Source: Mortierella sp. BCC40632 (lineage: Eukaryota; Mortierellomycota; Mortierellomycetes; Mortierellales; Mortierellaceae). From it: DNA of 50,952 nt. How positions within the stretch are numbered: the stretch's first letter is position 1; each line of letters opens with the position of its first letter. Both the position numbers and the translations under genes were made by a program. The stretch is from positions 1 through 50,952 of the forward strand of contig WAEK01000042.1 of assembly GCA_011634665.1 (NCBI GenBank). The letters are read 5' to 3'. Shown here piece by piece: positions 1 through 50,952 of this stretch. Under the pieces are notes generated by a model. The model was not told the DNA's origin and ran no database searches. It worked only from the letters and a program-made list of their open reading frames with translations.

Positions 1-480
1 GATAGACCAGAAAAATTCTGAAATAATAATCACGAAAATTGGTTACTTGATTCATCGAAGAGATGCCCTATTTTTTAAGAAGAGATACTTTTTTCCGCTT
101 ACGTTTTAATTAAAATAAGAATTATCCGGAGTGCAGCTCTCCCGTTTTAATTCTTTTGTATAAAACTAAAAACTCTTCTTTTAGGATTCCAAATTCAGCA
201 GTAACGGCTAGTATCGCTTATTTTGGATAACTTATTTTACCTTTATTTTGTATGGAAAACTAAAAAAAAATTTTCAAGATTTTAAGATTATTAGCCAATT
301 ATGTTCAAAAAAAGAAGGAGAAGATCGAATCCTTAATCTTATATTTAACGAACACAATGAATAATTTTAAGATTGTATCTACTTATAAAAGAGTAAAAAA
401 TATTTAAGTTTTAGGGCAAATAAAAAAAAAATTATTGATTTGATTTCATCGAACACCTTTTATTGAAGGAGAAGTGATAT
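1..480. other. AT-rich stretch with no recognisable gene
   Basis: No conserved reading frame or tRNA was recognised. It lies upstream of a GIY-YIG remnant and is probably interior sequence of the nad5 intron whose 3' end is near 1369. The 5' exons of nad5 are therefore outside the window. Confidence 0.4.
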
Positions 481-489
481 AGGCCACAA

Positions 490-955
490 AAAAAATTTTT
501 AAACCCAAATTTAACATATTACTAGTTGCGGGTTCTTTACTAGGTTATAAACATAGTGAAGTAACTCTTGCTTTTAATGAGTGAAGCTAAATCTGGGGAG
601 AATCATCCAATGTTTGGTATAAGAGGTGAGAATCATCCAAACTTTGGTAAAACTGTTTTAGCAGAAACTAAAGTTAAAATGAGTGTTGCCAAGAAAGGTG
701 AAAACAATCCAATGTTTGGTAAAACTCATTCTGAGGAAACAATTGCTAAATTGAGAATCGCTAAAACAGGAAAAACTCATACTGCTGAAACGAAAGCTAA
801 AATTAGAATTGCTAGAGGTTCAACTATATTTATTCAACTAGAGAGGCAGGAAAGTTCTTTGAATGTTCTCATGTAACAATTGTAAATTATTTGAATAGTG
901 GTAAGTTATTTAAAGATCAGTGGATTTTATCCGCATCTTTAATAACTAAGGAATA
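490..955 (+). pseudogene. GIY-YIG homing endonuclease, C-terminal remnant
   Basis: Only the C-terminal part of a GIY-YIG endonuclease is visible. It begins near a 'NILL.AGSLLGYKHS' segment, continues through four or five NUMOD3-type DNA-binding repeats of the form GENxPxFGKTHS.ET.AK, and ends in a degenerate NUMOD1 helix-turn-helix module ('LFKDQWILS') stopping near 955. The catalytic GIY...YIG domain is missing and at least two frame changes occur (near 570 and 835). Families of this type cut DNA to spread their host intron or cassette. It lies in the nad5 intron upstream of that intron's ribozyme core. Probably dead. Confidence 0.7.
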
Positions 956-1084
956 GGATAATATATAATAAGGAAATTTGGAAAGGAAATCTTATCTTCT
1001 TGAATATTAATGAGATAATATGTTAATAAAGGTATAATTAGGGATTGAGCAAGATTATAATCAAACAATCCTATACTTATATAT

Positions 1085-1369
1085 ATCGGTGAAAACGGTT
1101 AAAGAGAATATACTCCAAGACCGTCGGCAGTTATAAATGTCGCTACAGACTGGTTCACCAAGGTTAGGCTGAAATGTCTGTCTAAATGTACAGTCGGGCC
1201 CTATAACGAGTGCGAGATCGTAGGGAGGAAATATTTATCAAAAAAACACTACGCACAGTGGATAGCCTTTCCGCAAAGGTCATAAACTCCTAAGTAGAGA
1301 AACTACTCTTAATGTCTATTTCTTAGTGATAATTTCAGAGGCGACATTAAGGCAAGTTAATTAGGGTTG
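1085..1369 (+). mobile_element. Group I intron core (3' part) in nad5
   Basis: The segment shows 'GTGAAAACGGTTAA', 'AGACCGTCGG', 'CGCTACAGACTGG' and 'GTACAGTCGG' in order, reading as the P3/P7 pairing strands of a group I ribozyme. The same series occurs at 17638, 18785 and 27592. The 3' splice site is placed after G1369, because the nad5 reading frame resumes at 1370 and group I introns end in G. The 5' splice site is not in the window. Confidence 0.7.
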
Positions 1370-1445
1370 TTCAATGTTAATACCAGTTGTATTTATTTCT
1401 TCATTAGTTCATATGTATTCAATTTCATATATGGGAGCTGATCCT
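1370..1445 (+). CDS. nad5: nad5 internal exon (NADH dehydrogenase subunit 5)
   Basis: The 76-nt exon encodes 'SMLIPVVFISSLVHMYSISY' plus MGADP, the family's conserved early segment just before the 'HxQRFFSYL' stretch. That stretch resumes at 3617. Nad5 is a proton-pumping membrane subunit of complex I in the inner mitochondrial membrane. Boundaries follow group I rules: the exon starts after an intron-terminal G and ends in T (CCT). The reading frame runs on into the following intron, which places the intron-encoded endonuclease in frame with the exon. Earlier nad5 exons lie upstream of the window. Confidence 0.85.
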
Positions 1446-1766
1446 GCCAAATATTTTGGGAAAATATTATTTGGGATAAAACTGCCAAACTCCGGGGAAG
1501 CCTTAAAGCTTATGATACCAAGCCTCGGCCGCAAGTCCGTAGGTGGATGGAGTAATGACCCATGTACGGTAACAAGTCATAAGATAGACAAAAGAAAAAT
1601 AGGCAATCGCGGATCTAAATCATCATTAATTTTTAATGGTGTAAAAGAGCAACGAGTATACGGTAGTTGGTGCATAGTTAAATATAATCCTATGCATTTT
1701 AGATGTACTCTAATGGGTTTCGAAAGAAACTATCAATTCAAAATCCCTTCTAACCAATTAAATCGC

Positions 1767-2324
1767 AGAGAATTTTCTACTTCTAAAGGTTCATCAAATC
1801 TAAACCCTTGGTTTTGGAGTGGTCTTATAGATGCTGAAGGTAGCTTCAGTCTTATAATAAGTAATAGTAAAACACATAAAACAGGGTGGCGAGTAGAACC
1901 AAAATTCCAATTAGGTCTAGATAAACGAGATTTATCATTATTATTACAATTACAAGAATTTTTTGGTGGAATCGGAACGATATATACAAATTCCTCATCT
2001 GATATGTTAAACTATACAATTAACTCTAAAAAAGATTTAACAATACTAATAACTTTTTTAGAAAAATATCCATTATTAACTCAAAAAGCTGCGGATTTTA
2101 TTTTGTTTAAAGAAGCAATTAATTTAATGAATAATAAAGCTCATCTTTCGATAGAAGGGATTTATCAAATTATTAATTTGAAAGCTTCAATGAATAAAGG
2201 TTTATCCGATTTTTTAAAATCTGAGTTTAAAAATTTTACTCCTGTTGAAAGAGAAATCATTAATACTGAAAACATCCCTGATCCTAATTGGATTTCAGGA
2301 TTTACTTCAGGTTCATCTGTCTAA
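1767..2324 (+). pseudogene. LAGLIDADG_1 endonuclease, N-terminal half (interrupted)
   Basis: The frame is continuous with the nad5 exon upstream (from 1374) through intron RNA sequence. The protein domain starts near 'NPWFWSGLIDAEGSF', the first LAGLIDADG motif, and runs for a typical single domain. It reaches the second motif, 'WISGFTSG', where it breaks at 2320. The rest of the second domain ('FDIRISQSRSKTGFRV' onward) resumes in frame at 3213. Everything between is another endonuclease cassette. As it stands the protein would lack its second active-site half and should be inactive as a monomeric two-domain enzyme. Confidence 0.8.
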
Positions 2325-2359
2325 ATAGGGGGCCTGATGAGAATGTTTATAAATAACAA

Positions 2360-2429
2360 GAATTGATTAAAAGATAGTTTAATTCAAGTCGAGCTTTAAT
2401 TAGCACGTCATCAAAAGTTCAAGTCTAAT
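2360..2429 (+). other. Conserved structured leader of LAGLIDADG_2 cassette
   Basis: This leader matches the one before the paralogous cassette gene at 21201. Shared blocks are 'AATTGATTAAAAGATAGTTT', a hairpin with changed stem but similar loop (CGAGC.TTTAATTA.GCACG here; CATGT.CTTAATTG.ACATG there), and 'AGTTCAA.TCTAAT'. The layout resembles part of a tRNA but I cannot build a full cloverleaf. It may be a processing or expression signal for the cassette. Confidence 0.4.
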
Positions 2430-3143
2430 ATGTTTACAATTTTTAAATTAATAGGTGCTGGTTCTGTAAAAGGTGCAGGTTTTGTTAATAGATCTTATAG
2501 TACTAAAAGATTAACTAATGTTGAGAGAAATTCTTTTACTGTTTCTCCAGAATTACATGAGGTAATTATAGGCTTATCTTTAGGAGATTTACATATCCGT
2601 AGAGATTATAGAAATGCTTTATTAGTATTTGAGCAAGGTTTAATAAATGAAGCATATTTATTACATTTATATGATTTATTTAAAGGTTATTGTGGTACAG
2701 GCCCTAAATACGGTGAACGTAAACCTGATTTTCGAACAGGGAAAATTTACTCTAGGGTTTCTTTTGCCACTTATTCTTTACCTTGTTTCAATTATTATCG
2801 TGATTTATTTTATGTAGATGGAGTTAAGAGAATTCCTTTGAACATTGGTGAACTTTTAACTTCTAGATCTTTAGCTTATTGGTTAATGGATGATTCTTTT
2901 AAACACAGTACTAGTTTAAGCATTTGTACTGAATCTTATTCAGAACAAGAAGTATTATTACTTATATCTGTTTTAAAGGAGAAATTCAATATTAATTGTA
3001 ATCCTATGAAACGAGATTCTAATAAATTAAGAATTTACGTGAGAACTAAATCCTTAAATGATTTAAGAAATTTAGTTTCACCTTATTTTGTGCCATCTAT
3101 GATGTATAAAATGAGTAAGGACAACATTGATAGTAACGGATAA
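2430..3143 (+). CDS. LAGLIDADG_2 family homing endonuclease (237 aa)
   Basis: The first motif is 'LHEVIIGLSLGDLHI' and the second 'SLAYWLMDDSF', where paralogues here have DDG. Between them lies the family pattern 'FEQG.I.EAYLLHLYDLF', then '[19 protein letters not shown]'. The C-terminus ends 'SPYFVPSMMYKM'. The frame is intact and about the size of its paralogues at 10838, 21201 and 46147. The protein should be a DNA double-strand endonuclease that spreads its own cassette. It begins with a short extension containing 'YSTKRLTNVER', shared by all four paralogues. The cassette sits inside a different endonuclease gene, so it does not depend on an intron of its own. Confidence 0.85.
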   Translation: MFTIFKLIGAGSVKGAGFVNRSYSTKRLTNVERNSFTVSPELHEVIIGLSLGDLHIRRDYRNALLVFEQGLINEAYLLHLYDLFKGYCGTGPKYGERKPDFRTGKIYSRVSFATYSLPCFNYYRDLFYVDGVKRIPLNIGELLTSRSLAYWLMDDSFKHSTSLSICTESYSEQEVLLLISVLKEKFNINCNPMKRDSNKLRIYVRTKSLNDLRNLVSPYFVPSMMYKMSKDNIDSNG

Positions 3144-3180
3144 TCTATTTTAAGTGTTATAATTAATTCTTATTTTTTAT

Positions 3181-3201
3181 TAAACACCCCCATCGGGCCC
3201 C
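3181..3201 (+). terminator. AACACCCCC-type 3' end motif
   Basis: 'TAAACACCCCCATCGGGCCC' follows the cassette gene. Very similar strings follow genes and HEGs throughout the window, always on the sense strand (for example 21911, 28678, 32781, 45146 and 47838 on +; 43631 and 50712 on -). A role in transcript 3'-end formation is inferred. Confidence 0.4.
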
Positions 3202-3212
3202 TATAAACTAGT

Positions 3213-3591
3213 ATATTTCGATATAAGAATTAGCCAATCAAGAAGTAAAACAGGTTTTCGAGTTCAATTAAGATTTAGAATTAATCAACATGATAGAGAT
3301 AAAAAATTAATGGAAACTATCATAAAATATCTAGGTGCTGGAAAATTGTATAAGTATTCCGATAAAGCTGCTGTAGTAATAATGATTACTAAATTTTCGG
3401 ATATCTCTAATATAATAATCCCTCTATTTAAGGAAAATCCTTTGCTTGGTGTAAAACATCTTGATTATCTTGATTGGTGTAAAGTTGCTATGTTAATGAT
3501 AGATAATTCTCATCTTACACCTGAAGGATTAAATTTAATACGGAAAATAAAGTCTGGGATAAATAGAGGTAGAGATATTTCTAATATTTAA
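3213..3591 (+). pseudogene. LAGLIDADG_1 endonuclease, C-terminal half (displaced)
   Basis: This is the continuation of the gene broken at 2320. It encodes 'FDIRISQSRSKTGFRV', then the second half-domain ('IIKYLGAGKLYKYSDKAAVV', 'LGVKHLDYLDWCKVAMLM', '[20 protein letters not shown]'), and stops at 3591. The intron's 3' end follows 25 nt later. The internal ATG at 3310 is not expected to be a genuine start, because the domain begins before it. Confidence 0.8.
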
Positions 3592-3616
3592 TTGCATGAT
3601 TAATTTGATTGCCATG

Positions 3617-4384
3617 CACACTCAGAGATTCTTTAGTTATTTATCAGCTTTTACTTTCTCTATGCTATTATTAGTATGTGGAGATAATTTATTAGTATTA
3701 TTCGTAGGTTGGGAAGGTGTAGGTGTTTGCTCGTATTTACTAATTAGTTTTTGGTTTACAAGAATAGCTGCTACTAAATCAGCAATACAAGCTATAGTTA
3801 CTAATAAAGTAGGTGATTGGGGAATGTCTATTGCTCTTTTTGCAATTATTTTTGTATTTGGGAATTTAGATTATTCTAATATATTCTCTTTAGCTCCATA
3901 TATTAATACTGATATTTTAACATTTATTAGTTTATGTTTATTAATAGGTGTTATGGCTAAGTCCGCTCAATTAGGTCTGCACGCTTGGCTACCTACGGCC
4001 ATGGAGGGTCCTACTCCAGTTTCAGCTTTAATTCACTCAGCGACAATGGTAACAGCTGGAATTTTTTTAATGATTAGAACTTCACCATTATTAGAATATA
4101 GTAGTACAGCATTAATAATAATCACATGTTTAGGTTCATTATCTGCATTTGTTTTTGCTTCTATCGGATTAGTTCAAAATGATCTTAAACGAATAATTGC
4201 TTATTCAACAGCTAGTCAATTAGGATATTTAGGTGCAGTTTGTGGTTTAAGCCAATATAACATAGCTTTTTATCATATTATTAATCATGCTTTCTTTTTT
4301 AAAGCACTTCTTTTCTTAGCAGCCGGTTCAGTTATCCATGCGATGGCTGATGAACAGGACGTTAGAAAAATGGGGGAGGTTTAG
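3617..4384 (+). CDS. nad5: nad5 central exon
   Basis: The exon begins '[12 protein letters not shown]', directly continuing 'YMGADP' at 1445. It covers the conserved core of Nad5: '[20 protein letters not shown]', '[20 protein letters not shown]', '[17 protein letters not shown]' and '[20 protein letters not shown]'. These are the proton-channel transmembrane helices of complex I. The frame is intact until '[10 protein letters not shown]', where an extra base near 4376 breaks it; the homologous protein continues in the next frame ('[10 protein letters not shown]'). That break lies in a G-run and may be a sequencing error. Confidence 0.9.
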
Positions 4385-5298
4385 CTCACTTATTGCCGTA
4401 TACTTTCGTAGTAATGTTTATAGCCGCTCTAAGTAACATCGCTTTTCCGTTCTTATCTGGTTTCTATTCGAAAGAGATAATTATATTATCAGGATTCGGA
4501 CAGTACACATTTCAAGGTTTTTCGCCTATTGGTTAACAACCTTAGCAGCTTTTTTACTTCTATTTATACTACTAGATTGTTATATTTAACATTCTTTTCA
4601 ATACCTAATGGTCCTAGAAATAATTATGAGAATACTCATGAAGCTCCTTTCTTTTATGGCAATTCCATTAGGAATACTTGCTATACTGTCAGTAGTTTTT
4701 GGTTATTTAAGTAAAGATCTGTTTATTGGAATGGGAAGTGATTTCTTTGGAAATGCAGTATTCATTCATCCAAACAATATTATAACTTGTGGATGCTGAA
4801 TTTGCAATACCATTGTTCATTAAATTATTACCATCTATCTTAACAATTTTTGGTTTTGTAGGTACATTATTATTCTATGAGTTTGTTCCTAACATTTTAG
4901 TTGAAATTAAACTGTCTAAATTGGGAAGAACGATATATACGTTCCTTAACCAAAAATATTTCTTTGATTTAGTTTATTCTCGTTTAGTAGTTTTAATCCT
5001 TAATTTAGGATACATAACACACAAAGTAGTGGATAGAGGTGTACTAGAATTAGTAGGTCCAACAGGATTGACTAATTTATTCTCTAGTACTAGTAGAAAT
5101 TTAGCTTCAGTAGATAATGGGTACATCCCAAACTACGCCTTGTATATCATTTTATCTGTTATCACATTAACAGCATCAGTGTTATACCTAGATGATGCAA
5201 GATTACTATTAGTGTTTGTTTCTACTTTATTTGTTTTAAATTCTCGTCGTTTTACAACAAAGACAAACTCCCCCACTCAGAAGGTTTTTTTTATTTAA
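4376..5298 (+). pseudogene. nad5: nad5 C-terminal coding region, copy 1 (several frameshifts)
   Basis: All of the Nad5 C-terminal sequence is present but split over frames. It runs from '[14 protein letters not shown]' through 'FYSKEIIILSGFGQYTFQG', 'NNYENTHEAPFF' and 'SVVFGYLSKDLFIGMGSDFF' to 'DAEFAIPLFIKLLPSILTI', ending at 5298. Frame changes occur near 4376, 4520, 4553, 4660 and 4790, mostly in T or G runs. From 4789 the frame is open to the end and includes the last transmembrane helix, which copy 2 (6485-6997) lacks. Either these are assembly errors in the functional gene, or this copy is decaying. Confidence 0.7.
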
Positions 5299-5505
5299 AT
5301 AAAGTAAATAAATTAGGTTCTTTTTGGGACTACATATCAAACTCGAAAATTTCATATGTCAAGTTTATTTAGAAAAAATATTGAAAACAATAATGGGATT
5401 AATACAGATTTAGAGCCGAAAATGACGAATTTTATTAATTTTAATCCTTTAAAAATATATGATAATGCTAATTCTAAAAAATCTATCATTTTATCAGAAA
5501 ACAAA

Positions 5506-5551
5506 GGTAAAAGCTCCCTCCCTGGGGTTTTTTTTTCGGGGAGGTAAAGCT
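5506..5551 (+). repeat. GC double hairpin element (degenerate)
   Basis: The flanking copies are GGTAAAAGCT and GGTAAAGCT. The inner inverted copy has decayed to a T-run. Removing the element restores the frame from 'SENKG' to 'KAGIYMW'. Confidence 0.6.
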
Positions 5552-5824
5552 GGTATTTATATGTGGAAACATATAGAAAGCGATAGAATTTATATTGGTT
5601 CTGCATTTGATTTATCTAATCGATTACAAGATTATTATATTTCTAGAGGACTTCTTCATCACGGATATTCAGCATTTACTTTATCAATCTTAGAATATAT
5701 AAATATCTCGGGATTATCTGTTGAAGAATCACATAATTTAATCATTGAAAGTGAGCAAAAAAAATATCTTGATATAATATTTTTGTAGAGACGAACCTAA
5801 TACTTATAATATACTTAAAATAGC

Positions 5825-5831
5825 GCGCAGC
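5825..5831 (+). repeat. 7-nt GCGCAGC insert before CGG
   Basis: 'ATAGC-GCGCAGC-CGGATC': deleting the seven bases restores Lys-Ile-Ala-Gly-Ser-Ser. The same insert occurs at 20375, 26932, 32001, 41116, 41625 and 48250. Confidence 0.7.
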
Positions 5832-6484
5832 CGGATCTTCCCTAGATTCAAACATAGTGAAGAATCAATAGCTAAAAAGAAGTGGTACAAATCATTATTT
5901 AATAAATCTCTTTCTGCAGAAACTAAAACTTTAATTAGTGTTGCATGACTGGTGATAAAAACCCTCGAGGTTTTTTAGGTAAATCTCATTCAGCAGACAC
6001 TAAAGCTTTATTGAGTGAAATCAATTTAGGTGAGAATAGTCCTAGATTTGGAAAATTTCATACTGCTGATACTAAGGCCTTATTAAGTGAAATCAATTTA
6101 GGTAAGAATAATCCGATGTTTGTAAAAAACACATACTGCTGATACTAAAGCTTTAATGAGTCTTCAAGAGCTGGTGAAAATAACCCAATGAGTAAAATAG
6201 TATATGTTTATTCATTAAATCCAGAGACAAAAGAAACTATACTGTATAAATCTTTTAATACTTGTACTGATGCTGCTAAATTCTTTGACTGTTCCACACG
6301 TACTATAACAAATTATTTAGATAAAAATAAATTATATAAAAAACAATGGATTTTATCTTCATTTTTAGTAAGAGATAATAGCTAAAAAATAATAGCTGGA
6401 GCCTATGTTATAAGGGTCATGAAATTACTCATAATTTCTTGTTAAAGTGTCTGCTGCTACGCAAGGCTATAACACTAACCGACA

Positions 6485-6997
6485 ATAACTATGAGAATAC
6501 ACACGAAGCTCCTTTCTTTATGGCAATCCCATTAGGTATATTAGCTATGTTATCAGTAGTTTTCGGTTATTTATCAAAAGACTTGTTTATCGGGATGGGT
6601 TCAGATTTTTTTGCTAATGCAATATTTGTTCATCCTAATAATATAATTTTAATAGATGCTGAATTTGCAATACCATTGTTCATTAAATTGTTACCATCTA
6701 TCTTAACAATTTGTGGATTTTTAGGTACTTTATTATTTTACGAGTTTGTACCAAATATCCTGGTTGAAATTAAACTGCTAAATTGGGAAGAACGATATAT
6801 ACGTTCCTTAACCAAAAATACTTCTTTGATTTAGTTTATTCTCGTTTAGTTGGTTTAGTTTTAAATCTAGGATATATGACTCATAAAATCATCGATAGAG
6901 GTACACTAGAATTAGTAGGTCCAACAGGATTAACTAATCTTTTCTCTAGTACTAGTCGAAATTTAGCATCAGTAGATAACGGATATATCCCAAACTA
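6485..6997 (+). pseudogene. nad5: nad5 C-terminal coding region, copy 2
   Basis: This is a second copy of 4620-5130. It starts at 'NNYENTHEAPFFMAIPLGIL' and runs through 'SVVFGYLSKDLFIGMGSDFF' to 'TSRNLASVDNGYIPN', where a stop occurs at 6995. The first 290 nt are free of the frameshifts seen in copy 1, but a single base is lost near 6775. It lacks the final helix present in copy 1. The two copies are similar but not identical at synonymous positions. I infer that the endonuclease cassette between them brought in one of the two 3' ends. Confidence 0.75.
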
Positions 6998-7125
6998 GGT
7001 TTTTAAATAAGTTCGATTCTTCTCCCGCCCAAACCAAAACAAACTCCCCCCGTTGGCCCCCCGAGCATACTAAAATAAATATAGAGTGATTATTTAACGG
7101 GTTATTTAATTAAAATTATATTAAT
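6998..7125 (+). other. Spacer with C-run motif variant
   Basis: The spacer contains 'AAACTCCCCCCGTTGGCCCC' near 7038, a variant of the AACACCCCC 3'-end motif, after nad5 copy 2. No gene was seen. Confidence 0.4.
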
Positions 7126-7196
7126 AAGACAATAGCTTAACGTAAAGCTTTCTGCTCATAACGGAACTGATGGAAGTTCGACTCTTCCTTGTCTTA
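7126..7196 (+). tRNA. trnM: tRNA-Met (anticodon CAU)
   Basis: A full cloverleaf can be drawn: acceptor AAGACAA/TTGTCTT, D-arm GCTT-AACGTA-AAGC, anticodon arm TTCTG-CTCATAA-CGGAA with anticodon CAT, and T-arm GGAAG-TTCGACT-CTTCC. The sequence does not tell me whether it is the initiator or the elongator form, or an Ile tRNA with modified CAU. It lies between nad5 copy 2 and the inverted repeat at 7200. Confidence 0.85.
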
Positions 7197-7199
7197 ACA

Positions 7200-7362
7200 A
7201 ATTTCTACCTTTATATTAAGGTAATATTATTTAATATAGTATACAGATCTGTATATTATTGAATTCTTTAATTTTTTTTAATTAAGTTGAATATTTCGTT
7301 ATTTTTTTATTTAAACCAATAAAAATACTTAATTATTTTTTATAATAAATTAAAGTGCTTAT
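7200..7362 (+). repeat. Inverted repeat, left arm (partner 39087-39250)
   Basis: About 160 nt match the reverse complement of 39087-39250 with few differences. Shared blocks include 'AATTTCTACCTTTATATTAA', 'ATACAGATCTGTATA' and 'AAAAATACTTAATTATTTTT'. The left arm follows tRNA-Met, and the right arm lies next to a decayed tRNA on the minus strand. Confidence 0.85.
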
Positions 7363-7625
7363 TTAGTTAAAATTTAAACCCATAATATTAATATTATATG
7401 TGAGGAAGCTAAAAAATAACTCTAAATTAAAAACTAATTTATTTTATTATTTTTCATGAATTTTTATTTAAAAAGTTTTCTTTCTTCTAGGAAAAAGAAA
7501 TTCTTTAGTGCCTAATAAAAAGATAGATGTAAATAATAAAAATATTATATTTCTGTAAAGGAATATACCTTTTTCATTTTGTCTTAATAAAGCATTATTA
7601 ATTTTGATTTTATAGTGATGGAAGA
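7363..7625 (+). other. AT-rich leader region upstream of cob
   Basis: No gene was recognised. The reading frame on the opposite strand here has low-complexity composition and is probably spurious. The cob promoter or transcript 5' end may lie here. Confidence 0.35.
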
Positions 7626-7718
7626 TTGAGGAATATAAAAAAATATAAAAATATTTTGAAACTTTTAAAAACTCATCCATTTTTAAGTATAGTTAATAGT
7701 TATTTAATTGATTCACCT
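7626..7718 (+). CDS. cob: cob exon 1 (apocytochrome b)
   Basis: The exon encodes 'LKLLKTHPFLSIVNSYLIDS' plus P, the conserved N-terminus of cytochrome b. No in-frame ATG precedes it, so TTG at 7626 or TTG at 7656 is the likely start; the second gives the more usual length. It ends in CCT before a group I intron, and exon 2 resumes in frame with '[12 protein letters not shown]'. Cytochrome b is the diheme membrane subunit of complex III. All eight exons together (93+249+81+36+171+16+395+147) give 1,188 nt, divisible by three. Confidence 0.85.
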
Positions 7719-8975
7719 GCCAAATGTTTTGGGAAAACATTTATTGGGTTCATACTGCCAAATTCCGGGGACACCCTAAAACTTATGATACCAAGCCTCG
7801 GCCGCAAGTCCGTAGGTGGATGGAGTAATGACCCATGTACGGTAACAAGTCATAAGATAGACAAAAGAAAAATGGGCAATCGCGGATCTAAATCAGCGTT
7901 TACGCCGTTAAGTGTATTTACATTTAATAGTGTAAACATTGTAAAAGAGCAACGAGTAGACGGTAGTAGATGCATAATATATTTATTTATGCATTTAAGG
8001 TATACTCTAATGGGTTTCGAAAGAAACTATCAATTCAAAAACCTTTCTAATCAATTAAATATTAAATCTCTATTTTTACATTTTTCGCAATTTGAGGGTA
8101 TTTTATATTTCTCCGTATTGTTATTTTCATTGACTAATCTCTCAATATTTGAATTTTTCTCTGATTCTTTCTTTAATTTATCATGTATTGTACCTGTAAT
8201 GATATATCCAAATGCTCGAACATCTAAACCTCAGATATTAAATGAAAATAAAAATAAAGCTGGAATTTATATGTGGGTTAACACTATATCTGGTAAAATT
8301 TATATTGGCTCAGCAATAAATTTGTCTAAGCGATTTTATAGATATTTTTCTCCTTTAGCATTAAAAAGAGACGATACATATATTTGTAGAGCACTTCTTC
8401 ATCACACTCATTCCGCTTTTTCTTTACACATTATTGAATATATAGATATTAAAGGTTTCTCTTTAGAAGAGGCTCGTGATATGGTATTAGACAAAGAGCA
8501 GTTTTATCTAGATATAATCTTTTCAATAAATAAAGAGAATATATTTAATATAAATCCTACTGCTGGATCATCACTTGGTTACAAACATTCACCTGAATCA
8601 CTTGCTAAATTTTCAGGTGAAAATCATCCTTTATTTGGTAAAACTCTTTCAGCAGGAACTTTAGAATTAATCCGTGAAGCTCTGTCTGGTGAAAATAACC
8701 CTATGTTTGGTAAGAGTCATTCAGCTGAGACTTTAGCTAAAATGAGTTCCGCTCATAAGGGTAAAACTCATTCTGCTGAAACTAAAGCAAAGATGAGTGC
8801 AGCTAAAAAAACCACTATTTATGTTTATGATAGACAGGGTACACTAGTAAATAGTTTTTGTTCAAGTAAAGAAACAGCTAAATATTTTAAGTGTAGCTAT
8901 ATGACAATTTATAGACATACAGATAAGAATAAATTATTTAGAGACCAATGGATTTTATCAACATCGGAAAAATAA
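7626..8975 (+). CDS. GIY-YIG endonuclease encoded in cob intron 1, in frame with exon 1
   Basis: The 449-codon frame begins in cob exon 1, reads through the ribozyme 5' part, and enters an intact GIY-YIG endonuclease. Catalytic motifs are 'AGIYMWVNTISGKIYIGSAI' with the following 'NLSKRF' arginine and 'DKEQFYLD' glutamate. NUMOD3 repeats follow ('GENHPLFGKT', '[15 protein letters not shown]'), then a C-terminal NUMOD1 module ('AKYFKCSYMTIYRH', 'FRDQWILS'). It is one of the few complete GIY-YIG genes in the window. It is probably released from an exon-fused precursor by proteolysis, as is known for other intron-encoded endonucleases. A homologous ribozyme in nad5 carries a LAGLIDADG gene instead. 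Confidence 0.85.
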   Translation: MRNIKKYKNILKLLKTHPFLSIVNSYLIDSPAKCFGKTFIGFILPNSGDTLKLMIPSLGRKSVGGWSNDPCTVTSHKIDKRKMGNRGSKSAFTPLSVFTFNSVNIVKEQRVDGSRCIIYLFMHLRYTLMGFERNYQFKNLSNQLNIKSLFLHFSQFEGILYFSVLLFSLTNLSIFEFFSDSFFNLSCIVPVMIYPNARTSKPQILNENKNKAGIYMWVNTISGKIYIGSAINLSKRFYRYFSPLALKRDDTYICRALLHHTHSAFSLHIIEYIDIKGFSLEEARDMVLDKEQFYLDIIFSINKENIFNINPTAGSSLGYKHSPESLAKFSGENHPLFGKTLSAGTLELIREALSGENNPMFGKSHSAETLAKMSSAHKGKTHSAETKAKMSAAKKTTIYVYDRQGTLVNSFCSSKETAKYFKCSYMTIYRHTDKNKLFRDQWILSTSEK

Positions 8976-9417
8976 TTCAACTCATAAAAAAATGATTAAT
9001 GTAATAGGTTGTTTAAGTAAATTCATTTTGCTAAAACCATTTTATAATTTTATTATATTATGATCCTTATAATTTATTATTGTTTGGAGTAAAATAATTC
9101 TACGATAATTTGATTATATCAGATTTTAGGGAGAAGAAGAAAATTCTTAATTTCTTTAAAGCCCCACTGACTTCAATAATTATTTATAATTAAAAATTGT
9201 ACTAATTTTATTAAAGATAAGATCAATATATTATACTAAGCCCACGGGGGCTTCGTCCGCCGTGGGTCTAGGCCCCCCGGGGACTAAGTTTAATTCAATA
9301 AATAAATTAAATCATTGTTTTCATAAATTTATAATCAATGATATTTATTAGCTAGAAATAATAAACAACTAAAAAATATATTTAATATTTAATTGCAGGA
9401 TAAATTTGATTGCCATG
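7719..9417 (+). mobile_element. cob group I intron 1
   Basis: The intron lies between GATTCACCT and TCCCCATCA. Its first 200 nt are almost identical to the nad5 intron at 1446 ('CCTCGGCCGCAAGTCCGTAG', 'GGTAACAAGTCATAAGATAG'), and both end in 'TTTGATTGCCATG'. A GIY-YIG gene fills the middle. A strong GC hairpin lies in its 3' part at 9241-9267 ('CCCACGG...CCGTGGG'). Confidence 0.8.
9241..9289 (+). repeat. GC-rich hairpin in cob intron 1
   Basis: 'CCCACGG' pairs with 'CCGTGGG', followed by 'CCCCCCGGGG'. It stands out sharply from AT-rich surroundings and belongs to the general class of GC clusters in this mtDNA. Confidence 0.6.
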
Positions 9418-9666
9418 TCCCCATCAAATATTTCATATTTATGGAATTTTGGAAGTTTACTTGGTTTTGTATTAGTAATTCAAATTGCTACAGGTGTTAC
9501 ACTAGCAATGCATTATGTTCCGCATGTAGATTTAGCATTTATTTCTGTAGAACATATTATGCGTGATGTAAACTATGGTTGGATGATAAGATATTTCCAT
9601 GCAAATGGGGCTGCATTCTTCTTCATCTTTATATATATCCATATGGCTAAAGGCCTTTATTACGGT
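9418..9666 (+). CDS. cob: cob exon 2
   Basis: The 83 codons encode '[17 protein letters not shown]', 'TLAMHYVPH', '[20 protein letters not shown]' and 'HMAKGLYYG'. They include the first two heme-ligand-bearing helices (His in 'RYFHANG' and nearby). The exon ends at GGT before intron 2; exon 3 continues with 'SYKAPR', as in all cytochrome b proteins. No frameshifts are seen. Confidence 0.9.
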
Positions 9667-10614
9667 AAAAACGAAAGTAAAAAAAATAAATACTATTACT
9701 CAATATGTGTTATAATTTTCTTATTATTAATAATAATTACAGGATTCTTAAGTTATTCACAATATATAGTTTGTGAACAGATTGGTATATATTTATCTAA
9801 TGAGATTCATTCATCTTATAATATATTTTTCAGTACTTACGAATACCCATATAATATGTTTATTCTTGTACCTGTAACGATATATCATAATGCTGAAACA
9901 GACAAATCTAAAATATTATTGGCTAATAAAGACAAAGCTGGTATTTATATGTGGAAACATTTAGAAACAAATACAATTTATATTGGCTCTGCTGTTAATT
10001 TATCTAATAGATTAAATAATTATTATGCTTCTTCATATTTAAAACGAACGAAAAATTATATTTGTAACGCTTTACTTCTTCATGGTTATTCTCTATTTTC
10101 TATATCTATCCTTGAGTATATAGATATTACAAGTTTATCAAAAGAACAAGCACGAGAATTGATTTTAGAACGTGAGCAATATTATCTTGATTTTATCTTT
10201 TTAGATAATAAACCTAATACTTATAATATTCTAAAAGAAGCCGGTTCTTCATTAGGATATATTCATTTAGCTGAAACTAAAGTAGCTATTAGTGAAGCCT
10301 TGAAAGGTGAAAATAATGCTAATTTTGGTAAAACTGGTGAGAAACATCCAATGTATGGTAAATCTCATTCAGCAGAAACTTTAGTTAAAATGAGTAAAGC
10401 AAAAACAAAAGATTCTCATCCAATGTTTGGTAAGACTCATTCAACTGAGGTTAAAGCTAAAATTTCTTTAACTCTGACTAAAAAAGTATTTGTTTATTCA
10501 TTCGATTCAGAGACGAAAGATTTTATACTGAATAAAACTTTTAATTCTAGTATAGAAGCTGCTAATAATTTTGATATCAGCAGTACTATAGATATTTACT
10601 CTCGAGAGATTTAG
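9667..10614 (+). pseudogene. GIY-YIG endonuclease of cob intron 2, C-terminus displaced
   Basis: The frame is fused to cob exon 2. It starts with a degenerate copy of cob exon 3 ('[16 protein letters not shown]') before the endonuclease proper: '[20 protein letters not shown]', 'EREQYYLD', and NUMOD3 repeats such as '[13 protein letters not shown]'. The NUMOD1 module breaks near 10580 at 'NNFDISS'. Its missing end ('RTLSRYLDKDKLYLEQW') lies 1 kb downstream at 11637-11729, beyond a LAGLIDADG_2 cassette. The catalytic domain is intact, so a shortened enzyme is possible. Confidence 0.75.
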
Positions 10615-10837
10615 ATCAAACTTATTTAATATCTTACTAAAAGTTATAATTATAGTATTGATATGTAATTTAAAAAAGATTGTTTATAACTAAGTTATAA
10701 TCTTAAAGTGAGAGATTAGATTCCTTTCTGAGGTTGATTTCCTTTGAATAAATATAATTGTCTAGTTCTATATATTTTACTTATTTTTGGTTTAACCTGC
10801 TGTCTTTCTGTCCCCTCTGCATGCTTGCGGAAGGGTA

Positions 10838-11566
10838 ATGGGAAGATTAAATTTTAATTTTTTATATAATGTCATAATGTTATTCAATAATTTATTTCAA
10901 TATAGATCTCTTAATCGATTTTATAGTACTAAAAGATTAACTAATGTTGAAAGAAATTCCTTTAATGTTCCTCAGCATTTACATGAGGTAATTATAGGTT
11001 CTTGCCTAGGCGACTTGATTGCTGTAAGAAAAACATTAATTCATAATACTTATTTTCAATTCAAACAAGGTTTAGTAAATAAGGAGTATATTTATCATTT
11101 ATTCGATTTATTTTTGAGTTTTACTAATATGGAAACTCCAAAACATCTTCCATATTTAGATAAAAGATCAAATAAAACTTATACTTCTATAAACTTTCAT
11201 ACTTATAGATTGCCTTGTTTCAATTATTATCATGAGTTATTTTATATTAATGGTATTAAGAGAATTCCTTTGAACATTGGTGAACTTTTGACTCCTGTAA
11301 GTCTAGCATATTGGGCAATGGATGATGGTGCTAAAAAAAATAAATCCTTTATTTTTTGTACTGACTCTTACACTTTTGAAGAAGTACAATTACTAATTAA
11401 TGTTTTAAAACAAAATTTTGATTTAAATTGTTCTATTCACAAAATTACAGAGAAAGAACAATATAGAATTTATATAAAATTAGATTCTATAGATAAATTT
11501 ATTTCTCTTGTTAGACCACATTTTCATGAATCAATGATGTATAAACTTATAGTAAATACAGATTAG
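10838..11566 (+). CDS. LAGLIDADG_2 homing endonuclease inserted in a GIY-YIG gene
   Basis: The 242-aa protein is closely related to the one at 2430, with 'YSTKRLTNVERNSF', first motif 'LHEVIIGSCLGDL', second motif '[12 protein letters not shown]', and C-terminus 'FHESMMYKL'. Both acidic motif residues are kept, so it looks active. It sits where the NUMOD1 region of the GIY-YIG gene should continue, and that region resumes at 11637. The 3' flank carries 'TTACACCCCCCTCC', a variant of the 3'-end motif. Confidence 0.85.
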   Translation: MGRLNFNFLYNVIMLFNNLFQYRSLNRFYSTKRLTNVERNSFNVPQHLHEVIIGSCLGDLIAVRKTLIHNTYFQFKQGLVNKEYIYHLFDLFLSFTNMETPKHLPYLDKRSNKTYTSINFHTYRLPCFNYYHELFYINGIKRIPLNIGELLTPVSLAYWAMDDGAKKNKSFIFCTDSYTFEEVQLLINVLKQNFDLNCSIHKITEKEQYRIYIKLDSIDKFISLVRPHFHESMMYKLIVNTD

Positions 11567-11636
11567 ACTTTTTTTATTGTGTTATTTTATGAGATAAAAT
11601 TACACCCCCCTCCGGACCTTGACCTTAATAAATATT

Positions 11637-11729
11637 TTGAACAGACGTACTTTATCTAGATATTTAGATAAAGATAAATTATATTTAGAACAATGGAAAT
11701 TAACAACATCCTTAATCTCTAAAAAATAA
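11637..11729 (+). pseudogene. Displaced C-terminus of the GIY-YIG gene of cob intron 2
   Basis: The frame 'NRRTLSRYLDKDKLYLEQWK' plus LTTSLISKK ends in TAA at 11727. It is the usual last 30 residues of the NUMOD1-bearing GIY-YIG genes here. It completes the gene truncated at 10614. Confidence 0.7.
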
Positions 11730-12044
11730 GATTTGATCTAGTAGGGGTTAATATACTAGATTCTATAATTTATATAAATATTACTGATTAAATTTATTAT
11801 ACTACTATAGTTATAATTTTTTAAAACAATTAATAACACCCCCATCATTTTAAAGCATTTTTATCATAGTCCTATCCTAAATTTATATTCACAAAAAGCA
11901 ATTTTTAATAGGATAGAATTCCCTGATATGGGATTTAAAAAGTACAGAGAACTACAATTAATTCTTAAAGATATTGTAATTTTTTTAATACATAATATTA
12001 TTTGTGAACAGATTAACACAATTGAGTTTTAAAATAGTATATTT
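11730..12044 (+). other. Intron interior, repeated with 15900-16040
   Basis: The region contains an AACACCCCC motif at 11834. A segment 'TAGTCCTAT...TCACAAAAA...AATAGAAT...CCTGA' resembles 15945-16040, where it also follows the C-terminus of a GIY-YIG gene. It may be leftover intron RNA structure. No coding gene was seen. Confidence 0.4.
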
Positions 12045-12331
12045 TATTCTATACTAAAATTAGCCGCTTAAAATAGTAATATTTTAATGAGAATAGGGTG
12101 AATTGCAAAGACATCCATAAATTATAGTTATGGACAATTTGCAGCGAAGCGTATATCAGTGTTTTATAGGTATACGAACGTTCAACGACTAATTGGTGAG
12201 CTACACTAGCAATAATCCGGACACGAGTGCCCTACAACCATTTACATTAAGTAATTTGGTTGATAACATAGTCTAAACCAATAGGTAACTATTGGAAGAT
12301 AAAACTAAACACTTTATCGATAATATAATTG
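12045..12331 (+). mobile_element. Group I intron core, 3' part of cob intron 2
   Basis: It shows 'AGGGTGAATTGC', 'TTTGCAGCGAAGC', 'GAACGTTCAACGACTAA' and 'GATAACATAGTCTAA', ending 'TTTATCGATAATATAATTG'. The same series occurs in cob intron 7 (28250-28530) and displaced cox2 intron b (47419-47695). It ends with G before TCTTACAAA of exon 3. Confidence 0.8.
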
Positions 12332-12412
12332 TCTTACAAAGCACCTAGAATAATGTTATGGTCAATTGGTGTAATAATATTCTTACTTTTAATTATTACA
12401 GGATTCTTAGGT
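12332..12412 (+). CDS. cob: cob exon 3
   Basis: The 27 codons encode 'SYKAPRIMLWSIGVIIFLLL' and IITGFLG, following 'GLYYG' of exon 2 and preceding 'YVLPYGQMSFWG' of exon 4. It ends at GGT. The frame continues into the next intron's endonuclease. Confidence 0.9.
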
Positions 12413-13110
12413 TTGGAAACTAGCCTAAAATGGTTAAATATAAGTATTCAAAGTGAACCTTTTCAACAGACTAGTTTTTTAGTATCAACTATTGTTCCTA
12501 TTAGTTCTCAAAATAATTCTTCAAATAAAGAAGATAATAAATTAAGTTATTGGTTAAATCATTATAATATTAAACCTGAATTAATTTATGAATCTCTTTA
12601 TAAAGATGAAATAAAAGAAAACATAAAAATTGAAACAAAAAAAAAAGCTGGTATTTATGGTATTTTTAATATTAAAACAGGTGATTTTTATATAGGTAGT
12701 GCAATTACAAATAAGTTTTATAGTAGATTTTATAAACATTTAATTAAAGGAATTGGCAGTAAATACGTTTTTAATTCTGTAAATAAATATGGTATTGAAA
12801 ATTTTGCTTTTGTAATCTTAGAATTTTTTCCTGAAGAAGTTACTAAAAAAAATAATAAAGAACTTATGAGTTTAGAAACTAAGTATCTTAAAAAATTTAA
12901 CCCTTCATTTAATATTTTACTTGAGGCCGGAAACATCTTTGGATTTAAACATACTGAGGAGTCTAAAAAAAAGAATAAAAAAACCTAGAACAGAGGAAAC
13001 TCCCCCGGGGGTTTCCCCCCTGGGGAGGAAACTAAAAAAAGAATGAGTGAAGCTCATAAAGGAAAATCTCTTTCCATTATCACTAAATATAATAAAAAAA
13101 AAGATTCTAC
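12413..13110 (+). pseudogene. GIY-YIG endonuclease fused to cob exon 3, truncated
   Basis: The gene reads in frame from cob exon 3. The catalytic domain is 'KKAGIYGIFNIKTGDFYIGS' with 'SLETKYLKKFNPSFN'. It is a different subfamily from most GIY-YIG genes here. The frame stops at 12986 just before a GC double hairpin (12995-13033). Beyond the hairpin the gene goes on as 'EETKKRMSEAHKGKSLSIIT' until it is cut near 13105 by the start of a cox1-leader cassette. Confidence 0.7.
12995..13033 (+). repeat. GC double hairpin element
   Basis: GGAAAC-T-CCCCCGGGG-GTTTCC-CCCCTGGGGA-GGAAAC: the target word appears twice in direct orientation with its reverse complement between. The net insert is 32 nt, so it shifts the frame. 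Confidence 0.75.
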
Positions 13111-13239
13111 CGTTTTTTTAATTCTTAAATATAATAATAATTAATTACATAATCAATTTTTATTAGGAATATTTTTATAATTTAATTTAAACAAAATGGC
13201 TCAAGTCTCAAGTTTTAAATTATAAACTAAATGATCCTT

Positions 13240-13365
13240 TTAAATCTAATTTAAATATTTAATAAATAAAGGATTGTCAAACATATAAAAAAATTATGAA
13301 ACGATGGCTTTTTTCAACAAATGCTAAAAATATAGGTATATTATATTTAATTTTTGCATTATTTT
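13240..13365 (+). repeat. Copy of cox1 leader and N-terminal codons (copy A)
   Basis: 'TTTAATAAATAAAGGATT' and an A-rich stretch precede ATG and codons for 'MKRWLFSTNAKNIGILYLIF', the N-terminus of Cox1. Related copies lie at 16480, 22525 and 26258, each starting a GIY-YIG gene. The remainder of cox1 does not follow, so this is a captured 5' fragment. Confidence 0.75.
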
Positions 13366-14264
13366 TGGTTATATTTGGAACTGGATTTTTAATGTTTAAT
13401 TCATTAGAATTTGCTTCTTTCTTATCCTCTTTATTTTGGTTCTATGATTCTTTATTATCTATTTCGACCTGTAGTGATTATAATATTAATAATTATATTT
13501 CTATGGTAGACTTTAGATATGCTGTATGTCTTCCAGTCAAATTTTATCCTAATGCAGACACTGATAAAACTAAAATTTTAAATGATAATAATTCTCTCGC
13601 AGGAATTTATAAATGGACCCATGAATCAACGGGTAGAATTTATATTGGCTCATCTTTTAATTTATCAAAACGATTTTCTCAATATTATTCTAAATCTCAT
13701 TTACAACGAAACAAAACTATGTTCATTTGTAATGCACTTTCTATTTATGGCTATGGGCAATTTTCTATTACTATTCTTGAGACAATAAATATATTGAATT
13801 TATCAAAAGAAGAAGCACGAAAATTAATTCTGGAGCGGGAACAATATTATCTTGATACTCTTTTGCCTCAGTTTAATATTAGTTTAACAGCAGGTAGTAC
13901 GCTAGGTTATACTCATTTATTAGAAACTAAAGAAGCAATTAGTAAAAATATGAAAGGAGTAGCAAAATCTAAGGAACACAAAGATGCGATGAAAATTGCA
14001 AATAAAGGTGAAAAGAATCCAAATTTTGGTAAGACTCATTCAGCTGAGGCTAGAATAAAAATAGGGGTTGCTTTAGGATATCCTATTTTTGTATATTCAA
14101 GTGATGGGTTAACATTAATTGATAGTTTTTATTCTGCTAGAAAAGCGGCTGAATCTCTTAATTGTTCTTATAAAACAATTCTTAGATATGCCTCAAGTGA
14201 AAAATTATTTAGAAACAAATGGATCTTATCTACATCTAAAAGAGATAGTTCTGTCTCTTCTTAG
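13296..14264 (+). CDS. GIY-YIG endonuclease with a Cox1 N-terminus (intact)
   Basis: The 322-aa protein begins with about 22 residues of Cox1 ('MKRWLFSTNAKNIG') and a short hydrophobic stretch. An intact GIY-YIG domain follows ('AGIYKWTHESTGRIYIGSSF', 'EREQYYLD'), then NUMOD3 repeats ('EKNPNFGKTHSAEA') and a NUMOD1 module ending 'FRNKWILSTSKR'. The Cox1-derived start and leader would give it the expression signals of a highly expressed gene. It carries no GC inserts and looks functional. Similar but broken chimeras are at 22572 and 26312. Confidence 0.85.
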   Translation: MKRWLFSTNAKNIGILYLIFALFLVIFGTGFLMFNSLEFASFLSSLFWFYDSLLSISTCSDYNINNYISMVDFRYAVCLPVKFYPNADTDKTKILNDNNSLAGIYKWTHESTGRIYIGSSFNLSKRFSQYYSKSHLQRNKTMFICNALSIYGYGQFSITILETINILNLSKEEARKLILEREQYYLDTLLPQFNISLTAGSTLGYTHLLETKEAISKNMKGVAKSKEHKDAMKIANKGEKNPNFGKTHSAEARIKIGVALGYPIFVYSSDGLTLIDSFYSARKAAESLNCSYKTILRYASSEKLFRNKWILSTSKRDSSVSS

Positions 14265-14354
14265 ACATTTTACAAAAGCAAAAATTTTATAGATAGGGAG
14301 TATAAACATATATTATTTTTTGCTTAAAGCATTAAACTCCCCCTGCCTCCCATT

Positions 14355-14441
14355 ATGGATCTTGAGACTAAGTGGATTAAAACTTATTCTCCATCATATA
14401 ATATTTTATTAGAATCTTGTAACCCTGAAACATTTTATAGA
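14355..14441 (+). pseudogene. GIY-YIG fragment interrupted by a LAGLIDADG cassette (5' piece)
   Basis: 'MDLETKWIKTYSPSYNILLE' matches 'MSLETKYLKKFNPSFNILLE' of the GIY-YIG gene at 12413. It breaks right after 'NILLE'. The continuation ('GNSFGYKHTEETKQKMKENY') is at 15431-15859. Confidence 0.65.
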
Positions 14442-14479
14442 TAAAATTATTATACTCCTACGAGAGATAATATTATCTA

Positions 14480-14585
14480 TTTTTATTATTAAAGTGGCTA
14501 TGTCCGGAATAAATAGAAGCAGGCTATATCCGAAATAAATAAATGATTAAATCTCATTTTTTTGTAAAACTTTTTATTATTTAGC
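14480..14585 (+). promoter_or_regulatory. Copy of the cox2 leader ahead of a LAGLIDADG gene
   Basis: 'AAGTGGCTAT.TCCG', 'AAATGATTAAATCTCATTTT', 'TTGTA' and an ATGTTA start match the leader of cox2 (45308-45384) and of the decayed cox2 copy (47880-47955). Here the leader precedes an endonuclease gene instead of cox2. Confidence 0.6.
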
Positions 14586-15350
14586 ATGTTAACAAATTTT
14601 ATTATTACAAAGTTCGAGTCTTTTCAATCATCTCGAATGTTTTCAACTAACAAGATTTATGCAACTAGATTGGAATCTTGTAGTCTTGTTCCTTATGGAT
14701 CTAATCTTTCATCTAATGTTGGATATCCAAGATTCACGAGATTTGTAAGTGATCAAATTTTTTTACCCCCGCATATAAGAGGTGTTGTAATAGGACTAAT
14801 TCTATCGGATGGTTGGGTATCTTTTTCTAGCGCAGGAAATAAAAATGCAAGATTAGGGTTTAAACAAACTTTTCCTGCTAATTTTGAGTATTTTTGGTAT
14901 ACTTCTAATTTATTATCTCATTATAATAAAAGTTTACCTAATTTAACTTCTTCTGTTAAAGACGGGGTAAGATCTTATGGTTTACAAATGCAAACTAGAG
15001 CTTTACCTTGTTTTACTGAATTATATAATATATTTTATGTGAATGGAATTAAGATTATTCCTGACTTTGAAATAATTTATAATTTAATAACTCCTGAAGT
15101 TTTAGCTCATTTGATAGCAGGGACTCTTCATCAAAAATCTGTAATTTTATGTACGGACTCTTTTTCTATACCAGATGTAGTTAAATTGATTAATGTATTA
15201 ATTATTAAGTATGATATAGAGTGTACTCTTCCTATGCATAAAAAAGTTAAACCAAGAATACGAATTAGAGCAAGATCAATGCCTAAATTAGTTTCTATTG
15301 TAGCTTTACATATGCCATGTTCCATGCGCTATAAATTAGGATTATCTTAA
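14586..15350 (+). CDS. LAGLIDADG_2 endonuclease under a cox2-like leader
   Basis: The 254-aa intact frame has first motif 'IRGVVIGLILSDGWV' and conserved 'ARLGFKQTF' and 'LPCFTELYNIFYVNGIKIIP'. The second motif position reads 'LAHLIAGTLHQK', where relatives have an acidic 'MDDG' or 'MGDG'. Loss of that acid suggests reduced or no cleavage, or a nickase-like state. It belongs to a different subgroup from the genes at 2430 and 10838. It splits a GIY-YIG gene between 14441 and 15431. Confidence 0.8.
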   Translation: MLTNFIITKFESFQSSRMFSTNKIYATRLESCSLVPYGSNLSSNVGYPRFTRFVSDQIFLPPHIRGVVIGLILSDGWVSFSSAGNKNARLGFKQTFPANFEYFWYTSNLLSHYNKSLPNLTSSVKDGVRSYGLQMQTRALPCFTELYNIFYVNGIKIIPDFEIIYNLITPEVLAHLIAGTLHQKSVILCTDSFSIPDVVKLINVLIIKYDIECTLPMHKKVKPRIRIRARSMPKLVSIVALHMPCSMRYKLGLS

Positions 15351-15430
15351 TTTCGTGTCTTCTTTTACTTAAGGTGGACACCCCCCCTATCTTCAATCTA
15401 ATCTATATAAAAATATTATATTCAATTATA

Positions 15431-15859
15431 TTAGAAGGTTCTGCTATGAAAGGCATAGTTGATACTAGGCTAATAGGGGTAGCCTCTCGCTTTGGTAATT
15501 CTTTTGGTTATAAACATACTGAAGAAACAAAACAAAAAATGAAAGAAAATTATTCTGATGAACGAAGAAATAAAGTTGCTTTTATCAATAAAAATAAACC
15601 TCTTTCAGATCATACTAAATATTTAATGAGAGAAAGAGCTTTAAATATGAGTAATGAAACTAAAAAAAAAATTAGTGTAACATTATCAAAATCAGTTACT
15701 CTTTATAATTTAGATTCATCAATCTATACCTCATTCCCAGGATTATACGAAATGGCTAAATATTTTAAATGCGATACTAGAACTATTAATAAGGCTATAG
15801 AGAATAACAAATTATTTAAGAAACAGTGGTATGTTAAATTTAATAACCCTTCTAAATAA
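15431..15859 (+). pseudogene. GIY-YIG gene, 3' piece after the LAGLIDADG insertion
   Basis: The piece contains 'SFGYKHTEETKQKMKENYSD', further helical DNA-binding repeats, and a NUMOD1 module with 'AKYFKCDTRTINKAIENNKL' and 'FKKQWYVKF', ending at 15857. It continues the fragment at 14355-14441. The ATG at 15374 is upstream junk, so the piece would not be translated on its own from a native start. Confidence 0.65.
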
Positions 15860-16530
15860 TAATACCTTTAATATTATCTTAAATAAGGTAATAGTAATAA
15901 ATCAATGTTAATATTAACAATTTGAATTTATTTATATTTAATTATAGTCCTATTCGGAGTATTATGTAATTTTCACAAAAAAATTCTACAGTAGAATAGA
16001 ATGTCCTGACAGGGATATTGGAGAGATTAACTTAACAATATTTTAAATACAAGATATATTGTTCTTTATTTTATTTCAGGAGATTAATTTTGGTAGTACT
16101 ATAACGCCCGGCAGACCCGCAGCAGTGGCGCGGGCCGGGAATTTATTTAATAGTCAATTTTATAATTTAATAATAAATATTTGTATGTATTATACAGTAA
16201 ATACTTATAATTTTGCTTTTGTAGTTTTATCCTTCACTAGACTAGACTTAACTAGACGACTAGATTATTTTTTGAAAAGGTTACCTGAACCACAGGTACT
16301 GAGTAAAAATTATTATAAGATAATCAAAAAGATTATATTTTTTTTTTTTTTATTTTTAAACATAATAATAATTAATTACATACTCAATATTTTTAGGATT
16401 CTTTTTTTTTAGCAAAGTAACTATACCTAGGCGGCTCAATTCTACCTTTATATAGTTTTTCTTAAAAAAATGACCCCTTAAAATATAAATTTAAATATTT
16501 AATAAATAAAGGATTATCTAAACTAAAAAA
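15860..16530 (+). other. Non-coding: repeat, GC cluster and cox1-leader copy B
   Basis: 15945-16040 resembles 11870-11960 (possible leftover intron RNA). 16088-16137 is a GC cluster ('GCCCGGCAGACCCGC', 'GGCGCGGGCCGGG') that can fold as a hairpin. 16480-16531 is a degenerate cox1 leader ('TTTAATAAATAAAGGATT'), followed by ATG but without Cox1 codons. Confidence 0.5.
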
Positions 16531-17495
16531 ATGGACATTAACAAAAAAATATTTTTCACACCAGTAATTACATATAATAATGTAGATACTGACAAATCCA
16601 AAATTTTATCAGATAACAGAGGTAAAACAGGAATTTACCTGTGGGAACATTTGAAATGAAAAAAAAAATTTATGTAGGTTCTTCAATCGATTTAAAAAAT
16701 CGTTTATTAAAAAGTATTATAATATAGACTATTTAAAGCGTAATAAAACTATGTATATATGTAATGCCCTTTTAGAGCATGGATTTGGAGCGTTTTCCTT
16801 ATTTATCCTTGAATATTTCGATATTTCGAATTTATCAAAGGATGAAAAAAAAAAAAAACTAATTCTAGAACGGGAACAACATTACTTAGATTCATTACGA
16901 CCTGAATATAATATACTTAATAAAAGCAGGTTCTTCGTTAGGTTATAAACATACTGAAGAATCATTAATAAAAATTAGTCAAACTCATTTAGGTAAAACA
17001 GTTTCTACAGAAACTCCCTCCGGGGGTTTCCGCCCCGAAAGGGCAGAAACTATAAAAAAACTTAGTGAAATTATGTCAGGAGAAAATCATCCTTTCTTTG
17101 GTAAAACCCATTCCACTGAAACTAAGGAGAAAATGAGAGTTGCTAATTTAGGTAAAAAACATTCTGATAAGACTAAAGCTTTAATTAGTGAAGCCCTTAA
17201 AGGTAAGAATCATCCTAATAAAGGTAAAAGTCATTCAGCTGAAACTAAAGCTTTACTGAGTAATATTAATAAGGGTAAATTTATTTTACCTGAGACTAAA
17301 GCAAAATTAAGTGAAATATTTGGTACTACTATATATATATATTCTCCTGATAAGATAACATTAATTAATAGTTTTTCTTCCGCTAGAAAAGCTGCTGAGG
17401 AATTTAATGTTTCTAAGGATACAATTTTAAGATATGCAAAAAATGGTAAATTATTTAAAGAACAATGGATCTTATCTACATCTTTAATTAATTAA
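16531..17495 (+). pseudogene. GIY-YIG endonuclease with frameshifts
   Basis: All modules are present but split over frames: 'TGIYLWEHLK', 'KIYVGSSIDLKNR', 'EREQHYLDSLRPEYN', NUMOD3 repeats from 17073, and a NUMOD1 module ending 'FKEQWILSTSLIN' at 17493. Frame breaks lie at A-runs near 16655 and 16710 and near 16920. A GC double hairpin at 17010-17051 adds 36 nt and keeps frame. Since the breaks sit in homopolymers, the gene could be intact in reality. Confidence 0.75.
17010..17051 (+). repeat. GC double hairpin element (in frame)
   Basis: GAAAC-TCCCTCCGGGG-GTTTC-CGCCCCGAAAGGGCA-GAAAC. The net insert is 36 nt and encodes a short Pro-Ser-Gly-Gly-Phe segment. It is the exact reverse complement of the element at 27307-27348. 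Confidence 0.8.
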
Positions 17496-17933
17496 CCAAA
17501 AAGTTAACTCAGAACCTGAAGGGATAGAAGGGGACTATCCAATATGATACGTCATATTTTAACACCCAACTTTTGTTTTTCGCTTATATCTTTTATTTAA
17601 TATTGGAGAGTATCATCGATCTCTCTGGCGACATTAGTGAAAACGGTTAAAAATTAATCTTCTTTTTTAAGACCGTCGGTTATGTGAATAATCGCTACAG
17701 ACTGGGTCACTAATGGGTGTCTGATTTAGTTAATTAATTTTAATCTAAAAATGATGCTTAATGTACAGTCGGAATTTCCAAAAATTATAAAGTCTAATTG
17801 CTTTTTAAAAGACTATATATATTTTTCACAAGGCCTTAAATGATACTTATTAGAAAGAGTTAAAACTTGGGGATTAATAAGTTGATAAGGTACAGGTAAA
17901 TTGAACTAGAAGAAAATATATAAAACTATATTT

Positions 17934-18701
17934 ATGTTTAATTTAGGAAATTGGTATGTACTTCCATACGGGCAAATGAGCTTCTGGGGTAAATTTTGTG
18001 CCCAAGATGACTTAAGTTTTTTAAATACAAATCCAAACAATTTAATTTATAGTTCAATTTTACCTTTTATAGCTCCAAAAACAAAATCAGCGAATAGAAT
18101 AGGTCCTCATGACTATAAGGTCCTTTCTATTTTGATTGGATCTTTATTAGGAGATGCCCATGCTGAAAAACATGGGAACGGTACTAGATTTTGCTTTCAA
18201 CAAGAGCATTTACACAATTCTTATTTATTATGGTTTCATAATTATTTAAGTGAATTAGGATATTGTAATAGTACAATACCTAAAATAACTTCAAGAATAG
18301 GTAAACAAGGTAAATTAAGATATATTTCTAGATTTAAAACTTACACTTTTTCAAGTTTTAATTGGATCCATGAATCTTTCTATAAAGATGGTATTAAAGT
18401 AATACCTAATAATTTAGATGAATACTTATCACCTTTAGCTTTAGCAGTCTGGATCCAAGATGATGGAGGAAAAGTATCCTCAGGCTTAAAAATAGCTACA
18501 AATAGTTTTACTTATGATGAAGTTAATATTTTAGCTAAAATATTAAGAGATAAATATAACTTAAAAGTATCTATTATAAAAGCTGGGGCTTTAAATCAAT
18601 ATAATCTATATATCTCTAAATCGTCAATGAAAGATTTAGCAGAAATTATAAAACCTCATCTTCATCCATCGATGTACTATAAATTAAATGGTTATATTTA
18701 A
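17934..18701 (+). CDS. LAGLIDADG_2 endonuclease of cob intron 4, in frame with exon 4
   Basis: The frame starts just before exon 4 and continues into the intron. First motif 'LSILIGSLLGDAHAEKH', then 'NWIHESFYKDGIKVIP', second motif 'LALAVWIQDDGGK', and C-terminus 'PHLHPSMYYKLNGYI'. Both catalytic acidic positions are present and the frame is uninterrupted. It is the same subgroup as the gene of cob intron 6 (25387). The ribozyme core follows at 18784. Likely an active homing endonuclease, possibly also a maturase as known for some cob intron proteins. Confidence 0.85.
   Translation: MFNLGNWYVLPYGQMSFWGKFCAQDDLSFLNTNPNNLIYSSILPFIAPKTKSANRIGPHDYKVLSILIGSLLGDAHAEKHGNGTRFCFQQEHLHNSYLLWFHNYLSELGYCNSTIPKITSRIGKQGKLRYISRFKTYTFSSFNWIHESFYKDGIKVIPNNLDEYLSPLALAVWIQDDGGKVSSGLKIATNSFTYDEVNILAKILRDKYNLKVSIIKAGALNQYNLYISKSSMKDLAEIIKPHLHPSMYYKLNGYI
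17955..17990 (+). CDS. cob: cob exon 4 (12 codons)
   Basis: The exon encodes 'YVLPYGQMSFWG', one of the most conserved stretches of cytochrome b. It joins exon 3 'TGFLG' and exon 5 '[15 protein letters not shown]' in frame. It is 36 nt long, ending at GGT before intron 4. Confidence 0.9.
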
Positions 18702-19023
18702 AAATTAAGTCATAGTTTTATCATTAGTAATTTTGCAATATATGAATAGAAAAAATTATGTTTGATATGATAAAAGCAATATCAATGAAAACGGTTAAAG
18801 AACAAAGTTTAAGACCGTCGGTTGTTCATACAATCGCTACAGACTGGCTCATTGGTAGGTGCCTGAAATGGTGCTTAATGTACAGTCGGAATCTTTATAA
18901 TATTTTAATTAATATTATCACAAGGCTATCTAACGGTATTTTTACCTACTTAGCGTTATACACTAGGTTAGCATAGTACAGGAATAAATTTGTTTTTTGG
19001 TTAAAAAATTTATTAAAGATTAG
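17991..19023 (+). mobile_element. cob group I intron 4
   Basis: The intron lies between TTCTGGGGT and GCAACTGTA. Its core at 18784-18895 has 'ATGAAAACGGTTAAAG', 'AAGACCGTCGG', 'CGCTACAGACTGG' and 'GTACAGTCGG', the same ribozyme family as nad5 (1090), cob intron 3 (17638) and cob intron 6 (27592). The LAGLIDADG gene lies upstream of the core. Confidence 0.8.
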
Positions 19024-19194
19024 GCAACTGTAATTACAAACTTAATGTCAGCAATACCGTGGATTGGTAATGATTTCGTAGAGTTTCTATGGGGAGGTTT
19101 CAGCGTAGGTAATCCTACTTTAAACAGATTCTTTAGTTTACATTATTTATTACCATTCATATTAGCAGCTTTAGTAGTAATGCATTTTATAGCT
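19024..19194 (+). CDS. cob: cob exon 5
   Basis: The 57 codons encode '[20 protein letters not shown]', '[20 protein letters not shown]' and '[17 protein letters not shown]'. They include the heme-ligand histidines of 'FFSLHYLLP' and 'VVMH'. The frame is intact. The exon ends GCT before an intron that starts CAAGTG. The protein continues 'LHEHGSNNPLG' in the next two exons. Confidence 0.9.
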
Positions 19195-19489
19195 CAAGTG
19201 TAGGGCCTTTATATTAGTAATAATATAATTAGCATCAAGCTATATGCTGGAATTTTCTAAAGCCTTAAATACCAAAATGTTAAATATTTGGTAAATATAA
19301 AGTACCTATATCTTAAACATTCGGTAAAAATTTTAAGGATAATATAATGAATAATCAGCAGGTAACCGGTTTAAATGTATATTTATATACTAACAGGAAC
19401 CTCAGAGACTACACGCTTGATATCCTATATGGAATAGATAGGATGATGATATAGTCCAGTTTAATTTTGAAAAAAATTATTAGTTACTG
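19195..19489 (+). mobile_element. Compact group I ribozyme at start of cob intron 5
   Basis: It begins 'CAAGTGTAGGGCCTTTATAT' and contains 'AATCAGCAGG', 'CCTCAGAGACTACACGCT' and 'GATGATGATATAGTCCAG', ending 'ACTG'. It is closely similar to displaced cox2 intron a (47152-47391), which has the same boundary bases. Sequence after 19489 is not a good match to the next cob exon, so the original 3' junction may have been overwritten. Confidence 0.75.
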
Positions 19490-19728
19490 TTCATAACTCA
19501 ACCGTATTTTCTTGACGGCATACGACTTTCAAAGTTGTTAAAAAATTCAGCTTTTTCGGAAAGTAGGTGTATTTTAGAAATAGATTAATATAAAGAAGAA
19601 AAGAAAAAATAAAGATATTTAATATAAATATGTTACTATTAGAAAATTTAATTTTAGTAATGACGATACCACAAGCTTCTCTTTATTTATCAACAATCTT
19701 AATTCACAGATGTGCTTTTCTTATATTA

Positions 19729-19779
19729 TTTATTTATAATTATTTGACATTTTTATTTATTTATAATTATTTGACATTT
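19729..19779 (+). repeat. 25-nt tandem duplication
   Basis: 'TTATTTATAATTATTTGACA' plus TTTTT occurs twice in tandem in the region leading into a broken GIY-YIG gene. It adds a repeated hydrophobic stretch to the local reading frame. Confidence 0.7.
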
Positions 19780-20039
19780 TTATTTATTCAATATAACGGA
19801 AGGTTCTATCAACTATCAATTTATCATCAAAGTATGTTATTATTAGCGAAAAAGAAAGTAATTTTTACAAAATTATTAATTAATATTCTACTCAGTATTT
19901 TAGGGTATTATTTTATCCACCTTCTTCTAGAATATATTTTTTAGTATCTTTAGATTACGATTGTCTTTTATCTGTTCTTCCAGTAATTGTTTATTCAAAT
20001 GCTGAGACTGACAAATCAAGAATTTTATCAGATAACAGA

Positions 20040-20089
20040 GGTAAAGCTCCCCTGGGGGGCTTTACCCCCCCCCCCGGGGGAGGTAAAGC
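20040..20089 (+). repeat. GC double hairpin element (in frame)
   Basis: GGTAAAGC-TCCCCTGGGGG-GCTTTACC-C(n)GGGGGA-GGTAAAGC. The 42-nt net insert preserves the GIY-YIG frame and adds Pro/Gly-rich residues just before the catalytic 'GIY'. Confidence 0.8.
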
Positions 20090-20374
20090 AGGAATATACC
20101 AGTGGACTCATGAATCTGGTAAGATGTATATAGGCTCTGCTGTTGATATATCAAGACGAATGTCACTTTATTTTTCTATAAAATATTTAGATTGAAATAA
20201 AAAGTATATTTGTAACGCATTAAAAGATTATAAATACTCAACATTTAGTCTTTCAATTCTTGAATATATTGATATTACGAATTTATAGAAAGAAGAAGCA
20301 CGTAAACTGATTCTTGAACGAGAGCAATATTATTTTAATTTCTTTTCACCTAAATATAATCTACTAAAAACAGC

Positions 20375-20381
20375 GCGCAGC
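20375..20381 (+). repeat. 7-nt GCGCAGC insert before CGG
   Basis: 'ACAGC-GCGCAGC-CGGTTC': removal restores Thr-Ala-Gly-Ser-Leu-Leu-Gly. Confidence 0.7.
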
Positions 20382-20924
20382 CGGTTCTTTATTAGGTTAT
20401 AAACATACGGAAGAAACTATACAAAAATTGAGAAAACCAAAATCTGATGAACAGAAAGCAAATATGAGCGGTTCTAAAAATCATTTTTTGGTAAAACTCA
20501 TTCCGCTGAATCTAAAGCAAAGATTAGTTTTGGGATGGGTACATCAATTTTTGTTTATTCTCGTGATGGTTCACTTGTTAATACTTTTTGTTCAGCTAGA
20601 AAAGCGGCTCTACATTTTAATGTAAGCAGAACTACAATATTAACTTAAAAATGGGAAATTATTTAGAAACGAGTGGCTCTTATCCATATCTGATAAATTT
20701 CCCTACTTTGAATAACACTGTTTTCAAAGAAGTATAACAATAGTAATTATATTATAATATATTATAGATTGCTCAGTTGAAATTAGAGTTATTTTATCTA
20801 CTGTAATCCTTCTCAGGTTTGAGAAATATTAATATTAGAAACACGTTAATGATATAGAAAATTATCTAAATCTTTAACACCCACCCCGTTGCTGAAGGCC
20901 TTGTCAACCGCTAAACTTTTCCAT

Positions 20925-21110
20925 ACTAGCATAAGTAATTCGGTAAAAAGATTGAGTAAAGCTCCCTTCGGGGGCTTTACCCCGGGGAGGGGAGGTAAAG
21001 CTGAAAAAGAGAAAATTATGAACTTGATGACTACTTACGTCAAGTATTAGTAGGTAGGTAATATACTCGGGAGGGTAAAAAAAATATTTATGAAAAATAA
21101 ACAGGCTAAG
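20925..21110 (+). pseudogene. N-terminal remnant of a LAGLIDADG_2 gene with GC hairpin
   Basis: 'SVKRLSKAEKEKIMNL', read across a GC double hairpin (20956-21002), resembles the 'STKRLTN.E' start of LAGLIDADG_2 genes. 'QVLVG' in the next frame resembles the first motif. It is cut near 21110 by the cassette at 21121. It is probably the 5' end of the gene continued at 21938. Confidence 0.5.
20956..21002 (+). repeat. GC double hairpin element
   Basis: GTAAAGC-TCCCTTCGGGG-GCTTTAC-CCCGGGGAGGGGAG-GTAAAGC. Confidence 0.8.
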
Positions 21111-21120
21111 ACCGATTATT

Positions 21121-21932
21121 AAGAATTAACAGGAATTGATTAAAAGATAGTTTAATACAAATCATGTCTTAATTGACATGATCTAGAAAGTTCAAATCTA
21201 ATGTTCAAGTTTAATAATTATATACGTGCAAGTTTTGTTAATAGATTATATAGTACTAAAAGATTAACTAATGAAGAGAAGAATTCTTTTTCTGTTTCAC
21301 CTCATTTACATGAAGTACTTATAGGTATTATTCTGGGCGATGTTTCTGTTAAAAGAAAATCTACTATTCATAATACTTATTTATATTTTGAACAAGGGCT
21401 AATACATGAAGCATATATTCTACATTTATATGATTTGTTTAAGATTATTGTTCTTCAGGGCCTAAATATAATGCCCGAAAACCTGATTTTCGGACGGGTA
21501 AAATATACACTAGAGTATATTTTATTACTAGATATTTACCTTGTTTCAATTATTATTGTGATTTATTTTATGTAGATAAAGTTAAGAGAATTCCTTTGAA
21601 CATTGGTGAATTATTGACTCCTGTAGGTTTAGCATATTGGGCAATGGACGATGGTAGTATAAAATCATCTGGATTTATACTTTGTACAGACTCCTATACT
21701 TTAAGTGAAGTAGAATTATTGATTAAAGTATTGAAAGATAATTTTGATTTAAATTGTCCTATTCACAAAAGTGGAAATAATTATAGAATCTATATTAAGT
21801 CAGATTCGATGGATAAATTTAGATCTCTTGTTACACCATATTTTCATGAATCATTGATGTATAAACTTGCAGTTTAATAATATCTTTTTTGGTTTTTTTT
21901 ATTAATAAAATAAACACCCCGTTGGGCCCCCT
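21121..21932 (+). mobile_element. LAGLIDADG_2 cassette with leader and 3' motif
   Basis: It consists of leader (21121-21200, matching 2360-2429), gene (21201-21877) and the motif 'AAACACCCCGTTGGGCCCC' (21912). It has the same organisation as the cassette at 2321-3212 and interrupts another LAGLIDADG_2 gene near its 5' end. Confidence 0.7.
21201..21877 (+). pseudogene. LAGLIDADG_2 endonuclease, frameshifted
   Basis: A close paralogue of 2430, 10838 and 46147: 'YSTKRLTNEEKNSF', first motif 'LHEVLIGIILGDVSV', '[18 protein letters not shown]', then a frame change near 21450 and back near 21570. '[20 protein letters not shown]' and C-terminus 'YFHESLMYKLAV' follow. All motifs are conserved, so the break is recent or an error. 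Confidence 0.8.
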
Positions 21933-21937
21933 CCCAC

Positions 21938-22238
21938 ATGAGAAGATTCTCCGAAAATTCTAACGTAAGAGTTATATTTAGACAAGGATCAACTAATGCA
22001 TCTTATTTATTACATTTGTATGAATTATTTCAAAGATTTGTGGCTAGTCCACCTACTGTAACTAACATTTTAGATACAAAAACAGGTAGAACTAGACATA
22101 ATCTTAGTTTCTCTACTTTAGCTCTTCCATGTTTCAACAAATTATATGATTCTTTTTATGAAAACAAAATAAAAAAAATTCCAGATAATATTGCTGATCT
22201 CTTAACGCCAGTAAGTTTAGCTTATTGGATAATGTCCT
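21938..22238 (+). pseudogene. LAGLIDADG_2 gene, piece 1 of 3
   Basis: The piece encodes 'RVIFRQGSTNASYLLHLYEL' to '[10 protein letters not shown]', and breaks exactly inside the second LAGLIDADG motif. The continuation 'DDGSFTGSGLRIFTNSFSS' is at 23688. It belongs to a subgroup close to the genes of cob introns 4 and 6 and is probably the original gene of cob intron 5. Confidence 0.75.
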
Positions 22239-22524
22239 AGAGAGATAAATTTATATAGATATATTTGTCAGCAACATCACCCTTAGTACTTTAAAATAAT
22301 ATAAAATTGTTTTATAATATAAATAGCATTTATCTTACGTCAAATCGTCATTTTCTGAGAATAATAATTATAATTAATTACATAATCTATTATATTTTTA
22401 TCATTTTAATTAAATCATTTAATCCGGATTGTTCAAGTCTTTTTTTTTTATAAACCCTCGGCCCGCCCGGGGTTTTCTGATACTTGAGAATAAGATTTCT
22501 TAAAAAATGATTCTAATATTCTAA

Positions 22525-23647
22525 TTTAAACATTTAATAAATAAAGGATTGTCAAATATATAAAAAAAATTATGAAACGATGGCTTTTTTCAACAAATGC
22601 TAAAGATATAGGTATGTTATATCTAAATTTAGTATTATTTTCAGGCATGATTACTATTGTATTTTATATTATAGTAATCCTTACTTTTCTGGCGAGTCTT
22701 TTCTATGGGGTAGAAGATGCTGTTTTAATCTCTTTTGTTCCTATTATTGTTTATTCTGATGTGAAGGCTAATAAGACAAAAATAATTTCTGACAATAAAA
22801 GTAAAGCAGGTATTTACCTCTGGACCCACATTAAGTCAAAAAAAATTTATATTGGTTCTGCAGTAGATTTATCAAAACGATTTAAGAACTACTTAAATGA
22901 AAGTCATTTAGAGGGATTTAAAACCGTATATATCTATAATTCACTACTTAGTCACTCTTATTCTGCATTTTCCTTAGCTATACTTGAATATATTGATATC
23001 TCGAGTTTATCTAAAGAAGAAGCACGAAAGTTGATTTTAGAACGTGAGCAAATTTATTTGGATCAAATTTTTTCAGTAGATAAACCTAATACTTATAATA
23101 TTCTTAAAGAAGCAGGTTCTTCGTTAGGTTATAAACACACTGAGGAAACTATTGCCGCTATGAAGAATAGAATTCATAGTACTGAAACAAAGGTTTTACT
23201 GAGTGAGATTAATAAAGGTGAGAATAATCCAATGTTTAATAGATTGGCTGAAAATCATCCAATGTATGGTAAAACTCATTCGGCTGAATCTTTAATAAAA
23301 ATGAGAGAAGCCAAAAAGGGGTAGCTAAATCAGAAGAGCACAAACTAAAAATTAGTGAGGCTTTGTCTGGTGAGACTAATCCTTTCTTTGGTAAAAGACA
23401 TTCCGCAGAGACTCTAACAAAACTAAGTGTTGCAAATGGAACTACTATTTATGTTTATGATAGTCAAGGTTCATTAGTAAACAGTTTTAGTTCAGCTAGA
23501 AAAGCTGCTGAATATTTTAATTCTACTCATTCTACAATTATGAGATATATAAGAAATAATTCATTATTTCAGGATAAATGGTATTTATCTCGTTCCGAAG
23601 ATTTTTTAATTAGTTCAAACATGGGTTCTTCAGATTGCGAGAAATAA
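22525..23647 (+). pseudogene. GIY-YIG endonuclease with Cox1 leader and N-terminus (copy C), frameshifted
   Basis: The cox1 leader and codons 'MKRWLFSTNAKDIGMLYL' start at 22572. A full GIY-YIG domain follows ('AGIYLWTHIKSKKIYIGSAV', 'EREQIYLDQIF'), then NUMOD3 repeats, a stop after 'REAKKG' at 23324, and, in another frame from 23363, more repeats and a NUMOD1 module ending 'FQDKWYLSRSED'. Only one frame change separates the halves. The cassette lies inside the LAGLIDADG_2 gene between 'WIM' and 'DDG'. Confidence 0.75.
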
Positions 23648-23687
23648 TAAGAATGAATTGTAAATTTTACCTTAGCAGATTCCTACA

Positions 23688-23893
23688 TACGTTGCGATGA
23701 TGGAAGTTTTACAGGTAGTGGATTAAGAATTTTTACAAATTCATTCAGTTCTAAGGATTTAGATTTATTAATAAATGCATTAGAGAAAAATTTCTCTATT
23801 AAAGCTTCAAGAAATATTCAGTATAAAGATAGATCTCAATATACTTTATATATTACTAAAGCCCAATAACAGTACAGTAAAATCCCTGGTTAA
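23688..23893 (+). pseudogene. LAGLIDADG_2 gene, piece 2 of 3
   Basis: 'DDGSFTGSGLRIFTNSFSSK' through 'ALEKNFSIKASRNIQYKDRS' to 'YITKAQ' and 'SLVKDH'. It continues piece 1 at the second LAGLIDADG motif. An internal stop follows 'KAQ'. The end 'MHPDMLYKLG' is found at 25327. Confidence 0.75.
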
Positions 23894-24281
23894 AGATCAT
23901 TGAGATTTAGTAAATAATTATAAATAATAAATTTATTTACTAAAGTTATATAAAAAATCATTCCTTAAATTAATGGCGGTCTTTTATTAAAGAGACTTGA
24001 CTTAATAAGATACTAATGTTTATTTAAATTTTAATTTTCTGCGCTAAAAATTTGACAAAAATATAAAATTTGATAAATATATTAAGAATTTATATTTATG
24101 AATTATATGCAAATAACTATTTTTAGTAAAAAGTTCGAGTCTTACAATAAATAATTTGTATATAATATAAATAAATTCTAACCATAAAGTGTGTCAAATA
24201 AATAAGTATATTATCGATTTTAGACGAAGATAAGTGATTAATAATCACATTGGGAACAAATAGTAATTTTATAAAATAAAC

Positions 24282-25177
24282 ATGAAAAATTCAATTATCT
24301 TATTTAATTTTGAAAGATCTGAACAAGCAGAAATAATTTTGATCTCTGCAATTGTTATTTATTCTAATGCTGAGACAGATAAAGCTTCAATTTTTAGGGA
24401 AAATAAAAATAAGACTGGAATATATCTATGGACTCACGAATCAGTAAAAAAAAAAAAATATGTTGGTAGGCCATAAAGTAGACGATTATATAAGTATTAT
24501 TCAGCATATAGTCTAAATAAAGAGAAAACTTATATATAGAGCAATTGGAGTACATGGTCATTCAGCATTTAGTTTATCAATTCTTGAATATATTGATATT
24601 TCTAATCTATCCAAAGATGAAATAAAAAAAATTAATACTTTCTAAAGAACAATATTATATTAATTTAATAAAACCCAAATTCAATTTATTAAATTATGCC
24701 GGAAATAATTTAGGATACAAACATAAAGAGGAAACATTAGAAAAAATAAGTGGTGAAAATCATCATATGTTTGGAAGAATCGGAAAAGATCATCCTAGAT
24801 ATGGTAACCACATACAGAAGAAACACGATTAGTTCTTAGTAAAATTAATAAAGAAAGAATTTTCACAGAAGAGCATAAAAAAAAATATAAGTTTAGCTTT
24901 AAAAGGGAGAAAAAAATTGATTACAAGATTAGGAGAAAATAGCCCAATGTATGGTAAAACTCATTCTCTAGAGACATTCAAAATAATGAGTGAAATTAAA
25001 GCTAAAAAAGTATTTGTGTATTCAAAAGATAATCTTTCTAATGTCTTATTGAAGTTTTCTTCCTATTCAGAGGCTGCTAAACATTTTAATTGTAATCAAT
25101 CAACAATTTCTAGAAATATTAATACTAATAAAATTTTTAAAAAAGAATTTATTCTATCCTCATTTCTTCTTTCTTAA
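24282..25177 (+). pseudogene. GIY-YIG endonuclease pseudogene inserted near the end of the LAGLIDADG_2 gene
   Basis: Pieces include 'AIVIYSNAETDKASI', 'TGIYLWTHESVKKKKYVG', 'LGYKHKEETLEKISGENHHM', NUMOD3 repeats, and a NUMOD1 module 'AAKHFNCNQSTISRNI' ending at 25177. At least five frame breaks, many in A-runs. A leader with 'AAAAGTTCGAGTCTTACAAT' lies upstream (24130) but lacks the Cox1 start. Confidence 0.7.
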
Positions 25178-25326
25178 ATTATTATTTATAAGATTTTTTA
25201 TATAACTTATCTCAGTTCCTCCGGGCTCAGAATAAGAAAATTTAGCAGGTTTCCAAGACAATCGGTTTAGTTAGCTAGTTAATTTAGTATATATATATGA
25301 AAAGTGAATTATAGATCCCTGGTTAA

Positions 25327-25380
25327 AGATCATATGCATCCTGACATGTTATATAAACTAGGTCCTAGTTTAGATCAATA
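25327..25380 (+). pseudogene. LAGLIDADG_2 gene, piece 3 of 3
   Basis: 'MHPDMLYKLGPSLDQ' then TAA: the standard C-terminus of the family, directly continuing 'SLVKDH'. The words 'CCCTGGTTAAAGATCAT' occur at both 23884 and 25317, a target duplication of about 17 nt around the inserted GIY-YIG cassette. Confidence 0.75.
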
Positions 25381-25386
25381 ATATTT

Positions 25387-26130
25387 TTGCTACACGAACA
25401 TGGATCAAATTTAGGTCCAAAATTTATTTTTAAAAATTATAAACATAAAATTAATAAAGATCAAAAACGTGGACTTAAAACTTTATCATTAGCCTTTTCT
25501 AAACCTAATGTTAGAGCAATTAATAGAATAGGGCCCCACAATGAAGAAATTATATCATTTTTTGTGGGTTCATTATTAGGTGATTGTTCAGGAGAAAGAT
25601 TAATGAATGGTGGAGTTAGATTTAAATTCAAACAAAGTGTAGAACATAAAGAATATTTATTTTATTTACACGAATTCTTGTTAAAAAGAGGTTATACTAA
25701 TAATAACCCTCCAAGATTAATAAAACAAAAATTAAATAATAATGAATTTGATGCTTATTATTTTAATACTTTCAGTTTTTCTAGTTTATTATGGTTGCAT
25801 AAATCATTTTATAATAATAAAAGAAAAGTTATACCAGATAATATTTATGATTTATTAACTCCATTATCTTTAGCTATTTGGATTCAAGATGATGGTACTT
25901 GGAAAAATCCTGGGATTAAAATAGCAACACATAGTTTTACTTTACAAGAAGTTGAATTATTAATATCTGTATTAAAAAATAAATTTAATATTAAATGTAC
26001 CTATCATACTGTTTATAAAATTAATCAACATCAAATTTATATTCATAAAGAATCTGTTGATTTAATTAGAAAATTGACTTTACCTTATTTTCACGAATCT
26101 ATGCTTTATAAATTAGGCTTCCCTCTTTAA
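25387..26130 (+). CDS. LAGLIDADG_2 endonuclease of cob intron 6, fused to the microexon
   Basis: The frame passes through the microexon into 'NLGPKFIFKNYKHKINK'. First motif 'ISFFVGSLLGDCSGERL', second motif 'LSLAIWIQDDGTW', C-terminus 'LPYFHESMLYKLGFPL'. It is intact, with both acidic motif residues. The nearest relatives in the window are the genes of cob intron 4 and the three-piece gene. It is the only undamaged endonuclease in this intron; the GIY-YIG gene after it is decayed. Confidence 0.85.
   Translation: MLHEHGSNLGPKFIFKNYKHKINKDQKRGLKTLSLAFSKPNVRAINRIGPHNEEIISFFVGSLLGDCSGERLMNGGVRFKFKQSVEHKEYLFYLHEFLLKRGYTNNNPPRLIKQKLNNNEFDAYYFNTFSFSSLLWLHKSFYNNKRKVIPDNIYDLLTPLSLAIWIQDDGTWKNPGIKIATHSFTLQEVELLISVLKNKFNIKCTYHTVYKINQHQIYIHKESVDLIRKLTLPYFHESMLYKLGFPL
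25390..25405 (+). CDS. cob: cob exon 6, a 16-nt microexon
   Basis: CTACACGAACATGGAT encodes 'LHEHG' plus the first base of Ser. It bridges 'MHFIA' of exon 5 and '[10 protein letters not shown]' of exon 7. The 5' side follows intron-terminal G. The 3' side ends in T before an intron starting CAA, as at exon 5. It is essential, since this loop is universal in cytochrome b. Confidence 0.8.
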
Positions 26131-26530
26131 AACATATAAATTATTACCCCGGGCCGGCCGGGGATTTAATTAATTACATATTCTATTTATCAGAATCATT
26201 TTTCTAAGAATTAAACTCAGATATTTGTTCGAGTTCTTCTTTTTAAAATGATTTTTTTAAATCTTATTTAAATATTTAATAAATAAAGGATTATCAAACA
26301 TAAAAAAAAATATGGTACGATGGCTTTATTCAACAAAAACTAAGGATATAGAAACTCTATATCTAATTCTTGGATTATTCTCATTTATAATGGGATTATT
26401 CTTTACTTTATTCCTTTCTTTCCCCTCACAAAATCTAGGGGAAGTTTATAGTATTGGAATACTTTTTGTTCCTATAAAAGTTTATTCTAATGCTGAAACA
26501 GAGAAATCACGAATTTTGTTAGATAATAAA

Positions 26531-26580
26531 GGTAAAAGCTCCCTGGGGGGTTTTTTACCCCCGGGGGGAGGTAAAAAGCT
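26531..26580 (+). repeat. GC double hairpin element
   Basis: GGTAAAAGCT-CCCTGGGGGG-TTTTTTACC-CCCGGGGGGA-GGTAAAAAGCT. The inner inverted copy is slightly diverged. Confidence 0.7.
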
Positions 26581-26707
26581 GGTATATATCAGTGGACTCA
26601 TTTAGAAACAGGTAAAAATTTATGTTGGTTCTGCTGTTAATTTATTTATAAGACTGTTTCAATACTATTCTCCTTTACAATTGAAAACAGCAGACAACTA
26701 TATTAGT

Positions 26708-26759
26708 AGAGCTCCCCAGGGGGGGGGGCACCCCCCGGGCGGAGCGCCCCCGGGGAGCA
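26708..26759 (+). repeat. GC cluster, long form
   Basis: GAGCTCCCC, a G-run, then 'CACCCCCCGGGCGGAGCGCC' and CCCGGGGAGC. Its interior is nearly identical to the cluster at 41373-41427. Confidence 0.7.
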
Positions 26760-26931
26760 TTAATACTTCATTCTTATTCTTCATTTAGTTTATCTATTTT
26801 TAGAGTATATTGATATTTCTAATTTATCTAAAAGAAACACGTAAAAAAAGAATTCTGGAATGTGAGCAGTCTTATCTTGATAAGATCTTTTAGGAAAATG
26901 AACCAAATACATATAATACACTTAAAGAAGC

Positions 26932-26938
26932 GCGCAGC
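26932..26938 (+). repeat. 7-nt GCGCAGC insert before CGG
   Basis: 'GAAGC-GCGCAGC-CGGTTCC': removal restores Glu-Ala-Gly-Ser-Leu-Leu-Gly. Confidence 0.7.
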
Positions 26939-27306
26939 CGGTTCCTTGCTTGGATTTAATCACTCAGAAGAAACTAAATCCGAATTGAGTGAAATCAATT
27001 TGGGTGATAATCATCCGAATTTTGGTAAAACTCGTTCAGCTGAAACTAAATTGAAAATTAGTGAAAGTCATAAAGGTAAAACTATTTCTGATTAAACTAG
27101 AGCGAAAATGAGTAAAACTAAAAAGGTGAAAATCATCCAATGTTTGGGAGAACTGGTGAAGATAATCCAATGTTTGGTAGAACTCTTTCAGCTGAAACTA
27201 AAGCTTTAATGAGTAAGGCTAGAAGAGGAAAAACACATTCTGCAGAAACCAAGGCTAAAATGAGTAAGAAAGTATTTGTTTTTCTAAAGATCTTATATCA
27301 AATAAA

Positions 27307-27348
27307 GTTTCTGCCCTTTCGGGGCGGAAACCCCCGGAGGGAGTTTCT
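27307..27348 (+). repeat. GC double hairpin element, inverted copy of 17010-17051
   Basis: GTTTC...GAAAC...GTTTC. Base for base it is the reverse complement of the element at 17010, although it lies in a different GIY-YIG gene and at a different position in that gene. Confidence 0.8.
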
Positions 27349-27589
27349 CTATAAAATTTTTGAAAGTCGTATAGAAACTGCGAAATATTTTGATTGTAGC
27401 ATAAAAACTTTATTATTTAGATAAAAATATATAATATAAAAATTTATGGTTTTTTCCACGATAATCTCAAACTTTAATGTTATTAGTCTTTTAGGTTTAT
27501 AATTTATTACAATAAATAGTCGTAAAGGATAATATCCTTTTAAGATCATGACAATGATCTTTTTTAAATCGTAAGATTTATTAGGCAAT

Positions 27590-27854
27590 ACTAGTGAAAA
27601 CGGTTAATGGCTATTTAGCAGAAGACCGTCGGTATAACTCAGCCGGGAGGCTGAGGGAAATCGCTACAGACTGGGTCACTGGTAGGTAAAGTAGAACACT
27701 TTGCTTAATGTACAGTCGAAATAATTAATTAAATTTTTAAGTTTCGTCAGGTTATTTTGGGATATAAATTATTTTATTAAAAATAAGAAAGGCCTGCCCC
27801 CCGGGCGGGCCCTTCCCTGCGGGAAAGGCCTGATAAGAATTTAATTATTATTTG
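27590..27854 (+). mobile_element. Group I ribozyme core of cob intron 6
   Basis: The core strands are listed under the intron. A further GC element (27788-27831, 'AAAGGCCT' at both ends) lies between the core and the 3' splice site. The final base is G27854, before CTAACAACCCA. Confidence 0.75.
27788..27831 (+). repeat. GC double hairpin element near the 3' splice site
   Basis: AAAGGCCT-GCCCCCCGGGCG-GGCCCTTCC-CTGCGGG-AAAGGCCT. The inner inverted copy is imperfect. Confidence 0.6.
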
Positions 27855-28249
27855 CTAACAACCCACTTGGAATTACTTCAAATGTAGATAGAATTAGATT
27901 CCATCCATACTATAGTTTTAAAGATTTAGTAGGTGTTTTCGTTTTCTTCTTCTTATTTGCATATTTTGTATTCTTTAATCCAAATTTCTTTGGAGAAAGT
28001 GATAATTACATTCCTGCAAACCCTCTAGTAACTCCTATTTCTATAGTACCAGAGTTCTATTTGCTTCCATTCTATGCAATTTTAAGATCAATTCCACATA
28101 AACTACTTGGTGTAATCGGTATGGTAGCAGCCATATTAATATTATTAATAGCTCCATTAACTGATACTTCTAGAATTAGATCTATGCAATTCAGACCAAT
28201 TATGAAATTCTTCTACTGGTTATTTGTAGTAAATTTCTTAATCCTGGGT
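27855..28249 (+). CDS. cob: cob exon 7
   Basis: The exon encodes '[20 protein letters not shown]', the loop and helices E-G. The Qo-site motif reads P-E-F-Y ('[19 protein letters not shown]') where PEWY is nearly universal. It continues '[20 protein letters not shown]' to 'NFLILG'. The 395 nt plus the 16-nt exon 6 form 137 whole codons. There is no frameshift. It ends at GGT before intron 7. Confidence 0.9.
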
Positions 28250-28530
28250 TAAAAAAGCCCCTTAAAACAGTAATGTTTTAATGTAAATAGGGTGAATTGC
28301 AAGAACAAGTTTATTAAATAAACTCAATTTGCAGCGAAGCTTGATTTGGTATACATTGTTTATTAACAAATGAATCAAGAACGTTCAACGACTAACAGGT
28401 GAGTACTACCAACAATAATCCTGACACGAGAACCCTACAACCAGTTAAATTTTACTGGTTGATAACATAGTCTAAGCCCAATGGTGACATTGGGAAGATA
28501 GAGTTAAATACTTTATCGATAATAATACTG
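28250..28530 (+). mobile_element. cob group I intron 7 (ORF-less)
   Basis: The 281-nt intron has 'AGGGTGAATTGC', 'TTTGCAGCGAAGC', 'GAACGTTCAACGACTAA' and 'GATAACATAGTCTAA'. It is nearly identical in series to 12045-12331 and to displaced cox2 intron b (47419-47695). No open reading frame is present. Confidence 0.85.
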
Positions 28531-28677
28531 TGGATCGGAGCTAATCATCCAGAACAACCCTTAGTACTGATAGGGCAAATCAGTACAGTTTTCTACTTTG
28601 CTTATTTCCTTGTTATTTTACCAGGAGTAGGTATTTTAGAAAACACGTTATTCGATTTAGGTACAAAAACTAAATAG
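28531..28677 (+). CDS. cob: cob exon 8 (C-terminus)
   Basis: 'WIGANHPEQPLVLIGQISTV' to 'NTLFDLGTKTK', then TAG. It is the conserved last transmembrane helix of cytochrome b. A second copy of the part from 'LVLIGQ' onward is at 30647-30769 behind a LAGLIDADG gene. The AACACCCCCC motif follows the stop by two bases. Confidence 0.9.
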   Translation, partial: WIGANHPEQPLVLIGQISTVFYFAYFLVILPGVGILENTLFDLGTKTK

Positions 28678-28692
28678 AATAACACCCCCCCT
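28678..28692 (+). terminator. AACACCCCC-type 3' end motif after cob
   Basis: 'AATAACACCCCCCCTC' directly after the cob stop. The displaced cob C-terminus at 30769 is followed by the same motif. Confidence 0.45.
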
Positions 28693-28766
28693 CACCTAGG
28701 GCCTCTAAGAAAAATAAATAAGACTATAAGTGACTTTTACAAATAAGACCATTATATGTATAATAA

Positions 28767-28833
28767 GCAGTTATAGGCTAATGGTAAACCAGTGCTTTAA
28801 GCAAAATTCCTTTTTCGATTAAAGGTAACTGCA
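28767..28833 (+). tRNA. tRNA-like sequence (identity not assignable)
   Basis: Acceptor GCAGTTA/TAACTGC (7 bp) and T-arm CCTTT-TTCGATT-AAAGG are perfect, and the D-arm is imperfect. The anticodon arm ('GTGCTTTAAGC') is about four bases short and no anticodon can be read safely. It is either a decayed or an unusual tRNA. Confidence 0.45.
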
Positions 28834-28866
28834 CCAGCCTTAGATTATATATAATAATATAATCTT

Positions 28867-28967
28867 TTGGCAACTTTCGGTATATTAGATGATAAGTATG
28901 GTCTCTTACAACAAAATAATGTTGTTGGTCTCACTATTTTACTATTTTGTGGCTCTTACCGAATAGG
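28867..28967 (+). repeat. Structured inverted repeat, left arm (partner 43948-44047)
   Basis: About 100 nt are the reverse complement of 43948-44047 with only a few differences. The element is closed by 'TTCGGTA...TACCGAA' and contains a hairpin ACAAC/GTTGT flanked by two GGTCTC words. I do not recognise a gene in either orientation. Confidence 0.75.
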
Positions 28968-29065
28968 GTAACATTATCTATTTTTATATTCTATAAAGAT
29001 ATAAAAATTTTATTAAGTAAAATAAAATTGATTAATGGAGATAAAGAAATTAATAATAAATAAAG

Positions 29066-30406
29066 ATGCAAAATAATAAAATTTTATTAAACAATAATAT
29101 AATCGAATCTTCTTCTAAAGATTTAAATATTCAAAAAGTAATTCAAAATTCAATAGAAAAAAAATTAGAATTTTCAGAAATAGAAGCATGGCCAGGGTCA
29201 AAACCTTTTGAAAATAAATCTTCAAATATTCTATATACTAGCCCATGGTTAAAAAGAAAATTTAACCATTTACCTGTTTCATCATGGCCAACTAATTTAA
29301 TTGAATGGATAGTTGGATTCAGTGATGCTGAGGCAATGTTTTTAATTGATAACATGAAACATTCATCAGGAAGAATTCAAACTATTCTTTTATACCAAAT
29401 AAAATTACATATAGATAACAAAGATCTGATTGAATGGCTACAAAAAAATGTTTTTGGAGGAGGGTCAATAAGAATAGAAAAAGATTTAATAGCTTTAAAA
29501 ATAAGGGATACCTTAACTATTGAGGAAAAAATTATTCCTATCTTTAATAAATTTAATTTAAATACAAAAAAATACTTAGATTATAAAGATTGGTTATTAG
29601 GTCATTCTATAGTTAAAAATAATTCTTATAAAACTATTGAAGGACAAAATCAAATTATCTCAATAAAAAATAGAATGAATTCTAAAAGAAAAGATTTTAA
29701 TTTTCCAGATACACATAAAATTACAATCACACCTTATTGGTTATTAGGTTTTGTTGAGGGAGATGGGAGTTTTACAAGCAGTAATAATAATAATATTGGG
29801 AGACCCCAATTTGTAATAATTCAAAAAAATAATGATAATATATTAGAATCGATAAAATCCTATCTTAATAATGGGAATATTGTAATAAACGATAAAAACG
29901 TTGGTTATCTAAAAATTACTCAAATAGATGTATTATATAATAATATTTATTTTTATTTTAATAATTTGACGTTTTTTACATCTAAAGGTTTAGATTTTTA
30001 TTATTGGTCTTATTTAGTTAGACTACACTATAAAGGTCTCTACATTCACGAAGAAGTTAAATTAGAAATTCAAAAATTATTATCTAATATGAATGCGAAA
30101 AGATTATCTACGAATATTCTTAAAACAAACATAACCCCGTCTACTATTGATTTTGATAAATTAAAATTAATTTTAGAAATGCCAGCTATTTATACAGAAG
30201 AAAGTAGAAAAAATAAAATCAGAGGTATAATGGATTCTAAGATAATTTATGTTTATGATGAAAATTATAATCTTTTAAATAAATATTCATCAATTAGAAA
30301 AGCATCTTTAGCTTTAAACGTTCCTAAAACTAGTATTTTAAATAAATTAGATTCTTATAAACTTCATAAATCATACTATTTCTTTTCTAAGCTTTTAGAT
30401 AATTAA
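29066..30406 (+). CDS. LAGLIDADG_1 endonuclease, two-domain, linked to duplicated cob C-terminus
   Basis: The 446-aa protein has first motif 'WIVGFSDAEAMFLI' and second motif 'WLLGFVEGDGSFT'. Each is followed by an LHIDN- or IIQKN-type domain, and a NUMOD1-like C-terminus follows ('IYVYDENYNLLNKYSSIRKA'). The frame is intact. The N-terminus includes 'EAWPGSKPFENKSS', not recognised. It lies between the complete cob end and a second copy of the cob C-terminal codons at 30647, the arrangement expected of a cassette inserted into a gene's 3' end. A minus-strand relative interrupts nad1 (37545-38869). Confidence 0.85.
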   Translation: MQNNKILLNNNIIESSSKDLNIQKVIQNSIEKKLEFSEIEAWPGSKPFENKSSNILYTSPWLKRKFNHLPVSSWPTNLIEWIVGFSDAEAMFLIDNMKHSSGRIQTILLYQIKLHIDNKDLIEWLQKNVFGGGSIRIEKDLIALKIRDTLTIEEKIIPIFNKFNLNTKKYLDYKDWLLGHSIVKNNSYKTIEGQNQIISIKNRMNSKRKDFNFPDTHKITITPYWLLGFVEGDGSFTSSNNNNIGRPQFVIIQKNNDNILESIKSYLNNGNIVINDKNVGYLKITQIDVLYNNIYFYFNNLTFFTSKGLDFYYWSYLVRLHYKGLYIHEEVKLEIQKLLSNMNAKRLSTNILKTNITPSTIDFDKLKLILEMPAIYTEESRKNKIRGIMDSKIIYVYDENYNLLNKYSSIRKASLALNVPKTSILNKLDSYKLHKSYYFFSKLLDN

Positions 30407-30646
30407 TGGATTTTATTAATCAATAATTTATTGCAAGTATTAACTATTATAAAGTACTTTATTAAATTTATAATTTTTGGTCCTATAATCATCCCAATTA
30501 TTAGAATTTAATGAAAATTTATAATTTATTAACTATTTTTGTTTAGGGTTTATATAAACAAAATCTATAAGGATATTAATTGGCCAACAAGAAATTCTAT
30601 TATAACAAATTATTTTATTTTATTTTAGAATTTATGTAAACTATTT

Positions 30647-30769
30647 TTAGTACTAATAGGTCAAATTAGTACAGTTTTCTATTTCTCTTACTTCTTGGTA
30701 ATCTTACCAGCAGTAGGTATTTTAGAAAACACGTTATTCGATTTAGGTACAAAAACCCGAAAAGAATAA
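30647..30769 (+). pseudogene. cob: Second copy of cob C-terminal codons
   Basis: 'LVLIGQISTVFYFSYFLVIL' to 'LENTLFDLGTKTRKE' and TAA. It differs from exon 8 by a few residues and by its last codons. It has no start of its own and lies 240 nt after a LAGLIDADG gene. It is probably the displaced original 3' end, or the source of the one now used. Confidence 0.8.
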
Positions 30770-31494
30770 CACCCCCCTAATAAAATTTTATTATGTTACC
30801 ACTTATAGAGGAATAACAATCCGTTTGGATTGCCTCTATTACCCAGTGCCTAGATTTGACTATAACAAATTGTCTTGACATTTTGTTATTCAATCTTGCT
30901 TATAATTTTAGTCATTTTGATTAATCCGCAACGGGGCTCGGAGAATTAAGATATGTCCCCATTGGCCCTAATATAGATTAACCTATAAAATGAAATATCG
31001 ATCTCTTTGATTATTTTTATTTCAAGATTTTTTGTATTTTTACAAAATCTTATCTTTGCACTAAAACATAGTGGAATTATGTAATTACTTATATGTTCCC
31101 GCTGAAGGTGATTAGTTCTTTTATAAGCGAAGCTTATTCGGAGAGAGCTTTTGCGCTTCTACCGGTTCTCAATAATTTTTGCATCATTGAAGAATTATAT
31201 GTTGTCACTTTATTCCACTCCCCGAGGGGGGCGCCCCCGCCCCGCGTCCCCCGAGGGGGGGCTGTGGCAGTCTTGATATCGTTTTTCTATATGAACGGGA
31301 AGGAGCTTGTGTAATTAATCACAATTTCATATATTTAAGCACATTAATATATTGAAACTGATTAATGATAGAGTTAGAAGTAAAACGACGATAAGTATAG
31401 TTATAAGGGTTGACTAGACTAGGTTTGAAAAACCTTACCTTTTAAAAATGCAGGTTAAAATTTTCAAAAAATAAAATTTAAATAAATAAAAACG
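30770..31494 (+). other. Non-coding spacer with hairpins and GC cluster
   Basis: 30797-30831 forms a strong hairpin (ATAGAGG...CCTCTAT with CAATCC/GGATTG inside). 31216-31262 is a GC cluster ('CTCCCCGAGGGGGGCGCCCC'). 31412-31440 has 'CTAGGTTTGAAAAACCT', the anticodon arm of a tRNA-Phe, as an isolated remnant. No gene was seen. Confidence 0.45.
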
Positions 31495-32000
31495 ATGATA
31501 TTCTTATTAAACAAAAATTTTAACCATTTCGCATTAACTAATTTTAATGCTGTTTCTAATGCCACTAGTCAGGTAGTACATTTTTCTACTTCCCTTTCTT
31601 TTGGGTTCTCTGGTATTCCAAATAATCAGGAATTAGATATTAAACTTAAACAATGGCTTATTGATAATAAACCTGCAAAAATTTATTTAAATAGTGCTGA
31701 ATCTAAAAATTTAGTATATGATGAAAATAATAGACGTACAGGTATTTATTTATGGTTTAATACTATTAATAAAAAATACTATGTAGGTTCTGCAGTAAAT
31801 TTATCAAGAAGATTTTCTCAGTATAATAGTGAAAAATATTTAACTAATACTGGATTGTTAATACATAAAGCTCTCCTAAAAAATAAACATGAGAAATTTA
31901 CCCTTTATATTTTAGAGTATTGTCATATTGATAATCTTATTGAAAGAGAGCAGTTTTATTTAGATTCTCTTAAACCTCCTTACAATATATTAAAAATAGC

Positions 32001-32007
32001 GCGCAGC
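32001..32007 (+). repeat. 7-nt GCGCAGC insert before CGG
   Basis: 'ATAGC-GCGCAGC-CGGATC': the sole obvious lesion between the two halves of the GIY-YIG gene. Confidence 0.75.
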
Positions 32008-32140
32008 CGGATCTACTCTGGGATTTAAACATTCAGAAAAGTCTTTAGTCAAGTTAAGTCTTGCCAAAACTGGTGAAAATCATCCAATGTTTGGTATAAC
32101 TGGTAAAGATCATCCTTCTTATGGTAAAATACATTCTGAG

Positions 32141-32182
32141 GAAACTCCCTCCGGGGGTTTCCCCCCTAGAAGGGGGGAAACT
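32141..32182 (+). repeat. GC double hairpin element (in frame)
   Basis: GAAAC-TCCCTCCGGGG-GTTTC-CCCCCTAGAAGGGGG-GAAAC. The 36-nt net insert keeps the frame, encoding Thr-Pro-Ser-Gly-Gly-Phe and flanking residues. Confidence 0.8.
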
Positions 32183-32493
32183 CGAGTAAAAATTAGTGAA
32201 GCCTTATCAGGTGAGAATAATCCACGAGGAATGTTAGGTAAAACTCATTCTATTGAAACTCTAGCTAAAATTAGTGCTGCTAAAGGAACCACAATTTTTG
32301 TATATAATGTTCAAGGCATATTAGTAAATACTTTTAATTCAGCTAATAAAGCGGCTGAATTTTTTGGTTGTTCACATCCTACAATTGTTAAATATACAAA
32401 AAATAATAAGTTATTTCAAAGTAAATGGTAGTTATCTTTTTCTAAAGATTTTTTTAGTAAGTCCTAACAAAGGCTCTTCAGATAATGATTAAC

Positions 32494-32598
32494 TATTCAT
32501 ATATATGGAATTTTAGAAGTTTACTTGGTTTTGTATTAGTAATTCAAATTGCTACAGGTGTTACACTAGCAATGTATTATGAATTTGATGCAGATTAA
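32494..32598 (+). pseudogene. cob: cob fragment (early helix)
   Basis: '[18 protein letters not shown]' matches cob exon 2 almost exactly at the nucleotide level, then diverges ('YYEFDAD') to a stop. An isolated fragment behind the GIY-YIG gene. Confidence 0.75.
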
Positions 32599-32915
32599 TT
32601 TAATTTCTATAATATCGCTATATAATTTTTATAGTTAATTTAATCAATAGTAAATTGATCCATGAATCGTTCAGCTTTCTATGTAAACGTTACCCATGTT
32701 GTTATAGAAAAACTGAAACAATGAGTGAGATAATATTACAACGTTCCATACATTATAGGTGATTTATCTGTAAAATCAGTTAACACCCCCCTCGCCCAAC
32801 TATAAGGTAGTAGTTTACCTTATAATAAATAATAAGTTTATTACATTATAAAATGTTTCGTGCTTAAATTAATTAGTAAAAAGTTCGATTCTTTTATTGG
32901 ATAATTATTATATTA
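32599..32915 (+). other. Spacer; contains 3' end motif
   Basis: It contains 'TTAACACCCCCCTCGCCC' at 32781 and a T-arm-like 'AAAGTTCGATTCTTTT' at 32880. No gene was recognised. Confidence 0.4.
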
Positions 32916-32989
32916 GCTCTGATAGCTTAATTGGTTAAAGTAGAGGTTTGAAAAACCTTTGACGGTTGTTCGATTCAACTTAGGGGGCA
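32916..32989 (+). tRNA. trnF: tRNA-Phe (anticodon GAA)
   Basis: D-arm 'AGCTTAATTGGTTAAAG', anticodon arm GAGGT-TTGAAAA-ACCTT with GAA, and T-arm GGTTG-TTCGATT-CAACT. The acceptor 5' strand GCTCTGA would pair with TTAGGGC, but the 3' strand reads TAGGGGGC with extra G. Either there is a homopolymer error or an acceptor repaired after transcription. Confidence 0.75.
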
Positions 32990-32999
32990 AAATTTAAAA

Positions 33000-33045
33000 G
33001 GTAAGCTCCCCGGGGGGCTTACCCCCCTGAGGGGGGAGGTAAGCT
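33000..33045 (+). repeat. GC double hairpin element beside tRNA-Phe
   Basis: GGTAAGC-TCCCCGGGG-GGCTTACC-CCCCTGAGGGGGGA-GGTAAGC. It lies 11 nt after the tRNA, outside any coding sequence. Confidence 0.8.
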
Positions 33046-33129
33046 TTCTTTTCATAAATATATTAAAAAATATATAATTTTCTGCATTATAAAAATTAAT
33101 AAAAATTTCTAAAGCCTTGAGTAAAAACG

Positions 33130-33292
33130 GAGGATTAATGTATTCTTTTGATCCCGTTTCAAATGATAAACTATTTAAATCTTTTGATAGTTATAAAGTG
33201 TCTTTATACTTTAATTGTACCTACATTGTTTAATTATGTTGATAAAACAAGTTATTTAAAGAACAATGGATTTTATCAACAAAAGAATAGAG
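33130..33292 (+). pseudogene. GIY-YIG C-terminal remnant (NUMOD1)
   Basis: 'VYSFDPVSNDKLFKSFDSYK', 'SLYFNCTYIV' and 'NKLFKEQWILSTKE' are the last residues of a GIY-YIG gene, broken by stops. Nothing of the catalytic domain is nearby. Confidence 0.6.
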
Positions 33293-33630
33293 ATTTTTTG
33301 GAGGATAAAATATCGGGGTAGCCGGAGGGCTAGTTATTATTAATGTTAGGTTATTATCTTATCTAGTCAAAAATAGAAACACTTAATAAATTTTAACTTT
33401 TACTTATTTTAATTTTTTTTGTGTTGTCCCCGCGCCGGCCCGCATGATTGCGGACGGCCGGGGGCCAGGAATTAACATAAAATACGTAATTTTATTTAGG
33501 GTAATAATTCAAATAATTTAATACCCCACAGGACCCGTCAAGGCCTCATATTGCGGTAGAGCTTAATGTTAAACTTTAGTTTTTCTATAAATTATGTTCA
33601 GGGCCAGCTCTATTAGGTAAAAAATAATAA
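33293..33630 (+). other. Spacer with GC cluster
   Basis: 33427-33467 is GC-rich ('CCCCGCGCCGGCCCGC', 'GCGGACGGCCGGGGG') and folds as a long hairpin. Otherwise AT-rich; no gene was seen. Confidence 0.45.
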
Positions 33631-33704
33631 GCACTTGTAACTTAATTGGAAAAAGTATAGGTCTTCTAAACCTAACAATAATGGTTCAAATCCATTCGAG
33701 TGCT
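33631..33704 (+). tRNA. trnR: tRNA-Arg (anticodon UCU)
   Basis: Acceptor GCACTTG/CGAGTGC, D-arm 'ACTTAATTGGAAAAAGT', anticodon arm TAGGT-CTTCTAA-ACCTA with TCT, and T-arm ATGGT-TCAAATC-CATT. All arms form. It is related in sequence to tRNA-Arg(UCG) on the other strand at 45193. Confidence 0.85.
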
Positions 33705-33807
33705 TTATCCAGTTAAGCTAAATGAATTTTAGTAAAAACTAGTCTTAGAGATTAGACCTTCAGTAGCCAGAATTAAATCCCTCTATTCCCTTTACTAAAC
33801 TTAATGT

Positions 33808-33855
33808 CTGGCTTTCATGCGTTTGAAAGTCAATAACCTGTACAATAACATCGAC
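33808..33855 (+). pseudogene. cox1: Short remnant of the cox1 C-terminus
   Basis: 'TCTGGCTTTCATGCGTTTGA' and 'AACCTGTACAA' match the last codons of cox1 seen at 42151 on the other strand ('FHAFEGQLPVQ'), with two in-frame stops. Only about 45 nt. Confidence 0.5.
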
Positions 33856-34023
33856 AGGATCCCCTAATAAATTTTTAGTAATGGTAATATTAATAGCTTT
33901 CTTTCTCGTGGTAAGACATACAAGAAAAATTTTATCTCCAGCATGTATCTTAATAATTAATTTTTTTTTTTAATAATGATTTTTTAAAAAAAAAAAGGGC
34001 AATAATTAGTATATTATTAATAA

Positions 34024-34096
34024 GGCGATTATAGTTCAATTGGCAGAACGGTAGATTGTGGATCTATATACCAAGGTTCGAACCCTTGTTTTCGCC
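34024..34096 (+). tRNA. trnH: tRNA-His (anticodon GUG)
   Basis: The anticodon arm is GTAGA-TTGTGGA-TCTAT with GTG. D-arm GTTC/GAAC and T-arm CAAGG-TTCGAAC-CCTTG are both good. The G at -1 opposite C73, a hallmark of histidine tRNAs, is present. The acceptor has two T-T mismatches in its lower half. Confidence 0.8.
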
Positions 34097-34766
34097 CCAA
34101 ATTAATTAAAAAATTTGGGGCTTTTTAAATTATAAAGGCTTTTAAGGGTTTATGAATTCATTACTGACTATTAACTATAAAATATTCTTTGATAAAGGTT
34201 TTATAAATTAGCCCCCCCAAAATCTTAATAAAAAAATGAAATATAAATGTAATTAGCTAACCCTCGGGTCTAATTATTTAAACTTGTTATAGATTAATTA
34301 GTCTTTGGTAAGTTATAGATAATTTGTTATAGGAATTAAGGGGCCCAACGGAATTTTTTAATCAGGCTTTATCAGTCTGCATTGAAATAAACAATTCCAC
34401 CATCTGGTAGATAAATAATTTTCGAGAGTATATATTGCTAAAATTATGCTACGTCACAATTAACAGTAGGTAATAAAAAAATAAATTAAATCCCCGGTAG
34501 ACCATTTACAATAAATTATTTATATCCTCCCATTTAAATTGTTCCTTGTCAAAAAACAGGCCTGAGGACCAAAGCTTTTTTTTAGCCCTTTGTATCTTTT
34601 TTTATTAATAAGCGAGAGGGGCCTGTAAAGTGTTAATATAAGAATCAAGTTCTAATGGAATGTAGCATAAAGTTAACTAATTATTTATATAACTAGAGGT
34701 AAATTTCCATTTATTTAGATATAATCTATCAGTATCAAGACGTTTATTTATTGTATCGGTATGACA
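34097..34766. other. Non-coding spacer before the minus-strand block
   Basis: No gene was recognised. It contains 'AATTTGGGG' pairing with the tRNA-His 3' flank, and 'AGGGGCCCAACGG' (34339), a minus-strand fragment of the GTTGGGCCCC part of the 3' motif. Confidence 0.4.
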
Positions 34767-34946
34767 TTAAAAGAATTCGCTTGCTTCTTTAATACTATTA
34801 AATATTATAAAACTATTATCAATATTACTAACTACCCGGGGGTCGCTCCCCTCGGTGTAGCTCCCGAAGGGAGCTATAATTTTTAACATTCTACCAGAGC
34901 GTAAAGGTTTATTAGATTTTATATGAACACGTTTTGAATCTACTAA
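34767..34946 (-). pseudogene. C-terminal fragment of a LAGLIDADG_1 gene with GC hairpin
   Basis: 'LVDSKRVHIKSNKPLRSGRM' and 'DNSFIIFNSIKEASEFF' duplicate the C-terminus of the gene at 37545 ('LVDSKRVHIKSNKPLRSGRM', 'FNSIKEASKFF'). It is joined in frame to nad1 copy 3 upstream. A GC element (34834-34876) lies inside it. Confidence 0.75.
34834..34876 (-). repeat. GC double hairpin element (minus orientation)
   Basis: On the minus strand TAG-CTCCCTTCGGGAG-CTA-CACCGAGGGGAGCGACCCCCGGG-TAG. The repeated word is only three bases. Confidence 0.5.
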
Positions 34947-35097
34947 CTTTGGGAGGAGGGGGGTGTAAATATCAAAAGCCTTGATAATACACGGGATTAA
35001 AATTGAGAACGCAATAATTATAGGAAGCATATTACACCAGATTGCAGACATAAGTTGATCATATCTTAATCTCGGAAAACTTGCTCTAATCCAATGT
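34947..35097 (-). pseudogene. nad1: nad1 C-terminal fragment, copy 3
   Basis: 'WIRASFPRLRYDQLMSAIWC' to 'IPCIIKAFDIYTP' matches the end of nad1. The 5' boundary lies near 35097, where homology stops. The frame continues through the C-rich motif into the endonuclease fragment. Confidence 0.8.
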
Positions 35098-35194
35098 GTT
35101 TATTTTCTATAAAGCTTGCTCATATCCAATGCGTAAACTATTTTCTAAGACTTTATATTCCCCTAAAGTCTTGTACCTAATCTTGAAGGAAATT

Positions 35195-36058
35195 CTATTC
35201 TTCAGAAGTATTATCTAATAAAGTACTTGATAATATATATTTTCCACGGAATGTATTGTTAGTATTAACATATTTAATTATGGTTTTAGTAGAAACCTTA
35301 AAAGCTTTAACAAATTCTTTTTGAGAATCATATTTAAATAATAATAATTTAGTATTAGCATCATATACGTATAAAGGTATACTTTGTACTTTTTTTATTA
35401 TAATTTTTACTTCCTCAGTACAAGGTTTACCCGCCATAGGATTATTCTTAGTCATACGTTCACTAAGAATTGTTTTATATTCTGCTGAATGAGATTTTCC
35501 ATACATTGGATTTTTTTCTCCGATGTTGTTAATTCGCATTAATTCCTTAGAATCTTCATTATGTTTAGAACCTAAACGTGAATAAGCCGTAGGGTTAATA
35601 TTATAAGGAGGAGTTAGTAAGTCAATATAATATTGTTCTCTTAAAATTAAGTCTTTAATATCACAATACTCTAATATATAAAGAGAAAAGTTATTATGAG
35701 TATGATTCATAAGAGCTCTTTGTATTAAGAATTTATTTTTTTTAAGATATGCCGGACTAAAATAATAATAAAGACGATGTTTTAAGTTAATACTTGACCC
35801 TACATAATATTTTCCATTTATATTATTATACCATAAGTATACTCCTGATTTACTACAATTTTCACTGTAAATTATATTTTTAGATTCAGCACTATTTAAA
35901 TAAACTTTTGCAGGTTTATTATCGATAAGCCATGTTTTGAATTGAATATCCAATTTATAGTTATTCTCTGTAGAAAAGAAACAAACTTGCTCCGAAGGTG
36001 TAAATTTAGTTATGATACTTAAAGTTACAGTATTAAATTTGTTAAATAATTTTGCCAT
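35195..36058 (-). CDS. GIY-YIG endonuclease between nad1 3' copies (intact)
   Basis: The 287-aa protein has N-terminus 'FKTWLIDNKPAKVYLNSAES' shared with the plus-strand gene at 31495. The catalytic domain is 'KSGVYLWYNNINGKYYVGSS' with 'LREQYYIDLLTPPYN'. NUMOD3 repeats follow ('[13 protein letters not shown]'), then a C-terminal module ending 'FRGKYILSSTLLD'. The frame is intact and no GC insert is present. It separates nad1 C-terminal copies 2 and 3, and a short upstream segment may serve as its leader. Confidence 0.85.
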   Translation of the reverse strand: MAKLFNKFNTVTLSIITKFTPSEQVCFFSTENNYKLDIQFKTWLIDNKPAKVYLNSAESKNIIYSENCSKSGVYLWYNNINGKYYVGSSINLKHRLYYYFSPAYLKKNKFLIQRALMNHTHNNFSLYILEYCDIKDLILREQYYIDLLTPPYNINPTAYSRLGSKHNEDSKELMRINNIGEKNPMYGKSHSAEYKTILSERMTKNNPMAGKPCTEEVKIIIKKVQSIPLYVYDANTKLLLFKYDSQKEFVKAFKVSTKTIIKYVNTNNTFRGKYILSSTLLDNTSEE

Positions 36059-36896
36059 TTTTTTGTATTATAATTGGATCCTATTATCATAAGTTCGGGC
36101 TTTGAATCAAAGAATTCCCTAACTTATCTCCATGTCCCTCGGAATTTAGGGCCCTCTAACATGGTTCTGCAGCATTGAGGAGGCTGTTTTCCAATAACTA
36201 ATTACTAGCAAGAAAAATTATCTTCAAGAAGAAGGTTGGGGTATTAGCCGCCTTAACATTTTGTTGATAAATTTAATCATAGAGTTACATCTCCTCCTAT
36301 CTATTACTCCCGTATAGATAAAATGATCTACTAGGCCCAAGGGCTCTCGTCGACCCTGATCGTTTTAAAGACCAGGAACAACTAAATATATTATTATTGG
36401 TCTCTAGGGAATATAATATTTATTAATAATTGTTTATTAGAGCAAAAAAGAGAAGCTAATGGTATCATCGGGCGACACAAAAAATATTCGTATCTATGTG
36501 AGAGGTGAGAATAAAAATTGACCAAGGAAGAATATCAGAGGAGAGACTTGAACTCTCATTAGTATTACTACTAACCCCATAATAATTATATGACCATTAT
36601 GTTAATATTTTCCTAATTAAAAAAAATTAGATATTTTAGGTCACTAAATCAATAGGCTTTGCATACCCTTACCAGTATTAGTAAAAGACACTTGCTTAAT
36701 AATCTTATGTTTCTAGGTTCTATTAGGGGACTGTTAACTTTTAAGGTACACTCTTATAGAGAGAAAAATTAAGATTTACAGAAAGCCTTGGCCTGCTCTA
36801 CCTTGCGGGACGGGCCGGGCATTAGCAATGGAATTAATTCTAGTTATCGCAAAATGGTTAAAATTTTTGTTAAAGTATATCATCGTTTTATATAAC
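36059..36896 (-). other. Unassigned region with T-arm-like sequence and GC cluster
   Basis: 36541-36557 read on the minus strand gives GAGAG-TTCAAGT-CTCTC, a perfect T-arm, but no full cloverleaf was found. 36441-36476 is an inverted repeat of 44638-44675 ('AGAGAAGCTAATGGTAT'). 36797-36823 is a GC cluster. Part may be intron RNA or rRNA-like sequence; I cannot say. Confidence 0.35.
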
Positions 36897-37225
36897 TCGG
36901 GGGGTGTAAATATCAAAAGCTTTGATAATACACGGAATTAAAATTGAGAACGCAATAACGATAGGAAGCATGTTACACCAAATAGCTGACATTAACTGAT
37001 CGTATCGTAATCTCGGGAATGACGCACGTATCCAAATTATCAAGAATAACATGAATGAAGTTTTCAATCCAAGAGATAAACCAGTAAGTAGACCGTTTGA
37101 TTCAATTCCAGGTACTAAATATCCACCTAAGAATAAAATTGAACTAAGAGTACTTAAAAATACAATACTACCGTACTCTGCAAGGAAGAAGAATACAAAA
37201 GGGAAGGCAGAATATGATGGTGGGG
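36897..37225 (-). pseudogene. nad1: nad1 C-terminal coding region, copy 2
   Basis: 'YSAFPFVFFFLAEYGSIVFL' through 'SILFLGGYLVPGIESNGL' to 'IPCIIKAFDIYTPRVI' and stop, open throughout. It is nearly identical to the end of the nad1 gene at 39365-39700, differing mainly at synonymous sites. It lies behind the LAGLIDADG gene at 37545. Confidence 0.85.
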
Positions 37226-37544
37226 TGTTTATTTTTAAGCTTTTTCAAGGAATTTAAATATAAACTCTAACCCTATCTATAACACAAATGGGCTTATAGA
37301 TATATTAGATATTTTAAGAATAACCCAATGATTAATCTTAATTGCAAGGTTGCATATAATAAAACTTAATGCAAGGTTGCATATGACAAATATTATAAAC
37401 TAAGCCCAGCGCTACGTGGGCAACTAAAGACTCTTTCCCGAACTACCTAACCTCGGAGGTAGGATCGGATTTAGAGGGTAGGATTTCTTACTTTGTAAGA
37501 ACGATTATAACAGTATAATTTGGCGTACATTATGATTAATATAA

Positions 37545-38869
37545 CTAAATAGTGGTGAACTTCCATTTATTTAGATACAATCTATCAGTGTTAATACGTC
37601 GACTTATTGTATCGGTATGACACTTAAAGAACTTGCTTGCTTCTTTAATACTATTAAATTCCATAGAACTATTATCAATATTTTTAGCTAGAATTTTTAG
37701 CATTCTACCTGAACGTAAAGGTTTATTAGATTTTATATGTACTCGTTTTGAATCTACTAAATGATATAAAGGTTCCAGAGATAAAACTTCATTAATCATT
37801 TCTTGAGTAATTATTGGTTTATCATTTAGATTCTTATAAGTAGATAATCGATAATTATTCATATTCATTTTCAAATCATTTATTAATTTTTCACCTTGAG
37901 GGTATAAATGAATACCAGAATAATATAACTTAACTATAATTGCCCAATCTTTATAGTCAAGTTGTTTTTTAGAATAAAATTCTAATGAGTCTAATAATGG
38001 TAAAAGTGTATTATGTAAAAAGATAATATCTTGACAAATTAATCTTACCATTGATTGCTCATCCTTATATCGATTTGTTATTTTTTGTTCTTGTAATGTA
38101 CCAGAACTAAAATATTCTGATATTTTTTTAAGAACAGCATAATCTTTTATTGATTGAGCTATACTTAAAAAGGGCATTGATTTAGTAGTTGTGAATGATC
38201 CATCACCTTCAATAAAACCTAAAAGCCATGAAGGTGTTATTCTAATAGAATGCTTAGACGGCATTTCATAGTTTGTTCTGGATCTATTCATCTTATTTTT
38301 TAAATTTAAAATTTGTAATTTTCCATTATCGGTTAAATGCTCTTTTCTCTGCATAATATCTAAAGTTTTTTTAAAATCAAGATAATTTAAATATTTTGTA
38401 GTATTGAGAGGAAATTCTTCCAATATTGGTACAATAATATTTATTAAATCACTTTGTTTATTAATAGTATATTGAGATATACTTTTACCTTTTGAGATAA
38501 CACCACAACCTAAATTTTGTATGTAGAATTTTCAATAAAAAGGTAATTCGTCTATATGTAAAACAATTTTTATCATTAAACGAAAAGTATTATCTTGTCT
38601 ATAATTTATATAAAAACATCCCTCAGCATCTAAGAATCCAACAAACCATTGTTTAAATTCCGGAGTTTGGCCTTTTAAAATAGAATTGTAGTTAATTAAA
38701 GATTTTTGATCTTTTATATTTTCTGTAGAAAAACATAAAGCTTGTTAAAAAAAAAAAAAGAAGGAGTAACAAAAGGGCTATAAGCCATTTTATTTACTGC
38801 ACCAGGTCCCAGAGAACCATTTGGAAGAAAAGTATTAAAATTATTAAATAAGTTTATCATTTTTGTATA
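37545..38869 (-). pseudogene. LAGLIDADG_1 endonuclease inserted in the nad1 3' end
   Basis: The ATG near 38869 starts 'INLFNNFNTFLPNGSLG'. A T-run frame change near 38750 follows, then the first motif 'WFVGFLDAEGCFYI', an in-frame TGA near 38530, and an open frame from 38423 with 'KYLNYLDFKKTLDIM', second motif 'WLLGFIEGDGSFTT', and a C-terminal NUMOD1-like end 'FFKCHTDTISRRINTDRL'. It is the same subgroup as 29066. The TGA would read Trp in a code-4 mitochondrion. The only other lesion is in a homopolymer, so the gene may be functional. Confidence 0.8.
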
Positions 38870-39086
38870 TTATAAAAATTTTATATTACCAAAATCATAC
38901 TATGAAACAGGTTACTGGTCATAGATAATAAGGTATACCCTCTAACGAAGGTATATGTCAAATTATATAGTATTTTTTACACCCGGTAAAAATTTATTTT
39001 ATATAATAAGCAAAATAAGTTATTAATTTAAGGCAATTTATTGCCACCTCATATAATTATTATTAAATGAGTTTAATATTTAACTT

Positions 39087-39250
39087 GTAAGTACTTTAAT
39101 CTATTATGAAAAATAATTAAGTATTTTTATTGGTTTAAATAAAAAAATTACGAAATATTCAACTTAATTAAAAAAAAATTAAAGAATTTAATAATATACA
39201 GATCTGTATACTATATTAAATAATATTACCTTAATATAAAGGTAGAAATT
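39087..39250 (-). repeat. Inverted repeat, right arm (partner 7200-7362)
   Basis: See the left arm. Recombination between the arms could invert the 32-kb interval containing cob. Confidence 0.85.
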
Positions 39251-39261
39251 GAAATTAGTAA

Positions 39262-39330
39262 GAACAAGGAAGAATCGAACTTCCATTATACTCCATACCT
39301 GACAGAAAGCTTGCTTTCTGTTAGTTATTG
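39262..39330 (-). tRNA. Decayed tRNA (T-arm and acceptor only)
   Basis: On the minus strand GGAAG-TTCGATT-CTTCC-TTGTTCT matches the 3' half of tRNA-Met (7126). The 5' half is not alignable. It occupies the same position relative to the inverted repeat as tRNA-Met does on the left. Confidence 0.5.
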
Positions 39331-39364
39331 TTTCTATTTATAAAAAAAATAATTATACTTTTCG

Positions 39365-40213
39365 TGGGCTTGGGGGTGTAAATATCAAAAGCCTTGATAA
39401 TACACGGAATTAAAATTGAGAACGCAATAACTATAGGAAGCATATTACACCAAATAGCTGACATTAACTGATCGTATCGTAATCTCGGAAATGACGCACG
39501 TATCCAAATTATAAGGAATAACATGAATGAAGTTTTCAATCCAAGAGATAGACCAGTCATTAAACCATTTGATTCAACACCAGGTACTAAATAACCTCCT
39601 AAGAATAGTATAGAAGATAAAGTACTTAAGAACACAATACTACCATATTCAGCTAAGAAGAAGAACACGAATGGAAACGCACTGTATTCAGTCATGAACC
39701 CAGCTGTTAATTCTGATTCTGATTCTGGTAAAAAAAAAAAGGTGCTCTATTACTTTCAGCTAATATAGCTATTAAGAACATTAATGCTATAGGGAATAAT
39801 GGTACAATATACCAAATAGCTTTTTGAGATTCTATAATTGTAGTTAAATTAAATGAACCTACAAAAAATATCACTAATAAAATTATTAACCCAAAAACTA
39901 CTTCATAACTTATTAATTGTGCTGTAGCTCTTAAAGAACCTATAAATGAATATTTATTGTTTGAGGCCCAACCCGCTAATATAATTCCATAAGCTGCTAC
40001 TGAAGATATAGCTAAAATTGTTACAATACCTAAAGAAAAATCAGCAATTACTAAACCTTTTCCATACGGTATTAGAGTCCAAACTAATAAACCACAAACT
40101 AAAGAAATCATAGGCGCTAATACAAAAAGTATTTTATCTGTATTTGAAGGTAATACTAATTCTTTAACTAGTAATTTTAAAGCATCTGCGAATGCTTGTA
40201 ATAACCCATAGTA
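39365..40213 (-). CDS. nad1: nad1 exon 2 (NADH dehydrogenase subunit 1)
   Basis: It continues exon 1 'IGPNRVG' with 'YYGLLQAFADALKLLVKELV', then 'APMISLVCGLLVWTLIPYGK', 'LAESNRAPF', 'ESELTAGFMTEYSAFPFVFF' and 'RLRYDQLMSAIWCNMLPI', ending 'AFDIYTP'. Nad1 is a core membrane subunit of complex I near the quinone site. The only lesion is an 11-T run near 39735 where the family has Phe-Asp-Leu; it shifts the frame and is a likely homopolymer error. The frame runs past the C-rich motif (39371-39381) to a stop at 39321. Confidence 0.85.
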
Positions 40214-41115
40214 CAAATCTATCCTTCTAGTTATTTATTATTAAACATTATAAATATACTAAGGATCCTTCTCCCTAAATAGTTAAACTATCCATTTAAC
40301 GGATAATAAATTTATTATCCTGTACTCTTTCAAGTAGGGTCTGACTATATCTTAAGCTTGCGCCAACCACCGTATAGTCGATGAACTGCACACCATTTTA
40401 AAAATGGTGCTTGGCTGCGGATTACCCATTTCCTCTCGTACATCAATTTCGATTTTACTATACCACGAGTCATTACCTGTGCCACAAGACATGTTACCAT
40501 TCTTGTTTAGTTGAAATTGCTTTAGGGCGTTCCCGCAATTTGATGGTTTATAGCTAAAGGTTTACTTTAACTTTAGGCCGAAGAAAAATAATTTTCTTTA
40601 TTGGACTTGAACTTATCACATAAAAAAACAAAAATAATAATAATAAGCAATAAATATAAATTAATATAATTATTAATTAATTTAATCTGATAAAACTCCT
40701 TTATCAAAAAAGGAAGTAAAATAAATAAGTAAAATCTCGGGCCAATAAAAATTTATAGTAATGCATATACTGATAAATCAACTATTTTAACTGATAATAA
40801 AGGGAAAAGCGGAATATATATGTGGACTTATGAATCAGGTAAAACATATATTGGTTCAGCAGTGGATTTATCTAGATGATTAGGGCTATATTTTTCTAAA
40901 GCTTACCTTCAAAATGTAAGAGGAAATTCTTATATCTGTAGTGCTTTACAAGATCATGGATTTGCAGTATTTTCTCTTACTATTATTGAATATATTGATA
41001 TCTCGAATTTATCTTTAGAAGATGCACGTAAATTGATTATTGAACGTGAGCAGAATTATCTTGATTTCATTTTTTCAGAGGTTAAACCAAATACATATAA
41101 TACACTTAAAGAAGC

Positions 41116-41122
41116 GCGCAGC
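41116..41122 (+). repeat. 7-nt GCGCAGC insert before CGG
   Basis: 'GAAGC-GCGCAGC-CGGTTCC', same context as 26932. Confidence 0.7.
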
Positions 41123-41372
41123 CGGTTCCTTGCTTGGATTTAAACATTCAGAAAAAACTCTTGCTAAAATGTCTAGAAAAAATCATCCTATGTTTGGTCA
41201 AACAGATGAAAAGAATCCTATGTACGGTCGAACAATGAAAAATCATCCTTTTTACGGTCGTACTCATACTGCTGAAACAAAAGCAAAAATGAGTGAAGCT
41301 AAATTAGGTGAGAATAATCCATGAGGAATGTTAGGTCATACTCATAGTGCTGAAACAAAAGCATTAATTACT

Positions 41373-41427
41373 AAAGCTCCCCAAGGGGGGGGGGCACCCC
41401 CCGGGCGGAGCGCCCGGAGGGAGCTTT
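41373..41427 (+). repeat. GC cluster, long form
   Basis: AAAGCTCCCC, a G-run, 'CACCCCCCGGGCGGAGCGCC' and CGGAGGGAGCTTT. Interior almost identical to 26708-26759; the ends are inverted rather than direct repeats. Confidence 0.7.
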
Positions 41428-41624
41428 GAATAAAAAAAATATTTGTGTATAGTTTTGATTCTCTTTCAAATGAAACTAGATTGTATAAAATTTTTGATAA
41501 TTATACAGAAGCGTCTTTATACTTTAATTGTAGTAACGTACATTATCTAATTATGTAGATAAAAATAAGTTATACAAAAACAATGGATCTTATCAACATC
41601 TTTAATTTCTAAAAAAATAATAGT

Positions 41625-41631
41625 GCGCAGC
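41625..41631 (+). repeat. 7-nt GCGCAGC insert outside a conserved codon context
   Basis: 'ATAGT-GCGCAGC-CGGGTTATA' compared with 'ATAGTAGGGTTATA' at the unoccupied paralogous site near 45085. It shows the insert also occurs just downstream of a reading frame. Confidence 0.6.
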
Positions 41632-41879
41632 CGGGTTATATACTATTAGACTCTGGTCAGACGATAATTTCTTGTTTAGAGTAATCTAAACACCCTCCTT
41701 ATTATTATGCCCATTATGAATATATTATAGTACAATAATATTTATTAACATGTCAACTTGAAATTTTACTATTTACTGTAACTACATAAAAAGAAGATTA
41801 AAGCAAGTAGCAATAATTTTGTTACTATCAAAAATTTTTACTGGAGCTGCTCTATCTTTATATTAAGAATTCAATAGGA

Positions 41880-41990
41880 GTTGGGTGTTTATTATTATTA
41901 TTATATGTTATAGCAGAAATATGATAAGATCTAATTTGAAAAAGTCCAATAGGATTATGTTGACCTACACGATTATTTTGAAATATTTAC
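41880..41990 (-). repeat. Copy of the tail following nad1 exon 1
   Basis: 'CGTGTAGGT', 'TATTGGACT' and 'TTAGATCTTATCATAT', followed by an ATT repeat and an ACACCC motif, match 43640-43720 on the same strand. The source of the tail (encoding 'IRSYHI') is not recognised. Confidence 0.6.
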
Positions 41991-42150
41991 TTTAATCTTT
42001 TGTTTTTAATTAATCCTCCTGTATACTGAACTCTAGGATTAATTGAATCTTACAATGAAAGATAACCTTACTATAGATTATAACTATAAAAAATAATTTA
42101 AGCCTTGGAAAATAAAAGGTTTGAAAAGGGAGCCTGGGGGGGGTGTTAAC

Positions 42151-42290
42151 TGATTGTACAGGTAATTGACCTTCAAATGCATGGAATGCTGGAGAAGACG
42201 TTATCGCCCACTCTAGCGTAGTTGCAGTTTTCGTAATACCAGCACCTTTCAGGCTAGTAAAGAAAGCTGGAACAAATTCTGAATAATTTG
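42151..42290 (-). pseudogene. cox1: cox1 C-terminal fragment
   Basis: 'FVPAFFTSLKGAGITKTATT' and 'LEWAITSSPAFHAFEGQLPV' are the last residues of Cox1, the catalytic subunit of complex IV. There is no stop at the usual place: the frame runs 'QSVNTPP' through a C-run (42138-42145), as in nad4 and nad1 here. No other cox1 coding sequence adjoins it, so it is a displaced 3' end. Confidence 0.7.
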
Positions 42291-42421
42291 TTATTTGGCA
42301 GAAATTAAAACTAAATAGAAAATAACTTTAGGCTAAGTTTAACTATTCCTCCGAGCTAGTGCCTGCGGGGTATGGAACTACCGGGATCAATTTATATATA
42401 TTCTTGAAGAGTTCGTATTTA

Positions 42422-43336
42422 TTACTGAAACTCTTTAGAGAAAGATATGATATATTGTTTTTTAAATATTTTACCACTTTTAGCATAATTTAACACTGTT
42501 TCTCTAGAAACGTTTAATCCTATAGCGGCCTTAGAAGCTGAAGGAAAACTATTAACTAAAGTAGTTTTATCTAAAGAAAAAATATAAATAGCAGCTCCTC
42601 TAGCCGCACTAATTTTTGCTTTAGTTTCTTCAGAAGGAAATCTACCTAGCTTAGCTTCACTTATTTTTGCTTTTGTTTCAGCACTATGATTTTTTCCAAA
42701 CATAGGATGATTTTCACCCATCCTTTTCGCCAATGATTCCGCTGAATGAGATTTACCAAACATAGGGTGATTTTCTCCCTTATTTAACTTACTAAGTAAA
42801 GCTTTAGTCTCCTCAGAATGTTTAAAACCTAGAGAAGAACCGGCAATTTTTTGAATATTATATTCAGGTTTAAGCTCATCAAAATAAAACTGTTCTCGAG
42901 AAATCAGTTTCTCCTCTTCACAATATTGAAATACTATAAAAATGAAATCTTGTAATTTGTATTTATTTATAGCTCTTTGGAGTAAAATATTTGATTTAGA
43001 ACCAACAATATGGTCATTGAAACGAGAATATAAATCCACTGAAGAACCAATATATAATTTACGCGTTGTTTTACAAAAAAATCCATAAATACCAGATTTA
43101 TTTTTTATTTCTTCTCTAATAATTGTTTTTATGCTTTCTAAATGTAACAATCCTGAGAATAACTCTATAGTTAGAAAAAATAATTGTAAATTCTTAATCA
43201 AATTTTTATCATTACTATTATTATTATTCATTGAAGATCCGCTATTAATTCTATTTTTTTTTAATGAATTTAATAACTTGCTAGAAGTAAATTTTTTATT
43301 TAAGTTGAACATTTTTATAATTAATATAAATCCCAT
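42422..43336 (-). CDS. GIY-YIG endonuclease in nad1 intron (intact)
   Basis: The 304-aa protein has catalytic domain 'KSGIYGFFCKTTRKLYIGSS' and 'SREQFYFDELKPEYN'. Four NUMOD3 repeats follow ('GENHPMFGKSHSAESLAK'), then a NUMOD1 module ('ASKAAIGLNVSRETVLNYAK', 'FKKQYIISF'). The frame is complete and lacks GC inserts. It lies in the 5' part of the nad1 intron, on the sense strand, upstream of a cox1 C-terminal fragment, suggesting that gene and fragment arrived together. Confidence 0.85.
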   Translation of the reverse strand: MGFILIIKMFNLNKKFTSSKLLNSLKKNRINSGSSMNNNNSNDKNLIKNLQLFFLTIELFSGLLHLESIKTIIREEIKNKSGIYGFFCKTTRKLYIGSSVDLYSRFNDHIVGSKSNILLQRAINKYKLQDFIFIVFQYCEEEKLISREQFYFDELKPEYNIQKIAGSSLGFKHSEETKALLSKLNKGENHPMFGKSHSAESLAKRMGENHPMFGKNHSAETKAKISEAKLGRFPSEETKAKISAARGAAIYIFSLDKTTLVNSFPSASKAAIGLNVSRETVLNYAKSGKIFKKQYIISFSKEFQ

Positions 43337-43630
43337 AATTACAGCTTTCTACTAAGGAAATAATTCTTTTTCCTAGAAAACTTCCCCAGTAGAAATTCTT
43401 ATTAGAAAACTGATTTACAAAAATTTTTTATAATTTTTTTCATGGTAATTTTGCACTTAACTTGATTATAATGATTATAATTTTATAATCTTTACCCGAC
43501 AAACTCGTCATTGGTTAATCAACCTTGATAGGTTAGAATTGAACTTACAATAAAAGATTCCCTTTAATAATATTATTATTAAATATATAATATAAGATTT
43601 ATTCTTATATTTAATGACTAAGTAAGAGAA

Positions 43631-43648
43631 GGGGCCCAAGGGGGTGTT
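43631..43648 (-). terminator. AACACCCCC-type 3' end motif
   Basis: 'TAAACACCCCCTTGGGCCCC' on the minus strand, downstream of nad1 exon 1 and its tail. Same form as 3181 on the plus strand. Confidence 0.4.
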
Positions 43649-43710
43649 TATTATTATTACATGCTAATGTAGATATGATAAGATCTAATTCGAAGTCCAA
43701 TAAAATCTTA

Positions 43711-43839
43711 ACCTACGCGATTCGGACCGATACGTCTCTGCATCGATCCCATAATTTTACGTTCAGCAATTGTAACGTAAGCTATAGAACCCAATAAAGG
43801 TCCTATTACAATTAATGCTTCTAATAAATAAATTATCAT
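43711..43839 (-). CDS. nad1: nad1 exon 1
   Basis: The 43 codons from ATG encode 'MIIYLLEALIVIGPLLGSIA', 'YVTIAERKIMGSMQRRIGPN' and RVG, the universal Nad1 N-terminus. The next codon is TAA, inside the intron. Exon 2 continues 'YYGLLQ' at 40213. The exon is intact and ends in GGT. Confidence 0.9.
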
Positions 43840-43947
43840 ATTATTTTTATTATTATTTCTTTATCTCTATTGATCCAATAATCGTTTTACTTTATAGAAT
43901 TCTCATATTTTTATATATAAAATTAGGAGTCTATAAAATGTGGTCTT

Positions 43948-44047
43948 TATTCGGTAAGAGCCACAAAATAGTAAAACAGTGAGACCAACAACATTATTTT
44001 GTTGTAGAGAGACCATACTTATCATCTAATATACCGAAAGTTACCAG
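43948..44047 (-). repeat. Structured inverted repeat, right arm (partner 28867-28967)
   Basis: Reverse complement of the left arm with a few changes. It lies about 110 nt upstream of the nad1 start, so it may carry a promoter or processing signal. Confidence 0.7.
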
Positions 44048-44814
44048 AAATTTCAATAGAATGAAAGAATTGAACTATCATTATCTTATTAAAATAAACA
44101 TAATACCATAAAAGTATTTTCCTGGTTATATAATTTTTCGGGGGGATAAAAAAAGGAGAAAGCAAAGTCATATTTTAAATGATTATTATTAATTTAAGAA
44201 TTATTCTTAAGCTTCATTTGAAGTTGTAAAGCTTACTAAAAGATAATATCTATTATAAAAATCGTTGGTCCCCTAATTTATGGTTGTTTTATGTTTTCTT
44301 TATAAATAAAAACGGGAAAAGCGTAGAAAACACTTGAATGGATTTGAACCATTATTATTAAGTTTCGAAGAAATTCTAAGGATTTTTAATATATTCTTTT
44401 ATTACTCTATCTTAGCTTTAAATAGAGGCATTAAAAAAATATTATTATATATTAAATCCTGGTTAAAATTAATAAATAGTGGATATAATTATTTAATAGT
44501 GGTTCATAATTAGGGTAAAAACTAAATCAATAGTTTAAGTAAAACAGCGGATCTCTTAGATATTTTAAAGACGGAAGTTCGAGTCTTCCTTGGTTAATTT
44601 TTTATCCTACCTCTCTACCCACCTAGATACGAGTAACTTTGTGTCGCCCACAATACCGTTAGCTTCTCTTTTTTCATTTCTTTGATTTTTTATTAATAGA
44701 TTTCCTTTATGGATTCTTCTTGTTTAGTTACGAATAAGTTGATCTCTATTATTATTAAATTAATTGCGCCTTTACTGACTATTCAGGTTAACCATTCTTT
44801 ATTGGCAATGGTCA
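44048..44814. other. Spacer with two tRNA remnants
   Basis: 44328-44380 (-) has the 3' half of tRNA-Arg(UCG) ('TCAAATCCATTCAAGTG', 'CTTCGAA'), but its 5' half is decayed. 44524-44597 (+) has acceptor AAATCAA/TTGGTTA and T-arm GGAAG-TTCGAGT-CTTCC, with a central arm about four bases too long, so no anticodon can be read. 44638-44675 is an inverted repeat of 36441-36476. Confidence 0.5.
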
Positions 44815-45082
44815 AAACATTCAGCTGAAACTAAAGCTAAAATGAGTTTAGCAAAAAATAAAAGAGTATTTGTTTACTCTTTTGATTCTCTTTCTAATAA
44901 AAAAACTGCATAAATCTTTTGATAATTGTTCAGAAGTGAGTTTACATTTTAAATGCGGTTTACGTACATTATCTAGATATATAGATAAAAACAAATTATT
45001 TAGAAAAGAATGGATTTTATCTACTTCCTTAATTTAAAGATAAATGGATTTTATCAACTTCCTTAATTTCTAAGGAATAATT
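44815..45082 (+). pseudogene. GIY-YIG C-terminal remnant with short duplication
   Basis: 'HSAETKAKMSLAKNKRVFVY', then broken frames and 'NKLFRKEWILSTSLI'. The last 34 nt ('AATGGATTTTATC.ACTTCC') are duplicated in tandem. Confidence 0.65.
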
Positions 45083-45192
45083 ATAGTAGGGTTATAATAT
45101 ACTATAACGTCCCAATTATGCTAACGTTTAATCAAAATTTTTGATTAACACCCCCGCCCCCCGCGAATGGGGGTTTTTAATATTAAATTATG

Positions 45193-45265
45193 AACACTTG
45201 AATAGATTTGAACTATTATTATTAAGTTTCGAAGACTCACACTTTTCCAGTTAAGTTACAAGTGC
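45193..45265 (-). tRNA. trnR: tRNA-Arg (anticodon UCG)
   Basis: Read on the minus strand: acceptor GCACTTG/CAAGTGT (one G-T), D-arm 'ACTTAACTGGAAAAGT', anticodon arm TGAGT-CTTCGAA-ACTTA with TCG, and T-arm 'ATAGTTCAAATCTAT'. It resembles tRNA-Arg(UCU) at 33631. Confidence 0.75.
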
Positions 45266-45307
45266 TTAATTAAAAATCGTCGGCCCCCTATATTGTAGGT
45301 TATTGAT

Positions 45308-45383
45308 TAAAAGTGGCTATAACCGTTATGAATATATAAATGATTAAATTTCATTTTTTGTACAAGATTCTTAATTTTTAATT
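45308..45383 (+). promoter_or_regulatory. cox2 leader
   Basis: 'AAGTGGCTATAACCG', 'AAATGATTAAATTTCATTTT' and 'TTGTACAAGA' precede ATG. Copies of this leader precede a LAGLIDADG gene (14480) and a decayed cox2 N-terminus (47880), so its ends can be defined by comparison. Confidence 0.5.
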
Positions 45384-46151
45384 ATGTTAAACCTTTTCAA
45401 TTTTAATGTTGCTTATTGTGACATGCCGGAGCCCTGGCAATTTTCTTTCCAAGATGGAGCATCACCATCTTTTGATGGAATTGTAGATCTTCATGATCAA
45501 ATTATGTTTTATTTAATAATAATTCTTATTCTTGTATCTTGGATGTTAGGTACAATTATTATTAAATTTAATACAGCTAAAAACCCTATTGTATACAAAT
45601 ATTTTACACATGGTACTGTTATAGAATTAATTTGGACAATTACTCCTGCATTAGTTCTAGTTGCCATAGCATTCCCAAGTTTTAGATTATTGTATCTGAT
45701 GGATGAAGTAATAGATCCTGCTATTACTGTTAAAGCTGTAGGTTCTCAATGGTTCTGGAGCTATGAATACTCTGATTATATCTCAGATTCTGGAGAACCA
45801 ATAGCTTTTGATAGTTTTATGGTTCCAGAGGCAGACTTGGAGGAAGGACAATTTAGATTACTTGAAGTAGATAACAGAGTAGTATTACCTGTTGATACGC
45901 ATGTTAGATTTATACTAACAGGAAGTGATGTAATCCATTCTTTTGCTGTTCCAGCTTTAGGTCTTAAATTAGATTCTATCCCAGGTCGGTTAAACCAAAC
46001 TTCAACGTTTATTAACCGAGAAGGTTTATTCTATGGACAATGTTCAGAATTGTGTGGTGTTAACCACGGGTTTATGCCAATCGTTATCCAAGCTGTTTCT
46101 TTAGAGAAATACTTAGCATGGTTAAACGAACAATTAAACTCCCCCCCTTAG
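45384..46151 (+). CDS. cox2: cox2 (cytochrome c oxidase subunit 2), intact and intron-free
   Basis: The 255-aa protein has two transmembrane helices after '[20 protein letters not shown]' and '[12 protein letters not shown]'. The CuA site is complete ('[10 protein letters not shown]', '[14 protein letters not shown]' with Cys, Glu, Cys, His and Met). It accepts electrons from cytochrome c in complex IV. The end is odd: 'LNEQLNSPP' is encoded by a C7 run directly before TAG. In the neighbouring frame the sequence continues into a LAGLIDADG_2 gene. A second C-terminus with two introns lies at 47004-47766, so the present intron-free 3' end was probably acquired with that gene. Confidence 0.95.
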
Positions 46152-46902
46152 TGAAGAGGAACTATTAACTTTAAGTACGTCTTCTATTTTAATTAAATAT
46201 TCAAAAACTTCTAAAAATTCTCTTCCTATTGATGAACCTAAAACCTCTTCAAAATTTTTATTAGATAGAAGTTATAGCACACGAAGATTAACTAAAATTG
46301 AAAGAGATTCATTTTCTATACCTCAGCATTTACATGAAGTTATCATAGGTAATTGTTTAGGCGATCTTTATATTCGTAAACATGCTAAGGGGATAAATGC
46401 TAATTTAATGTTTGAACAAGGTATAATTCATGAAGCATATATCTTACATTTATATTCTTTATTTAAAGATTATTGTAGTTCAGCACCTAAATACAGTGAG
46501 TTTAAACCTGATAAACGTACAGGTAAAGTATATACTAGAATTCAATTAAGTTCTTACGCCTTACCTTGTTTTAATTATTATCGGGAATTGTTTTATATTG
46601 ATGGTGTTAAAACCATTCCTTTAAATATAGGGGAACTTTTAACACCTGTAAGTTTAGCATATTGGGCAATGGATGATGGTTTTTCACAAAGTTCAGGGTT
46701 TACATTGTCTACGGAATCTTATTCTTTTAAAGAAATAGAATTATTGATTAAAGCTTTAAAAGATAATTTTGATTTAAATTGCTCTATTCATAAAAGTAAA
46801 AATAGCTATAGAATTTATATAAAATCGGATTTCATGGATAAATTTATATCTCTTGTTACACCTCATTTCTATGAATCAATGATGTATAAACTTGCTACCT
46901 AA
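46147..46902 (+). CDS. LAGLIDADG_2 endonuclease overlapping the cox2 3' end
   Basis: The frame is open from the cox2 stop region ('[20 protein letters not shown]') through '[20 protein letters not shown]', first motif '[14 protein letters not shown]', second motif '[13 protein letters not shown]' and '[11 protein letters not shown]'. The first ATG (46408) lies after the first motif, so translation from it would give a defective protein. More likely it is read from cox2 by a frame change at the C7 run, or the run length is wrong and cox2 and endonuclease are one fusion. Catalytic residues are intact. Confidence 0.8.
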
Positions 46903-47003
46903 CTATTTTTACTAATATTTAATTTACTTTTTTAATAAAAACTTAAACTAATTATACTCCCCCTTTTACTGTATTTTTACAAAATTAAACATTCTAAAAC
47001 CAT

Positions 47004-47151
47004 ACTCATGTTAGATTTATTTTAACTGGTAGCGATGTTATACATTCTTTTGCCGTTCCAGCTTTAGGTCTTAAATTAGATTCTATCCCAGGTCGGTTAA
47101 ATCAAACTTCTACGTTTATTAACCGAGAAGGGTTATTCTATGGTCAATGTT
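47004..47151 (+). pseudogene. cox2: Displaced cox2 C-terminus, exon a
   Basis: '[20 protein letters not shown]' to 'LFYGQC', at nucleotide level close to the cox2 gene. It joins exons b and c in frame (148+27+71 nt = 82 codons). No upstream cox2 sequence adjoins it. Confidence 0.85.
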
Positions 47152-47391
47152 CAAATTCTGGACCTTTATATTGGTAACAATATAATTTGTATTAAGCTAT
47201 ATGCTGGAACATCCTTAGAGCCTTAAGTACCATTTATTGTGAGTAAAGGTAAAAATCTTAAGGATTGGACAATCAGCAGGAAACCCATTCGGAACTCGGT
47301 GGAGATCCTCAGAGACTACATGCTTAACATCCTTTATGGAAAAGGATGATGATATAGTCCAGTTTTATTTTGAAATAAATTATTAATACTG
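47152..47391 (+). mobile_element. Group I intron a in displaced cox2 end
   Basis: The 240-nt intron starts 'CAAATTCTGGACCTTTATAT', contains 'AATCAGCAGG', 'CCTCAGAGACTACATGCT' and 'GATGATGATATAGTCCAG', and ends 'AATACTG'. It is closely similar to the ribozyme at 19195 in cob, and ORF-less. Confidence 0.8.
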
Positions 47392-47418
47392 CAGAGTTAT
47401 GTGGTGTAAATCATGGGT
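47392..47418 (+). pseudogene. cox2: Displaced cox2 C-terminus, exon b (27 nt)
   Basis: CAGAGTTATGTGGTGTAAAT plus CATGGGT encodes 'SELCGVNHG' with neighbouring bases, part of the CuA site. Confidence 0.8.
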
Positions 47419-47695
47419 TAAATTAAAGCCCCTTAGAGTAGTAATACTTTAATGCAAATAGGGTGAATTGCAAAAACATCCTTTTCACAGAGGGATAATT
47501 TGCAGCGAAGCGTATATCAGTGTCTTTATAGGTATACGAACGTTCAACGACTAATCGGTGAGCAGCACTAGCAATAATCCGGACACGAGTGCCCTACAAC
47601 CATTTACCATCAAGTATATTGGTTGATAACATAGTCTAAGCCAATAGGTAACTATTGGAAGATAGAGCTAAACACTTTATCGATAATAATTTCTG
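47419..47695 (+). mobile_element. Group I intron b in displaced cox2 end
   Basis: The 277-nt intron has 'AGGGTGAATTGC', 'TTTGCAGCGAAGC', 'GAACGTTCAACGACTAA' and 'GATAACATAGTCTAA', almost the same as cob introns 2 and 7, and is ORF-less. It is inserted after the same GGGT word as cob intron 7. Confidence 0.8.
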
Positions 47696-47766
47696 TTATG
47701 CCAATTGTTATCCAAGCTGTTTCTCTTGAGAAATATTTAGCTTGGTTAAATGAGCATTTAAGTTAG
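47696..47766 (+). pseudogene. cox2: Displaced cox2 C-terminus, exon c
   Basis: '[20 protein letters not shown]' then HLS and TAG. It ends without the Pro-Pro extension of the active gene. The C-rich motif 'AACACCCCCCC'-type follows at 47838. Confidence 0.8.
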
Positions 47767-47837
47767 AATGCTCCCGATTTCTGTCTATAATTAGGCAGTT
47801 CTCGAAAATTTTAGTTTAGCTTAACGAATACTTAAGC

Positions 47838-47850
47838 TAAACACCCCCCC
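47838..47850 (+). terminator. AACACCCCC-type 3' end motif
   Basis: 'TAAACACCCCCCCGGC' follows the displaced cox2 end by about 70 nt. Confidence 0.4.
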
Positions 47851-47879
47851 GGCTCCGCGTCTTAATAATATTAATTATT

Positions 47880-48092
47880 AAAGTGACCGTGTCCGATTCA
47901 TATAATATAAATAATTAAATCTCATTTTTTGTATTAAATTAAAAATTTCTAATCATGTTATTAAACTTTTTCAATTTTAATGTTACTCTTTGTGACATGT
48001 TAATACCTTGGCGATTTTCTATTCAAGATAGGGCATTACCATCTTTTGATAGAATTATTAATCTTGATCAAATTATGTTCTGTGCTTTTTGA
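47880..48092 (+). pseudogene. cox2: Decayed copy of cox2 leader and N-terminus
   Basis: The leader matches 45308-45383. From 47955 the frame 'MLLNFFNFNVTLCDM' and 'SIQDRALPSFDRIINL' is a mutated Cox2 start; it loses homology after 'DQIMF' and stops. Replacements such as Glu-Pro to Ile-Pro show relaxed constraint. Confidence 0.8.
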
Positions 48093-48249
48093 TATGTGAT
48101 TATTTAAATATGTCAATAATCTTAAATGAAGAAAGTTTATTGACTTTAAGCTTATCTACTTTAATAATAAATTATTCTAAGGATCGTAAAGAACCAATTT
48201 TATTAAATGAACCTCAAGTTCCAATAAATATTTCTCCTTCGTTCATAAC

Positions 48250-48256
48250 GCGCAGC
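48250..48256 (+). repeat. 7-nt GCGCAGC insert in a LAGLIDADG gene
   Basis: 'ATAAC-GCGCAGC-CGGTTTTG': removal restores Ile-Thr-Gly-Phe-Ala-Asp-Ala-Glu-Gly. This is outside the GIY-YIG family, so the insert is not merely inherited among GIY-YIG paralogues. Confidence 0.75.
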
Positions 48257-48485
48257 CGGTTTTGCTGATGCTGAAGGTTGTTTTGATTTTGCTATTAGTA
48301 AATCTAAAACCATTAATACAGGATTTAGTGTTAAACCTCGATTTAGAATTACTGCTCATGTGCGAGATATTGTATTATTACATATGATAAAAAAATATTT
48401 CAATTGCGGTAATATTAGTAAAATAGATCTTAAAGATTGTTTAGATTTCACAGTATCAGATCAATATAGTATTAAAAATATTATA

Positions 48486-48524
48486 GTTCCTCCCCACAGG
48501 GGGGGAACCGCCGGAGGCAGTTCC
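48486..48524 (+). repeat. GC double hairpin element
   Basis: GTTCC-TCCCCACAGGGGG-GGAAC-CGCCGGAGGCA-GTTCC. Confidence 0.75.
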
Positions 48525-48610
48525 TTTTTTTAATAAATATCCTCTACGAGGGACTAAACACTTAGATTACCTTTTATTCATTGGGATCGTTTTCTTAAAT
48601 TTAATTTGTT

Positions 48611-49405
48611 TTGCTTTTTTTATAACGCCACAGGCCGGATTTTCCATGTTTTTCTTTTCTGTCAGCTTAGATACTATAGAAGCTTTTAATGTATTTATAT
48701 CATTATCTAGTACAGTGCCTATTAAAATATATCAAAATGCCGACCTTGATAAAGAAAGAATTATTCTAGAGAATAAAAATAAACCCGGTGTCTACCAATT
48801 TATTAATTTATTAACTGGAAATTCTTATGTAGGAAGTTCTACTAACTTAAGTAGAAGATTTGCTCAATATTTTAATTATAATTATATTTCTAGTTCTGTT
48901 AATAGAAGAAGCGTTATATATTCTTCTATCATAAAAAATGGTTACTCTAATTTTAGTATTATTATTCTTGAGTATTGTGAAATTAAAGATACCATTAGTC
49001 AGGAACAATTCTACATTGATGTCATTAGGCCTACTATGAATATTCTTCAAAGGGCAGGTAATTCATTAGGTTATAATCATAGAGGAAGCTAAAGCAAAAA
49101 TGAGTATAGCTAAGTTTGGTGAGAATAATCCTATGGTTGGTATTGATAGAACAGGTGAGAAAAATCCAATGTTTGGAAAAACTCATTCTGTTAAAACTTT
49201 AGATAAAATGAGTATTGCTAAAGGAACTGCTATTTATGTATATGATACTCAAGGTTCACTAGCTTATATTTTTAGTTCAGCAAGGAAAGCTGCTGAACAT
49301 TTTGGTTGTTTTTATCCAACAATTATAAAATTCGCTAAAATGGCAAATTGTTTCAAAAGGAATGGCTATTATCTACATCTTAGCATAGCTGAGGTAAATC
49401 AGTAG
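48611..49405 (+). pseudogene. GIY-YIG endonuclease, one frameshift
   Basis: It begins with 'ITPQAGF', a string also found at the nad4-linked LAGLIDADG gene. 'VPIKIYQNADLDKERIILEN', 'PGVYQFINLLTGNSYVGSST' and 'SQEQFYIDVIRPTMN' follow. The frame changes near 49085, then NUMOD3 repeats ('[14 protein letters not shown]') and a NUMOD1 module ('ARKAAEHFGCFYPTIIKFAK') end at 49403. The only lesion is one indel. Confidence 0.75.
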
Positions 49406-49599
49406 GGGCCAAATATGCTGATTTGACTAAAAGTCGTAGATTATTTTTCGTTTATATATTAATAATTTATATGAACACCCCTCTTCTCGCAGACGGTAAC
49501 AAAGAGTTGTTTGTAGAAATACTCTGCTACTATTAATTATTTATAGAGATTTTATAATTCAAAAATTCAAAGCCCAAGCTTATAAGAATAGAATCTTAT
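49406..49599 (+). other. Spacer with 3' end motif
   Basis: 'ATGAACACCCCTCTTC' at 49471 after the GIY-YIG gene. Nothing else was recognised; strand use switches here from plus to minus. Confidence 0.4.
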
Positions 49600-50466
49600 A
49601 TTCTTTAATAAAAATCTTAATTCTAATCCTTTCATTAATCAAATAAAAACTAAAATCAAATCATTTTTATTAAAATGTGGTAGAACAAATGTATTTAAAT
49701 CAGATGTAGCTACAATTCGATATATTACTGAAGTTTTCTCTCATGAGATCCTATATAACCTTTTAAACTAAAAAATTCCATAATTTTTAACAAAAGTGGT
49801 TCTTCTCTCTGATGTAGATGAATAATATAAGAAGCATACGCTCGATTTTCACTTATAGAAAATGAAAAACAACAATCACCTGTACTAAACTCACTAATCT
49901 AATGAGGATTTAATTTTCCTTCACTAACTAAACTCTGGTCTAGTTAAAATTTTAACATTAGGGAAAGCAATTTTTAATTTATCAGGTAAACCTAAATTAA
50001 TAGCTCCTTTATTGCTATTATTTCCTCTAAGCTGAACAACGTTAATGATTTTTCTTGAATTTTTAAGTTTATACACTGTTTCCATAACTCATAATCTATT
50101 TTTAGCACTCTGTAGGATATTTATTAAAATGAGGTATTATTACATCTGTTATATACTTCATATCTTGAACAGAAAAATAAACTCCATCTATTATAAAATG
50201 AAATATTACCAACTCCAAAAAATGTATGGATTTCTTTTAATAAAGATAAATCTTTTGAATGTAGTTCAATTTTTAATATCGCATTAACCCCCCCCCCCAA
50301 CCAATAAGATTTTTGTTTCTTTCTCTAATATTTATCATAAAACATCTCTCGGCATCAGTAAATCCGGCCTGTGGCGTTACAAAAAATGGATCTAATTTTT
50401 GTTTAGAATTCTCTGTTACTCCTAATAATGGGATTAAAGAAAGAATAGTTATCTCACTTAGGTCTA
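49600..50466 (-). pseudogene. LAGLIDADG_1 gene fused to the nad4 3' end, decayed
   Basis: Reading the minus strand from the nad4 C-run: 'LDLSEITILSLIPLLGVTEN', 'TPQAGFTDAERCFMINIRER', a frame change in a C-run (50286-50296), then 'LKIELHSKDLSLLKEIHTFF' and 'NISFYN'. Later come 'LGLPDKLKIAFPNVKILTRP' and the second motif 'ISEFSTGDCCFSFSI' with a stop where Trp is expected. Several stops and shifts remain. The first-motif Gly is replaced by Arg. Confidence 0.7.
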
Positions 50467-50674
50467 GGGGGGGGGTGTTCACACCAATTAGTAAAGAACT
50501 TACACCTAAGTGTAAAGAATCTAATACTACATTTGGATAAACACCTAAAATGAAAGAAACAATGATTAATGGAAGAACTACAAAGAACTCTCTTCTATTA
50601 ATATCCGGCATAGTACTCATATATCGAGAAGCAGCACCAAACGCCATTCGATTAAAATTATAAAGAATTACCAT
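50467..50674 (-). CDS. nad4: nad4 C-terminal coding segment (NADH dehydrogenase subunit 4)
   Basis: 'NRMAFGAASRYMSTMPDINR' and 'REFFVVLPLIIVSFILGVYP' then 'NVVLDSLHLGVSSLLIG' form the end of Nad4, a proton-pumping subunit of complex I. No stop follows: the frame passes through a C9 run ('VNTPP') into a LAGLIDADG gene. The start at 50674 is an in-frame ATG, but only the last 65 residues of Nad4 are present. It is an exon or displaced 3' end whose 5' part lies outside the window. Confidence 0.8.
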
Positions 50675-50711
50675 GTTGATATCTTATATGATCTTTTATG
50701 CCCTACTCTGG

Positions 50712-50733
50712 AGGGGGCCCAACGGGGTGTTTA
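50712..50733 (-). terminator. AACACCCCC-type 3' end motif
   Basis: On the minus strand 'AAACACCCCGTTGGGCCCCC', identical over its length to the plus-strand copy at 21911. It follows the GIY-YIG gene end at 50803. Confidence 0.45.
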
Positions 50734-50802
50734 TATATTTTTTTATATATATATAAAAGTACTAATATATTTATATACCCCCTATCAGAATAATCAAAGT
50801 TA

Positions 50803-50952
50803 ATCATTTAAAAGTTTTATAGAGAGTATCCATTGATCTTTAAATAATGATCCATCTCTAGCATGTTTTAAAATTAATTTATGATTACTATTAAAATGTT
50901 CAGCAGCTTTTCTAGCCGAGCTAAAAGTATTAAGAAGTGTACTTTTATCTGC
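50803..50952 (-). CDS. GIY-YIG endonuclease, C-terminus (runs off the window)
   Basis: 'NTFSSARKAAEHFNSNHKLI' and 'GSLFKDQWILSIKLL' form a NUMOD1 module, the usual C-terminus of the GIY-YIG genes here. It is open to the right edge; the catalytic part is outside. It lies upstream of the nad4 3' segment on the same strand. Confidence 0.75.

Follow-up and report, generated by a model that had tools for sequence, protein, structure and literature searches.

Double-hairpin elements (DHEs) in the mitochondrial DNA (mtDNA) of Allomyces, chytrids and Schizosaccharomyces consist of two adjacent GC hairpins, measure tens of base pairs, lie scattered and are thought to be mobile (PMC10085805, in the part available to us). 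Those of Allomyces are reported, in the section accessible, without flanking duplications (PMC2800124, citing Paquin 2000). How mitochondrial GC clusters and DHEs move is unsettled; the excerpts at hand consider transposition of DNA, copying through RNA, and recombination. Other short mitochondrial inserts have been catalogued in the portions of two reports that were available: 44 optional inserts of 12–106 bp in Annulohypoxylon stygium, of which 23 are within introns, three lie in GIY-YIG domain regions and 31 have hairpins (PMC6140425), and short blocks inserted at 81 places in Magnusiomyces capitatus, affecting most protein genes (PMC5009743).

Here we describe GC-rich inserts in the mtDNA of Mortierella sp. 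BCC40632 that resemble DHEs and yeast GC clusters and that, at roughly even chances, are very small non-coding mobile pieces of mitochondrial DNA. The middle of each insert carries the reverse complement of the core of its target word, a hint that base pairing guides the insert to its site. Like DHEs, they are adjacent GC-rich stem–loops in mtDNA; unlike the Allomyces elements, as far as the available text goes, they are flanked by repeats where empty paralogs have a single word. The DHE literature searched, which was available in part, mentions no central word that matches the target or is copied from it. Saccharomyces GC clusters (GC42 and others) are short GC palindromes with AG or ACT as direct repeat, and they occur in many near-identical copies whose presence varies between strains. 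In the present inserts too, AG starts the repeated word, but in the yeast accounts partly available to us the repeat is 2–3 bp, whereas here it is AG-N-CT, 6–10 bp, including both AG and CT; complementarity between loop and target is not described in those accounts. More generally, no report of a target-mirroring core was found in the literature searched, much of it in excerpt. The A. stygium inserts are likewise short and sometimes in GIY-YIG regions, but the accessible part of that report mentions neither target duplication nor a mirrored core; those of M. capitatus are defined, in the text available, by translational bypassing, whereas several of the present inserts sit in an open frame.

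Class II DNA transposons and MITEs combine terminal inverted repeats with a target duplication of fixed length. The Mortierella inserts end in CCC../..GGG, but their repeat length varies with the target word, unlike in those transposons. In IS608-like elements, guide bases adjacent to a hairpin pair with the cleavage site, and the target is not known to be duplicated. In the inserts described here, swap tests show complementarity between core and target, and the target word is repeated on both sides.

Inserts that mirror their flanking words

A preliminary description of the 50,952-bp stretch analysed here (contig WAEK01000042.1; the window) had listed eight elements with the plan X-GC-X'-GC-X, in which a word X stands at both ends and its reverse complement X' in the middle. 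All eight follow this plan and were recovered by a mechanical search for X..X'..X triples (X of at least 5 nt and not GC-only, each arm at least 60% GC), which returned 19 triples in nine places (Table 1). Forty Markov shuffles of the window gave a mean of 0.1 triples and a maximum of 2; because shuffling does not preserve GC islands, the swap tests below are the stronger control. The insert between the repeated words spans 23–43 bp (about 30 bases) as a double GC hairpin, roughly CCC-loop-GGGG, then G-N'-C, then CCCC-loop-GGG. In 11 independent elements, with cores delimited by hand, the G..C core of each flanking word reappears in reverse complement as X', and X' tracks X over at least seven different cores. 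A G precedes and a C follows X' in all 11, the outer A and T of the target are unmirrored, and both stems end in mismatches (T opposite G, A opposite C). The constant match between X' and the local X that was claimed earlier thus stands for the core and fails for the outer A/T.

Table 1 Inserts in the window, with their target words and their copies in other contigs
Element	Position	Strand	Triple at	X	Context	Consensus and other contigs
a, copy 1	5506..5550	+		GGTAAAGC		Damaged in the window consensus; C36 and C40 are clean and read GGTAAAGC-TCCCCTGGGGG-GCTTTACC-C(n)GGGGGA-GGTAAAGC
d	12995..13032	+	12995	GGAAAC	Repeated word GAGGAAACT	Also in C36 and C40; C46 copy damaged
f, copy 1	17009..17051	+	17010	AGAAACT	NUMOD3 stretch of intron ORF; frame open across insert	C46 identical; C40 differs in run lengths
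a, copy 2	20040..20089	+	20040	GGTAAAGC	At N(K/R)GKAGIY of GIY-YIG ORF	C36 identical; C40 and C46 altered
a2	20956..21002	+	20956	GTAAAGCT	Left word AGTAAAGCT, right word AGGTAAAGCT	C36: cleaner right arm
a, copy 3	26531..26579	+	26532	GGTAAAGC		Damaged in the window consensus; C36 and C46 are clean
Family II, related fixed GC element	26711..26758	.			At AGC/AGCT; mirror uninformative	
f, copy 2	27306..27348	-	27307	AGAAACT	Target on - strand	C36 and C46 identical
e	32140..32182	+	32140	GGAAAC	NUMOD3 stretch; frame open across insert	C46 identical
b	32999..33045	+	33000	GGTAAGC	Starts 10 bp after tRNA-Phe (32916-32988)	C46: X GGTAAGC, X' with one extra T
Family II, second copy	41376..41424	.				
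h	48485..48525	+	48486	AGTTCCT		C46: slight left-arm difference only

GC islands were catalogued in the window, C48, C40 25,139–39,862 and, from C33, five loci, one of them incompletely. The catalogue lists 63 islands of at least 22 bp, 55 with some flanking repeat of at least 4, and misses the known elements at 5506, 26531 and C48:26300. C33 (110,666 bp) was sampled as eight search loci of about 3 kb each plus 251 bases, and C36 (65,035 bp) as six of about 3 kb each. When 13 or 15 islands were picked by flanking repeat and GC content alone, blind to the mirror, inserts matched their own flanks better than swapped ones (permutation p about 5e-6 for either set): for the 13, own matches sum to 66 versus a permutation mean of 43.7 and a maximum of 62 in 200,000. 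The mirror noted in the preliminary description is confirmed. Hand-picked elements agree, own inserts again beating swapped ones, with p about 5e-6 for 11 elements, most of them chosen because they mirror; composition-shuffled inserts reach at most 43 against 66 in this test. For eight elements whose cores all differ, p is about 5e-5, and no permutation does better than equal the observed 48. The swap matrix has ties (a/a2, d/e, d/f, h/j, i/e and i/j); the mirror of i is trivial, its core GTAC being self-complementary. Among the 15 islands with a repeat of at least 7 around a GC-rich insert, those at 27783 and L027:755 do not mirror and L025:744 has a trivial A/T-only match.

Contigs C36, C40, C46, C48 and C49 were considered as haplotypes and rejected as such; because they differ mostly by homopolymer indels, we used them as redundant, error-prone copies for checking element sequences only. 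X, X' and X are seen in at least two contigs at 11 of the 12 mirrored loci compared, the site at 33000 showing all three in the window only. At 20040, 27307 and 32140, two or more contigs, which may share reads, agree exactly over 280–290 bp. An extra T in X' (in C46 at 33000, in C40 at 17010 and in C48 at the C40:49296 locus) is taken for homopolymer error; C-run lengths are unreliable, and reading frames across element a are likewise not firm. The same copies divide the four weaker sites proposed earlier: 5506 and 26531 are consensus errors in the window and perfect GGTAAAGC elements elsewhere, whereas the island at 27791 (claimed at 27788) has the flanking repeat ATAAGAA and no mirror, and that at 34835 (claimed at 34834) has a 4-base repeat only and no mirror.

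Five elements were folded as DNA. In the predictions, f and h give two hairpins, whereas a, b and d favour a single long one that holds X' in its loop; folding is only moderately better than in shuffles (z of -1.4 to -2.0). The single hairpin, with X' in its apical loop, could act as a guide. The mitochondrial nature of the DNA and the double-hairpin plan, both suggested in the preliminary description, are supported.

Target words, empty sites and shared inserts

Read from the flanks, the target is AG-N(2-6)-CT in 14 of 15 sites (three each from a and f), with AG in 15 and CT in 14; N is 2–6 nt, mostly A/T, and is mirrored by the central N' of the element. As background, AG-N0-6-CT occurs 1114 times in 50,952 bp when all seven spacings are counted, and AAA/TTT words make up 43 (copies flanking f elements included) of 1517 AG-N2-6-CT sites in 100,926 bases. 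The flanking repeat, 7–10 bp in the catalogued inserts, abuts them and varies in length with the target word, its edges being imperfect in a2 and e. The unequal flanking words of a2, read alike in C42, C36 and C46, are expected if one side derives from the element. Empty sites were taken from paralogs within the same mtDNA and from homologous proteins. Paralogous empty sites are gapless and hold one X-like word each, from which we conclude, as had been proposed, that X is the target word. Two in-frame inserts tested are absent from the aligned homologous proteins (0 of 32 and 0 of 23).

Three copies each of a and f occur in this one strain. The same 29-bp f insert is present at 17009, as its exact reverse complement at 27306, and at C33:85000, three sites with dissimilar flanks, which indicates that a ready-made sequence moves. 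All three have the same 7-nt target, AGAAACT, although AAA/TTT words are few among the AG-N2-6-CT sites counted. Three paralogous ORFs carry an a insert that is identical except for the length of its C run, and they diverge from each other within four bases left of X; these copies could have spread by short gene conversion. Element e has its left arm in common with f, and the type-2 elements f, g, h and i share a right-arm plan around four different cores.

Origin of the mirrored word

We consider it an even call that the inserts are mobile mini-elements that insert where the target matches their own middle word. Breaks would fall at AG on both strands, so that the length of the repeated word would follow the sequence (6–10 bp) with no fixed stagger. 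The site would be chosen by pairing of the target core with, or its homology to, the X/X' word of the element, and the mobile form may be a unit that contains both words and uses X as its point of entry and exit, such as a circle or dumbbell X-h-X'-h' or the corresponding RNA. Several observations count against this explanation: the core is short, at 2–6 bases; f, g, h and i, with four cores, are more directly explained by copying at insertion; two of the 15 repeat-flanked islands lack a mirror and a third has a trivial one; the a copies may stem from gene conversion; folding is only moderately better than in shuffles; and some contig copies disagree by one T in X'. The homopolymer indels that chiefly separate the contigs and the two visibly corrupted window copies raise the thought that the islands are assembly or sequencing artefacts of GC homopolymers. 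Yet such errors blur a mirror and do not create one, and the mirrored words recur across contigs, albeit from possibly shared reads, leaving an artefact scarcely credible.

Copying at insertion was the preference of the preliminary description: a broken or stalled end that carries X gains a GC hairpin, turns back on itself to make X' as a copy of X, and is then rejoined, so that X' is rewritten at each target. The tracking of X through so many cores and the similar right arms of type-2 elements speak for it, and the part of PMC6649704 that was available discusses template switching as a way in which perfect inverted repeats arise in mitochondria. However, a copied word should carry the outer A/T, which is absent in 11 of 11 elements, and arms and core are identical at the three dissimilar AGAAACT sites, an identity that weakens fold-back copying and favours the mobile mini-element. 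Copying afresh at each site is thus not the best reading, although we leave it a real, if minor, chance. A somewhat smaller one goes to correction after insertion, in which an element inserts with a middle word that fits only roughly, and X and X' are later made identical by hairpin-templated repair (quasi-palindrome correction). Conversion of inverted-repeat arms has been proposed for nematomorph mtDNA (PMC6649704, in the section seen), and correction would account for perfect stems in elements of differing age; against it, the stem-end mismatches remain where they should have been erased, and f is the same at its three sites. Improbable, and already disfavoured, is the reading that these are GC clusters or double-hairpin elements of the ordinary sort, only loosely selective for their sites, whose mirror is a by-product of G/C runs and short A/T-rich words. 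The informative cores are indeed short and the swap matrix has ties, but the permutation tests and the composition-shuffled inserts stand against it.

A more specific form of the mobile mini-element, which we advance tentatively and think rather less likely than not to be right, is a micro-element that guides itself: a stretch of mitochondrial DNA, or its RNA, of about 30 nt would expose 2–6 guide bases in a hairpin loop, pair through them with a target core bounded by AG and CT, insert after AG breaks on both strands and so duplicate exactly the recognised word. A new guide would then give a new target, and lineages with new guides would colonise new words. If the guide reading is true, the inserts would rank as very small mobile DNAs guided by sequence. 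Covariation of middle word and target is a handle absent from the literature on GC-cluster and DHE movement searched, as far as that was accessible, and the rule AG-N-CT, with N matching N', predicts landing places and is open to testing against the yeast, Allomyces and fission yeast elements already in print.

Searches beyond the window

Viral contigs yielded neither the element a pattern nor the d/e/f pattern, and no COX2. In bacterial and archaeal genomes, COX2 reached 60% identity at best among the matches listed, and a scan of nine (L056–L064) of at least 80 such COX2 loci found no instance of the element plan. The best COX2 protein matches (P0001–P0004) are 90–95% identical. Among the matches listed, the closest named ones are Rhizophagus COX2, at 72–73% identity, and a NUMOD3 protein of Haplosporangium (Mortierellaceae).

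Mirrored middle words in mitochondrial GC inserts

The window is fungal mitochondrial DNA, with parts of nad5, cob and cox2, tRNAs, four matches to group I introns and intron open reading frames (ORFs), many of them of the GIY-YIG/NUMOD3 kind. Its contig, C42, belongs to a 49.9 Mb, 62-contig genome in which six further contigs carry mtDNA-type sequence (C40, C48 and C49 covered whole, C46 minus 436 bases, C33 and C36 in part). These contigs overlap the window or each other at 94–99% over long stretches, the C33 and C36 loci above the 90% cut having 91–99.8% identity, and we take all of them to represent a single mtDNA, assembled redundantly and with errors. Because the window differs from C36, C40, C46, C48 and C49 chiefly by homopolymer indels, its frames and run lengths are unreliable.

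The preliminary description proposed that GC inserts follow the plan X–GC–X′–GC–X, in which a target word X stands at both ends and its reverse complement X′ in the middle. This plan is present at all eight sites named for it (8/8). Two of four weaker sites also carry it, being corrupted in C42 and perfect GGTAAAGC elements elsewhere (5506 in C36 and C40; 26531 in C36 and C46), and the other two, islands 27791 and 34835, are off plan. The elements at 20040 and 12995 are clean in the window and corrupted in C46, and some copies have one surplus T in X′ (C46 at 33000, C40 at 17010 and C48 at the C40:49296 locus). A stricter detector found 19 triples at nine places in the window, against a mean of 0.1 and a maximum of 2 in 40 Markov shuffles.

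Positions of mirrored and other GC elements
Feature	Contig	Position	X	Remark
Element a	window	5506, 20040, 26531		
Element a2	window	20956		
Element b	window	32999		
Element d	window	12995		
Element e	window	32140		
Element f	window	17009 (+), 27306 (−)		
Element f	C33	85000	AGAAACT	
Element h	window	48485		
Mirrored element	C40	49296	GGGTAAAC	
Mirrored element	C48	2919	AGTTTCT	
Mirrored element	C48	16640	AGTACT	
Mirrored element	C48	34444	AGGTTCT	reversed at C40:40361
48-bp-type element	window	26711–26758, 41376–41424		
48-bp-type element	C33	47512, 51725, 81276, 84641, 85079, 101634		
48-bp-type element	C36	5287, 47175		
48-bp-type element	C40	37309, 37578		
Dodecamer GCGCGCAGCCGG	window	5823, 20373, 26930, 31999, 41114		
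Palindrome CCCCGGGCCGGCCGGGG	window	26147–26163		

To score mirroring, the flanking repeat was reverse-complemented and its longest match within the insert was taken. Across 11 independent elements (a, a2 and b to j, one insert each), own inserts summed to 66, compared with a mean of 40.8 and a maximum of 61 in 200,000 insert permutations, and with a mean of 34.3 and a maximum of 43 for shuffled inserts (5,000 rounds). The own insert was top or tied in 11/11 rows (ties a/a2, d/e/f, h/j, and i with e and j); for the eight elements with distinct cores, the observed 48 was equalled and never exceeded (P about 5e-5). As these 11 had been hand-picked, mostly for mirroring, the test was rerun on islands chosen without regard to it (flanking repeat of at least 7, insert at least 65% GC). 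Fifteen such islands scored 76 (permutation mean 50.5, maximum 71; 200,000 permutations), and the 13 left after collapsing the three f copies to one scored 66, above all 200,000 permutations (mean 43.7, maximum 62), which bears out the proposal that X′ matches the reverse complement of X beyond chance. The plan was followed by 12 of the 15; the mirror was absent at 27783 and L027:755, and the repeat at L025:744 is A/T-only and nearly self-complementary. Across all 55 islands with some flanking repeat, reverse-complement matches of at least 5 occurred in 0/19 with a repeat of 4, 1/20 with 5–6 and 11/16 with 7 or more.

Target words and movement of inserts

With the left copy read at its left edge and the right copy at its right edge, the sites give the target AG-N-CT, N being 2 to 6 bases: AG is found at 15/15 sites, three a and three f sites included, and CT at 14/15, the exception being 20040, which ends CA. 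Background is about 0.3% per position and spacing (AG-N0-6-CT matches 1114 times in 50,952 bp, all seven spacings together). The second copy is sometimes inexact (e lacks A; a2 has an additional G). Both strands obey the one rule, consistent with a pair of breaks that each fall 5′ of an AG; such breaks would explain why word length varies from 6 to 10 bp. By eye, the words at which a fixed GC family sits (26711, 41376 and several places in C33, C40 and C48) are AGCT or AGC, a spacer-free version of the rule.

When flanks were joined by a single X and aligned to other sequence (best seven matches per element), a (three sites), d, e, and f (17010 and 85000) matched paralogous ORFs in alignments that ran gap-free through the insertion point. 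Elements c and h did so too, but to less similar sequence; i was gapped within its flanks, f at 27307 aligned only with gaps close to the insertion point, and a2, b, g and j had no match in these alignments. The empty paralogs each have a single word that resembles X without matching it in every case (GAAAC(T) and AAAGC are examples); this supports the proposal that X is the target. Among aligned homologous proteins from other sources, the insert was found in 0/32 for the 20040 ORF (36 matches listed) and 0/23 for the 32140 ORF (24 matches listed). Protein P0121 lacks two residues at the 20040 site; the 32140 insert columns hold another NUMOD3-like stretch in P0160 and P0175 and a gap in P0159, P0162 and P0164. 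Together, the single words and insert-free proteins indicate that the word came first and the insert is new. In P0140, a 20040 homolog, two GSA motifs enclose a distinct in-frame insert rich in proline and glycine (YIGSAPQGAEPYPLPPQACGGVGSA), which may be a related insertion in a different organism.

Ready-made inserts also move. The 29-bp insert at 17009 recurs letter for letter at 27306 (reverse) and C33:85000, in flanks with no clear similarity, by eye, outside AGAAACT. Counting element copies, 43 of the 1517 AG-N2-6-CT sites have AAA/TTT words, so if targets were chosen irrespective of X′, the probability of two further hits on such words would be about 0.0008. Similarly, the a insert is equal, C-run lengths aside, at three paralogous ORFs that diverge from each other within four bases left of X; to the right, 20040 diverges at the first base, and 5506 and 26531 do not diverge until the seventh. 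The words of a2 are unequal (left AGTAAAGCT, right AGGTAAAGCT) in C42, C36 and C46, as if one side derived from the element.

Possible mechanisms: guiding, homology or copying

X′ had been described as always matching the local X. This holds for the core and fails for the outer A and T: G precedes and C follows X′ in 11/11 elements (cores and junction bases hand-set), and therefore both alternative stems retain T opposite G and A opposite C. Exact copying of AG-N-CT would give AG-N′-CT. The unmirrored outer bases thus make it less likely that the duplicated word was copied whole by plain fold-back, or that the palindrome was corrected afterwards, although either process could act on the core alone. 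We favour, with about even confidence, an element that inserts, by guiding or homology, at a target whose core fits its middle word, and consider copying unlikely. It counts against the favoured reading that the four type-2 elements (f, g, h and i) combine a common right arm starting CGCC with four different cores, for which rewriting of X′ at each insertion would be a simple explanation. For the favoured mechanism the target word, its repetition, the core match and fixed-insert movement are established; breaks would fall at AG, pairing or homology would select the site, and the mobile unit carrying X and X′ could be a circle, a dumbbell or RNA. Predicted DNA folds have two hairpins in f and h, whereas in a, b and d a single long hairpin places X′ in its apical loop; energies only moderately beat shuffles (z −1.4 to −2.0), and the predicted loop would be a natural form for a guide.

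Published accounts describe Allomyces elements as free of flanking duplications (PMC2800124). The GC clusters of yeast carry repeats of AG or ACT, and their mechanism is undecided (PMC4478555); in fission yeast the elements form double hairpins, some of them shared unchanged between species (PMC10085805), and the 44 short inserts of A. stygium vary from isolate to isolate (PMC6140425). The literature listings searched, and the passages cited from these and related papers (PMC7218506, PMC6609731, PMC10234125, PMC2670323, PMC5910586, PMC5009743, PMC4618339 and PMC6649704), yielded no account of a middle word that is complementary to its target.

Other GC elements

A second element, roughly 48 bp long and of the form GCTCCCC..GGGGAGC, contains inner hairpins; it is found in either orientation at the words AGCT or AGC and occupies more places than any mirrored element. 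Flanked islands are not all on plan: 27783–27839 is a double GC hairpin between ATAAGAA repeats with no mirrored word. Island 9235–9288, identical in its C40 copy, reads ACTAAG-CCCACGGGGGCTTCGTCCGCCGTGGG-TCTAGGCCCCCCGGGG-ACTAAG, a 6-bp repeat with the near mirror CTTCGT for CTTAGT. A GC dodecamer occurs at a similar spot in five GIY-YIG ORF regions, ahead of a GSSLG-like motif, and may shift the frame. The window also contains a GC palindrome.
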